Shown one piece after another: positions 1 to 64,000 of a DNA stretch of 64,000 nucleotides. Below the pieces are notes generated by a model, which ran no database searches, had not been told where the DNA came from, and saw nothing but the letters and a program-made list of their open reading frames with translations. Within the stretch, counting starts at the first letter, position 1. Each line of letters begins with the position of its first letter. A program made the translations under genes and the position numbers. Origin of the DNA: Bryoerythrophyllum caledonicum (lineage: Eukaryota > Streptophyta > Bryopsida > Pottiales > Pottiaceae); the NCBI GenBank assembly GCA_963971425.1, contig OZ020524.1, positions 18,901,022 through 18,965,021 of the forward strand. The letters are read 5' to 3'.

Positions 1-188
1 CTTAGACCTGGAGTTGTTACATTGTTTCTATACAGTCCCATACTCCATACCGGCTATAAAAAACTAGACAAAATAATCATAGCCATACAAAAGTCCATTT
101 ATGGCCTCCCCAAATGTATGTCAAATACTATAACCCAACTTCCACAAAACCTATTTGGATTAGAAGCTTTCTCCCTTAAAAATGCGTA

Positions 189-1084
189 CAGTACCCTGTA
201 ACAAGTGTTGCAACCCCACTTTCAAACCTCACACTAAAACATTTATCACACTCACCACAATAGGATGTTGACCATGAAATTTTGCATGTACCACCGCTTG
301 GACATAAAGCATTTTTGGGCAAAATTTGGTATGTTAGAAATGAACGGTTTATGAAATAGAGCTAAATTTGCTAACTTTTGGGCCTTTGTTAAAAAACAAT
401 CATACATGGTACCCAATAGCTGCCATGGATCCAAATTTTTGGTAGAAGGTAGAAGTCGTGATGAGGAACAATATGGTGATATAAAAAATAATGGTATTCC
501 TAGGTATTTTTGTGTCCAGTTGCAATTCAAAATTTTAATAATGATTCCAAATTTTAGTTTGATTACAAAATTTGATTACAAAATTTTAATAATGATTCCA
601 AAGTATTAAATGGCCTTTTTTCTCATCTTTGTGACACCAAGTTATTCCTTACTATGACAACATGGTGTAACAAAAAAAGTGAGAAAAGTAGAAAATTACT
701 TTATTGTATAATCAAACTAAAATTTAGCCTTCCTTTTAAAATTTTGAATTGCAACTGAACACAAAAATACCTAGGAATACCATTATTTTTTATATCACCA
801 TATTGTTCCTCATCACAACTTCTACCATCTACCAAAAATTTGGATCCATGGCAGCTATTGGGTACCATGTATGATTGTTTTTTAACAAAGGCCCAAAAGT
901 TAGCAAATTAGCTCTATTTTATAAACCGTTCATTTCTAGCATACCAAATTTTGCCCAAAAATGCTTTATGTCCAAGCGGTGGTACATGCAAAATTTCATG
1001 GTCAACATCCCGTTGTAGTGAGTGTGATAAATGTTTTATTGTGAGGTTTGAAAGTGGGGTTGCAACACTTGTTACAGGGTACTG
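189..1084. mobile_element. Foldback MITE, Tc1/mariner-like, inserted in LINE A
   Basis: Two near-identical inverted arms of about 350 bp (189-540 and 735-1084) surround a loop of about 190 bp. The ends read CAGTACCCTGTAACAAG and its reverse complement. They sit between TA dinucleotides at 187-188 and 1085-1086, within a shared GTAC. TA duplication and a CAGT start are typical of Tc1/mariner elements. Removing the element restores the LINE frame (NAY-LQCI). No transposase is encoded, so it is non-autonomous. The transcript would fold into a long hairpin. Confidence 0.75.
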
Positions 1085-2139
1085 TACCTTCAATGTATTT
1101 GAGAACAACTATAAAACACACTCAATGACAAAAGCACACTTGGAAAGATTTACAAAGGTATCACACATTCCATTCTTGCCATTTACGGTGGAGCTAAAAA
1201 TATTCCTAGAATAAACAAAACCGACTGGATTAGATCACCAATCACCCAAACATTCTTTCTTCTAAAAAAACGAAGCAAAACTCTGTCTAAAGAGCACACT
1301 CACAAACTTCCATTAGAACCATTACCTTTGGAACAAATATGGCTACAAGAATCCCAAAATGACACAAGAATTAATCATCGCCGCTTCTAAAAAGTATTAC
1401 AAAAACTCCTTTAGGTAAATATCATCGACTTAAACCAAATCACTTTACCAACTGGAACACACATAATGGACCATATTGACTTCAAAACATTCCATACTAC
1501 ACCATCTAAATTAATAAAAAGCGCTATTAGTATTGCCCAACAATTATTTTGCCACGCCACATGCCCTAATACATGTGCATCACAATGCTCTATACATCCA
1601 AATCCCTACACACTTAAAGAAGCATTTGTCACCACCAACAACAACATCCATCCCAAAAATAACCCTCAACCAATTCACCGCACCCACTACTTCTCCCCCC
1701 CCAACATATATCCTTAAAAAGCCGTCCAAATATCCAATAAATTTCATTATTAAACACAAACATAGAAAACATATCGACTCAAACAAAATCATCAAAAATG
1801 ATACCAAATATCTATGCCAATGGCAACACAAAAGAAGAAGAACGCTAGTCCTCGAAGGAGACCGGCGTGAATAAAGTGTTTGTTTGTACCACCACTATGA
1901 CCATGCCCACCGGACAAGGAATTAGTAGTATGGAACTACTTCCCCCTCTCGAGGGTAGACACTATGTAACCAATAACCAACACCTCATGAAACCGACCAT
2001 AACAAGAAACGAATGCAAGGGAAAAAAAGGGGGGGGGGAAAGGGTAGGGAGGGGAAACAATTTTTATATAGGATGTTTGCAAGGGAGGTCCTTAGTATGC
2101 AAAGAGTGAGAGGGTAAGTGAGGTAGGGTAGGTGTGATT

Positions 2140-3410
2140 TTATGGGGTGTCTTGAATGTCTTGGAGGGTTTGGTTGTTTTCAATTTTTTGTTTATGTAGC
2201 AGTATGGACATAGCATGTTGAATAGCAATGATATTACTGTTTTTGAAGGTATTTTTAATAGGGTCAATGGGGATTTTAAAGGTATCCTCAAGGGTTTTCA
2301 TAGATGGGATGTAGGTAGTGGCATGAACACCGCCCGTGATGACCTTAAGGGGGTCCACTTTCCATCCGAGTGCAATGATATCATTGATAAGGGATTGGTA
2401 TTTTTTGGTTTTATTAGTAATTTTTTTTTGGGGAGAATCTGTCATTGCAATATGTGAATTCGATGAATTGAATGGTGAGGTCTTGGTTTATGTGGTTGGG
2501 TGGGAGGTCATTATGAGGCAGGCCTTTAAAAGCACCACGGCCTTGGTGTAGTGGTTTGGGTCATGGCGCACTGGTGAGGTGGTTGTGAGTTCAAGTCCTA
2601 TTGCCGGCGTGGTGCCTACCACCATAGTCCACCCAATTATGGTGGGGGGTCGTTGTATGGGGACCTACAAAGCCCTTGGGGGGGATGACACGTCGGTTGT
2701 CTCTAAGGCATTTAGTATAGGGAAGCACTTAGTGTAGAAAAGTGTTTATCCTCGAGAGGGGGGAGTAGTTCTATTACACTAGCCTATGTCCCGTGGCCAT
2801 ATGCTTAGTGAAGAGAATGAACAAACGTTGTATTCACGCCGGTCTCCTTCGGAGACCAAAGTTCTTCTTCTTCTAGGCCTTTAACGCACATGATATCTGA
2901 TTTGAGTCTGGCATTACAATGACATCTTTCAGTTTCACAAGTGCATGGGAGTAGCCAGGAGGGAACCGTGTTTTCTTGTGGATTATTGTTAAAGGTTTTG
3001 ACATTCATGAGTATAAAACAACGGGATTTGGTATGGGTGGTAATTAATTTCCGAATCTCTCATACCGCTTTGTTATGTCGTTTGACAATTAGAGAGTATA
3101 TGTGGCGGTTTTGGCATTTAAGTATCACGTGAAGCCATGTGTCCAGGTCTGTGGAGGGGCATGTGGGGCATGTAATGGATGGGAATCTTTCTACACCAAA
3201 GAAGAGTTGTTTTCGGGCATTCTCCATGTATTGGCCGGTGCGGAATTTGATATGGCAGGTTATTTGTGAGTCAGAGATAGTGGGGTTTTTCCAAAAGTTT
3301 GTAGAGAGTTCGTTGTCTATATTATTGTTTCCTGTCCATTTTTTAATGTAGGGAAGTTTTTCTGAGATTTGATCCCGGTCATTGATAAAGCTTGTTTTTT
3401 GAGATACAAC
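2140..3410 (-). pseudogene. LINE B ORF C-terminus: CCHC knuckle plus restriction-like endonuclease, SINE-interrupted
   Basis: Reading leftwards, the remnant shows a CX2CX9HX4C knuckle (CPTC...H....C, about 3150-3200) and a CTCETERCHC cluster (about 2930). It then has a KSD motif (the position of PD in the other copy) and IEFTYCND (about 2440-2460). The block ending LHKQKIENNQ closes at 2140. The order zinc cluster, PD, then D/E-x-T/K resembles the restriction-like endonuclease of early-branching LINEs such as R2 and Dualen. The SINE at 2530-2874 separates MCVKGL from LPHNDL, and a frame change occurs in the poly-A stretch near 2425. It is non-functional. The nuclease assignment rests on motif order only. 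Confidence 0.6.
2530..2874 (+). mobile_element. tRNA-derived SINE (copy B) with LINE-type 3' tail
   Basis: This 345-bp element is flanked by perfect duplications AGGCCTTTAA (2520-2529 and 2875-2884). The head carries a pol III A box (TGGTGTAGTGG, 2545-2555) and a B box (GAGTTCAAGTCC, 2587-2598). The head folds with GCACCAC at its start and GTGGTGC after the B box. Its 3' part (about 2745-2874) matches the 3' end of the LINE in this window, including a GGTCTCC-TTC-GGAGACC hairpin and a TTC repeat tail. That indicates mobilisation by the LINE. Confidence 0.8.
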
Positions 3411-4515
3411 GGCAGCACAATAACAATACCTACAACAAATGGCTACCCCAAAGAAACCTCTTCCCATGGCATGACCAAAACACCCCCACCCACAACTCCG
3501 CACAACCAACACAATATTATCAACACATACAAAACAAATTCTACTTAGAAATCATCCAAACACACCACCTCCAGGAATAATTTCGTGATCCAAGATTCAT
3601 TACCCGACCCATAATCATTCCCCTCTTCAACATATACATAACCGAATGCAACCCGGAAAAAGTCATTCTCACATCAAACAATACAATTAAAATCAATGAA
3701 GACCACACACATATATACGAAGACAACTAATCCCTATTCTCATCATTAGACTCCAATGGCTATAAAACCAATACCATAACAAATTACAAACCTCCACAAA
3801 TATAGAACTAACAACTCAACCATTTGAAACTAAAATAGTTTGGCTATACCAAAGATACAAATGCCACATTCCTAAAAATGACCCCCTCAAACTCGCACAC
3901 TACACACTATCCACGCCCATTCAAGACTCACTAATCTCATCCTTTGACATCCAACACTTGTACTTTTCATCCCCCATCACATGCTCCATCCTACTTACTA
4001 AGTTCTATTCACCTTTCAAAAGAGACAAAATCTTCGGCTCATTAGAAAACGCCTTTGATCACAAATGGATTGGAAATGGTATTGCACACCTCCACAATAT
4101 AGAAGAAACACAACAAGCAATACATTGGGCATGACTCACAGCCCAAACTCTACCTCCACTATGATTATCACTCCAGACAATAGCGGGTACCAAAACTTTA
4201 ACCCACATTCATGCCCATTTCCAAATTCTTACATCATAGCTCTCTTTGAGGCACATTTGGTACCATATGAAGAATCCACCTTACCACCCAAATTATTAAA
4301 CAAACCTAGGCTCGAACCATCTACAATACAAATACTATGCATACACCATCAAAACAAGAACATTGGTGCTGCGGAACAATTTGCCACACTCACCTCCATA
4401 ACTAATAACCTCAACATAAGCCGACTATATGCAAAAATAGCCCCACCTACTCTCCCTCCAAATCCCAGTGAATTGTAATAAAAAATGGTCCAAACTCAAA
4501 TATGCCAATACAACA

Positions 4516-5786
4516 TAAGAAGAAGAAGAACTCCGGCCCCGGAAGGGACCGGTGTGAATATAGTGTTTGTTCATTCTATTCACTAATTTCATGGCCACCG
4601 GACAAAGGATAGTGAATCTAGAGCTACTTCCTCCTTTCGAAGGTAAACACTTTTCTACACTAAGTGCCTTAACCCCTAAAGGACTAAATGTTCCCCCGGG
4701 GTCATTTTGGATTTTGGGCATGTACCTACAATTCGAAAAAAAATCCTTTTTAATTGAATTTTTTTTCAAGATAGGATCTGATATGAGCTTCGTGGAGACA
4801 TTTTAAATTTTTTTTTTGGATTTGTGGTTTGAAAGTTAGTACCACTTAAAGCCAAAAGTGGGACTTCGGGCACCTCCAAAATTTTTGACAAATTTTTTTA
4901 TTGACATTGAGATTTTTCACACATATAAATAATATTTCCTTATTTAGAAATTTTCAAAAAAAAATCTTGTCTTTAGTGTATAAAGGCATTTTATTCCAAG
5001 TCAAACATTTTCACACATTGTTGGGCAACGGGGGAAAAAAACTTCATCTTTTCTACATAAAACCTAGAGATCTTCATATTTTTCACTTTTTTTTTTTTCA
5101 ACAACAATATATGGTGAAAACCTTCTTATTGACAGTTTGGATTATCATTTGAATACATACGTAGTTCACAAAAAAAATAATCGTGAAATGGCAATTTTTG
5201 AACCTCCACTCCTTGCACACTTGTTTTGAATATGCTACACCCCTTTTTTACCTCTAAAAATTGGTGTGTTGGGAAATAACATCATGCTTAAGACAATGGT
5301 AAAAGATTTAGACCTTGTACAATGCAAAAATTTGATACAAAATGAAGTCAAAGTCAGCTGATCTACTCTACGCAGGGATGAAAATGAACCATTGTTTTGA
5401 CTTTAAACACTAAAATCTATCAATCCGTGCGGTGGATTGCAACCAAAATTTGATGGCATGTTTATATGGAAGTCTATTTCAAGATCTCACGGTTGAAAAT
5501 CCAAAATTCACTTTAAAATGTGATTTTCATGTCTCTTTTTGAAAGTGGCAGTTTTGGACTGGTTTTAGAGCGAATTAGGTGGTCGTCCTTTAGGGGTTAA
5601 AGACAACCGACATGTCATCCCCCCCAAGGGCTTTTTGGGTACCCATACAACGAGGTCTCAAGACCCCCCACCATAGTTGGGTGGACTATGGTGGTAGGCA
5701 CCACGCCGGCATGGGGATTTGAACTCACAACCACCTCACCGGTGTGCCATGACTCAAACCACTACACCAAGGCCGCGGTGCCTCAG
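4516..5786 (-). mobile_element. SINE copy C, antisense in LINE A, split by a TTAA MITE
   Basis: This is the same SINE family as 2530-2874, in reverse orientation. The TTC tail and hairpin lie at 4516-4555. The tRNA-like head, with B box and A box on the minus strand, is at about 5690-5786. Target duplications are TACAACA at 4509-4515 and 5787-5793. A 924-bp MITE (4673-5596) sits in its middle; the uninterrupted SINE at 2530-2874 acts as the empty-site reference. Confidence 0.75.
4673..5596. mobile_element. TTAA-flanked MITE, copy 1 (piggyBac-like ends)
   Basis: The terminal inverted repeats are CCCCTAAAGGAC, with TTAA on each side (4669-4672 and 5597-5600). The uninterrupted SINE copy reads GCCTTA-GAGACAACC at this site, so TTAA is the duplicated target. 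TTAA duplication with a CCC start is the piggyBac signature, but no transposase is present and the superfamily is inferred. Five further related copies occur in the window (33650, 41338, 44425, 53749 and 58140 starts). Confidence 0.75.
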
Positions 5787-5868
5787 TACAACACAAACCA
5801 ATATGACCACACCATCCCTTCTCCTCACATATCATGACCATATCCCCTTAAAATTTACCCCTGCATAT

Positions 5869-6363
5869 AGTTACTACACAGATGGTTCCTTTTAAGAGCC
5901 AACGGAGGTCAACTCGGGACATTGGCAAAGAGAAAAAGCTGGATATGGTATATTCAACTCTGCCAAAGAAATCAAAATATCCGAACAACTACATGGACTT
6001 CAAAATATCCTCAGAGCATAAATGATGGCCCTCCACAAAACCCTCCAAATTATCACTACACAATATGCTAATGAACCAGCACACATCTTCACACATTGTA
6101 TAAACGTATTGTATCTATTAAACACACAAATAACTCATCTCACCCTCCACAATAGCCACCCCAACAAAGCCATACTAACATCTATAATGGTTCAAATGCT
6201 ACAATATCGAACACAAACCACAACCCTCCACAAAGTTAAAACACATGTCAATATAGAAGGAAATAAACAAGCAGATAAACTAGCCAAAGAAGGACTAGAT
6301 AAATCCCATAGAAATGCAAAACATCCACATGAACATGACCACGCTACCCCGTACTACCTTCAA
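5869..6363 (+). pseudogene. LINE A RNase H domain remnant
   Basis: YYTDGSF (about 5872-5892) carries the first RNase H aspartate. Downstream, the expected RAE motif reads RA-stop-MMAL (6015-6029), so the catalytic glutamate codon is now TAA. The next acidic site reads FTHCINVLYLLN, with His where Asp is expected. The C-terminal KTHVNIEGNKQADKLAKEG (about 6238-6294) keeps the last Asp. The fold is recognisable as LINE RNase H, but two of the catalytic acidic positions are lost. Confidence 0.7.
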
Positions 6364-6439
6364 TAAGAAAGTTGGTCTTCTTCAGAAGATACCCCGGACA
6401 AAGGCCCCATCAGATTTTTTGGATAAATACCTCAAAAAA

Positions 6440-7048
6440 CAAGATTCAATCAACAATCTCAATCTAATTTCAACAATCTCAGAAATCTGTAAACTAATAA
6501 TATCCTCTAATATATCACGGTGCTTTATAGTTATAAACGCTGGAACCTTCAACAACAAACCAGAAGAAAATATTGTCCCTTCATGGCTACTTCCATGCAC
6601 ATGTGGAACCGAGAGATGTAACTGGAATGCCAGATTTAAACCAGACATGCTATGTGTCAAAGGACTACCATATAAAGATCCCCCACTGGACCACATAAAT
6701 ACAACCGTTACTATTCAATTTATTGAATTCAAATGGTGTAATGATAGATTTTCCCTAGAAACAATTGAAAACAAAATCAATAAATATCAACCACTTATTA
6801 ATGACATTGCAACCCTTGGATGGAAATTTGACCCCCTAATCGTCATTCCAATTGGTGCTAGAGCTACTACTTTTATCCCCTCTGTGAAAAACCTCAAAAA
6901 AACATTCAATATCCCCATCAACCCCATAAAAAAGACATTTACAAAAATCAACACCATTGCTATCCAATATGCAATGTCCATACATCTACACAAACAAATC
7001 CTCGAAAACAACCAACCTCTCCCAGAATCACATGATAGTACTTCGTAA
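6440..7048 (+). pseudogene. LINE A C-terminal restriction-like endonuclease
   Basis: The longest open stretch of LINE A ends at 7048. It contains PSWLLPCTCGTERC (about 6577-6620), FKPDMLCVKG (about 6640-6663), TIQFIEFKWCNDRF (about 6712-6753) and a following K..KY..LI segment. This is the zinc-cluster, PD, E-x-K order of restriction-like endonucleases in early-branching LINEs. The CCHC knuckle seen in LINE B is missing here, probably through an internal deletion near 6375-6440. This part is nearly intact, but the element is dead upstream. Confidence 0.6.
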
Positions 7049-7149
7049 AACCTCTCAAAAACACTCATCCAATTTTGACAGACCACCTCTTGGAATTGAA
7101 CCTTGTGGCTCTGTTTGATTCTTGGTTCCCAATTGTTGGGTATTGGTTA

Positions 7150-7305
7150 CTGGTTCCTTGGTTACATAGTGTCTACCCTCGAGAGGGAAGAGTAGTTCCA
7201 TACTCACTAAACCTATTTCCGATGGACATGAATTTAGCGGTGGAACAAACAAACACTTAATTCACTCCGGCCCCTGTCTTTGGGGACCGGAGTTCTTCTT
7301 CTTCT
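7150..7305 (+). other. LINE 3' end: conserved stem-loop and TTC tail
   Basis: The last part of the LINE 3' UTR has a strong stem, ACTCCGGCCCC with GGGGACCGGAGT (about 7264-7293), followed by TTC repeats. The SINE tail at 2838-2874 has the equivalent hairpin with different but complementary stem bases (GGTCTCC/GGAGACC). Compensatory change implies selection on the RNA fold, probably as the reverse-transcriptase recognition signal. Confidence 0.6.
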
Positions 7306-7402
7306 CTTCTGCGCATTCTCAAAGTACGTACAAATACGAATTCAAGTACGTACTGATCCGCTACACACTACTGTCCAACCCAGTTTGCCGCCTGTTGCAG
7401 CG

Positions 7403-7408
7403 CACGTG
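7403..7408. promoter_or_regulatory. G-box CACGTG next to an inverted CCAAT box
   Basis: A perfect CACGTG palindrome is followed directly by ATTGG (7409-7413), about 155 bp upstream of a TATA box. G-boxes are bound by bHLH and bZIP factors and are common in light-regulated plant promoters. Its use by MinE is inference from position. Confidence 0.35.
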
Positions 7409-7559
7409 ATTGGTCGACGCCCCTCACATTCCGCAATTCAAAAAGCATGACCCTTCAACCAAGGTCTCCAACTCAGCAAGCCTCCGAAAACCTACTCTTC
7501 ATATACAGCGGTCAAAATCTTTTGAAACCATAGATATTAAAAAGAAAATGTGCGCAGAA

Positions 7560-7566
7560 TATAAAT
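7560..7566 (+). promoter_or_regulatory. Candidate TATA box of MinE
   Basis: TATAAAT lies about 345 bp upstream of the MinE start codon, which would give a 5' UTR of roughly 310 bp. That leader contains a minimal upstream ORF, ATG-TTT-TGA (7806-7814), and an out-of-frame ATG at 7829. Both could lower translation. There is no direct evidence for the start of transcription. Confidence 0.35.
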
Positions 7567-7907
7567 TATGCTGGTTGGCGGATTTAGGTACCCCACTGTG
7601 ATTTCAAAACCGCTCCAAACCCTAAGATCGTTGACACCACGCGTCGGATCCGTTGGGCGCTCCGATCTCGTGCTGCAATTGGCACATTGTGCACTAAGCG
7701 CCGCGAGCCCACACCCACAAGCAGCTAACTTTGCCCGATTATCACCTCAATATCAGCTGAGTATCTAATAGTTATCAATCGAGATATCCGCGATTTGAAC
7801 TCGTGATGTTTTGAACTTAAGTTCGAAGCGGATGCTTGCTTGTCTGAGGAGACGACGACACGAGGTGCGGGCGACGGCGCGGCGCAGGGGTTTGGAGGGC
7901 TGTCGCT

Positions 7908-9450
7908 ATGAGCAGCGTTGTGCCCGCGAGGGCGACTCTGGAGTTGCAATGCAGCTTCGCAGGGGCGCCGTTGAAGGTAAGCTCGTCCGGGATCGAGAGT
8001 TTGGATTTTATCGAAACCGGCATTCTGGCATGTGCTTTTCTATTCATTTTTTTGGATGGACGCGCTGGACTGGAACTCTTACTTTTGGTTATTGGTCAGG
8101 GTCTTGAGATGCGGTTTATGCGTTTTGCGTGTTGGTTTTGTGGAGGTAACGTAGGCTTTCGGTTGGCGTGTATGATAGTCTAAATAGTATTTGCTTGATC
8201 GTTGCGTTTGAATATATGTGGAAGAGGATTGCCAGATCTATCCTTGTTTTGCTCTTGATGTAGCTCGATGTAGCTCGATGTAGCTCGGTGTAGCTTGATG
8301 TTGAAAATAGGAGTGGGTTTCCGTCGAGAGCATGCTTCGAAGGCTTATTGGCACTTATTGCCTGTGAGTTCAAATAGTTGATGCGACAGAAGTAGTTGTC
8401 ATGAGGACATGTTTGGCATTTGGGCTCTTGTGAGCTCACGTACTTGTCTGTGACATACATTTGGGGTGAAGCTTTTCTAATGCTTTTATTTTTATTGATC
8501 TTGAGTGAAGCACGCTTCGAAGGCTTACTGGCATATATTGCCTTCTGAGTTCAAACAGTCGTTGCAATAGAATCGTTGTTCATGTTGGCATAGTTGACAT
8601 TGGAGCTCTCTCTGTAGCTTTAAGTGCTTGTCGTTGATTAACATTTAGGAAGTGAATAATTCGTTCATCTTCTGTGTTTTCTCATCTTAGTTGTTTTTGT
8701 GGCTTTTCGAGATTCGTTTTAACTGGAGTTCTACAAATTTGTGTTAAGCTGCAGTTTTAGTGCAATTTCTATTTCCTTCCCTCTGGTGTTCTGCAAAATG
8801 ATCATTGTCACTCATTGTTATAGCAGGGGGCGAGTGGGAATGGCCGCATTGTGTTTCTATCATTATCCATGACTGGAAGATGTAAAGGGCTTGGCACGAG
8901 GTTTCGTCTTCACCGTCACGCACACAATCGAACCGAACAACGTCGGTTCGCTTTTCATCATGGACTAGAAACCTCCAGAGCTGACTTTTCCACTAGCCAC
9001 GAGGCTGATGTTGCTGCAGGAGGCAGGAGTGAAACTTTTATGGAGCGTCTAACACGCGCTTGGGCTGTGCTTTTTCCTGCGAAGTCTAAGCCATCCTCAA
9101 ATAAGGAGATCGCGAAACAGCGCTTGAAAATGATACTAGTTTCCGACAGGTGCTCTGTGAATGACGAAGCCAAGAAGAAGATCGTGACCAACATTGTTGG
9201 TGCTCTTTCAGATTTCGTAGAAATTCAATCCGAGGAGAAAGTTCAGATCGACGTGGTCTCTGATGCAGACCTGAACACAGTTTGCTCTGTGACGGTGCCT
9301 GTTCGAAGGGTGAGGCCCGAGTACCAGGAATTCAGCAGAGAGCTTGTAAATGCCGATCTGAGGGCTTTTGACTTCGAGGAAGAGGAAGGCTCTATGCGAA
9401 TGGTTGATATTCATTTTGAGCGTCCTGGTGTGGACGACATCCAAAGTTGA
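7908..9450 (+). CDS. MinE: MinE-like plastid division topological specificity factor
   Basis: MinE works with MinD on plastid membranes to place the FtsZ division ring at mid-plastid. Exon 1 is 7908-7976 and encodes 23 residues starting MSSVVPARATLEL, a plausible start of a transit peptide. Exon 2 runs from 8824 (or 8827) to the TGA at 9450, giving about 231 aa, close to the usual plant length. The MinE core is at about residues 94-184: ERLTRAW, then AKQRLKMILVSDR (the MinD-interacting helix) and VQIDVVSDADLNTVCSVTVP (dimer sheet). The acidic C-terminal extension is typical of plant forms. The start was chosen because only this frame is phase 0 with the GT at 7977. No frame breaks are seen. 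It is the only clearly intact host gene in the window, and a LINE tail ends about 600 bp upstream of its start codon. Confidence 0.88.
7977..8823 (+). other. MinE intron 1 with tandem acceptor and internal duplication
   Basis: The donor is GTAAGC at 7977. The acceptor region reads TAG-CAG, so splicing after 8823 or after 8826 both keep phase 0 and differ by one Gln codon. The intron holds a tetramer-like array of AGCTCGATGT units (about 8258-8300). It also holds an imperfect direct duplication of about 150-175 bp (8329-8480 and 8509-8655), both starting near GCTTCGAAGGCTTA. Confidence 0.7.
8329..8655 (+). repeat. Imperfect direct duplication in MinE intron
   Basis: Two adjacent diverged copies share GCTTCGAAGGCTTA.TGGCA, the TGAGTTCAAA segment, and the GTGCTTGTC/GTACTTGTC and ACATT blocks in the same order. 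This looks like an old local duplication; no function is evident. Confidence 0.55.
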
Positions 9451-11200
9451 TCATCGATTTTAAGGATTTATGCACCATAGAAGCAGCTCGTGGTTCAATT
9501 CTGCCTCTCGCAAGACTCTTGAAGCTCCCATGATTTCTGCCATGCGCCTGCGTAATTGCTCGTGAAGGAGTCTCGCAGAGCTCCGTCAGACATCACTCGT
9601 ACCTCAGAATCGAGACTGCGTTTGAATCAGGATCGAAGAGCGAAGTTGCTGGCCTCGGAAGCAATTTCGACGTACTCTTTCCAAATCATACCGACTTCAA
9701 TGACAGCTACTCCAGCTTCAGCTCCAACATGAGCGGAGGGCTGTGCTCACAAGAGGTATCTGCAACTGAGGACTTAGCGCACCCAGCTCCACACTAGTAC
9801 GACGCATTTCAATACTATGCTGGCTGCCATTTTGAGCACACTCTGGACACTTGCTTAACCCTGGTTTTTACTTTTCATATTCAATTTGTAGTCTAATTGA
9901 GTAGCTGTAAATACCTTCTCCTTCCGAGTTTCTTTTAAGGCTATTTCTATTGGTAGGAGTTGTTCAAATAGCTTGCTTCAGCTGGTGAGAAATGTTTTTG
10001 AGAAAGATCGGGGTTCATGTAAGACTGACTTCTGCATTGTAGCAGATTAGTGTACATAAAAGGTGATAAAATCTATTTGCGTATTCTGGTCGTCACTCCT
10101 TTATACAGTAACATGTGTTGGCAAGTTCTGGATGCCAAAAACAGTGTCAAACGATGTGGAGAGGCCTAAGTGAAAGAAGTGCCTGAGAAATAAATCCATC
10201 AAATTTCCGATTGTAGAAAAATTAATTGAAATGAAGTTTTGAAGTACAGAAATACCTAATCACACAATTTCAAGCGAGCACATGTCATGCGAGCACATGT
10301 CAGCGTCAGGCACATTTGAAGTCCAAAAATACCAAGACACCTTCCTACATGAGAATAGTAACATGTCTGAATAGTTTGTAACTGGTTTCGTGGGTAGCAA
10401 TTTCATTGCATGGTCCTACTGGAAGTGGAACAACCACGGTATCTTGTGAGCGATGAGCAATGTTTATTGAAAACAAGACAAAATAACAGTATTTTAAAAA
10501 TTGTTTTTGAAATTCCGGCACAACTATAGATTGTGGAGACGGTTTTGAAAAATGTATTGAATTAAGAAAGTACCCTGTAACCGTGGACACTTTTGTTTCC
10601 CGTTTTAAATTTTTTTGGCCTACCTCTCTTCTTCTGCTTGGGTTTTAACCATTTACTAGTTTATATTTTTTGAGTTATCTACATTTGTAAAGAGGCATAT
10701 TTGGGGTCTAAGAAGAATTTATGATTTGCAAATGAGTGTTGTGCTATTATATTGTACTATATTGGTTTAAGGTCAGCCGGATTATTTTTTTTGTGAATAT
10801 GGCAGTCATTTGGACACAATGGATATCAAAGGGTATGACAAAGGTATTATGAAGGTATTACAGAGGTATCAAACGGATATCACCATAGCATTACATGGGC
10901 ATCACATGGGCATCACCTAAGTAAATCCTTGGAAGTTTCTCAAAGAGATAGGCAATCTCTATTTCAAATTAATTCTGCAGGAGAGTGACCATTGGGTATG
11001 GTAGTGCATGTGGAGTATGAAAATTTGTTGCTTATAACAACATCAGTATATATATTATCAGAATTTGTGACTGTTAATCACAGTAATGAAATCCATTATT
11101 GAGTCATCATGTATTCTGCCACACTATCTTTGAGAAATCTAGATTCATTCATATTTTCAAAACCTGCAACTCCATCCCCTTTCTCATGCTTCGTTGAGGA
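9451..11200. other. MinE 3' flank, no gene recognised
   Basis: The first part is the MinE 3' UTR; an AATAAA motif lies at about 10189. A degenerate array of GGTAT/GGGCATCAC-type units occurs at about 10800-10920. It is similar in style to 42665-42775, and both are followed by related sequence (TTAATT..CAAATCTGACCA-like), so they are copies of one old repeat. No coding region is supported. Confidence 0.5.
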
Positions 11201-12030
11201 TGTTGGCAAGCTCTAGAATGCGCGTGACTTTGTTGAAGCTGTAGCTTGGAGCATGCATGAATAAGTCCTCCTAGAAGTCCAACTTACAAAGGTAATGTAA
11301 GATGCTTGCAATACATCCCTTTCCTCTTCTTCTCCAATGCCTCCAAAGGCATCTTTAAGAAATTTGGGCACAAACACCTTCAGAGGCGTGTGATTGTGAC
11401 GCAATAAGTCTGTCTTTCCCTGTGACAAGGGTGATAACGCATCTCCATGTTGGATACGGTGGGGTATCAAGTTTGAAGACGAAGCAGTTATTTATTAGAG
11501 CAGTGCTTGACCACTTATTACGTTGCTCAATCAAGGGAGGATCCATCGATCTCTGAATGGCATAGCCATGACGAAAGGTGTCGTAAGAAGTCGGATTTGG
11601 TGGAATGGGGAAGTGTGAACACGGAAGGGGCATGTCCATAGACATTTGAAACTTTCTTTGCCGTCAAAGAGCTCCACGCTCCTACAACTCGGAATCGGCT
11701 CCTTCTAACGCCAATACCTCTCTCACTATTAGATTTCTGCCACGCTTCACAGGCGATGCCATTAGAATTGCTCAATAATCCACCACAAATGGTTTCTTTG
11801 ACCCCTTCACACAACGGCCAATATTATTGGGAAAAACTAGAACTCAACAACAATATTCTGTGGCGACCTAAAATCCTTCTTTATAGCGGCATATATAGGG
11901 GCTGGAGTTCCATAACTTCCACGTTGTATTTTAGTATTGCACGGCTTACCACTGTGACATTGCATGCTTGACGTTTTCAAGCGGACTTCTTTGAGAGGCA
12001 AACAATGTGCCACTTGGATGGATCATAGTC

Positions 12031-12740
12031 TCATTCCAACACGGATGTTGTGTGCCGGACTTCACAGTCTTCTACGCCAAGGGCCTCCTCGATACGCGCC
12101 CGAGTCACCCTATTGCCATCATGTGGACGAGAGTAGTTCACCGCATTGGATTGACCCAAGTGGAAATTGTGGCTTGACCCAAGTGGCATGTCAAGCTTCC
12201 TCTTGGTGGAGCCAAAAATCTCTGCACCTTCTAGGCGGCATGTCCTCATTAGAAGATCCTCGGCTCCATGGAAGTTCAAAATAGCCTCAGCAATGAATTT
12301 AGGGTCACATGATCGTTGAGCAGATCGCAAGGAAAGTGTAACTTTTCTTGGACTGTTTCCAAACATGCCACCCTTCAACCATGCACGACAAGAAGTAATC
12401 TACATAAAAGCACGGATGACGTCCTCCACGGTTGCTACAAACAAACACATCATCGTATTTCCTATTTGTTGTAGCCAATGGTTGTGGACAATTTCTACAA
12501 GGTTGTACGACGGCATGTCAGCACTTTTGCGAAGCGTGAGATCCTAGTAAGATACGGCAAATGTCATCCAAATGACCAAATCCCTCCTTTATAGTGAACA
12601 ATGGAATTTTTAAATATGAAGATTTTGAAGAGTACTTACAAGCTGCATAGCATTGCCCCATTGTCGACAACAAAAGTGCCAGAACGCCATCAAATCCTGT
12701 AGAGCACGACGCCCGATTTTGACAAGTGGTCTCGGTTTAT
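12031..12740 (-). pseudogene. Decayed MULE transposase fragment, paralog of 19880-23223
   Basis: Minus-strand translation recovers pieces that align in order with the MULE transposase gene further right. WHFCCRQWGN (about 12670) matches AFWHFRYRQWGG. MPSYNLVEIVHNHWLQQ (about 12470-12520) matches MPSCNLAETVHNKWLQQ, and LFVATVEDVIRAF matches LYVATVDDYVQAF. RLEGAEIFGSTKRKLDMPLGS matches the HLEGEEVFFSVKQKADIPIGS part. Frames change repeatedly, so it is an old relic. Sequence to about 11200 may be its continuation but is not recognisable. Confidence 0.6.
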
Positions 12741-12759
12741 TCTTGTTGCCTTAGTGAGG

Positions 12760-13459
12760 CACATACTCTAGGCATAAATCTATTGGTTTAGAGTTTAGCT
12801 TCCTCAAGCAGTCACACAATCTTGCGTCCAAGTGCCCATGTGAGAGTGCGTCTATATATGAAGAACTTAAAGTGAGTGCTCGTGAGTTGTGGTCAGTGAG
12901 TGACTCTATGTACAAGAGGAACTCTATGTGAATGCTCATGAGTGAGTTCCCAGGAGAGCTTGAGTGCGTCACGGCGTCAATGCCACTCTGTTCATAAGGG
13001 CTTGTTAGAGTGTGGGTGCTTCAATTCGGATCTAAAGAGCTGAGTGGAGAGTTGTACCCTCCAATTCTTCAAGTCTGAGCTTACTACATCGAGCCATTTG
13101 GTTATTTAGTAGAGTGGTATACTGTAGATGGTCAATATTTGGTTGTATGTGATTCTAATTCCGAGTTAAAAATTTGGTTTTGAGAGCTAAATAAGTTGCG
13201 TTGAGATCCCATTGATAGGAGTTGTCTACTGAGCTGATAAACTACATATGGAGACTATTAAGTTGCGTTGATCATACGGGTCTTTAGCTTAGGTTTTAGG
13301 GTTCACTTCATTGGCTCGATTCTCATCGACCTCGGGCGGCTTTTGTAGATGGTAGTCACTCAAACTTATAGGGACGGCTCTGATAGTGAGATGGACATAA
13401 AAATAGGACGTATAGAGACTCCGAGCCTGGAGTAACCGCACGCCAATCTTGTAATAATC
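12760..13459. other. Non-coding left flank of the hAT element
   Basis: No gene is seen. It contains repeated GTGAGTG/AGTTGTGGTCAG phrases (about 12840-12960). It ends at the 8-bp TATCACGG duplicated by hAT insertion. Confidence 0.4.
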
Positions 13460-13545
13460 TATCACGGCAGGGTTGTCATAACGGACGGGTTGAGGTGATC
13501 GGACGGGACAACCGGACGGGCGGTCCGGACGGCACGGACGGATTG
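13460..13545 (+). repeat. hAT left end: TSD, TIR and GGACGGG subterminal repeats
   Basis: The target duplication TATCACGG is followed by the TIR CAGGGTTGTCATA at 13468. At least five GGACGG(G) units, mostly preceded by C, follow within 75 bp. Such subterminal arrays are the usual binding sites of hAT transposases. Confidence 0.85.
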
Positions 13546-13637
13546 CCCAAAGAGCGGCCAATAATTTTTTGCAAGTAAGAAATTTTTACTGTGATCGCCA
13601 CATCACATACGGACGTGTCACGCCACCGTCGCACTAG

Positions 13638-13678
13638 GGCGGGGACGTCACCATGAGGGGCAGAGACGTCTCCACCCC
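13638..13678. repeat. GACGTC palindromic module cluster 1 (near left hAT end)
   Basis: Two GC-rich units: GGGCGGGGACGTCACC and GGGCAGAGACGTCTCCACCC. They lie 170-210 bp inside the left end. The consensus GGCGGAGACGTCTCCGCC is self-complementary and recurs in four more clusters, all inside the hAT. Confidence 0.75.
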
Positions 13679-13916
13679 TCATGTAGGCGTCCACGCCCCT
13701 GCATCATTGAGCGGAGAGGCCTTAATGTCTGGAAGCAAAATATATTTATTACATTAAAAAGTTTCACGATAAAACAAGAATTTCCTAATCTCATACTTCC
13801 AAACGAAGTAATATCTTGTAGTTATCTAAGAAACCTTTTTCTCTCCTAGCTTCTTCTATGAATTATCACAACTCTCTTGATTTCGCATACATATATGTAG
13901 TTACTTTTCTTGTCCT

Positions 13917-16900
13917 TTAATTATTGAAACGGCCCGATTTGCGTACTCCTTCGGTGGAAGGGCCACCCATAACCGCATCTCGAAGGACGATATCATCATC
14001 ATCTGGTGCCTCATCGCAATCTGGACGGTTGTCATCATCAGCTCCTTCACCGTTCTCATCTGAGAATTCTCCATTGCTATCATCCGTAGTCCAAAAGCCC
14101 TCTATTTCAGAGTTGTCATTGCGAAGCTCTACGACTGTTTCACCATCGCAATGCGAGTGTGTGAATCTCTTTTGTCGATGTGCGTGAGGATCATTGCAGT
14201 CGGAATTTATGGTTGGGCCGCTGGTAGGACGAATTGCTTGATTCAGAACAACAAACGCCGGAGTTGTTGAAGAGCGTCCTCGAACATACGTATCCAAAAA
14301 CGGTTGTACAACCACGTTCGGATCTCGTGCCCCTATTCCAAGGAGGGGACGTCTACGATGCCTTGAGGAGGATGCTTCGCCGTTGTTTCTTCCTACAAGG
14401 CCTCTAGCCGCTCCACGGCCTCTAGACCCTCTACGAGCATTAGTCCTTGCACTCGGTTGTATATATTGACCCATTGGATGAAGAGGCATCCTTGTAGCGG
14501 CCAAAGGGGGTTTGCCGTTTCTAGTAGTAGTAGCGGAAGTGTTTAGATCCATCCCCTCAACGCCTACACTTCGTTGAAAAGGTCCATACATGGCATTCGC
14601 CGTTCTAGGAGAAGAGGAATTCCGGGAAGGCGGCGTTGGTACATTCTGGTCATTGATAACCGTAGGCAACACCACAACCGGAGATGGTTGTGGCTCAAGG
14701 TCCTCTGTGAATGCAAAAGCATCATCGGGGTCTACATATTCCAGGTCAAAACACTTTCGCTGATTAACAACCCTTTCATTTCTTCGAGTCGTCCCTACAA
14801 TTGTTGTGTTTACAACATTTGCGTTAGAGTCTCCTTGAACGACTCCAATGCTATGAAATGATGCACCCATTCCAATAGGGCTCTCTTGGCCATACCGGTT
14901 TTCAACCGATGCTTGGTTGTTTCGAGTCGCAGTATTTACTGCGTTCTCTCCCGCTCCGTTGTTGTCCCCATCTCCATTTCCACCACCATAATCTGATGGG
15001 GAATTGTCCTCGTCCCAAACATTCCCGACATTGCCCCCCCTATTTCAGGCTCTTCAACGTTAGTCACATTTGGGATGTCGCTCTCTGAGGAAGTAGACAA
15101 AGGTTGCACTTCATGAATGCCCTCATTTTGAGGAAGATGAGGCGAAGGACTGCGACGAGGACTTTGATTCCAAGGTCCCCAACAACCTTGAGCCAATTCT
15201 TCTTCCACATCGTCATCATCTCCGTAATAGTTTCTTGTTTCCTCAAGATGATCAGCGCCTTCTGCCCAAAGATTAGGGTGTCCACGGTACTCCAACGGAG
15301 TGTGGGGAGCTGCCATCTTGTGCCCTTCCTCTTCCTCGGCTATCAATACATCAAATTCACGATTAGGTTCACCCACCGGGACTAGCCCCAGGGCATCTGG
15401 GTCGGAATCCTCCGAGTGAATATTCGCATCGTACCATCAAACGGGATCGGCCCCTGGTCTTTGTTGAAGGCATCGGCTATTGGTATAAATATACACCAAT
15501 GATGCAGCCTTTTCTGCCGCTAATCGATTTCGGCTCTTGTTGTGGACAAACGAGTACATACTCCAATTTCGTTCGCAAGAGCTAGCTGAACACGTAAAGG
15601 CTAGAATACGAACAACTATTTTAGACAATGCCTTGTCTGCGATCCTGGCCCACCATTGGTGGAGTTGAAGCTTTGTCTGGTGGATGTCAGATGCCTCGGT
15701 AGGGCCATATGGTCCTGTGCCCTCCTCGTACTGCGTTAACTCATATTGGACGTCCTCATATGAGACTTCCAATACCTCCATCATTTTGCGAACAACTCGA
15801 TTCAATGCTCTTTGTGAGATTCCGTCAGTCCTAAGCGCCACATTATCCTTGAGGTACGGATTCAAAAGAGCCCCGGCGTAGTGAACATCGGTAAAAACCA
15901 TTTGCCACCGGGCATCAAAAGATTGCTCAAGAGTGGATGTTATGTCAGCTCGTAGAGTAAAGGGTGACTCTCTCAAAGAGTACACGTGTTCTCGCAAATT
16001 ATGCATCACGAGCCACGCACGATCCATGGCTGGTTTGCGGCCATCAAACACACGCAATGCCTTCAAAACATCCCCAGTCATGTGCACGTAATTCTGACAT
16101 CGTTGCCAAAAGGCCACATCTTCGATGGTGAGCACCACATTACACGCTGCGGTTGCTGCTTGCTCTCCATTTTGTTTGTTCCGTAGGGTTGCAAAGTAGT
16201 TTACAACACGGGGGTGGTCTTTCAACTGCTCCAACACTCCTTTGAGTCTCACCAATCGATCCAACATAAGGAAATTACAAGCAAAGCGGGTTTCATTGGG
16301 CACTACAATATGCAGGTTTGGACTCAACTCACGAAGTGTCCCCATTGTCGAATGATGGTTTCTAATATATTTGCACAATTTCTTTGCCCTCTCTATTAAA
16401 TCTTTAAATTCTTGGACCTTCGCCCAATCTTCCAACATGAGATCCAATGCATGTGCCATGCACCCCTGCTTGTGAATGTGCGGGTATGTGAGAATAATAT
16501 CATCCATCGCTCCAAGCATGTTGGCAGCATTGTCTGTACAAATCTGTGTCACATTCTTGGAACCCACCTTCTCAATGTAAACTTTCACTTGGTCCGCTAT
16601 GTACCGCATGGACTTCTTCTCACCACTGGTGTCTATGCTCCCCAAGAATACGTCACCAGTGGGGCACGACATCATTAAATTCATGAGGGGCCTCCGATGG
16701 ACATCATCCCAACCATCCGTGCATATCGACACCCCATAATTTTTGATTGCAAAACCAAATTTGGCTTCAATCTCTTTCTCAATTTGTAACCTCTTAGGTT
16801 CAATCAATCTAGTCCTCAACTGGTGATATGTAGGAGGAGTGTACTCAAACTTTGCCATAGATGTCGCCCTCACTGCATCGATGAACGCTTGATTTCGCGC

Positions 16901-17458
16901 CACATTAAAAGGCACATTCGCTTGATAGAAACAAGTCGCCCACTTCTCATCAAGTTCCTTCCTCTTTGTAATGTTAAAAACATCAAGCATCCGTTGTTGA
17001 TGTAGTTGCCCAGATCTAGTGGAATTCGAGGCGGTAAGACCACCCGACACATGTTCGCGGTCGTTTCCTTCAGAGAGATTAGGCACTCCTTCATGAGGCC
17101 CACTTGTTATCCCACCCGCCACATTATTTTGAGCGTCGAATTGGCTTGAAGTGTCAATAGTTGGTGCCCTCGATGGACCACTCGGGCCTGAATTTCCGCC
17201 ATACATGTCCCCGCCCGTCATTCGTTGCGGAACAATGTTTCCACAATTGGCAAATCGACTTCGCACATAGGGAGGTAGGCTACGACAAATCGACCTCTCT
17301 GACTTGGCGCCGTATCCAAAGTGAGTGAACGCACGCTTACGTTTGTAGCTAAAAATATAGTTACAGAAAACACAACTCACTTTGCCCCCGTTGTCACCAA
17401 AATTGTACCAAGGTTCCCATTCTTTTGTTTGCTTCCTTTGACTTCCCATTGCATTCAC
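13917..17458 (-). pseudogene. hAT transposase with long acidic/low-complexity C-terminus
   Basis: The first 673 codons (17458-15437) show a BED-like zinc finger (C29, C32, H46) and a DUF659/hAT core. CTDGWDDVHRRPLMNLM and CTDNAANM give two of the catalytic aspartates. The C-terminus has the hAT dimerisation region with SSCERNWSMYS and LVYIYTNSR. A TGA at 15437-15439 interrupts the frame, which continues in phase as WYDANIHSEDSD into an acidic, proline-rich tail. A frame change then occurs near the C7 run at 15034-15040. The other frame continues to 13917 as a low-complexity tail with an RGRGAARG patch and a D/E-rich end. The intact protein would be over 1,150 aa, unusually long for hAT. The TATA-like site at 17512-17521 and palindromic cluster 2 lie upstream. 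Confidence 0.85.
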
Positions 17459-17744
17459 GGCTTATGCCAAATAATGTGCAAGTCCCATCTAAGCCAAAAT
17501 CCGGGGCTAGTTATAGTATAGAATCAGGTGAAAATGTGAGGTCTGATAGCGCTGGTGCACTGCTAGAATCAATTTTTACATCACCTCAGCCGCACACCAG
17601 TGCCGCCTGCCACCCAAGTAGACTCGCAAGGAGCTCAAACAAAATTGAGGTCCAAGGGATAGAGGCCAAGGTGACAAGCGTGAGGACAATCGGCCCTCCC
17701 CGAACCTTTTACACACGAGCCAAGAACGGGTGGGACCTGACGTG

Positions 17745-18060
17745 CCAAGGGCGGGGACGTCTCCGTCCCACCAGGGTAGGGCGGAGACGTCCCCGCCCTT
17801 ACTTGAGCAGGGGCTGGGACGTCTCTCCAACCTAGGAGAAGGAGGCCTTTGGGGCATTTTGGGTGCTTAGGCACTCCTCCTCTCCATGAGGAGGGTGGAG
17901 GTTTTAATATAGGGTACCTTATTTTTGGTTCCAACAAGATTGCGACGCACTTAAAATAAGAAGCAAGTTATGTCTACGAAGGAAGGCTTTCGGGAAAGTA
18001 CTACTTTTGTCCTTTGACCGCATGCTCTCCAATAATGAACACCTTTATTAGCTCCCTTTT
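17745..18060 (+). repeat. Duplicated block, paired with 33256-33625
   Basis: The same order of modules appears in both blocks in the same orientation: GACGTC palindromes, CTCCATGAGG.GGGTG, TTATTTTTGGTTCC.ACAAGAT, and GGAAAGTAC.ACTTTTGT. CATGCTCTC.AATAA and ACACCTTTATTAGCTCCC follow. They flank the split gene and its MULE. This is probably an internal segmental duplication of the hAT cargo. Confidence 0.7.
17748..17823. repeat. GACGTC palindromic module cluster 2 (upstream of hAT transposase)
   Basis: Three units (GGGCGGGGACGTCTCCGTCC, GGCGGAGACGTCCCCGCCC, GGGGCTGGGACGTCTCTCC) sit about 300 bp upstream of the transposase start at 17458 (minus strand). A TATA-like TATACTATAA on the minus strand lies at about 17512-17521, between them and the start codon. 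Confidence 0.75.
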
Positions 18061-18064
18061 AGAT

Positions 18065-18324
18065 CAAGTAGTGAATAGCATGGGAGCTATGCAAGTCCCC
18101 ATCCATAACGGGTAGTATAAGCCTCTAGTAGAATGTAATGTGCAAGTTCTCTAAATAAATAATTTAAACACAATTTCCCCACAAAAGATTAGGAATGTAC
18201 CACATACCATTAAAGCAAAAAAATAAACCAAGTAGTGAATAGCATGGGAGCTATGCAAGTCCCCATCCATAACGGGTAGTATAAGCCTCTAGTAGAATGT
18301 AATGTGCAAGTTCTCTAAATAAAT
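18065..18324 (+). repeat. Two identical 96-bp direct repeats
   Basis: Copies at 18065-18160 and 18229-18324 are identical over 96 bp, beginning CAAGTAGTGAATAGCATGGG and separated by 68 bp. The first 31 bp also occur at 34069-34099 inside a MITE. Identity implies a recent local duplication. Confidence 0.85.
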
Positions 18325-18430
18325 TGTACCATTACAAACAAAAAGGATATTTAAAACCATGTAATGTTTAGAGCAAAAGTATTGTTCACAAAATTGATTT
18401 GCTACGTCCTAAACCTTTAAATACTCCTAG

Positions 18431-18734
18431 TCAATAGTAACGTTGGTGAAGGGCTCGTTCGGTCCTCCTCAGCCTACCACGTGCTTGTGTCTTTTCGCTC
18501 GCGACTTGGACGTGGGTTCCGTCGGAGTCATCATCTGAACTTGACGTGTCAGTATCATAGCTAGGTGTGTCGTCCATCACAGTCATGAACTTGCCCAATC
18601 CACCTTCCGGATACTTGCGCCATCCCATTGGAATTATTCCATTTTCAGGGCAAGGAATTTTTACCTTCCCCGGCATCGACTTCAAAGTGGACCAATCCAC
18701 TATTTTGCCCAACTTCACCTCCGCATGAACACCC
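18431..18734 (-). pseudogene. C-terminal half of MULE-split cargo gene
   Basis: The half encodes VHAEVKLGKIVDWSTLKSM, a KYPEGGLGKFM motif and an acidic Asp/Ser stretch, ending at 18431. It is paralogous to 36110-36450 in the RING gene (VHAKVKLGKRVDWSTLKAM, YPEGGLGKLM). Its N-terminal half lies at 32778-33132 on the far side of the MULE. The function of this module is unknown. No RING domain follows, so this copy was shorter than its paralog even before insertion. Confidence 0.75.
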
Positions 18735-18793
18735 GAGCGAAGCTATTTTGTGAGCAGAAAGCGGTGAGCGGTGAGCGGTGAACAGAAAAATTA
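18735..18793 (+). repeat. MULE left terminal inverted repeat
   Basis: Begins GAGCGAAGCTATTTTGTGAG and continues with AGCGGTGAGCGGTGAGCGGT. Three direct GCGGTGA units within it resemble transposase-binding iterons. Confidence 0.8.
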
Positions 18794-19879
18794 GGGTTTT
18801 TGGCAGCATTTTTCTTAAAATACATGGATATTTGTTTCAAGAATTTGCTGATGTACATTTAAATAAGAAGTTTGGCTTTTTTGGGTTCATAATTTGGTCA
18901 ATATTTTGGAAAATGAATGAACCTATAACCGTGAAAAAAGAGATTGGTTAAAACTTTGGCCTCATGTTGTGGAAGAATATATGAGCCTATAACCGTGAAA
19001 ATGAATATATTTGTAATGAGTTACGCACATAAGGAATGAAAGAAATTTTATATGCCGCCCGAATGTACTTAAAATCATGCATGTTTTAAAGACTATCTTT
19101 TTTAACATCGTACCATCAAAAAAATAATTGTTCCAATATAAAGTGTAAGTTTGGCCATGTTGTTCCATCTCACAAGGTAGAAATATGCACTACGGGGAAG
19201 ATTGCATATATGATGAACTTAACTTTTTGTTTACAATCTAATTCTCCCTTACCTCGACAGTATTAGAAGTGCAGACTAGAATTTGGGAACATATAGAATG
19301 AAATCAATGGTAGACACAGAAGAACTTTTTATCTAATTAGGTTTGAAATTAATTCATACATCATTTTTGGTTTTTTTTTATAAGAAGGATGATACTTTGT
19401 AAGAGAATATCGGTGATAATAATAATACAGTAGGGGAGACGCATGTACGACAATATTACACGGTGGCCCTTTTAGTCTCACCGCCATTTCTGTTATAAAA
19501 GGAATAAGAAGTACAGTAGAACTATTTGTCACACAGTTCTTACAGTGTGACAGTGTGGTAGCAGGTTTTCTAACACGCGTTTGATCTCGTTGTAGCTGAA
19601 ACTAGGTGCGTGGATAAACTGATCTACTTCAGGAAGCAGATTACAAAGCCGGGTAAAAACATAATACATATGTTTGCAATTTACCCATTGACCACGCTTA
19701 CCTAATGACTTTGCTGCCATATCCTTAAAGAAAGGACAATCACAACTTGGAAATTGACTGACAGTGATGAGATACTGGGATGATTTGGATCCTTGACGAG
19801 ACTCAAATGATACAATTGAACCTAGTGCTGGAGAAGGAAGCAGAGTGGCTTTGAGAATTTTACCATTAATTGAAAGCGC

Positions 19880-22800
19880 TCATGCGTAGCTGTTGGAATG
19901 CTTTGTTGTTGGTGCCTTGGAGTTGCGTCGAATGTTCTTCCCAAATCTGCGCTTTGGATACTCGTCCGGGGAAATTGGTGCCGGGAAGTCATCAAAATTG
20001 ATGAGACCATTGAAATCACTGAACAACTGGTGCGGTGCAAAGGCCGGTCGTTCAGCCAAGCAAAATCCAGCATGTTCGAGAGCAAACACTTCTTCTTGTG
20101 TAAGATTAGTACCAAGCTTTACGGGCCAAATCTCTGGCACATGCGGTTTAGCAACAACCCACTTGCGCCTAGTGCCCTTCACACAACGCTCAATATCATC
20201 ATTGCAAAAGAAAAACTGCATTTATTCTACCTTGTTTTTCTTGTATGACGTCATCATGCCTGTGTAAGTAGGAGCAGCAGTAGCTTTGTTGTACTGAACT
20301 ATTTTTGCCACGCATTTTCTTTTTGTGATAGCATATTGTGCAAAACATGCTTTCGCTGAGGTCTTCGAAAGCCGCGCTATATGCCATTCCTTCTCATTAC
20401 AAGATGTCTCAAGGATTGCCTTCGTATGATATGGAATTGGGACGGTTGTTGTTGCCTCTTCATGTGGACTACTCTGCACTTCAGGTGGATTAAGTTGTAC
20501 GATAGGGGCAAACACCTCTTCTGCAGTAAGATCGACAATCGTGGTGTGGCCACCGTAGCGTGTTCTCTTCATGGGTCGAGAGACGCTAATTTTGTCAGGG
20601 CAATGTGAATCAAACTCTGATCCTATGGGAATATCTGCCTTCTGCTTTACAGAGAAGAAAACCTCTTCACCTTCCAAGTGTGGCTCTCTTGTGCAAAATT
20701 CCGAAGCGCCTCTCATCTCTTCTAACGCCGCATGCAACTTCTTCGGATCGCCGGAGCTTTTCGCATTACGTTGGGCAAGTCGAAGACGAAGATCTTCCTT
20801 AGAAGGTCCCGTGCCTGCACGCTCGCCTTTGGAGAACTGGTAGTATGCTAGAACTTGCGTAAATGCTTGGACATAATCATCCACCGTTGCTACGTAGAGA
20901 TCTTTTCCTCGTTTTCCGGATTGTTGAAGCCACTTGTTGTGCACCGTTTCAGCCAGATTGCAGGAAGGCATTTCCACAAGTTCCTCCTCCGTTAGATCCT
21001 GACTCACAGACTAAAACGTTAGCAAGAAAACCACCGTAGCGATACCAATTGTCATTTAAAAAAAAACAAACGTGAAAAGAAGACATCACTTACAAGCTCA
21101 AGAAAACCACCCCATTGGCGGTAACGAAAGTGCCAAAACGCTAGCCAAAGGTCGAGGCGAAGAACACCTTCTTCGGTTGTAGCGCCTGATGACAACCACC
21201 ATGACCGGATGGTAAGGTACTTCCTCTCTGCATCTTCCAGTGAAGCAGCATTCTTGTACTGTTTACATAGAGAGCGGTGTTGCTCTTGTAGGTCGGGTCG
21301 AATGTCAGCTTTTATATGCTTCTCCAGAGATTGCGTCCAGTGAAATAGGCACGTGCGTTCACGATTTTCCATTGGGGTCTTTGCATCACCGGAGCCGTAG
21401 ATGATCCTCACTACATTCCAATTAGCTTGGGCAGTGTCCGCCATAAATCCTTTAAACTGAGGTTTCAAAATGCCATGTCATTCTGCAATGACATTCAAGT
21501 TCTTCCAAAATAAAAGCTGGGCCTCAACATCCTCAGATTGCATGTCACAAACAGCTATGGTCATGACACGACAATATGATGAGTCGTACACATGACAAGC
21601 CATCGTGGTCCAACCCTTCACACGCTTGACATGATCAAACATCATCCATGATTTGCACAAATCTCCATCAAATTGCATTCGTCTAACAATGTCAACACCA
21701 CTACCTGGGCCAACTTCAGACATCTTGAAAACAAATACCTTATCTGATTCAGAACCTTGTCCAGGGAACATGTTATTTTGCAGGTACGCCCATTTGCTGG
21801 ATCCTCTGAGCTTCGTAATACTGTCCATGACTCCATAACGCCGGAGGTACCGAAAAGATGTGACCTGGTTGCGCAGATTTGGAGATGTCAAGATCTTGCA
21901 AGTCTCAAGGATGGGCAAGAACTCCTCAGATGATAGACTTTTCTCAAGCGCACCTTCAGGATTAAGTAGAATAGACGCTAGAAAGTCCTTGCCGGCCTCT
22001 AAAATTATAGGTGAATTCGTGGCAGTGGGTGTTCTTTCTACCTGGTCACTCAGTAGGGTCGTAAGACGCTCCGCAGACTCCCTGTCTACACCCTTCTTGA
22101 CTGGATGCTTGTGACAACCAATATGGACACATGCACGAGACATCGGAGGGGGACTTAAAATATAGTATATCTTGGCTGAACAAACGTTCAAACATGTAGG
22201 AGGAGTCTGACATATTTTGTAGACGACTGTAGAATTCTTGGGAGGATTTGAGTCAATTCCAAATCGTAAATACGATGACCCATCCCACTCGGTCTCATTC
22301 GCGGGAGTTGGCCTATGAATTCTATCAAGGTACGCGCACTGGTTATTGACACACTGCAAGTGCCCAAGACAAGATGACATTCTAAATGACAGACCCATGT
22401 CGTTCTGAATGTGGGTTGTGACAGTACGAGTCCATACATGACCATCATGACGTTTGTCCATGCCTTGTAATAGCTTGGCTTGTGACTGCGAAGACAACAT
22501 TGAAGCTGGAGGTAAAACAAAAATGAGATCCCCATCAAAGCTTGGAGGCAAGCAATCCACGGTAGATATCGGGACCTTTGAAAAATCAACCCTCGACAAT
22601 ATGGATTTTGACCCCTTTCTGGCACCTAAGTTCCTTATACAATCTACTATGGACGTTGGAGGGGATCTAGATGGTAGATGTGGAGGTTTCACATGAAGAG
22701 GTCGATTGTCAAGAGAGGTATCACGTACTGGAGAATCTACATTGACAAGAGATGGAGTAGAATCTGGTTTCTCTAGATGAACAAGAACAGGGGTGTCTGT

Positions 22801-23223
22801 ATCTGAGTCATCACTCAAAATGTGAATTGTTTCAGAACCCGACTCAACTTTGATTGTCCGAGGACCACTATCCTGTTGGTTGCTTGTAATTGAGACACGA
22901 GATGCCAACATTTGGCTGGATGAACTGTGCGTATTATCTCTAACGCCGTACACTTTAAAAGTTCCACACTTGAGCAGCCATGATTTCCCTTCGTTAGTAG
23001 TGACGGCTTCTTGACCTATGGTGTGAGTAACAACTCCGGACTCTAAATCACGTACTTCTTCATCAACATAAACTGAAGCCTCCAATAAATGGAATCTAGA
23101 AGAAAGTCGACTCGCACTAACAGAGCAATGACCATCGAAAGACACACGGAACGTAATTGGGATTTCTTGACCATCACCATGAATCAGAACTGTGCCTAAA
23201 CTACCTACATCAGCAGACGACAT
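19880..23223 (-). pseudogene. MULE transposase-like gene with two in-frame stops
   Basis: Two exons: 23223-21094 and 21010-19880, with an 83-bp GT-AG intron, phase 0. The encoded length is about 1,085 codons. The N-terminal half has zinc-binding pairs (CLGHLQCVNNQCAYLDR, and CVHIGCHKHPVKKG). A DDE-like core follows: MMFDHVKRVKGWTT, FMADTAQANW, then CLFHWTQSLEKH, the usual Asp and C-x2-H-W signature of MULE transposases. Frames are intact except TGA at 21478-21480 (VIAE-stop-HGIL) and TAA at 20222-20224. The basic C-terminal end has RRFGKNIRRN. A decayed paralog lies at 12031-12740. It fits the autonomous transposase of the surrounding MULE. The family call rests on the core motifs; the N-terminal zinc region is not assigned. 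Confidence 0.75.
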
Positions 23224-23910
23224 GACGAAGAATTTTAGAAGTCCAAGTATGAAATGAGAGAGTTAAACCAAGCGACCTGATTAGATTTATATTGAGAACT
23301 AATCAATTATTATATTCTATCAAATTATGGATGAACAACATGATAAAGAGTATGACAAAAAATTGGGCAAGTCTAGATCCGTTTTATGTGTCGTGCTAGA
23401 TAGAACACATAATGGAGACTGACAATGTTCAAAATGATGGCGTTCTTGACATAAACAACTTCCCCGATCTACCTGACCACAAAATAGATAAATTACCAGT
23501 TGGAAATTGAAATGAGTGAGGTATTATAATTCTAAATCAGCGTGTAGTAGTCGAACTTTGGAATTAACATAAATACACTTATGTTATTAATAAGCGTGAA
23601 AGGTGGCTAAGCGCGCTTCAAAAAATCTAAACATAATGTACAAAATAGGTGTAGTGCATGTAATTGAAGTCTCACAAGGTCATAAAGGTTGATATAATTA
23701 TTAGTTTCTAATTAAAAATAATGATAAACGATAGCGGGTGACAGCTTAATAGCTATGATAAGCTCTGACAAAAGTTACACTATTGAATATAGCAATAATG
23801 AAGTGTATTGTTGTCATTGGATTTCTGTTGATTTTCATGAGCAACATCTTCATTTCACAAATTGTCGAATTTGATAAGTTGAGTGAGATGGAAAATCTGG
23901 CATATCTCAG

Positions 23911-24382
23911 ATGACTAGCAAGTGTAGCTACCAATCTCTTGATCCATCGTGTGAGAAGAAGAGGAGACGAAGGAAGCGAGGTTTTTTGTTTTCAAGTCGT
24001 AAGGAGTTGCAGAGATCTAGGATGGGAAAGCGAAAGGCATTTTGTAGTCAGTTGGACATTTCCGAAACCACAAAGGTGTTGTCCTTTAACTCCACCGAGC
24101 GTGATAGTGATTGCGAACTTGAAAACATTGAAGAGAATGAAGGAGAGTCATTGTCTCAGGTATTGGTAATAGCTTTGTTGAATCGAAGTTATATTTGAAT
24201 TTCTTCTCAAATGTTATTCTAGGCTTTTTGTGTATTCTGTGATATCGAAGTTCTTTGAGCCTATCTATTGAACTTCTTTCGCATGGGTTTGTCAGGCAAA
24301 ACTTGCGGAAAGAAGCGAAGCTCAATGCAACAATATATCGGGTAGTATATCATCTCCACAAACAAGGCCTTCGGGAGAAGAG
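23911..24382 (+). CDS. Small two-exon gene of unknown function inside the MULE (partial model)
   Basis: Exon 1 (23911-24159) opens MTSKCSYQSLDPSCEKKRRR and ends with an acidic run (ELENIEENEGESLSQ) before a GT donor. Exon 2 (24296-24382) reads AKLAERSEAQCNNISGS and ends at another GT donor. Both junctions are phase 0, which supports a real gene. A KKRRRRKRG stretch looks like a nuclear localisation signal. Further exons are not identified, so the 3' end is unknown. It could be an accessory MULE gene; no family is recognised. Confidence 0.4.
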
Positions 24383-26657
24383 GTTAGCTTTCACTATTCA
24401 TACTCAAGTCAGACGTATTTGCACTTTACATTCATAGCGTATATTGCACTTTACATTCATAGCGTATATTGCACGGCCCTAATCTCACTACACCGATTAC
24501 CAAAATACGTAATTGAAATAGCATTGATCATAGAAACTCATCTGCATCAAATCCATGGGTCACAAGTTTAGGTTGACGTTTTACAGTGAAGCAGGTGTGT
24601 GTATGTTTTAGGAACCTGAATAGTCCTTACTCTATCAAGATCCCAAATGCCATATTTTCAAAAGTATTGAATAGAGTCGTATTCGGTGTACAAAAGAAAT
24701 TCAAATCCTTGTACTTGCATTTCATGAGCGTATTTGTTCATGATTAAGGCTTGTCTTTGCAGAACTTATTTTTAAATCGATATTTAGTGCGTAGGCAAAA
24801 ATCATCTATCTCATTCATCACGTTATGACGGCTGATAGAGGTTAGGTACAAGAATATTTGTGGCAGTAGGCATTGAACTCAAAGTGTTTAGGCTACATCA
24901 GTTAGGCTGTTGATATTCTTCGTGTGAACGAATGAGGATGGATGATTTTTCATGCACGATGGAAGTTCGGTTAAGGGTAAACGCCTGTCCAGGCCCAGGT
25001 CTGCGTTTCTTCGAAGACGGCTTCCTGACCGGTTCTCTTCATCTCTTGTACTCACAAGCCGCAAAGTTGTTGCAGTGAAGGTCTCTTGGTGAAGGTCTCC
25101 GTGCAAATTCTGACGCATTCTGTGGGTGTGGCAGGTATCGCGAAGCACGAGCAAGGAAATGGCTGCGGTACCGTCACCGAGCGTTGAGGTATAAAAACTG
25201 ACCTATATTTGGACTTGCTTCGGGTTAGGGCTTGAAATCTGTGACGTCGTTGGTTCGCGATTGGATTCAATACCTGAAGCGCTTTCGCTGCATACCCAAA
25301 GTTGAACTTTCCTGGAGATACAACCGACGTAATCCAAACGTTCGTGACTCCCGATCCAACTGTCTCGTCTACCTCTCTCGCGGTTTCGACTACCACACCC
25401 TCAAACCTACTATTACCTCACCCTCGAACTATGCGGTTCTACTTGAGCCAACTACCTAGATCATACCCGCCCGACATGACCTGAAGAAGGACGGCAGGAG
25501 TCCTCGTGCACGAGGCCTCCTACTGGACTCTTTTAGTTACTATCTAGACTGTTCCGACTTCCTCACATCATGTCCCGACTACCTAGCTCTTCTCCTGTCC
25601 CGACATCTTCTCTACAACTCCCGACTACCTTTCTCTCCTCCTGTCCCGATTGTGTTGCGTTTTGATGAGCTCAAGACCGATTGGTTCAGGCATATTCAGG
25701 TAGTTCGGTTTAGTCATATTCAATACAGATTGGTTTCGGCATATTTAGGCAGTTCAGGCTGTTCAGGCATATTCTTGCGACCGCCTTATATGCTTCTTCT
25801 GGAAGTCACTCAAGGATATTTGCTATTCCGAAACCCGCAAGGCAGGAGTGACGAAACCTGGTGGGAGCAATCCCACCTTTTTTAAACTTGGGTTTTGATG
25901 CCATTCTGTAGAGGTTCTCTGAACTGTCCCCGGACTTAGCGCATTAATGACGTCGGTTCTATACTGCTTTGGGAACAATAGTAGCAATGAATGTCACACC
26001 GAGTTGTAATTCAGTACCTTGGAGATGGTCTCGTTCCAACAAGCTGCGATGCCAGATGTCGTTCACCACTTGTATCCTAGCACATAGACATTATCACCCC
26101 AAGCACCGTCGTGAGAGGTGGCCTTGATCCAATTTCTGACGTCGCATGAAACTATATCAACACCATGATAACCGAATCGGTTATAGACGTAGCCAGAGAA
26201 CGGAATCAACAACGGACCTTGCATGAAAACTCAGTAGATTACAGACGTTGCATGATACTTTCATCAGATGATAAGAACAACCGACAAGGGGACGTACCTC
26301 ACTGTAGACATCCGTTGGGCTGGTGTTATCCCAGTGGTTGAAGGAAACAGAGTTCAAGACAGATCGTCTTGTTGTGAGCTCGGTCAAAGTATGAGATCTA
26401 TTGTTGATCTCAGCTCGGGTCAAGTCTATGGAGAACGTTGCGGATCCACTGCTATTCTAGTCCAAAAATCTCCTCGTGAGCAGCACCCATGTAACAAATG
26501 CAAGTGATCTAAACGAGTGATGTTGGTTCGCTAGACTCTACTCTGAGATGCAACAGAGATTGGAAATCAGTGGAAACTCAGTGGAAATCGATGTATTCCA
26601 CATCATGAGAGTGTTGTGTGGGACTTTGGCTGTTAATAGGAAGTTGACAGAAGAACG
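24383..26657. other. MULE interior without recognised gene
   Basis: Mostly non-coding. A short potential first exon occurs at 25159-25188 (MAAVPSPSVE before a GTATAA donor). Degenerate TCCCGACTACCT-type units run at about 25360-25650, and CAGGCATATT-type units at about 25685-25775. No other gene is supported. Confidence 0.4.
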
Positions 26658-26711
26658 ATGGAGCCCCCTCTCGGAGAGAGTTCGGCACCGAACCCTCCTG
26701 TTGTTACGACT
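26658..26711 (+). other. Alternative first exon of the ParB/methyltransferase gene
   Basis: ATG plus 17 codons (MEPPLGESSAPNPPVVTT) end at a GTAAGT donor in phase 0. The next exon candidate (26858-26917, MTKDGELLEPSAPNPCLATE) has the same SAPNP motif, phase and donor type. They look like a tandemly duplicated first exon; either could splice in frame to 27842. Confidence 0.4.
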
Positions 26712-26857
26712 GTAAGTCCTCCAGTTGATTTCGGTTCTGGATATGTATTTCTCCTGTACATGCGCTTGGTGCGCTCGATGCGAAATGTTTTTAAAAACCT
26801 TTCGGGATTATTCTAGCTGAATCCAGATTCTCTTGTTGGTCACAGAAGGGAGCCGAG

Positions 26858-29800
26858 ATGACTAAGGACGGAGAGCTGCTGGAGCCTTCGGCCCCGAACC
26901 CTTGCTTGGCGACCGAGGTAAGCCTTAATATTCTGCCTGAATTGTACACTTTGTCCATACTATATATTTGTTTATATGGAGGTAAGGTTCTGTATCATGG
27001 AGATGCTCTTTGTGCTTTTGTTCGATTTGAAATAATGTCAATTAAATTAGACTTTTCATGGAAATTATCCTGTGCTCAAGAGATCACGAGTTGCCTGATG
27101 AGGCTTCGGCGCCGAAGCCTCATCAGGCAACCTATCATTTCTTCTATGAAATATGTATCAAGTTGATTTATCAAGTTGAATTTCGTCCATTTCCTTGGTT
27201 TTGTTTGTGCTTAGCTATAATTTTGTGATATTTGTCTTTGGATGCCGCAAGAAGAATGCTTTTGCTTTGAAGATTTTATTTAGGATTTATATATCGGTTC
27301 ATGAATCATGTTCTTCACGTCTTCAATTGTCCACTTAGAACATGATTCATAGATTTAGATTTCGTAGTTGGGTTTCAAGACGATTGGCAATTTATATTTG
27401 ATGAACTGTCATTCTCATGTTGAATTCATTGCGGATGCCATGATTGACTTTGCCACGGTTATTTGTATTTTTGTTGCGTTCAACTTGTCCAGTTGAGTTT
27501 AACATGTTTTTTTAAATATTATATTTGCATGAGTGTATTACAACAACTTGAACTAATTAGCATTTACTTCAATTTATAATCGCTTGATAATATTTGTAGA
27601 TCAGTTTAAGATGCTTCTTAGAGAAACATATTGTCTAACCGTAGCTTAAGTATTTAGATATGGATATCCTATTTCATGCCCCATGTTTAATGTGCCGCAT
27701 GTGTTAACCCTGACTATTTTGATATGTATTGAGACCACTCTACTTTCATGATATGCGTGTTACCTTGATTTGTTATCTTGAAAGCTTTGGCATTATCTAG
27801 TATTGCTATGATTTAGTGAATTCTTTAATATTTGGATACAGGTCTCTGATTCGGTGGATTCAGTTGCCGACTCCGACGATTGCACAACGGTGAAGTGTCC
27901 ACCAAATTGCCACGATGCTAAAGAAGGGGAGCGATTGCGGCGCAAGTTGGAGAAGCGAGACTATCACTCCGTTTTAAATAGCATGCGATCTTTGGATTCA
28001 GGGTTACGAATCCCATAATGCAGGCTCATACCTTTGCCACGAGTTAGACCAGTTCAAGAGGTGGATGTCCGACGCTTGGAGATTCTTTTTGAAGATTGTG
28101 ATGGATATGATGATGCAGATCGTGCTCTTTACGTGTCCATCTACAACGATAAGGAGACCGCTACTGACGTTGGAGACGAGCATCGGACTTGTTGGGGTTA
28201 TCATTGGCATGATGCAAATGACCGGTTTGACGCCCAACTTGAGTCTTCACCTTTATACGCTCATCTGAGAGGTAAGATGTTTTATGTTTGGAATGGCAAT
28301 CACAGATTCTCCGCTTGGTGGCGCAAAATCAACAACGATCACTCTGAGGAGGCTCGCTGGCATTTCTCAGTCATCTGCATTGTCTTGGACCCCCGAGGCC
28401 GCATTGGACCTCTTCTGAATGCAATGAACGACGTTAACTGGTATGTCTTTGAAATTTCTATTTATTCAAATTCCTTATTTCATTTATTTTCTTTAACCAC
28501 TCTCAAATTAGGTCCACTCAAAATGATCATGTCAAGACTAGTCTCCCTGCTCGATTGACACGGATGCGATATTTTGGAGCACTTTCATTGGAGGACTTTC
28601 GTAGTATGCTGACTTCCACTGAGTACAAAACTTGTGGGAAAATCAAAAAGAGTAGGCCGACGTGGTTCCCTCTCACGGTTGATGTCTTCATCTCTTTTTT
28701 GTATCGGGTGCGTATTCTTTTATCACATTTGAGATTTCAAGATAATTTCACTCAATTTTTGATAAATACTTCGTTGCTGATAATAGAAACATATCCCCAC
28801 GCTGACATATCCCGTGCTTCTGATGAGGCTGTCCGTGAGTACAATGATCGTACTCAGGAGAAGGATAGGACTGCGGAGGCCGTGTGGGGGGTCATGCAGG
28901 CTGCTTCAGAAAAAGCCATTAAAGTCACTAAGCAGAGGGACTTTCTGAAGTACTTGACTGTGGCGAATCCTAGAAATGGGGAGGATTTCTTCAATCAGGT
29001 TAGAGCATTTCATCTCTATTTCTACTTTCATGTCATTTACATATACTGTCTTTCATGACTTTTCATATTTTATTTATTCTCATATATCATAAATATTTTT
29101 TATGGGCAACAGATCAATTTGCACTATAGTACAAATTCGAAGCTGGAGATGACGATTGAAAAGCTTCAAAAGATTGCAACATCTGTGGTGGAGCCAGAAT
29201 TCAAAGCCAAATGGCTTCGATGGTGGAATTCAGGCACTATGTGGCGAGCCGCCTACCGCTTCCTTCCTGCCAATTTTAAGGAGGCAGACCTTGATACTTG
29301 GCTCAACAAAGCCACATTTTGGGCTCAGGTAATGTGATTTCCTTGCATTCATTCTTCTACTTTTGTAACTTCATTTAATTCCACTCCTTGATTATATATC
29401 TTCATTGCAGATCGAAGACCGTGTTGTCAAGCAGTTCAATGAGATTTCTGGTGATGAATTGGGTAATATTGATTGGAGTGCATCTGGAGGCATCAAAAAG
29501 CCCTCAGATTTTGTGGAGTCTTGGAGAATTTTGCTTTGGGACAAAGCGTTCCAAACTTTTCTCCACCCAAATGCTATCCCTCCTTTTATGAAGGGATCCA
29601 TATTTGATAATCATCCTGGAGCTCAATTGGCAGAGAGACGGGTGTTATATCGGTAATATATGAACCTTATATATTTATAGTTGTCTCCTTTTACTACATT
29701 GAATTTTTTGAGCTTACTAAATATTTTTCTTTTGGCAGATATATGATGCGGGAGCTTATTACTAAACATGCCATTCCGTCTCAATCTCTCCCACCCTGTA

Positions 29801-31544
29801 TTGAAGTTTGGATCAAGCTTTCCTCCGACCTTTACATGTATACTCCAGTGCAGCAAAAGAGGTACGCAGCCAATCACCTCCAAGCTGGGCGTTGGTACCT
29901 TGATTGTTCACCAAACTATACTCCGGACGATGAGGTACACATTAGGAATAGCCTTGATGCTGCTTCTGTGTCTCCTATTGGAGCTACCAACGTTGTCGAC
30001 CTTCTTGAGGAAGACTCCATTCAACCAATTCATGTTCGTGGCGACGGTTCTTCTCAGAAGAAGAAACCTTTGACCAAAGCCCAGAAGCAGGCGGTAGACA
30101 AGGTTGCACAAGTGAAGGAGGTGGGAGATGCCACTACTGCTGCGGCCTCTAGTCTTCCTACATTCTCAGTATTACCTAGCAATATCACTGCCCCAACAAG
30201 TGACCAACATGGTATGTTACCACACTCTTCATCTCAGTTCCCTACCACTTCAAGTGTTGCACAAGCCACGGAGGAGCTCCTTGGGCAACGGAAAGTCCGC
30301 CAGCTGCCCTCTGCTTCCACCTCTGTTGCACAGATACATCCTTTGGAGGTGATGTTGGAAAATGCGTCCCTTTTTGCGGTAATGGAGACTCTTGGTAGGC
30401 CAGCAGGCCCTGATTAATTATGGGAGAAGCTTCATCAATTTATTACCCAGGTATTTTTTCATATATATTACCTATTTTGGTTATTTAGACTATTCATCAA
30501 ATTATTCATCATTTCATCTCATTTCTTATTGTTTCATGTAGGTTGGTTCTGGTCGAACACGTCGTGTGTCTTCTCCACATTGTAAGAACACCGGTCTGGA
30601 TCTCATCATCGCCAACATTCCAGAGAATCTGCCAGTGCCTGGCACTTCAATGCCCCCTTCGACAATTCCACAATGGAATTCACAACCTGAGCGGTATGTA
30701 GAGTCCATTTTTGAGTTTGGTGATGCATATTTGCCTGATGACGCCGCCATTCTTCTTTTCCACTGCGATGATCGTACACTCTGCTGCGAAGTTGAAGAAG
30801 TTGCGGAGCAGTATAGCTTCCACCTTTGTAAAAATTGGTGGGGAATTAATGATATTGCCTTGGCATCTCCAAAGTTCCCCTCGACCACGGTACGTTTTAT
30901 TTTCCAATTCCATTGTCTCTTTTGGAATTTTGTTTAGCAATTGTGATTTTTAATGGATTGGGTCTATTGCAGTCGCATCGCTTTTGGATCCAGCTCTTTG
31001 TCCGTGATGAACCCATTCAATCATAGTTCTCTATCATAGAGAATCGCGAGCTTTCGGATGTGGGTCTCGAAGTTGAGCAGACTGACACTTTTTTCAATCT
31101 TACCACTGTCAAGAACCAGCTCATGCAAGGGAGTTTGCCCTGGCGTGGTGCACGGAAAAAAGATCCCCTTTTCATGCAAGTCTTGATTGAGCCCTTCACA
31201 AAACCTGGTGACATCGTGTTGGATTGGAAGGCCTCCACTGGTACCCTTCATGAACTCTTTATTTATTTTTGCAATTTGATTTCTTGTTAACCATTATCAT
31301 ATGATTATTTATATGTTTTCTAATCCTTGCAGGTGCCTCTATTCGTGCCTGCCAAGCCATTGGTAGGCACATAGTTGCATTTGAAGATGATCCTGATATC
31401 TTCACTACAATCCTACAGCCTTTGGTTGCTAAGCCTTCTCCTCCTCCGGCGGTTGCCATGAAGGCTGTTAGGATGGCTAGCCAGCCTCTCTTAGAGGAGC
31501 GCCCATCAAAGAAGCCAAAACGCAATCGATTTGCCTGTGCATAA
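26858..31544 (+). pseudogene. ParB-like plus beta-class DNA methyltransferase-like gene carried by the MULE
   Basis: About ten exons joined by GT-AG introns. Examples are 26858-26917, 27842-28440, 28512-28707, 29113-29328, 29411-29652, 29739-30450, 30542-30889, 30973-31240 and 31333-31544. The 28787-28998 junction is not in perfect phase. The N-terminal domain contains YVWNGNHRFSAW, a ParB-type G-x-H-R box, followed by a basic/helical region. The C-terminal half has LDLIIANIPENLP at the motif IV position, then FTKPGDIVLDWKASTG (motif I) and GRHIVAFEDD. The order IV then I is that of beta-class N4/N6 amino-methyltransferases. DPPY is not conserved and motif I lacks the usual PFAG, so activity is doubtful. 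In-frame stops: TAA 28016, TAA 30415, TAG 31024. An acidic last exon may follow (about 31628-31812). Confidence 0.6.
27091..27130. repeat. Perfect 40-bp palindrome in intron 1 of the ParB/methyltransferase gene
   Basis: Arms TTGCCTGATGAGGCTTCGGC and its exact complement meet at 27110/27111 with no spacer. Read forward it encodes EASAPKPHQAT, resembling the SAPNP first-exon motif, so it may have arisen from a third exon-1 copy. The RNA would form a very stable hairpin. Confidence 0.9.
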
Positions 31545-31627
31545 GTTTTTTTTTATTTATCCATTCTAAAATATTTGTAATCCATATACTCTACTTGTTA
31601 GCGGATCACTAACTGTATGTTATGCAG

Positions 31628-31812
31628 AGCTTTTTCGTTCGAGCCTTGCAGAGGCTTTCACGCTTCCAAGCTATGCCGAGGATATGGCTATTGCATATAC
31701 ACACACTCCTTCTCCAGCTCCTTCTCCCCGCCGCGCATTCCATTCCAGTGTGGAACAATTTATGGATGTTGAGGCTTCGGAAGGGGATGTTAGTGAGGGA
31801 TATAGTAGTTAG
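31628..31812 (+). other. Possible last exon of the ParB/methyltransferase gene
   Basis: After TATGCAG, one frame reads ELFRSSLAEAFTLPSYAED and then a Pro/Ser-rich and acidic tail ending EGYSS-stop at 31812. Coding character is good, but the upstream donor is unclear because the preceding exon ends in TAA at 31542-31544. Confidence 0.35.
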
Positions 31813-32289
31813 GAAGGGTCTTCACTTGTAGCCCATGATTTTACTAGTATTTGTATTTTCAGTGTCATTGACTTGTGAGTCCGACATGCATATGTTTTAT
31901 GTGCAATTTGGCTAACAATCATTTCATGTGTTTCTATATATTTATTTTATATATTATCTATTTTGTATATGGCCTAGTACTATTCATAGTTTTATTTGTG
32001 AGCCATAAATAGTGACTAATGTATTAAATATAATGAAGTAAATAAATTGGTAGAATTTATGAGAATTTAGCCTTAGTTAGTCAATTAGATGTGTGTATAT
32101 GATTAGCAAAGATATTTCACTCAAATTTGAATTTCTAGTTTAGCAAGGATTGTATTTATCAAAGTCATTTTGTATTAGTGGGTAACGGTGACTTATCTAG
32201 AGAAATGATATGGATGGAAGTTGTACTGGTTATCACTAACCAATATTAAAGCTTGAGGTTTCTCATTGCAAAAAACATGTTTTTAAATA

Positions 32290-32560
32290 ATTGAAAATAA
32301 AAATAAAATAAAAATATAGACAAAGAAGGAGAAGAAAAAGAAAATGAAGATAAAATTTTAAACAAGAAAAAATAGAAGAAGAAAAAAAGGTAAAAACATT
32401 ATTAAAAATAAAGAAAGAAAAAGAAAATATAAAAGAAGAAAAGAAGAAAATGAAGAAGAGTAAAAATGGAAAAGAAGAAGAAGAGAATCAATTTAAAAGA
32501 AAATGATAAGAAAATAATGGAAAGAGAAAAAGAAAAAGAAAAGAGAATGAAGAAAAATTT
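32290..32560 (+). repeat. Polypurine low-complexity tract
   Basis: About 270 bp of almost pure A/G on the plus strand (AAAGAAGAAG-type) lie close to the MULE right end. It is capable of triplex formation. Together with 31832-32289 (AT-rich, no gene seen) it fills the space between the methyltransferase gene and the TIR. Confidence 0.8.
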
Positions 32561-32717
32561 GCTTACAACAGATATAATGTCAAAATGCCCCACTCACTTT
32601 AAACAAATCCCACGGTTATAGAACCTCTAATTACTAAAAAAATCCATCCAACCTCTGATAATCCACGGTAATAAATCCCTAATATCTAAATTTTTGGAAC
32701 TTTCATCTCGCCGTCGC

Positions 32718-32777
32718 TTAAAATTCTCTGCTCACTGCTCACAGCTCACCGCTCTACGCTCACATAATAGCATTCCC
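32718..32777 (-). repeat. MULE right terminal inverted repeat
   Basis: Reverse complement begins GGGAATGCTATTATGTGAGC and continues with AGCGGTGAGCTGTGAGCAGT. It aligns to the left end over about 57 bp with roughly three-quarters identity by eye. Confidence 0.8.
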
Positions 32778-33132
32778 CATGAACACCCCGGGCAATGAAG
32801 AGATTTACTTTGTTGCGTTTGACAAATGGGACGTCATACAACACTTGGTAAACTTCGATGCATCGGTTTTTAAACGCCTCGTCGATGCAATGTTTCAAGT
32901 TTGCCTTATGGAAGCGCCGGTGATAGTTGTGTCGCGCCTCGATGTAGTGCGCACAATCATCAAAACTCCATGGCTCCACTACGTCCTCCCAACCTCGAAA
33001 AGCCAACTTCTCGGGATTATGAAGAACGTGCAACCGCTTCCGATGGGCGTTCCCCGCTCTTGCACGGGTCTTGTCTCGCTCCTCCTTGGCCAATTGTCCG
33101 GATGAAGACATGGTGTGCACGTGTGAATGCAA
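32778..33132 (-). pseudogene. N-terminal half of MULE-split cargo gene
   Basis: The half starts near MSSSGQLAKEERDKTRARAG and continues RKRLHVLHNPEKLAFRGWED, EPWSFDDCAHYIE and YHRRFHKANL. It ends EVYQVLYDVPFVKRNKVNLF-IARGVH at the insertion point. It matches the front of the intact-length paralog at 36450-36822 throughout. The final codons lie in the 11-bp target duplication. The basic N-terminus could be a nuclear-targeting segment; no known domain is recognised. GACGTC cluster 3 lies upstream. Confidence 0.75.
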
Positions 33133-33255
33133 AATTCTGGCGTGGATGGATGAATGAGACCTCGCACAACGCCCACATCCAGCTCAATGAAGAGATGGTG
33201 GATAGGAGTATGCGAGGCGGGGACAAATGAGGTCCCCTTCCATTAAAATAGTAAT

Positions 33256-33338
33256 CCGGTGGGGGCGGAGACGTCCCCGCCCCTGCCTCGGTAGGGGCGG
33301 AGACGTCTCCGCCCCACCAGGGCAGGGCGGGGACGTTT
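33256..33338. repeat. GACGTC palindromic module cluster 3 (upstream of split gene)
   Basis: Two complete palindromic units and one half unit (GGGCGGGGACGTTTGC) lie about 130 bp upstream of the minus-strand ORF starting at 33132. A flanking block to about 33625 is shared with 17745-18060. Confidence 0.75.
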
Positions 33339-33625
33339 GCTTGTAAATTGGGGGGGGGGGCATTTGTCTCGACAAAACTTTCCAAGGAGGCGTTTGAGGC
33401 CACTCTTGCTTGGCCGAGGCACTCCTCATCTCCATGAGGCGGGTGCACAATTAAATATGGGGTGATTTATTTTTGGTTCCGACAAGATCCTAATGCGCTT
33501 AAAATAACATGCAGATTATGTCTTTCCCTAGTTCTAGGGAGGAAGGCGAAATGGAAAGTACAACTTTTGTACTTTGACGGCATGCTCTCTAATAAGGAAC
33601 ACCTTTATTAGCTCCCTATTAGTTT
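33339..33625 (+). repeat. Duplicated block, partner of 17745-18060
   Basis: It matches the 17824-18060 segment with small indels (CTCCATGAGGCGGGTG, TTATTTTTGGTTCCGACAAG, AACACCTTTATTAGCTCCC). It ends where a TTAA-MITE copy begins. Confidence 0.7.
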
Positions 33626-33649
33626 TGGAGCAAACATAAGAGTGTAAAA

Positions 33650-34282
33650 AATTATTTCCTTCCAAATTTAAAAAAAAAATTCCTTGTCTTTAGTGGAAAA
33701 TAACGCTTCAACTCAAGTCAAAGATTTTCACATATTGCCAAAAATATAACGGGCAAGGTACCAAAAACAAAAACGTCTTACCACATAAAACTTAGAGATT
33801 TTAACTTTTTATACTTTTGATTTTTTCCACAACAATATGTGGTGTAGACCTTCATATTGACCATAAATATACATCAATCTAAAACATATCAAGTATCTAA
33901 AAACTAAAACGTTACTTGCCCATTTTTTAGCTTCCACTACTAGCATAGTTGACTTGAATAAGGTACATCCTTTTTCTACCTCTAACAATTGGTGTATAAG
34001 GAACTAACATCATCCTAAACTACCATTAGTAATGGATTTAGGCCTTATCTAGTGCAAAAATTTGATACCAAGTAGTGAATAGCATGGGAGCTATGCAAGC
34101 CTTTCAATCCGTGTGGTTAAAATTTATGAAATTTTGTGGGGACATTAACAAAGAAGTATTTATTGTGATCCTACGGTTAGATGTAGAAATAAGAAGGTTT
34201 TGTCTCCATTCTTAGGCATTATACTATAGCCTCGCAGTTTTGAAGTGTTTTTGGTGCAAAAATGCCTTGGTCCTTTAGGGAT
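33650..34282 (-). mobile_element. TTAA-MITE copy 2, truncated, with filler DNA
   Basis: It is related to the MITE at 4673-5596. It shares the CTTTAGTG..AAATA, CAATATGTGGTG..GACCTTCATATTGAC, CTAACATCAT and TCAATCCGTG blocks. The right end reads GGTCCTTTAGGG at about 34270-34281; the left end is truncated. At 34069-34099 a 31-bp stretch identical to the 18065 repeat replaces about 70 bp of MITE sequence. Confidence 0.7.
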
Positions 34283-34536
34283 AAAAATTGTTTGGAGGTT
34301 TAAAACTTGGTCCACACCATTTTTTTAATACAAACGCACAAATCCTTATGAGGCTTAAGTACATCCATAATCACACGGATTAACACCACTATTATTAAGT
34401 AGAATGTAGACAGTACTATTCATATTTTTTTTTAGTATCCATAATGTAATACAAAAATGGGAAAATACATTAAATGCTAAAAGATGAAGCATTGTAAGAA
34501 AATTTTCTCTTGGCACCGCAAAAACAAAAAATACAC

Positions 34537-36822
34537 CTAGTCAATATTCATCGGGCTATTAGTAGTGCCACTCGCCCCTGCCTCGTTGTCGTGTGCCCCT
34601 ACGTGCATAGGGAGGTCTTCATCTGAGCCCAATACAAGTCTACGAGACGCCGATCGTGTTCTCATCGTTGGTCCATCTTCATCCAACACGGCCCTTAGGA
34701 TTTGGGATTGCATGAGCTGGTCGAGCGCTTGCCGTGTCCCTGGACTGTGCACATCGAGCAAGAAGTCGATTCCGTCATTTCGGAAAATTTCTTTCCACTC
34801 TGATTCCGATAATTGTCTTAGTTCTTGCGGGTCCGGTTGGTCAACGTCGTGAGAAATGCGATCCCCGTTGTCGTCTGTGATGCGAACTCCATCAACGGCC
34901 CACAACCATTGCCGTGGATGAGGTCCGAAACGAAATTGCTCCCCGTTCTCGTCCCAATGGCCATTAAAGCATTGGTAGAAGAAATTTTGTTTTCCTTGAC
35001 CATATTTGTCCTTTAACGGGATCAAATTCTTGCACACCCGGACAATCTGCTCCGGGTCCCTTTCCCAACCCCACTCGTTTGAGAGGTGCATCTTATCCAA
35101 CGAGTGCATCTTCAGTTTCCAGCTCCACACCAAATCCTTTCCCCACATATGTGATTGATCATGAGCGTTCGTCACATTGAACTCCCAATGCGGGGGCATG
35201 TATGGAATTAATCCAAAAAGTTCGTACAATTGCTCGTGAAAAGGGGCCTTGCACAATGAGCACCGCCGGCGTACAACCATCAAGCTAATCAAGCAAAATT
35301 GATGGTACAAGTGCTCACAAGTGCCTAGATGCATCCCACCTTCTGGACCAAATGGGTTTAGACAAATTGAACAAGTCGTACCGTCGGATACGAAGCTCGA
35401 AGGTTGTGGCCACAATAACATGGGTTTGCCCCGATGATCGAGGGTAGATGAAACCTCCTTTTTGAAATCCCATTTGTAACGGGACCAATCGATGGTTGTT
35501 TGCCCACCAGCGGTTTTCACCATCGCCACTTCATCCATCTTGAAAAGATCATCTACGAGGGCCCACGATGTCAAACCAAACACCCTCTCCTGGTTGTTTT
35601 CGGTATAGTTGTTGTCGATTTTTTGGAATTCCACCACCAATTGTCGGGACCGATCGACCGTGAAGACGCAGGCCAACTTCCATTGATAGTAATGTTCTAC
35701 CAACACATCCAAGCGACTTTGTAGTCTTGAATTCTCTTCAAGCGCTTTAGCGAGCTCTTTGCCGCCGTCACCCCCCGCACCCTCTTCTTTGTTGACCATA
35801 GCTTTGTCAGCGTTGGTAGGGGCCTCATCAAACGACAGTGAATCGTCTTGGGTTGACACGTGTACAAGCCCTTCCTCCTCCCGTCATGGACTACGATCTT
35901 CTGTGGTTATTGTACTAGCTTGAAGGGCAAGTCGGAGCTCCTCCATATCACGTCGTTGCTGGTCAATAACAATGTTTTTATCATTGACTTCAACTCTCAA
36001 CTTGCGAACCTCATCGCGCGATGACAATAGTTCTGTTGTCTTCCCTTCCAATTGGTTCAACATGGTTTGAATAGTGTTGGCAAAAATAGCACCGGTAGGC
36101 TTCTAACGTTCAATCAACAACCGGGGGGGATTGTATCTGAGCCCCAACTTCATTAACGGTATCGTTAACGACTACGTTATCCGTTTGTTCCGCCCTCCTT
36201 CGTTTGGTGCGTGCTTGTGTCCTTTGGCTCCTTGTGATTGGAACGTGGGATCCGTCAGAGTCTGTATCCGTGTTTGAGGGATCGGTCTCGTACGTGTCGA
36301 CCGGTTCAGTCTTCGCCATCAATTTGCCCAATCCGCCTTCTGGATACCTCCGTGTCCCCATTGGAATCAATCCATTCGCCGGAGAAAGAACTCTTATGCT
36401 ATCTCCCATGGCTTTCAAGGTGGACCAATCCACCCTCTTGCCCAACTTTACCTTTGCATGGACACCTCGCGCAAGGAAGAGATTTACTTCATTGCGTTTG
36501 ATATAAGGGATGTCGTACAAGACTTGGTATACTTCAATGCACCGATTTTTGAACACCTCGTCGGTGCACTTCCATAAATTTGCCTTGTGAAAGCGTCGGT
36601 GATAATTGTGTCGCTCCTCCGGGAAAGCCTTGTCGATATGGCACCACTCGATGAAGTTTGCGCAATCCTCGAAACTCCATGGCTCCGGAACTTCTTCCCA
36701 ACCTTTTTAAAAGCCAATTTAACAGGATTCCGAAGCACATGCAACCTCTTCCGCTGCTTGTTTCCCGATCGTAGTCGACTCTTGTCTCGTTCTTCTTTAT
36801 TCATTTTTACCGGCGTGGCCAT
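34537..36822 (-). pseudogene. Coiled-coil/RING-H2 protein gene (hAT cargo)
   Basis: The N-terminal part (36822-36110) is the ERDKSR...EPWSFEDC...VDWSTLK module shared with the split gene. It is followed by an acidic region and a KRRRAE basic patch. After a frame change near 36110, a coiled coil (LNQLEGKTTELLSS, EELRLALQ) runs to a TGA at 35884-35886. The frame then continues in phase to 34537. There CSICLNPF, GTCEHLYHQFC and RRRCSLCKAPF supply the eight C3H2C3 ligands of a RING-H2 domain. RING-H2 proteins are usually ubiquitin E3 ligases, so this would be a nuclear or cytosolic ligase. Another frameshift lies in an A-run at about 36707. Whether it was one gene or two is not certain. Confidence 0.7.
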
Positions 36823-36952
36823 GGGTGGGGAAAATCTGAATAATGTATGTGATGCGAATGGACGAAGTCCTCACACGACGCCCACAACCAACTCAATTAA
36901 GAGGTGGATGAAGAGGGAGTATGTGAGGCGAGGACAATTAGGGGTGTGCACG

Positions 36953-37129
36953 ATATTATATAGCCGATAGACGAAGCACTGGTCTAGGGTCCCCGGGCAG
37001 GGCCGGGGACGTCTCCGCGGCATGGACGGGGACGTCTCCGCCCCACCCCGGGCAGGGGCGGAGACGTCCCCGCCCTGCCAAGGTAGGGCGGGGACGTCTT
37101 CGCAAAAAGAACCCTACACCATATAAATA
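36953..37129. promoter_or_regulatory. Bidirectional promoter region of RING and kinase genes
   Basis: TATATAA (minus strand, 36956-36962) faces the RING gene start at 36822. TATAAATA (plus strand, 37122-37129) faces the kinase start at 37319. Four GACGTC palindromic units lie between them. The layout suggests shared regulation, possibly by the transposase or a bZIP-type factor; this is inference. Confidence 0.6.
36995..37102. repeat. GACGTC palindromic module cluster 4 (between divergent genes)
   Basis: Four units lie between the RING gene (start 36822, minus) and the kinase gene (start 37319, plus). They are bracketed by a TATA box on each side. Examples are GGCGGAGACGTCCCCGCC and GACGGGGACGTCTCCGCCCC. 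Confidence 0.8.
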
Positions 37130-37318
37130 GGGGACATTTTGTCCTTATTCTCTACCAAGTCTACTCCCTAGGCCTCACGTATTAGTTCGCTTTGCGGCCT
37201 GAAAGTGACTTTGGTGGGTGATCGGGCTTAGCCCATTTATTGTATCCAGACTCTTTGCGGTTTTTTTTAAAACCATCAACTTGGAATTTCGACCAAGGTA
37301 GGGAGTTGACAATCACAT

Positions 37319-38899
37319 ATGGCGGGAGAAGGAAGTAGGTCGATGGAGAAGCGCCCAGTATTTATGGACTTGGATGATGTTGATGAGACGGTTCTTCCGT
37401 CCACCTACACGGAGTTGACTTCGGGATCATTGAATCCGTCGTCATCGAGCGGGAAGAGGCGGAAGAAGTCACCAAATCCGGACATGCCCCTGCACGAATA
37501 TATGATTGAATGTAGAGGGATAGCCGTCGAGTTCTACAACCGCCCGACGAGAGGGGCGTTGACGAGGAGCTATCTGAACCACAACGAAGAGGGATACCAC
37601 AAGTTGACGGTTGACATGCGACACGAATTAATGTCAAACCTTGTTAAATCTGAGAAATTTAATAATTTCTTAGATTATTGGTTGCATTCGGAGTGGTTGG
37701 ACACACAAGTGACCGCACTGACCACCAATATCGTTGCGAACTGGTGTTACGTCACGGGGAATAAGGAGGATGAGAGCACCTGGAACCTGGAGGAGTGCGC
37801 ACTAGTGGCGAAGATGAGGATGATCCACGGCTTTGTTCAACAATACTCTTCTTCCCGTAAGAAGAAACTAGCTTCTTAGAAAGCGACTATTGAGGAGTGA
37901 ATTTTGGCTCACTACGTTGGTGGAACTTTCAAGTGGCTTGAAAGTTGCGCTAAAGTGATTCCAATGCCAGGGCAGAGCGCGGTGGGTGGCTATGGGGCTG
38001 TACGGAAGGTGATGATAACCAAATTGGAAAACATTCCAAGTTGGATTTACTTTGCCGGAAAGACTCTGACCAACACCAACGAGAGGGAGAAGCGCCGAAA
38101 CATCATCAACAAGGCTGGAGGGTGTCCGGTAGGGCATGTAGGGATCATTAGACTTGCGTACATCCACCCGAAAACTATGGAAGGATACACGCTCTGGTGG
38201 AATGCGGAATCTCTGGCTTCTTTTTGGTCCAAGTTTGACTCGAAAGTGGACGAAGCATTGCCATTTGAACGGAGTGAGATGCATCCAAATATTGGGTTGT
38301 CAATCCAAGAGCTTCGGTGGGTAAAAACTTACCGCCAAAATCGAGTGAACCTCGCGCTATCATTGCTTGTCATTGTGGGAAAATGCCACGACGCAAATTA
38401 TATACACAATGACATCTCTCCATCGAATGCTTTGCTCTACTTTGATGAGTGGAAATCCGATACAGTGTACATCGAAATTTGCGATTGGGGGCTTTCTAGT
38501 CGGGTTGTGGAGAATGAGCCATCAAGGTATGGTTATCAATTCAAGGAGGAGCTTCAATAAGAGAGAGAGCGGCGACGGTTTGTGGCACCAGAACTGTTCT
38601 ATAATTTTGGGGCGCGGGACTCCACCAACTCGCTTGAAGTCATGCAACGGTCACACCTCTACTCCAAGGCAACAGATGCATTTGCGGTGGGTTGGATTTG
38701 TGAAAAAATTTGGAAAGAAGATTGGGACACTTCATATTTCACCAGCAAAAACACGGAGCAATATGTAAACCAGAAGCTAAAATTTACAGCGTTGCAAAAA
38801 CAACTGCTCGAAGAACGGTCTTCTGTGCTAGATGTTGTAGACACATTAATGAAACCCCCCCACAACTGGACTATGCCTCTATGTTGTTACCGACAATAG
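37319..38899 (+). pseudogene. Protein-kinase-like gene (hAT cargo) with three in-frame stops
   Basis: One reading frame of 527 codons is interrupted by TAG (37877), TGA (37898) and TAA (38558), with no frameshift. The N-terminal 186 residues are unassigned and carry a GKRRKKS basic patch. The kinase part has GGYGAVRKV (glycine loop), FAGKTL (candidate ATP lysine) and IHNDISPSNALL (catalytic loop, HND instead of HRD). ICDWGLSSR (DWG in place of DFG) and RRFVAPELFY (APE) follow. Catalytic Asp and Asn and the metal-binding Asp are present. HNDISPSN-type loops are typical of divergent, fungal FunK1-like kinases. Transcription would start from the TATA box at 37122. Confidence 0.75.
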
Positions 38900-39312
38900 T
38901 TTTTTGTTAATTAGCTGCATTAGTATCGCATGTGGTGGTTAAATAGGCAATACGGCATCTTCGTAGAAGAATATGTGTACTTGGCAATTGCCATACGTTA
39001 TATTTTAATCAATATTGGATACGTCCAAATCTTAAATTCTAAATCCGAGATTTGCATTTGTTCAAGCACAAATAATTATTGATTCACTATTGATACACTA
39101 AATGTGCACAAGTGAAAGAAATGAATTTATTATTTCTACAAAAATTGATATATAGTGTAGTAAATGGCATTTAGTGTCCGGTTATGTCACTACACTAAGT
39201 GCCTCATTTGCAATTGGTGTATGGGTTCACATTTAGTGTATACTACAGTAAACATAAATTTTAGTTTACCAACATAGTGTCAATTGTTAAACACTATTAA
39301 CTAACTCATGAA

Positions 39313-39364
39313 GGGGCGGAGACGTCTCCGCCCTGCCCGTATGGGGCGGGGACGTCTCCGCCCC
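39313..39364. repeat. GACGTC palindromic module cluster 5 (near right hAT end)
   Basis: Two units (GGCGGAGACGTCTCCGCC and GGCGGGGACGTCTCCGCC) lie about 215 bp inside the right end, mirroring cluster 1 at the left end. Confidence 0.8.
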
Positions 39365-39470
39365 ACCTCCCTCTTGCCATTAGTCCCCGATCCTACTCAA
39401 ACATGACCCTCTCCTACGTGGCAGCTATGTGATGCCAACATGGCTACCACGTCGCCTATTTTTTACCTAG

Positions 39471-39501
39471 CGGGTAAGTCAACCGTCAGTTGACTTACCC
39501 G
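39471..39501. repeat. Perfect hairpin just inside the hAT right end
   Basis: 13-bp arms CGGGTAAGTCAAC and GTTGACTTACCCG enclose a 5-base loop. The hairpin abuts the GGACGGG subterminal array and may belong to the transposase-binding region. 38900-39312 otherwise shows no gene. Confidence 0.7.
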
Positions 39502-39585
39502 GACGGGCGAGAGCTCTACCGGACGGGCGAATCGGACGGACGGGCGTACCGGACGTCCGTCCAGTATGACAACCCTGTATCACGG
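39495..39585 (-). repeat. hAT right end: subterminal repeats, TIR and TSD
   Basis: Four GGACGGG-type units (from 39500), a GGACGTCCGTCC inverted pair, then TATGACAACCCTG (ends 39577) and the duplication TATCACGG at 39578-39585. It mirrors the left end in content. Confidence 0.85.
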
Positions 39586-39589
39586 AGTC

Positions 39590-40750
39590 TTGTGCCATGT
39601 CTATGCAAAAGTCTTCAATGTGGGGTCTTCATTTCGAGTTCTTGGAGAACACTTTTGTGGCGGACAGAGAGGAGCCTTGTCAGGGCAGCAATGTGCCCAT
39701 GTGGTCGTCTGTGTTTGCTTGTGATTACGGTTTGCATTGTCATGCGGTGTCTTCTCAACTTCGTTTGATCTCCTCTGACTAGAGTCCTGGATTTCTTAAT
39801 TTTAATTTTTTTTGTGACACCTAAGACCTACCTTGAAATCCAAAGGTGGTTCTCAGAAGTCACACTTTTTTTTAACAATATATATGGTGATCTCGAGAGA
39901 ATCACCTTCAAATCCAAAGGTCGTAATTTTTAATATATATATTTTTAATATATTTTTAAAAAATTATTAAAAAAAAAATTATAGAAAAAACAAAATATAG
40001 TGACCCCAAAAGACCCTCCTTTGGATCCAAAGGTAGATATCTTGGGATCACAATTTTTAATCTAATCAAAAAAATAAAATTAGAAAAAAAATAAAAATAG
40101 AGAAACCCCAAGAGATCTACTTTCAAATCGGAAGGTGAGTCTCAAGGGTCACGATTTAAAAAATAAATCGAGGATGCTACAAAATTACTCTAGCTCAAGT
40201 CATGTTTGATGAATTTCCAAGTTTACTTCGTTGCATGCATGGGATGATCTTTTACAATGCACGTCTTTGCTTTTATGGAAGTCCGAGAAGGTCATGCTGG
40301 TCATGCCGCTTTTGTTGCTCATGATAAGCTCAAGTCAATGATTCTTTCGGTAGTCATGATGCTAATGTTGAGCTCAACTCTTTGTTTTTCAAGCTTGTTG
40401 GGTGGCTCATGTCCGTTTGCTGGTGATGATGGTCTCCATTGTCATGCTTGATTTGCCTCGTTTCAGTCTAGTCTCCTCCAACTAGTGTGCAAGATTTGTG
40501 GTTTTTCAAAAAATATTGTGACTTCTCATACCTACCTTCGGATATGAAGGTGGGTCTTAGAGATCATGGTTTAAAAAAACATTAAGGATCCTACAAAAGT
40601 ACTTCAATTCAATTTGTGTTTGATGAGTTTTCCAAGTTCACCTCATTGTATACATGGGATGATCTTTTGCAATGCACGTCTTTACTTTCATGCAAATCAA
40701 AGCAGGTCATCTTTGTCATGCCGCTGATGTTGCACATTATAAGCATGATA
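39590..40750 (+). repeat. Tandemly repeated non-coding block right of the hAT
   Basis: Diverged units recur. A GGGATGATCTTTT.CAATGCACGT block occurs at about 40230 and 40650. CCTACCTT.GGAT..GAAGGTGGG-type stretches occur at about 39827, 40015, 40115 and 40530. GTCATGC...CT.CTC..ACTAG-like blocks occur at about 39738 and 40443. No ORF persists, so it is probably satellite-like or old transposon sequence. Confidence 0.6.
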
Positions 40751-41333
40751 ACCAAAGTTCATTGATTGTTACATTGGTCCAGATGCAATCTGTTGCACTC
40801 AATGCAACAACTGATGGTTAAATCACTTTTGTATTGTGTACGGCGTGGGGGGTTGGTAGTTTGAATCCATGGGATGCAAGTGTTGCAGAGGCAATGGCAC
40901 TGCTTGCATCTCCTCCACGTCTTCTAAGGGTAGCCAGACAGTGATCTGCCGCATGTCCATTCATAGACTTGGAGGCAGACGCTAGTGGTTCTGATAGTAG
41001 TGATCGACCTTTGGACGAGGGTGACTCTAATCGCTTTTCAACGGAGGAATTGTGATTTCTTGACTTTGTTTGTTGTTTGTCTTCTCATTGGACTTTAAGT
41101 TTGTTGACATCATAATCGTAATTGTGTGAGACTTTTGTTTTATTTGTGAATGTCCCATTTTATCTTGGTATGTCATTCCAAGTGAATTTCTAAATGTAGA
41201 CTCTAGTTTAATCCAAAGATTGATCTATATATCAATCACCACATTGTTCTAATATACATACACATTATCTGTTGCGGGTAAATTCTAACAACTTATAATC
41301 ATTTAGACAATTCATTCCATTTCTTAAGCCCTA
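40751..41333. other. Non-coding, no gene seen
   Basis: AT-rich intergenic sequence between the tandem block and a MITE copy; nothing recognisable. Confidence 0.4.
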
Positions 41334-41337
41334 AATT

Positions 41338-42420
41338 ACTTTGACATTTTTGCACCAAAAACACTTTACAACTTCTCTTTTCAATGCAATGAATAAGGTA
41401 GAAAACAATAAAATATATTTCTAGCTTGAATCGTAGGATCTCAATTAAAAATTATTTAGTACATACTCACAAAGTTTAATAAACTTTGACCACACGGATT
41501 GAAAGATTAGTGTTTGAAGTAGTGAAAAAGGGTTCATTAACTTCCCTACGTTTAGTGGATAAAACAAGGGCCACACAACATAAATCAGCCTCGTTGGATC
41601 ATCACATATAATGCAACAAAACAAAACTACTGTTATACAACTAATACTACGGCTGTTTTGTTATAATAATATGACAAAACATTTCTTTTGTTGTTACAAC
41701 AAAAACAATGTTATGTTACAATATTTATTTACAGTTTTAGCAAAAAAACAGATCAAATTGGATCAATAGACTTTGACTTCACTAGGTGTCAAATTTTGCA
41801 CTACACAAGGTCTAAATCCATTACCATGGTGTTAAGTATGATGTTAGTTCCTTATACACCAATTTTTAGAGGTAGAAGAGGGGTGTAGCCCATTTAAAAC
41901 AAGGAGTGGAGGTGCAAAAATTGCCAATTGATGTTTTAATTTTTTGTGAACTAAATATGTTCTAGATTGATAATCTAAATAGTCAATAAAAAAAATTACA
42001 CCATCTATTGTTGTAGAAAAAATATAAAGTGAAAATTATGAATATTTCTAAGTTTAATGTGGAAAGGAAGAAGTTTTTTTGGTACCTTGCCCGACAATGT
42101 GTGACTGTGTGTGAAATTGTTTGACTTGGGTTAATATGTTGTTTTTCACTAAAGACAAAAGTTTTTTTTGACAATATGAAAGGATATGATATTATTATCA
42201 AGAATTGAAAATCTCATATTTAATAGAGTGTCCTAGCAAATCTTTTTGGAGTTGCCCAACGTGCGCACTCGCCCCATTTGAACTTCAAAAACCTATAACA
42301 TTATCATTACATGTCGGATTTAAAAAAAATTGGACTGACACGAAGCTTTTAGTAATGTCCATCTACAATAAAAATTTCAATAAAGTGTTGAAATTGAGGG
42401 ATTAGAATTGCACAAGAAGC
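41338..42420 (+). mobile_element. TTAA-MITE copy 3
   Basis: It starts after TTAA (41334-41337) with GCCCTAAATTACTTTGAC. It shares ACCAAAAACACTTTACAA, the CCGTAGGATCTCAA-type block and ACCACACGGATTGAAAG with copy 5. CTTATACACCAATTTTTAGA and TTTTTTTGGTACCTTGCCC also match. The right end is not clear. Confidence 0.7.
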
Positions 42421-44420
42421 AATAAAGACTACCTTCATTTAAAGAACCTCATGAGAGTAGCGTTTGAATGTTCTAGAATTTCTATAATAAAGGGGTGCCA
42501 GAATTAATAATGATGTCCTTACAACAGTTTTTGATTTGATTGATTATGAATATTTGCAAATTCGTAATGTCTCTCACATGTTTACATGCTTGGTACTATT
42601 CACATCGGTCAGATTTGGACACTCTCTGTCGAAGTATAAATTTTTTCATTCAATGTTGTTCAAACGTCATGGGTATCACCTAGGTATTACATGGATATCA
42701 CCTTGATATGATGTGGATATCACCTTGATATGATGTGGATATCACCTAGGTATTGTAAGGGTATGACGGTAGCATTGCATAGGCACCTTCCATAAATCCC
42801 TTCTATATTTCCAAAATTTTTAATACTCTCTATTGTCAATTAATTATGTACAAATCTGACCAATGACTGGGTCAAATATGTCAAATTATCCTAATAAAAA
42901 ACCCACAGTCTTAAGTGTCCGTTTCAAAATTTTAAAGAATTGTTGACACTAAAATATTAATAATTTAGACTTCAATATGTCCAAATATCTTTGCATTGTA
43001 GGATTTTACATGTTTTTTTTCACATGTCTAGATAGACTAAATATAAACCACGGCCATTGGCATTGCTTTCAAATTGAAAAAAAAATATAAAGTTTTTTTT
43101 GGAAAAATTTCAATGCTCAACGCTAGCCGCTTGCCCCTTACAAGATAGCATTCATAGTAAGAGAAAAGATGAGGCAATCTGAAGGTGAGATACAAAAACA
43201 GAAAAGAATAGAGTACAATCCAACCGCTTAAAGGTGAGTGGGGGACCATAATAAAATTTAGCATGACATAGACCTTTGGATTGAAGATTGTTCAACTATC
43301 ATCTTTCATTTGGAGGTCATTTTGATATCTGGACCTAATGATGCTCAACTACAACACCATAAATGTAGAATACATGGCCATTTTGCAACTTCTCAAGCAT
43401 GTAGTAGGTGCAATAATGATGTGAATTAAAATTTTCATGTGTCATTGGATTGGGCTCAACACAAATACAAACTTTTGTAACTATTGTATACATCAATTCT
43501 TAATATACCTCGTAGGTCAAATACACATGAAACATCATGTTGGAACCCAAATGTGGCTTCTCTAACCTTTAAGGGTTAATACATCACTCAATAATACGAC
43601 GACCATAATTATATGACACTTTTTTGCGCCACCAAACTTTTGTGGTCTCAAAATCTTTCTATATTACGCCTTTGGCACTCAATATTGCGACACTTTGAGA
43701 CCCCCCACATTGTCAAATTACAGAGGGAGTAAGTGCATTAGAAATATGTTATCATGCTAGAAACAAGTTGTGAATGCTTGGAAACATGTGCACCACCGAT
43801 TAGAGTTCTTTCATTTTGCATTAGGGTTTTTTATGTGATATCTGCAATGTTATGAAGTTCCTACAAGCTATTCGCAATATGTTTCTTGTGCCTTTTTATC
43901 CTAGACACTTTTTACCAACCTTTAGGCATCTATTATTGTGCTTTACAATAAATCCTCAATTATGCGACATTTAGGTTCAAAATGTCATATTAACAAATAT
44001 GTGACACCTCAAAAATTACAACATTTTCCTAGTTTTGTAAATGTGTCATATTAAAGAAGTTAGCCTATACAAGCAAATGTTATGCTTTCTTTTTTTACAC
44101 CAATAAAATGTTTGAGTAGTAATTGCGAACAATATTATTGAGCCTTGCCTATTGCAAGCTAAAGTTCCTCTTTAGTACTCCATGTTCCCTAAGAGTTGAC
44201 TTGTGGTTCCTCCACACCTCTCCTAAGTCAAGTCACCAATTCCATGTGGTCTTGGTTACTATCAAAAGACAATATAGTAGGAGGTGACAAAATGAGATCA
44301 CCCCTTGCACTTTAGGAAACTCAAGTGGTATGAAGTAATTTAGTTATTTGTAAAGTCTTGCAAGAAGAGGAAAGAGACTTGCAAGATTTGTAAAAGTAGG
44401 TTACATGGTTAAAAGGTGGC
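42421..44420. other. Non-coding region with degenerate GATATCACC array
   Basis: No gene. A short array at 42665-42775 contains two nearly perfect units of GGATATCACCTTGATATGAT, related to 10800-10920. The rest is AT-rich. Confidence 0.5.
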
Positions 44421-44424
44421 TTAA

Positions 44425-45232
44425 CCCCCAAAGGACCAAGACATTTTCCCCTCAAAATCACTCCAAAACTGCCATTTTCAACACAATCAACACAAAATGA
44501 TACAAAATGTTTTTTTCTAAAAATTAAACCGTAGGATCTTGTACTAGAGTTGTATGAAAGTGTGTGGTGAAAATTTTGGTAAGTTTGACCGCACAAATTG
44601 AAAGATATTAGCCTTTGAAGTGAGACATAATCTCTTTTTGAGGTCATACTAAACACCTTCAACAAACTTCGACCACCTTCTATGGCAACTTTTTGCACTA
44701 CAGGTGTGAATTTATTATGTCAACTTGAAAAGCATCATGTTAGGCACATGTGCACCAAATTTTAGAAGTAGAAGAGGTGTAGAAGATGTCCTAAAAAATC
44801 CTGCAATGCAACTATGTGCTGAGAATCAACAATACACTTTATATTTTGCATATTTCATATCCTTCTCAAATTTTTGAAATTCACAAATCCGTACGGTGGA
44901 TGCAAAGATCTCAATTTCTTTTCCAAGTAGACATTTTCTTTCTTTAAATGGAAAAAAACTCGAATTTCTATTGAATTTAGAAGTTATTAAAGTTTAGTGA
45001 CAGTATTTGTGATATGTCACACTAGACTGCTGCACTATTTGTATATGTAAGTGAAAATAAATTGTAGCTTTTGAACTGTAAGTCGGAATTCTACGAAATT
45101 TGTGTCTACGCAAAGCTAATCAAAAGTTGTCCATTCAGTAAAAAATCTCAGAAAATAATGCCTAGAATTGAGAATGTGGTACCTTACCCAAACTCAAAAT
45201 GTCTCCCGAGGGGGCTTTGGTTCTTTCGGGGT
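44425..45232 (+). mobile_element. TTAA-MITE copy 4
   Basis: It is flanked by TTAA (44421-44424 and 45233-45236). The ends are CCCCCAAAGGACCAAGACAT and its diverged inverse (reverse complement CCCCGAAAGAACCAAAG). The interior is shorter and more diverged than copies 1 and 5, but keeps the CCGCAC..ATTGAAAGATATTA block. Confidence 0.65.
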
Positions 45233-45933
45233 TTAAATAGGATTCTTTTTCTTTTTTGAAAGCAACCTATTATTGAACAATGTGGATCAAGTGAGTTTGA
45301 GAACATTAATCTCATTGCAACTCAATGCAACATGAAGACCTTTTCCAAAGCCATGAAATCCCTTACGCCATCCTATTGCTGAAATCGTGCTTTTACAACC
45401 CAAGAAGGAACCATCTCTGATATTTGTCTAGAAAGATATGTGCTACAATTGACCGCAACAATTGATCAAAAGTAACAGTATCACCTTCGTTTCAAGCCCA
45501 GGCTCCTAGTTACATTCTATAAGACCTCCATTTCCCTTGTGCAAGAAAAAGAATTTCGAGTTTTGCACCGTGACTGGCCAAGGTGGTTGTTACTTACCGT
45601 GTAAATTTTTATTCCTAGGCCTGCAAGGCTGCCCTATTTGTGTCCAGCTAAACACGCAATACACTGAAGAAAGTTTTTGTATTGGGAAAGAGGAACATTA
45701 ACCCTTTACCGCCCAGGACTTGTTTATGGAAAACCAAGAATTCTGCTAATTTATTTCTTTGAACTGGATTTGATGGAAATACAATGCCTAATATTGATAT
45801 CTAACCTTACAAAATTGAACTTAACATGTGACCTAAACTTTTGGGAAATTTTGCCGAGCATCCAACGGTTGATGGAATAGATTATAGTCTTTAAGGTACC
45901 ATATATTGGCAGTGAAAACTGTGGATTTTGTAG

Positions 45934-46576
45934 GGTGTACTACTTTAACCATCAATAGATTCTTGCAAAAAAAAATTTACTTTGAATAAGAGCGGTTCAC
46001 ATGTGCACTAGATTGATAGCTTCGCATTGATATATCAATGGCCGCCGTTGTACCCAAGTGCACTTTTATTTGGTGGAGGGTGTACTACTTTAACTATCAA
46101 TAGAGTCTTGCAAGAATTTTTTTACTTTGAATTAGATCGGTTCACATGTGCACTAGGTTGATAGCTTGGCATTGACATATTATATGTGAAGAAAATATTT
46201 ATACACAATTATTGGTGATACTTTTGCTTTTTCTACTTGATTGTATACAAAAATGTTCCAACCTTATACAAATCAAAGCGAAAGTTTTGTATGTGAGGAG
46301 AGAGATCAAAACAATGAAGAATGTCTTAAAGTCAAAGGTCAATCAAAATTTATGACCAAAATCAATGTGCATGTGTGTGAAATACAACATAGTATGTGGC
46401 ATGGTATTCACTGTATTATAGTATATCTGATGTATTTTATGTTGTATTCCTAGCTTTTCCAAGAGTCCTATAAATCCAAATCATGATCTGATTGTTGGAG
46501 AGTGTTCAACACGCAATTAAGCAATTTTTCCCTCACCAAATAAAAGTGCACTTGGGTACAACGGCGGCCATTGCGA
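45934..46576. repeat. Direct duplication plus 40-bp inverted repeat
   Basis: A block of about 104 bp starting AGGGTGTACTACTTTAAC occurs at 45938 and again at 46078. Between them is CAATGGCCGCCGTTGTACCC..., whose inverse copy ends at about 46576 (GGTACAACGGCGGCCATTG). The pair of about 41-bp inverted repeats could bound a MITE of about 540 bp (46038-46576); no clear target duplication is seen. Confidence 0.6.
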
Positions 46577-47057
46577 ACAAAAGTGGCAAAATTGCAAAAA
46601 AAATGTTTTTCAAAGAAAAAAAAATTGAGCTTCTGTAACATTATTATTTACAATCACGGTTGTTAATATTGGAAGCAATTTTTTGGCATTTTCAACTAAT
46701 TTTTGGTGGCCCCTCGTTAATACTAGATAAACGTGTATTTAATATAGTTTCACAATATTTCAAAGATAGATTTGAAGGATTGTAGTATACAAACAGGCAT
46801 AATCACAAAAAGACATACTTTATGCAAGGGTTGGCAGTTGATTAAAAAATATTCTACGTAGTACATAATGCATACAATGATGGAAACTAAATATAGATGC
46901 TTCTACAAATGGACTTAGCACCAATATTAAAAACACCTGTACTCTATAGGACTAATGACATAACGTCTTACATCACCCTTAGAATATACTACTTTTACAC
47001 ATACACTATATAGCAATTACCATATACAACTAGTATACTCTCATAAAGGCACACTAT
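46577..47057. other. Non-coding, no gene seen
   Basis: AT-rich sequence between the inverted repeat and the DUF7869-type gene; no features recognised. Confidence 0.4.
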
Positions 47058-49938
47058 CTATTCCATAGAATTTAGGGCGGCTTGCAAACGCTCGTCATCG
47101 ATAGCTTCAATTTGCATTGCAATATATTGTAGTATGTGAGCCTTTGCCGATTGAAGAATGCGAATCCTGCTTTCAACCTGCACTCCAAATACATTGCGCT
47201 TTCTCCATCCGCTGGCTCCAAACATGGTTCTTTCCGGTGTGTCTACCCATGAAAAAATGCATGCATCTTTCTCTATCCAACTATGGCTCTCCCCAGATGG
47301 CTCCCAGAATGAATCCATGCAATTTGCATACCGTTGTGCAAAAGACCCATGTCCATCAACAACCCCCATTTGGATGATGGGCCAATACCAACAAACCTTT
47401 ATCTTAAGTCTCCATCGGTTTTTTCTTTCCTCAATCACTTTTCCTATATAGAATGGTATACCGTCTTCTATTTCCGCTCAATCAACACTCAAGGCTACAA
47501 ATTGTCTACAACATATATCAGATTGTGGATTAAATGGTGGAAATGGGTTGTGATTACCTTCATACATTGCTCCTTCTTTGGCTCGTTCCACAACATAGTT
47601 GCGCTGTATTTGTTGTGCCCTGCGTAGTGCTTGATTAGAGGGTCTTCCTCTACGAGAACCAAAGTATCATCGAGCCTCGGCATTTGGAAGCATGGTCACT
47701 ACCTGCTCCACGACATCTATCTCACGATTTTTTTCACTTGCACCATCCATTACATCCAAAGATGCACTCTCTGTAGGTCCTGTGTTGGAGAACTTTGAAG
47801 GCCAAAACGGTGAGGAACAATGCTCATTGCTACGGTCTTTGTGTGGATATTCAGCTAAATAGAGTTTCAATCTTTCAGCCTCTACTTTTGCCTCACGATT
47901 CTTGTTCTCATGCTGCAATCTTTGAATGCACTTTTGTTTACATACAATGAAGTCATCCAACGCCTGCAACTCCCGTTTGTTCGCTGTAAATACTTGCGCA
48001 AACGATGGTCGCTCATCCCTATTTGGCAACGACCTCAAAGTTTTCATCCCTGCCTTTGGTCCCCATGGATCCTTGCAATAATACTTGTGTTGTACTCGAA
48101 CCTTACGAGTCCCTTCTCAATTGTCCATACAAAATTGCATGTGGTGCAAAAATGTTATGCCCACTAATGAATCATGACCTGTCAGTATGTGAGGAATTAT
48201 GAACAATTTCCAATCCCATACATTCTTTAGCAGCCGGGCGCTAACAAATGCCTCCGTAGGAGATTTTCCTTGTTCTATAAGATTAATCATTTCCTTCAAC
48301 GAGTCCACGTCTGACCTCTTCAACGTATTTGATACACAACTGAAGTGTTGATCAATATCTTCGTGTATATGGCCCACTATAAGAAAAGATAGTTATACCT
48401 TCTGAAAAAACCCCAATCCCACCAATGTAGCACATAGAGCAAACATATAAATGTTTTTGTTCTCACGTGTCGAGTTGTCCGCCTGAATTTGCAATGTTGG
48501 TTACAAAAAGCCCTTCCTTCGCAGCACATTTCCTATCACGTACAACAATGTACTCACGACTTGGTTGCTATTGTGTTTGTGGTGAGCCCCAAACCACACG
48601 TTGCAATATAAGACAATCCCATGTACAAGAGCACCACACAGATGGGTCTTCATCACCCTGTGTTCAATGTTCTTCACAGTTTGACGCATCCTCGGTACCA
48701 TGGTCGTGTTTTGGTTCATGCCGTCTACTATGATGCACATGTACAACTCAGGGCTAATATAACACGACCTCTTGAATATCCAATAATGCCTACATTCTTC
48801 TATCTGGTTGTGCAGATGCAACATAAACAACTCGTTTATCTTTATCCTTGCATCCGCATTGGTGGTTCCCTCCATAGCACATTTATACTCCCAACAATGA
48901 TAACACTTTGAGAATCTCGAGAATGGAGGTACCTGAACGTGGGGATACTTAATGCGCCACATCTTCTGGAACGAACTCATAGAAATGGTTTCTCCATTAC
49001 AAATTTTCTTGACCTCCTCATTCACGTAATTCAATACATCAAATTTGGTTGTATTCATAGGAAGGAAAATAAGAGGCACCACTTTGTTGTCACTCTTATG
49101 GCAAATACAACGATGAGGTTGAGGACAACAAGCTTTATTGACAAACGATTTAAAGCAAGCCTCTGCCGCAGACATTCTAGTGCTCTCTCTGATTGGATCT
49201 GAAAGGGTATTTCTGTGAATTGATGCCACTCTTCCATATATTAAACAATCCTGCTTCAATTGCTTAAAGCGCCTCTGTAAATATCCAACCCCAAGAGCGT
49301 AGCAAGCATTGCAAACTTGTTTCCCATCTAACTTTGTTACAAACTTGTGTCGACGAGTTCCTTCTGTCCTTGTGTAAAAAGAAACCAGCATGTGTCTCGT
49401 CCACGTACTTCGTACTGAAAACTCATTAGTCCATGCACTATATCGCATCTCCAATAGATACCTTGCTGGTATGTCCCTCAAACAATTGCGTTTGCATCCT
49501 CCTTGTGCCATTGCAATTTGCACGCTTCTAAGCAATACCTTAGATGGTGCAGCTTCTGTCAATGATGGCTCTCTTGAATCTCTCCTCCTATTTTGCATAG
49601 AGTATGGACGACGTGTTGGTCTAACATAAGCAAATCCATCTACAGGGGCCAAATCTTGGATGTTTGAGGTAGTAGGTTGTGAAAATGGCGAATTTTCATC
49701 TATGGTGTTTGAAGCATGACTACTACGTTTAGACCTCTTGGTGGATCCTGGTGTGTTGATGAACTCAGGAAAATCAAATTCTAGCGCAATTACTTGTGTA
49801 GGCGCTATCTGTGATCAAATGTCACCATGGACACCTGTAATATCAGGTTCTATAGCCACTACACGTAGCAAAGACCGATGCCAACGAATGATCAAGCCAA
49901 CATACATGCCAAGGCGTTCTCGTATAATCTCTCTGGTC
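47058..49938 (-). pseudogene. DUF7869-type transposase-like gene with in-frame stops
   Basis: One minus-strand frame runs from about 49938 to 47667, with a further ORF to 47058. It opens with TREIIRERLGMYVGLIIRWH, then a cysteine/histidine region (CNACYALG, CCPQPHRCICH, CYHCWEYKC). The core MCIIVDGMNQNT, QADNSTRENKN and FLIVGHIHEDIDQHFS follows. The D...DN.RENKN...GHxHEDID order is that of DUF7869 proteins, a transposase-like RNase H-fold family found on eukaryotic mobile elements. Stops interrupt it at 48501 (TAA), about 48394 (TAA) and 48117 (TGA), without loss of phase. A coiled coil (KCIQRLQHENKNREAKVE) lies near the C-terminus. A 3.3-kb insertion begins at its N-terminal edge. Confidence 0.65.
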
Positions 49939-50412
49939 CAATGCAATGTGTGGGAGTCTAAAACTCCCACTTGGTCGCCCCTACCAAAAAAATTAGTTAA
50001 AATAGGGTTTTTAGTATTAGTTAATTAGAAAAGTAGTTAGTATTGTGTGAAATTATATTAGATAGCCAATAGAGAAAATAGAGAAATGCTTAAGTAGTTA
50101 CTTAGGTTTATAGTGGTGATAAAAACGGGTCTTAAAATTACTAATTTAAGTCCTGGGAAACAATATTAAAAGAGTCCCGGGAGAGATCCCGGGACGTAAG
50201 TCTAAAATCACCACTTAAATCTAAATTAATTATTTAAGTTTAGAAGGTAGTTAGAAGTAGTTGAGTTCTTCTAGATGCTAATTCTTGTTTGAATTAGTAG
50301 TAGTGGTAGAGAAAAGAAAAGAAAAGACAAAAAATAAAAAAATAAAAGAAAAAGAAAAAGAAAAGAAAAAGATTCCAAAAAAATTAAAAATCAAAAAAAT
50401 TAAAAAAATACA

Positions 50413-50483
50413 TACCCGGGTACCAACCCGGGTATGGGCTGATACCCGGGTATCCGGGTATCACCCGGGCAGCAGCCCGGGTA
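50413..50483. repeat. ACCCGGGTA palindromic cluster
   Basis: Six CCCGGG/CCGGGTA-type units occur within 70 bp. They follow an A/G tract (50318-50400) and precede a CT-rich leader. Confidence 0.7.
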
Positions 50484-50779
50484 TCTCCAGCCGTCATGGT
50501 CGACCTCTCTCTCCCCGAAATTTGACTTGTCCTCTCCAGAAACTCTTCCCCCCTCCAGAACTCTTGTCTCTCTCACCCTCCTTCTCTAAAAATCTCCCCC
50601 CCCTCAAATTTTCTCCTCTATCTCCCTTTTCAGTTATCTCTCTCATAGCTTCTCCCTCTCTCTCTATTTTGTCTTTGTTTGGAGTTGGGGTTTGAAGAAG
50701 TAGTCAAAGAGGTGGTGCAACAAAGAGTTACAACTAGGGTTTCAAGAGAAGGTAGCACAAGAAGTTTGAAGAGAAGGTA

Positions 50780-50862
50780 GCGCGCGCTAGGGTTTGGTGG
50801 AAGAAGTGCGCAAGCTAGGGTTTGGTGGAAGAAGTGCGCGAACTAGGGTTTGGTGGAGATTT
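50780..50862 (+). repeat. 28-bp tandem repeat, three units
   Basis: Units begin GCGC..., contain CTAGGGTTTGGTGGAAGAAG, and repeat at 50780, 50808 and 50836. Confidence 0.8.
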
Positions 50863-51395
50863 CTAAGATTTGCGGAAGTGGAGGAGATTTGTGGCCGAAA
50901 AGAGAAGATAAAAGAGACAAAGGAAGGAGGTTGCGGGTGCAACAACAAAGGTGACTCTTGGCCATATTGGGTTTATTTTGTTTGTGAGAATTTCTTGTTT
51001 GTGAGTCTTTTCCTCTCTTGTCTACCGGGGTGACTCCCCGGTAATATCCTCCCCGGTCTAGAGAAAAAGTCCCCCGGGGAACTTCATCTATGCCCCCAAT
51101 TCCTATGTTTTTCCCGGTCTTCCCGATCAACCAAGAAAAATCTCTTTCTAAGTCCTTGTCTCCAAAGTCGTCTCCTCGTTATTATTATATGTGACCTTGT
51201 GTTGTTGGTATGTTGCTAGATGTGTGAAACACCCATATCCACATACTCTAGCAAAGTGTTCCGGAGTTGTCTACCGGCTGACCGGTAGACTTGTGTTTCC
51301 GGGCCGGACCGGAGTTTGTGACAAGTGAATAGGGAGATTGGTGGAAGTACATGTATTTTTAGGATTTTGTCCACCCGGGACAACATGGCTCTCTG

Positions 51396-51767
51396 GTGAG
51401 TCGGGTGGATTCCCCATCCTCCAAGGAGTGGGACTTGAAGGTCTATGAGAGAAAAAGAAGCCTCCCGGTAACTTCTACCGGGAAGGAACCGGTAGACCTC
51501 CCTTCCTCAACTCCAGAGTCCTTGGTGGAGTCCTCTGCGGCTATACTAATCAAGCTTAAAGAGACTCCGCATGTATCTATAGATACACCCAACCTTCCGG
51601 TGGATACCGCCACTCCACCGGTAGACCGCCCGGCGGATATTTTCAATCCACCGGTAGACCTCCCGGTTGAGACATCCGACCTCCCGGGGGATTCTCTTGA
51701 CCATGTTGGTACTTCCAAACGTGGTGACAATCTCTATACGTTTCAACCGGAAGAGTCTTCCAGTTGA
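51396..51767 (+). CDS. Disordered repeat-containing ORF inside the CCGG-rich insertion
   Basis: The 123-codon frame encodes repeated PVD-x-P units (NLPVDTATPPVDRP and so on), Ser/Thr/Pro-rich with no known domain. The frame is open and the repeats are at codon level, but composition alone may explain this. It could be non-coding. Confidence 0.3.
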   Translation: MSRVDSPSSKEWDLKVYERKRSLPVTSTGKEPVDLPSSTPESLVESSAAILIKLKETPHVSIDTPNLPVDTATPPVDRPADIFNPPVDLPVETSDLPGDSLDHVGTSKRGDNLYTFQPEESSS

Positions 51768-52014
51768 GTCTTTGTTATATGTTATGTGTTGATTTACCTC
51801 ACCGGTTGGTAACATGTCGTTTTAAGTTGTTAGAATTACACACTAGGGTGTGAGTAGTGATGTCGATGGGGCCCCATTGCACACCCGGTCACTACTACTT
51901 GAGTGGTTTCTCCGGCTACTTATTTTTGTTAGGAAAAGGTTCACCGGTCCCGGGACCGCCGGACGGGGAGTCTTCCAGTTTACCGGTCTACTGGTAATCC
52001 GCCGGTGACTAGGC

Positions 52015-52210
52015 TACCATTGATTTTAGGATCTAGATGCCGTTTTGTCTTTTAGTGGAGCTACTATTGGAGGATAGCTATTGACTTTAGTGCACTTTCT
52101 AGATGCCGTTTTGTCCTTTTGCGGTCTAGTTTTGGAGCGTAGCTATTGACTTTAGTGCACTCTTTAGATGCCATTTCCACCTTTTGGGGATCTAGTTTTG
52201 GAGGGTAGCT
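52015..52210 (+). repeat. About 65-bp tandem repeat, three units
   Basis: Each unit contains TCTAGATGCC.TTT (or TTTAGATGCCATTT), a CTA.TTTTGGAG.GTAGCT segment and the TTGACTTTAGTGCACT phrase. Units are 70-90% alike by eye. Confidence 0.7.
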
Positions 52211-53187
52211 AGTGGCCTTTAAGTACTTAAGGGCCTTGGGCTCTTGTGTTATGTACTCTTCTCTTTGTTGATTTCCTCGTGTCTTGCCTTCATTGCTTGT
52301 GTCTAGAGTCTTTGTTGAGCTTGTGTGAGTGAACCGGGAGAGAGTTGAGTCCTCCTAGTGTGTCTTTGCTAGGTGTGCAAGGTTGTGACTTGTTGGGTGT
52401 TAAGTGATTGAGTGTGAGTAGAGATACCCCGAGGAGCTAGGATATCTGGGTTAGATAGGTAGAGTGATGTTCGGGACTTGTGCTCTAGACTTCTCACCGG
52501 TGGGACCATGAAGAGTTGCTTTATCGGATGGGATCCGGGAAGCCCACGGCTATTTATGATAGCCTCCCTTAAGTGGGAAGTGTTCGGATTGGTGGGGAGT
52601 AGGGGGTGACATCCCCCTTCTCTCGGTACACCAGGAGACATCCCGGCTAAGCCTGAGTCCGGAGAATACCGGGATTATTACCCTTGCAGTGGATAAGTTC
52701 CGACGATCCCCGTGGAAGGTTATTTTGCTCATATGATTTGCTTAGTACTAACTTGTTGTAAGTCTTGTATCTTCTTGCTTTGATTCATTGGGTGTGGTTG
52801 TAGTTGGAACCCGGGCTTGCGTGACCGGTTTACCGGGACAAGTTCCCGGTAGATTGTGAAGACCGGTGAACCGGCTGCGACCTTTTTAATTCTTTCAAGG
52901 TATAGGGTTAGATTGTGGATATTGTGGCCTCTGGACTGCGAGAACGGAGGGCAGTGACTTTCCGGGCACTGTAAAAACTTACCGGAAATCTACTCTGACG
53001 CTCAACAGAGTTTAACTAAAACACATGTGGTTACTTGTTACCGGTTACTAAGGTACCGGGGAAGCCATCCTCCGGGATGTGCCGAGGTATTATGTGTGGT
53101 GTGTTGTTAAGATTTAAAGAGTTTGATGCACGATAAAAATCCTTAGAAACGATCTGGTAAGGTGGGCTTGCTTAAGGTTAATTTCGG

Positions 53188-53469
53188 TTAATTTTGAGAA
53201 TAACGAACCACTAGACTACGAGACAATGCATCATCTATCCTAGTGATACACACCGCCACCTCGAATGGGAACAACTTCGACCCATTCAATTCCATGCCAC
53301 TTTTGAATGCATGCTCCCTAGTTGCTAAGCCCACCACATCTCTTCTCTCAGAAAGAAATTCTACCGCCCTTTCTAATTCAAATGTCATGATCCAAACAAA
53401 TCTCTGTTGAATTTGCCTTGCACGTGCAACTCGTACTAATCGAGCCTCCACAGAGCTATTCGCATGCAT
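53188..53469 (-). pseudogene. ORF fragment, possible N-terminal piece of the interrupted DUF7869-type gene
   Basis: It encodes ARQIQQRFVWIMTFELERAV and FPFEVAVCITRIDDALSR, ending at the right border of the 3.3-kb insertion. Its position just upstream of the transposase-like frame on the same strand suggests the two were joined before the insertion. The frames do not match without an intron or indel, so the link is tentative. Confidence 0.4.
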
Positions 53470-53748
53470 ATTATCCCTTTAGATGTGTGGCCGTATCGAA
53501 GGAGTCTGAATCATGCGGCTCTCCATTATCACTATGGAAAAAATAGGAACATTATGGCTGCACATTAGTCAAAATACATGTACTAATTGTTAACCTTCAA
53601 AGCACCATTCGTCTAATAAAAGATTTGTTTTTAAACACATATTTACTGTTCAAAATATGATGATGATATTGGACCTTTTGATAAAACAACTTTGAAATGA
53701 AAAAATTAAGAATTTGTAGAGCATGAACTCCTTGCACGGAGTCTTTAA

Positions 53749-54691
53749 CCCTGAAGGTACAAAGACAATTTTACACCAAAAACACTTCAAAGTTGTTGGA
53801 TTCCAGTGCAATGAACAAAAAAGGAAACGAAAACTTTTATTTCTAGTTTTGACCGTAGGATCTCAATCAAGACTTATTAAGTTATATATGAAAAAAAATT
53901 CATAAACTTTGACCGCACGGATTGAAAGATTATTGTGTTTGAAGTCAAGCATATGGTTCATTTTCTTCCTTCCTTGCAATGGATTAGCAGACTTTTACTT
54001 CACTTGGTGTCAAATTTTTGTACTACACAAGGTCTAAATCCATAACCATCTTGTTAAGCATGATGTTAGTTCCTTGTACACCAATTTTTAGAGGTAGAGA
54101 ACGGGTGTAGCATATTCAAAACAATTGTGCAAGGAGTCGAAGTTCGGAATTTGTTAATTCACACTGTAATTTTTTGTGAACTTAATATGTTTTAGATTGG
54201 TTATCCAAATGGTCAATAAGAAGGTTTACACCACATATTGTTGTGGAAAAAATAAAAAGTGAAAAATAAAAATATATCTAGGTTTTAATTGGAAACAAGA
54301 AGTTTTTTTGGTACCTTGCCCAATAGTGACTGACAATGTATGAAAATGTTTGACATGGGTTGGTATACTATTTTTCACTAAAGACAAGAACTTATTTTGA
54401 CAACATCAAGGGATATAATATTACTTGCAAGTACTGAAAATCTCACATTCAAGAGAGTGTCCTAGCAAAAGTTTTTGGACGTGCCCGACTTGACTGCTCT
54501 CTCCATTTGAAATTCAAAACCCTCAATTTTTTTGATCAAATGTCCAATGTAGGTAAAAATTGTTTTCCCACTAAAGTCTTGGTAATACTTTTCTATGGTA
54601 AAATTTTCAAAGAGAAATGTTGGAAATTGACACCATAGGAACCTGACCGAACTTTCATAAAGCCCATTTTTGACACTTGATCCTTTAGAGG
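53749..54691 (+). mobile_element. TTAA-MITE copy 5
   Basis: It is flanked by TTAA (53745-53748 and 54692-54695). The ends are CCCTGAAGGTACAAAGAC and, inverted, CCTCTAAAGGATCAAGTG. At 943 bp it is a near full-length reference for the family. Confidence 0.75.
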
Positions 54692-54695
54692 TTAA

Positions 54696-57600
54696 ATATG
54701 CTACACCTCTTTTGCATCCCTATACATTGGTATAAAACGGAACTTTTATCATTTCTGACATGATGATAATGAATCTAGATCATGTGTGATGCAATCTTTA
54801 GAATCCAAGTGAATTGAAACGAAGGGAAGAAAATGAACCATGTTGTCTACTTGCTATTACTGACACCATTGGAACTTGTTACGATTGCTAATAAAAGAAA
54901 GGATTTGTACATCCATATAAAGGTTATTCTACAAACAACATAGTATAGAAGATCAATCAACAATCAATCTTAAACTTGTATAAAAATAAACGTTTACCTC
55001 AAGATATGTTGCAGGTGTTAGCGGTACACACACTGATGCTTGATGGCATTCAACATTAAATCACCATTCCATTGTTGTTGTTGAACATGTTTTTCAACCC
55101 TTCCCACTTTACCTACAACACATGCATAAAATTTATATGGTAAACTATGTAATAAAAACTCCTAAGTATCTTCATATTACATATAGCCCAAAATTTTAAT
55201 ATAATATGTAAAAAGTTTAAACATAAGGAGAAACAAAGCAAAAGTTCAAAAAGTCAAATTTTGACTAGTAAACTTGAGGCACAAGATTCCAACATGGATA
55301 TAAGGTTTCTATGCAAATCTAGAGGTCATTTCTCTTCCCAATTTCTAAGGTGAGCTCTCTTGCAATCGAAACCTCAAGGCCATGTGCATTTTTACTTCAT
55401 TCACTAATTTCTGTCAACTTTGTGTACTATGTAGATTGGAGGAAATTTGCACATCAAGGAGATTTTTGCGAATTTGGTAAGCTTCTGACTTTGTTTCAAT
55501 TCTGCATAGAGGGAACTCCTGGATTAGGTTCATGATGATTGAAGTTCAGTCAGAGTTACGATAGTATTAGGTGAGTACCAATATTTGAATACACAAATGA
55601 GGACACCAACTTGAGTATGTATAAAATTGCAAATTCAACAAAGTTGAATGAATACACATGTAGTAGTCAACAACTAGTGAGTTCAGCCTTCGTTCAACTA
55701 AAATAATTACACCAATATTACACTGAATTGGAGTCAAGAGAGTAGCTAATAGTATGGCACTAAATCCTCAGTACAGCACATCAACGCACTACATGAACAT
55801 CAACGCACTACATGAAACCCTAGCCGCTACACCCAAGCACCTTAATCCTAGCCGCCAAAACTAAAACCTAGCCGCCTCAAACAAACGATCCCATGGAGTT
55901 TGCACGACACCTCATGGAGTAACCATAGACTGGAGGTGTACGCGCGCACACTCCCAACTGCTGGTGCTCCTCCATCCATCCAAAAATGTCCTGGCTAAAA
56001 ACCCGAGCAAGGACCTTCGTGAGTTTCCATCACGTGCCACCTCTTGAGGACGGTGAGGAAGAGCTTCGTAAATTTAGGATTTCTATTAAAATCAGCACCT
56101 GATTTTTGAGGTACAGCTCCATTACATCAAAGCCCTACGCAGCCCTCGCGGCAGCCCTCGTTGTAGTGTGGCACAGGCGTAGCGCAAGCGCAAGCGTGTA
56201 GTATAAAAATATCAAATTAATCAAAACACCCCGAGCATTTCAACTCTAAAATTTCATTATTGGGAATGGGTCTTTTTGTTTAATGTTAAATATAGCTTAA
56301 GGTTATATGAAGAAGATAAATGTAATTATTTTCCAACTTTAAGCCAAGGATTCTTCTTTAGGAAATTAAGGCAATTAAGTTTACTCCTAGTTACATCAAT
56401 TTAAAAGTATCCATAGTAACCACTTGTTGCTTTCCATAATCAAATTGATAATCACCAATGAATGCAAGTTCCTTAATCCTTTATTCTATATTATTATATT
56501 TGTCATATTATGATGCATAATTGAAATTAGGATTTCATTACTTAGCTCATGCAATTCTCCTGCTCATCTTCACTCCATCATTACTTCTTGTAACTTTATC
56601 TCAACATCCAATTGAGATTACTTTTAAGTATGTAAATGCATTGATTGCAGCTTATAGACTCCCATGAATCAATTTACAACTCTAATCTTCATAAGTGCAT
56701 ACACTTGGTGATTACCAGCTCTAATGATGATTTTCTATTTGATAAAGATTGATCAGATCTTAATCAGAAGAAATACCATCAACTAGATCACAACTTCCAC
56801 ATATCAGACCATTATGTAAATCATCTAATCGACATGGTTGGCCAAACACACATCCATTAGAACATAACTTAATCAATCATTTATATTTCCTCTCAACTAT
56901 GGATACTCTATCCATGATCTGAATATTATATGTTGACCTCATCCTTGCCAACATACAATCACATATCCAGTTGATAGGAGTTCATATCTTAGCTATTATA
57001 GGACCGTCGTCTCTACAATTAACTTCTCTCTGATCCATTGGATAGTCATGGTTGTAACTCTCAGACAACCACAGACTTCTCTTGGATGCCACACATCAAC
57101 TTGACCTCTCTATCAAGTTGATTCTATCATACTCTTGTTAACATACACTTCAACCTATAACTCAACCAACCATCCAATAGACTGACTCTGACTTCTACTT
57201 GATTCCAAAATTAGTGTGTGCATTTCATGATCAAGTTGATAGTTCATAGGTGGCAGTTAAACAATCCAACATCACGACTCATATCCAATTGATCACAACA
57301 TCGACTTGATATCATATTTATGGTAATCCAGTTGAATATCACAATGTAACTGCTATTACTATATGATACTTTAAGTTCTATAATTGATAGCAAATATGAT
57401 CAAATAGATTCAAGCTAAGATGATGACTAACACCGTAAGATATATCGCTATATATGCTAAGTGTATAGTGTTTCCTCTCTTCTTCATTCTCTATCTTATA
57501 GTCCTAGGTAGTTATACAATCATGTCTTTTCATATTCTAACTACCAAAACTACTTTATATATCCATTTGATTCACATTATCATATCAAAATGGAAGTAAC

Positions 57601-58130
57601 TTAATTATAACACCTATTCACACTATCAAAAGGAAACTATCAAAAATTAGAAAAGTTACTACTACAAAGCGCCTGAAGGTTATGGATATGGCTACTCTCT
57701 ATTTTTTCATTCCTCATACCTCCCAAACTATTCTCCTTCTCTCTCTAAAACCCTAGCCACCCACAACTTCTCTCCCTCACACCTCCCCTCCATTCCTCTC
57801 CCTCACAACTCTTCTCTCCTCACCCTCCGCCCTCACAAGCCCCTCTCTCACAAACTCACAAGCCTCCCACAAGCCTCTCCCTCCTGCAAACCCTCTCTCT
57901 CACAATCACAGCCTCCCTCACAACGATTGCGAGGGGTGTGCGCGCGCACACCCCTCGTACGACTACCCAAAGGTGCAAAGGATTGATATCCTTCATTGAT
58001 ACCCTCATGTCCAAAACCCTAATACCAAACCTTATTTTGATACCCTAAATTGATACCTCAGTTGATAACCGGGTATTGGTACCTACAAAATCATACCCTA
58101 GTGGTGATACCCTCACTATTGATAGCCAAA
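54696..58130. other. Long non-coding stretch, no gene recognised
   Basis: It contains an ACCCTAGCCGC-rich patch (55820-55890), AT-rich sequence with repeated CAATTGAT/CAAGTTGAT phrases (56400-57400) and a CT-rich tract (57725-57920). A run of TTGATACC units follows (57985-58110). The CT-rich part resembles 50510-50670 and may be another copy of that repeat class. Confidence 0.5.
57930..57957. repeat. Perfect 28-bp palindrome
   Basis: Arms CGAGGGGTGTGCGC and its exact complement join without a spacer. A related GTGTACGCGCGCACAC motif lies at about 55936-55951. Confidence 0.85.
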
Positions 58131-58139
58131 GTACCTTGG

Positions 58140-58905
58140 TTCATAAATGATGTTGAGAATATCTCAACCAAAAATCGCTAAAATTGATTGTTTTAGTGCA
58201 TTTAGCAAGGAAGAAAAAGGATTTTTTTTTGTAGTTTAAACCGTAGGATCTTAATCCTTAGTTATTAAATAATGTACTCACAAAATTTCATAAAGCTTTA
58301 CCGCACGGATTGAAAGATTATAATGTTTGAAGTAGAGAAAAGGCTCATTTTCTTCCCTGTGTTTACTGGATCAGCAGACTTTGACTTCAATTAGTGTCCA
58401 ATTTTTGCACTATAGAGGGTCTCAATTAATTACCATAATGTTAAGCATGATGTTAATTTGCTATCTACCAATTTTGAGAGGTAGACAAAGAGTGTAGCAT
58501 ATTCAAAAAAATTGTGCAATGAGTGGAGGTTCAAAAATTCTCAATTCACGTTATATTTTTTTATGAACTTGATATTGTTTGAGATGAGAATCCAAATGGT
58601 CAATAAGAAGGTTTACATCACATAATGCTGTAGGAAAAATAAAAAGTGAATCATACAAAGATCTCAAAGATTTATGTGGAGAGGTAGAAGTTTTTTTGGT
58701 ACCTTGGCCGAAAATGTGTGAAAATGTGTGAAAATAATTGACTTGGATTAATATGCTATTTCACCAAAGAACTAACAACATGCTTAACACGATGGTATTA
58801 GATTTAGATCTTGTGTAGTGCAAACATTTTTAGGGGTAGACAAGGGGTGTAGCATATTCAAAAAAATTGTGCAATGAGTGGAGGTTCAAAAATTCTTATT
58901 CCATA
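58140..58905 (+). mobile_element. TTAA-MITE copy 6, truncated with internal duplication
   Basis: It shares CCGTAGGATCTTAATC, TTACCGCACGGATTGAAAG, CATGATGTTAATT and TTTTTTTGGTACCTTGGCC with other copies. A segment of about 70 bp (TAGACAA.G.GTGTAGCATATTC onward) occurs at 58480 and again at 58835. Terminal repeats are not recognisable. Confidence 0.65.
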
Positions 58906-58919
58906 CTAATAGTGACTAT

Positions 58920-61900
58920 TCTTTTGTAATGATATACAAGTTTTTCGAGTGTTGGCGACCACCAAAAATTGACAAAATTAGGGAGAGCCGCGGCTGGTGG
59001 ATTGTGGAAGTGGATGAGTCGAGCGCCTCCTTGTGGGTGACAGATTATCCCCTTGAGCTAGGGAAGCGTACATTGGCGTTGGGGAAGAGTTTTGGCAAAA
59101 TCCAGGCAATCACTCTTTGATGTGATGATATGGTATACGTAACTTGCGCAGTGGCTCTAGATCAATCAAAGGTGAGACTTCTCTTTTAAAGAAGTTGCTT
59201 CTTGCACCTATCCCTTAGAATCTTCTTCAAAATCCAGGTCAAGAGGAATTCCTCAAATCATTGCAGATATTTTGGTTAAACATCTCTCTTGCGGTACGTA
59301 CTGCTAGACACAATAATGTTTTAGCATGTTTAGCGTTATCACCGGAGATGGTGCTGAAGGCTAAGAAAATTATAGAGGAATATATAAGATATGAGGCATT
59401 ACGGAAGAGGAACCCATCACGTGCAACAACTCAAGCTCTACTAGCGGAACCAGAATACAGAAAATTATCGAATTCTTGTTGAGCCATTGGAATTGGATTG
59501 ACGACCAATGGAGGGGGGGAGGGGAAGTGGAGGCCAACATCCCACCACAACTTCTGAGGCACAAACATTATCTAATCGTCCATTAACGAGTAGACGTCCT
59601 ACGAAGAAGCCACGGCTTGTTGAGAAGGATGTAGATTCTGGTTCAAGAGAAGGCCCAACAAGTTTTGAATCCAAGCGGGAGGAGATTGATTGGAAGAAGT
59701 GTAAGATCCGGTGGCAGGGTTTCTAGGTCGGGGCTCAGGACGTCTGATGGTCATTGTAGGGCCCCTGCATCTACACCGGGAGATTTAGCTAATTAATTAG
59801 CCATGGCGCTGGAGGAAGAAGCATTTCACAACCTATCAGACAGTGTACCAAAGGATTTTGAAGACAATGCGGAGATACCACATAATGTTCCAACTTCAAT
59901 GTATTTAAAAGCACTAGTGCCTACAGCGGAGGAGATTGCAAAAGGATCAGTGTAGGGGAATTTTGTGTTTAAGGCACACATAGACCACATTGTCTCTGTA
60001 GAGAATCCGGAAACGAATCACCAGATTTTATCATAGAAGAGGGTCAGAGAAGTGTTTAACCGCTTAAGAGACCTAGAATCCGCGACTCGGGTGAGTAGAT
60101 TGGTACTTTGACCGATCAGATATATCGTACATACTACCATCAATGATGGTATCATTGAGAAAGAGGAGTTGTCATTTCCGTTGGTATAAACAACACGAGA
60201 GTTTGAGCGCATGTTCATTGCACACGGGAGTGCTTCTACACATGGTGCCATGGGATCCTAATATTTTTGGCTTCGAGATCATATCATTTGGAAAGCGGTG
60301 GATGGATAACACATAGTAGCAGCTTGTAAGTTTGCACAACAATAGTGGAGAGATGATATTATGCCTTTAAATGAGTACCTAGACACGTTCGAGCGGCAAG
60401 AGGCCTCTTTTGTGGTGTATGATGATCGCCGCTTTTACATTGAGAAGTCTACGCGGATCAACGTAGCGGAGTTCCAAAGACAATCATATTCTACCATGGA
60501 GGAGGATTTAAGGAAGCTCCGTAAGATTTGGGATCTATACGAGAGGCTTAATAGCACACTACGTGCGGACGATGCACGCAAGGCTGTTGCTTTGGTGAGT
60601 GCTACAAGTGGAGTGCATAAATTGCCCAAGGGGGATGGAGTTGTCACGGTGAAGAGATTGGCCAAAAACATGGAGGATCTGACCAATCATGCATGGAATC
60701 CGAGAAATGATTGCTTTGAAGCTATTATTCAAGTATGCAAGGACTACAAAGACGACATTCTCTTTTACAACGAGGAGGAAGAGGACAAGTGGAAGGATAT
60801 GGCGAGGAAGAAAGAGCTGGATCCAAATGTGGACATACGACCAACAACAAAAAGAGATGACCCAAAATTGATTGAGGCCGTTAGGTAGGGTTCCGAATCC
60901 TTATTATCTTTGGTTGGCAAAGTCTGCTGCAGCGAAGCCGGTGTAGGAAGATGGAGTAAGACCTCGTAAAACATATTACTTCAACGGTGTGAAAGACCCG
61001 AATCTACATCCTCGTACGATTGCCGGTGTGGTTGACCGGTATCACAGACGAGAAGCTGTGATGAATTCCATCCGTTGGGTGATGGTGGAGAACAAGGAAA
61101 ATACACCTAATCTATGGAGGAGTTTTTTCGTATCCCTAAAGAAGTATTTTCCGAGGAGTAATGAACAACTTGATACCTTTGGAAAGCTTTCGAATGCTAC
61201 CACGAAAACAACTTGGAGTGCTCCTCTGCGGGAGAAGGTATCTAAACTAGAAGACATAGGCTACTTCATCTCCCCTTCCATCAGATTTCATTATGGTGAC
61301 ATTGCAGTAGGGGGGCGTGGATACATTGGACTGTCCGTGGATGTGGGAAGGTTGGCTTTTGCTAATTGGGAATGGCAGATGGAAGTTAGTAGGCCAGGCC
61401 AGAACAACACAAAGAATCTTCTTCCGATTTGGTGTAGAAGAGGATTATTCCGCACCAACTACATAGAATTGGGGAAACCATGTTTGTGGGTCATTGATTG
61501 TCATTGGGGAGACGACCACTTATCCGCAGCTTTTGCACAGCTGACATTGTGGATGAAAAATATTGAACGATGGAACGTCAACTTCTTGATACCAGCGGCC
61601 GTGTATGCGAACGAAGAGTTTTTCACAAAGGTGAAGCTTCGAGAGGGATGTACTATGCGACGTGGATGTTGGGCATTTGATCTCAATTCGGTTAATCCCT
61701 ATGCTCTCCATTTTACAGAGAATAGGCATCTAGAGCAAGTAGTACAACCAATTGGCGATGTTGTGATTTGTATGTAGCACCCTGTGGGTACATCTCTTGG
61801 CCCGAACTATGTTTCTGGAGACCTTCCACTTCCACTTGTATTCTTGGATCACTAGAGTGAGGCACGCCAACCCTCTGAAGTTAATTCACTTGAGAGATCT

Positions 61901-62820
61901 CCATCAGAGCTGACAAGACTAGTGGGCTCATACTTGTCCCAAGGTTGGGGTTTACTGGCGTGTAACATACCTACGGCCATTCCCACGATCCTTCAAGGAG
62001 ATTTCCAGGGATACGAGATTTTTATCATTGACGATTGTACATACATAGTTTCATTCCTGTACAATGAGTTGTCCGACAATTTCCAAAGACAACTGTTGAT
62101 CAGAACTAATAGAACAAGTTTTGATTGCAATATCGTACATGAGACCGAAGAGGCGGTTGGTGGAGTGAAGAATGAAGACGACAATGAGGATGGAGGTGGT
62201 TTACATGAGAGATTGCATCGTTCAGGTACCACTAAAGATTCCTCATCTCGCAGTAGTCCGAGGTATACGACTTCAGACACCGATGAAGATGAAGTGAATC
62301 AGTCTTCTCCAAGAGAGAGGATTCCATCAAGGCAGTGGGCGGTGGAAGATACATCATGGGAGACGTCTGCAATACCTATAGAAAGGATCGAAGACACCGG
62401 TGTAGTAGATGTTAGTTTGGCGGCAATGGTAGGAGGGGGGCGTACATTTGATGGTCGTAGTTTAGAGATGGAGGAAGAAGAATTCGACTCATTGAAATTA
62501 TTTTGGTACAGAGGAGGATTCCACAGCCTTCGATGCCTTCTCAATCAGAGCCAGTATCGGAGACACATGAGACGTTTGGAGGTACTCAGAGTGATACCGG
62601 ACCAAGTTTGCCTTCCGTTCTAAGATCTAACGTATCCGAGGACATCATTGCATTTCAGAGGGCCTTCTCCACAGAACGAGAGATGTCCTTCAATACAGAG
62701 GATGGCTTTTTCTACAATGATGATAGCGTAAGGCATACGCAGGAGGGTGTTCATGGCAATTACCGATATGTTGATTGTGCGACCATTAGCATCGAAGATG
62801 TGGAAGATCGTCTAGTGTAG
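58920..62820 (+). pseudogene. Second ParB/DNA methyltransferase-like pseudogene
   Basis: Long coding remnants lie in order. A leader (58940-59482) is followed by a basic linker (59508-59726) and a ParB-like part with KRVREVFNRLRD. AVDG-stop-HIVAACKFAQ then follows, where the stop (60267, TAA) sits at the expected Gln of a DGQH box. A helical part (60361-60888) follows. The C-terminal half (60989-62623) has CLWVIDCHWGDDH at a motif IV-like position, then SYLSQGWGLLACNIPTA and YEIFIIDDC at a motif I-like position. An acidic tail closes the frame at 62820. At least eight stops and one frameshift are present. The domain order parallels 26858-31544, but sequence similarity is weak, so the methyltransferase call is tentative. 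Confidence 0.4.
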
Positions 62821-64000
62821 GATCATGAACTGTCCGCTATAGTAGGTAGCGCCGTTGGACATGTGGAGGGAGTCGTTGCGCTAGAAGATGAGCTCTGAGC
62901 ATTGGAGCCATATACTATAATAGAGCATGCATGTAGTTGAGGTGGCAAATACGTTAGTATATGCAGTTTAAGATGTGTCTATTGTTTGGTGGGTGGTTTA
63001 TTTTTATATATTGGGTGGTCCATATGATATGTTTGATTTTAGAATTTCTTAGCAATAGTGTGGAATTGTTTGATTATCTATGTTTTTGCATATAAAATTA
63101 AAAATACAGTAAGGTACTTTATACTGTCTTAGGAAATTATATATATATTTTTGTATCTCTTACACATTGTTTTTGTAGTGCAATACTCTAAAATCCTATA
63201 ATAACTCAAAACACATTTATAATCTCTTTAGGCACATGATTATAATTTTGCAGCAGGAATTGCAAACTAGATTAGAAATCATATATTTTCTAAAAAATAA
63301 TAGAAAATATTAAAAATATATTACTTATATGAACATGAAGATGCCAATGTTTGATACGACAAACACCAAAATTTTGTGACAAAGAACATACTAAACTCTT
63401 GCCAATTTTTGATTTTTTTTAAAGTTATGACTAAATAACTTGCGACTTTCTACCAGCAATTAGTGCACTTGGCTAAGTGCATAATTGCTTTATTGCGTGT
63501 TGTTCATGTAATGTGTGTGCAAATCTGAACCTCGTATCTCAAAGCCTAATTCCTCATGGATTTCATGCAAATTGAGTTTTAACACCTCCAGAGTCTCATT
63601 TTGGGCTTCCTGGGTGGTAAAGGATTAAAGCAAAAATCTTACTTTACAGACAACTTGAAAATGTATATAGTATGCTATGAATACCCAAAATCAAGACTTT
63701 TTGTAAAAGAGTCCTACTCCGCTATGTTTGACATTGCAGCTCAAAATGTTCTAGAGGAAATAGATTGTGATGCGTTTTCTCAAAGGGCCGATTTTTCATT
63801 TATTTATTTATTTATATATGTGTATATATTTTTTTAATTTTTTAAATTTTTGACACAAGCAAAGGAAACCTTAACTGCAAGGGAAGAAAAATGATACACG
63901 GCAGAAACCTGCGAGAATCGACAAGGCTAGGCAAGGCCTCTGCCAAATAAATTGTTCCTAAAATAATGGGGTTAGAGTTAGTGCTAATCCTATTAGAGTA
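62821..64000. other. Non-coding, no gene seen
   Basis: AT-rich sequence after the pseudogene. Short ORFs (for example 63601-63837) show no recognisable motif. Confidence 0.4.

Follow-up and report, generated by a model that had tools for sequence, protein, structure and literature searches.

Organization of the locus

The window, by which we mean the whole 64,000-nucleotide stretch analysed here, contains a four-gene hAT copy of 12,056 bp whose two parts are separated by a nested element of 14,043 bp (Table 1). The hAT ends form a perfect 13-bp terminal inverted repeat (TIR), CAGGGTTGTCATA, with one occurrence per strand within the window, and both are flanked by the 8-bp target site duplication (TSD) TATCACGG, which is found elsewhere in the window only at 6513. 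Inside each end lies an array of GGACGGG, a motif with eight occurrences in the whole window, and these arrays may have a role in transposase binding. The original prediction had described the inverted ends, the identical flanks and the GGACGGG arrays correctly, and all were located in the window. The size of 26 kb that it gave for the hAT is rejected, since this span comprises the 12,056-bp hAT and, for the excess, mainly one nested 14,043-bp element.

The nested element had been predicted as a 14-kb MULE and is indeed MULE-like; it is flanked by the 11-bp repeat CATGAACACCC (18724-18734 and 32778-32788). A SWIM-like stretch was recognized by eye in its minus-strand frames, while its frames gave no Pfam match at 0.01, and a genome search found both of its genes to be multi-copy. 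None of the ten end-to-end hAT copies described below has a match of more than 150 bp to it.

Table 1. Positions of the hAT copy, its motifs and genes, and the nested element in the window.
Feature	Position	Strand	Remarks
Left TSD copy TATCACGG	13460-13467		Single and uninterrupted at paralogous empty sites
Left TIR CAGGGTTGTCATA	13468-13480	+
hAT left part, 5,267 bp	13468-18734		Collinear with 10/10 end-to-end copies
Left subterminal GGACGGG array, 3 copies	13483..13520	+	Starts 13483, 13501, 13514
GRGACGTCYC, left subterminal zone	13663-13672	+	Zone occupied in 12/14 copies
hAT transposase gene, interrupted	13917-17449	-	DUF659, Dimer_Tnp_hAT
Transposase 670-aa core, then long tail	15437-17449	-
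GRGACGTCYC array (3), upstream of transposase	17754-17825	+	14/14 copies
X1, 3' part	18431-18734	-	Gene split by nested element
Nested MULE-like element, 14,043 bp	18735-32777		Outside hAT proper
Nested element, frames with SWIM-like stretch	19529-23262	-
Nested element, second gene region	about 28019-30417	+
hAT right part, 6,789 bp	32789-39577		Collinear with 10/10 end-to-end copies
X1, 5' part	32789-33111	-
GRGACGTCYC array (2), upstream of X1	33268-33309	+	14/14 copies
X-RING gene, interrupted	34537-36822	-	X1-like N-terminal domain and RING-H2
GRGACGTCYC array (3), between divergent X-RING and kinase genes	37006-37070	+	13/14 copies, absent from E10
Kinase-like gene, interrupted	37319-38899	+	Pkinase
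GRGACGTCYC array (2), right subterminal zone	39319-39358	+	13/14 copies
Right subterminal GGACGGG array, 3 copies	39501..39544	+	Starts 39501, 39521, 39538
Right TIR CAGGGTTGTCATA	39565-39577	-
Right TSD copy TATCACGG	39578-39585

Genes of the element

Assignment to the hAT superfamily, also proposed originally, is supported by the transposase domains, the 8-bp duplication and the short TIRs. Both DUF659 (5e-37) and Dimer_Tnp_hAT (9e-6; 25.8 bits against a cut-off of 21.4) exceed their Pfam cut-offs. The transposase carries, in this order, the motifs TDGW, TDNA, CMAHAL, TRFAC and SSCERNWS, which are candidates for the hAT catalytic positions. None of the four genes is intact in the window copy; in other copies the transposase frames are open up to 1175-1190 aa, and transposase sequence is present in all 14 copies studied, in partial form in E07 and E11. 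A Pfam scan of frames from other copies gave a MULE domain match only at E=0.16, below the cut-off, and scans of ten window-element frames and four frames of other copies gave no tyrosine recombinase (DUF3435).

The three further genes are X1, X-RING and a kinase-like gene. X1 encodes 218 aa, with a frame that is open in E12, and has no credible relative in Pfam or PDB. X-RING, of 761 aa in open copies, joins a paralogue of X1 to a RING-H2 domain. Its zf-RING_2 match (9e-6) falls just under the Pfam gathering cut-off, its best PDB match is RING finger protein 24 (5e-6), and relatives of the RING part (the best 94 of 1899) show 94-100% identity from position 1 or 2 to 448. The divergent kinase-like protein, of 526 aa in open copies, matches Pkinase above the Pfam cut-off in copy E11 (3.3e-10) and under it for the window piece alone (1e-4); it matches VRK1 in PDB at 4e-4, and the best 150 of its 1812 relatives are 89-100% identical. 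A search of viral_contigs yielded no relative of the kinase or X-RING, and to that extent we rejected a viral origin, although such a single-protein query catches close relatives only.

Of the genes said to be enclosed by the hAT, the RING and kinase genes do belong to it, and the 'further cargo module' belongs to the nested element. The RING domain is present as predicted, but the stand-alone RING-H2 gene is rejected: it is the C-terminal part of X-RING, which E11, E12 and E13 carry together with the X domain as a single 777-aa open frame.

Copies and paralogous empty sites

The family has a high copy number, with several hundred sets of ends. Allowing up to two mismatches, the left-type and right-type 26-mers have 473 and 512 genome matches, and their reversed-pattern controls none; the 13-bp TIR has 381 and 417 exact matches, against one and one for its reversed pattern. 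These counts include ends on derivatives such as L041. All copy data come from one genome, which looks like that of a moss: its psaB has its best matches in PDB entries 8htu, 6l35/7xqp and 7ksq/7kux, of Physcomitrium patens.

Among the ends listed for contig C1, all ten pairs 12.0-14.0 kb apart (E01-E10) delimit collinear copies that carry all four genes; the pairing of ends is not due to chance. They are all those with 12-14 kb spacing among 21 plus/minus neighbour pairs closer than 60 kb, drawn from the first 100 ends listed. The TSDs of these ten copies are exact in seven and differ by one or two mismatches in three. When every locus with both ends read is considered (13 loci), nine have an exact TSD (the window, E02-E05, E07-E09 and L041), E01, E06 and E10 have one or two mismatches, and L042 has none. 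The order of RING and kinase is constant in the ten end-to-end copies and in three further ones (E11-E13), so that the paired ends, duplications and constant cargo order for which the original prediction proposed a search were found. E11-E13 were picked for open RING frames, which biases this sample to young copies, and are counted as retrieved, with ends missing or flank included. Some copies are imperfect: in E07 part of the transposase is missing, and private insertions occur in several.

The relatives listed for each gene are the best-scoring ones (94 of 1899 for RING, 66 of 2953 for the transposase and 150 of 1812 for the kinase), and older or cargo-less relatives may therefore be hidden. 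Among them, 64 of the 94 RING matches have a listed kinase on the opposite strand, with starts 2.6-4.9 kb apart, and none of the 94 has only differently arranged kinase matches within 8 kb. Of the 66 transposase matches, 30 have a listed RING in the expected order on their own strand, and three have one within 25 kb solely in the opposite orientation. Distance matrices of the genes agree with one another (rho 0.71-0.91).

Joining both window flanks at one TATCACGG gave a query with 29 matches, 24 of which cross the junction (23 long and one short); the others are the window's own halves (two) and matches on one side (three). The 23 long empty sites extend over more than 200 bases at 72-79% identity. 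In the five that we read, TATCACGG is intact in one, differs by one base in three and by three bases in one. Short or odd derivatives with identical ends also occur in the genome (L041, L042). Their existence might favour the view that there is no transposon unit here, only two unrelated short elements or assembly artefacts around a gene cluster. We give this view practically no credence: the copies are collinear with matching duplications, left and right ends are similar in number (473 and 512), and the paralogous empty sites refute it. The empty sites and collinear copies likewise reject two separate MITEs, the alternative that the original prediction had set against a single element.

A motif common to genes and ends

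The palindromic motif GRGACGTCYC occurs upstream of the transposase and X1, between the divergent X-RING and kinase genes and in both subterminal zones (Table 1). In 14 elements all 179 occurrences fall within these five zones, which were defined after the initial positions were known; the motif is absent from the 37.9 kb of the window outside the hAT and from the nested element. The copy without the right-zone motif is E12, which was retrieved lacking an end. This common GACGTC array near the gene starts and at both ends suggests that the four genes are probably switched on together.

Selection on the cargo genes

We compared changes common to several copies with single-copy changes across 14 copies, counting stops as replacements, skipping indels and taking sites as independent. 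Omega for shared changes was 0.57 for X-RING, 0.50 for the kinase and 0.38 for X1, against 0.91, 0.96 and 0.71 for single-copy changes. Shared changes in the pooled cargo had fewer amino-acid replacements (Fisher p=6.5e-5; p=0.022, 0.003 and 0.060 for X-RING, kinase and X1 singly), as had those of the transposase core (p=0.009). No such deficit was seen in these copies for the transposase tail (p=0.54) or for the part from DUF659 to the end (p=0.19). As expected, the reverse frame with common third codon positions was also low (shared values 0.41-0.77), and the transposase part, read in either of two wrong frames, reached 0.81. On these data selection on the cargo is moderate; in the 14 copies the cargo was selected in lineages that produced further copies.

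RING and kinase genes are common host gene types, and this counts for a Pack-type capture, in which copies of three host genes were caught by chance and multiplied as functionless passengers. Coding DNA is often captured by plant DNA transposons, hATs included, yet Pack-TYPE elements are non-autonomous (PMC8903248), and the moss family encodes a transposase. The cargo is, moreover, full-length and open in many listed copies, selected on shared changes, and has one upstream motif in common with the transposase; we therefore consider chance capture improbable.

Selection on the cargo could also mean that the host retains, for its own benefit, genes that the transposon has spread, as has been proposed for Starship cargo, and large fungal elements are described as bringing genes useful to the host (PMC9594970). 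The signal, however, lies on changes common to dispersed copies, and single-copy changes are nearer neutral (0.71-0.96), so that no particular insertion appears to be kept for the host's sake; moreover, the copies examined all have the same cargo. We regard host selection as very unlikely, more so than chance capture.

Probable role of the cargo

Taken together, our data make it highly probable that the locus represents an autonomous-type, four-gene hAT family, with a regular and selected cargo that probably aids its multiplication in what looks like a moss genome. X1, X-RING, which is E3-ligase-like, and the kinase are regular components of the element rather than accidental passengers, given their constant order, their open frames in some copies and their selection in lineages yielding new copies. 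The signs of natural selection keeping these genes suggest that the cargo probably helps the element to spread, and it may serve the element against silencing.

We propose that the transposase would recognise the TIRs, probably also the GGACGGG arrays, and would move the element by cut-and-paste, the known hAT mechanism, leaving 8-bp duplications. The GACGTC arrays near gene starts and ends would probably allow the genes to be switched on jointly. Most likely, the cargo would then modify host or element proteins by ubiquitin ligation and phosphorylation, for example in relief of silencing or regulation of the transposase, with the result that the element multiplies.

A more specific and tentative possibility, which we think rather doubtful, is a counter-defence system in which X1 or the X domain would bind the GACGTC arrays at the promoters and ends, the X-RING E3 ligase, recruited to these arrays, would destroy a host silencing factor there, and the kinase would tune this step or the transposase, allowing the family to evade silencing. 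If true, a VANC-like strategy would have evolved independently in a moss hAT, using a ubiquitin ligase as the weapon. More broadly, this high-copy family, with three extra genes maintained under selection, suggests that multi-gene parasites with accessory proteins can exist among the cut-and-paste transposons of plants, and its candidate proteins and candidate DNA target offer a direct route to how moss transposons resist silencing.

Comparison with known systems

Typical hATs are a few kb long with one transposase gene, and 12 kb is large for a hAT. The moss element shares with the superfamily its 8-bp duplications, short TIRs starting CAGGG, DUF659 and hAT dimerisation domains and GC-rich subterminal repeats; we take it to be of the plant DUF659 type, Ac/Tam3-like in a broad sense. 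It differs from typical hATs in its 12 kb, in the three additional genes that the copies examined retain and in one upstream motif common to its genes. As had been supposed, no description of a multi-gene plant hAT was found in the literature searched, mostly outside subscription papers and preprints and thus weak evidence of absence.

VANDALs are MULEs and are not known to carry a RING or kinase. These Arabidopsis elements, with their anti-silencing protein VANC, resemble the moss element as DNA transposons with accessory genes and short non-coding motif arrays whose number varies between copies (PMC5735166). The moss element differs in its hAT domains, RING and kinase, and its GACGTC motif is a candidate protein-binding array. 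Pack-TYPE hATs likewise hold coding DNA between hAT ends in plant hosts, in the form of captured fragments (PMC8903248), whereas the moss family encodes its transposase and keeps whole genes.

Among fungal elements, ToxhAT, once filed as a hAT and named as a multi-gene example, has since been reclassified as ToxTA; it is described as a multi-gene DNA transposon of 14 kb, and unlike the moss element it has a TA duplication, 74-bp TIRs and a single copy (PMC12506042). Starships are also DNA transposons with genes besides the recombinase, and they carry a tyrosine recombinase captain and reach 143 kb, or 294 kb in a putative case (PMC9594970). The moss element has no such captain in our Pfam scans and, at 12 kb, lies far below these sizes.

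Structure and size of the element

The inverted ends CAGGGTTGTCATA, the duplicated TATCACGG beside them and the GGACGGG arrays are all present in the window sequence as described in the original prediction. The predicted size of a 26-kb hAT at 13460-39585 has to be revised, as the hAT proper comprises 12,056 bp and the remainder is a nested element. Ten end-to-end copies fetched from the same genome (12.0-14.0 kb; n = 10) all align to the two halves of the window copy, and the stretch between these halves has no match of more than 150 bp in any of the ten. By the repeat at its flanks and its inverted ends, this stretch is a nested MULE-like element; MULEs typically make duplications of 8-11 bp (PMC6446971, in part).

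Features of the hAT element, its nested insertion and short derivative loci (positions in the window unless a contig is named; copies, the window copy and 13 others)
Feature	Position	Observation
hAT transposon unit, without nested insert	13468-39577
Alignment of ten fetched copies	13468-18734 and about 32774-39577	10 of 10
Nested MULE-like element	18735-32777	11-bp repeat on both flanks; inverted ends alike but imperfect
GRGACGTCYC zone, left end		12/14 copies
GRGACGTCYC zone, upstream of transposase		14/14 copies
GRGACGTCYC zone, upstream of X1		14/14 copies
GRGACGTCYC zone, X-RING/kinase gap		13/14 copies; identical gap counts with a narrower gap zone
GRGACGTCYC zone, right end		13/14 copies
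Locus L041	C1:9537651-9541317	3.67 kb; exact duplication CTACTGTC; remnants of the element's middle
Locus L042	C1:6840753-6847022	6.27 kb; two right-type ends; near-perfect 1.69-kb inverted arms; no 8-bp duplication

The hAT without its nested insert is a transposon unit. In the 437-Mb assembly (894 contigs, the window being part of contig C12), 473 left-type and 512 right-type 26-base ends were found with up to two mismatches, and the reversed-pattern control gave 0 for each. Among the first 100 terminal repeat matches listed, neighbours less than 60 kb apart formed 21 plus/minus, 4 minus/plus and 6 same-strand pairs, and 10 of the 21 plus/minus pairs were spaced by 12.0-14.0 kb. All ten of the latter are collinear copies that carry all four genes, which confirms the expectation that paired ends sharing the cargo order would be found elsewhere. 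Several of these copies carry private insertions, and one (E07) lacks part of the transposase; their 8-bp duplications are exact in seven cases and differ at 1-2 positions in three. The window hAT is inserted in a repeat, and a query of both flanks joined at a single TATCACGG returned 29 matches. Of these, 24 span the junction (23 long and one short, 72-79% identity), three are confined to one side, and the remaining two are the halves of the window sequence itself. In the five junction-crossing sites that were read, TATCACGG is intact in one, differs by one base in three and by three bases in one.

Two shorter loci share the ends of the family. L041 is an internally deleted, non-autonomous family member, and L042 is either an inverted derivative or an artefact of the assembly.

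Genes and cargo linkage

The transposase core matches DUF659 (5e-37) and the hAT dimerisation domain (9e-6), both exceeding the Pfam cut-off, and transposase frames in other copies reach about 1175-1190 aa. The cargo consists of X1 (218 aa), X-RING (761 aa), whose N-terminal part is an X1 paralogue, and a kinase-like protein (526 aa). X-RING is a single 777-aa stop-to-stop frame in three further copies (E11, E12 and E13); its RING, which reads by eye as C3H2C3 type, scores just below the Pfam cut-offs; its match in the PDB is RING finger protein 24 (5e-6). The kinase-like protein of E11 lies above the Pfam protein-kinase cut-off (3.3e-10); the piece in the window copy alone falls below it (1e-4). 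Lysine, HxD-like (HND) and DxG-like (DWG) motifs are visible by eye, and the top PDB matches are VRK kinases (about 4e-4). All three cargo genes appear to lack introns, since for each of them at least one copy has a single open frame. None of the four genes is intact in the window copy: transposase, X-RING and kinase contain stops or frameshifts, and X1 is interrupted by the nested element.

The X domain occurs twice per element, in X1 and at the X-RING N-terminus (repeats D6, D7 and D12), and the upstream stretches of transposase and X1 resemble each other (repeats D9 and D10). Both likenesses point to an internal duplication, with one X copy joined to RING afterwards, or to the reverse order.

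The cargo belongs to the hAT family. A listed kinase match lies in the expected divergent position for at least 64 of the 94 RING matches listed, and none of the 94 has a kinase match within 8 kb solely in some other arrangement. Of the 66 transposase matches listed, at least 30 are accompanied by a same-strand RING match in the order expected, and three have one within 25 kb solely in the opposite orientation. These counts are lower bounds because only part of the candidates was listed (the best 94 of 1899 RING, 150 of 1812 kinase and 66 of 2953 transposase matches). Pairwise distances of the four genes agree across the 14 copies (rho 0.71-0.91, p 0.001-0.003); therefore the four genes travelled together.

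GACGTC motif arrays

The window contains 11 GRGACGTCYC motifs, every one of them in the hAT. Neither the 37.9 kb of window outside the hAT span nor the nested element has any, and the mean expected under a first-order Markov model of the hAT is 0.04. Each element carries 8 to 21 motifs, and all 179 of the 179 occurrences in the 14 copies sit in five zones. The left zone is empty in E08 and E11, the right in E12 and the middle in E10; the sequences of E11 and E12 have an end incomplete or interrupted as fetched. The placement of the motif suggests a promoter element shared by the genes, or a putative landing site for an element protein.

Selection on the cargo

Codon tests were made on 14 copies from one genome, with the listed matches biased to the best-scoring. 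Changes were split into those of a single copy, mostly post-insertion, and those common to at least two copies, mostly from the source lineage; p-values are one-sided and take sites as independent.

Codon tests across 14 copies (the transposase part begins at about DUF659 and runs through the rest of the gene)
Gene	Pooled pN/pS	Omega, shared	Omega, single-copy	p, shared vs single
X-RING	0.48	0.57	0.91	0.022
Kinase	0.47	0.50	0.96	0.003
X1	0.36	0.38	0.71	0.060
Transposase part	0.56	0.72	0.87	0.19

Wrong-frame controls gave shared omega values of 0.81-1.65, the low end coming from two frames of the transposase part, with the exception of the reverse frame whose third codon positions coincide with those of the gene (0.41-0.77). 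For the pooled cargo, the ratio of synonymous to other changes was 114:152 among shared and 261:613 among single-copy changes (p = 6.5e-5). The transposase core behaved like the cargo (41:58 versus 101:257, p = 0.009), and selection on the cargo therefore appears about as strong as on this core; the long tail of the transposase, unlike the cargo, showed 26:58 versus 99:222 (p = 0.54).

The nested element and other loci

The nested element, too, belongs to a family with multiple copies and more than one gene. Its transposase-like gene, in which a SWIM-like stretch is visible by eye, lies about 5-6.5 kb from a second gene of opposite orientation; the same arrangement is seen, for example, at C4:3844551/3850861, C11:24956172/24951193 and C8:8802879/8797980. 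Its frames matched no Pfam family at 0.01. In a related group, 57% identical to it, seven copies share one score of 744.2 bits, which suggests recent activity. The left part of E11 (L035, on C10) holds a 511-aa frame resembling the nested element's transposase by eye, and the two families therefore probably nest repeatedly. Elsewhere, the plastid-like contigs C894 and C821 hold open psaA and psaB frames with slightly different scores, and a third copy on C572 is decayed. The top PDB matches of the plastid psaB are Physcomitrium patens photosystem I entries, which makes a moss the most likely host.

Proposed mechanism and comparison with known systems

hAT elements move by cut and paste, with an 8-bp duplication. 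Alongside the structure, end copy number, cargo linkage, selection (14 copies) and motif placement observed here, we propose that the transposase would bind the GGACGGG arrays, that the GACGTC arrays would co-regulate the element's genes, and that X-RING and the kinase would benefit the element by modifying proteins of the host or of the element itself. The closest system already worked out is that of the VANDAL elements: their protein VANC binds arrays of short motifs in non-coding regions of the family that encodes it, and makes these lose methylation (PMC5735166, in part).

No described plant hAT of such a multi-gene kind was listed in searches of an open-access collection of papers, and the review 'Giant Transposons in Eukaryotes' yielded no mention of the term hAT in the main text available (PMC6431247, in part). 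Pack-TYPE elements are defined as lacking their own transposase (PMC8903248, in part), and this identity was rejected because the moss element encodes one. The element is not a Starship either. The 14-kb multi-gene element ToxhAT was formerly called a hAT, and has TA duplications, with the new name ToxTA proposed by its authors (PMC12506042, in part). The moss element is a hAT by domain, duplication and ends.
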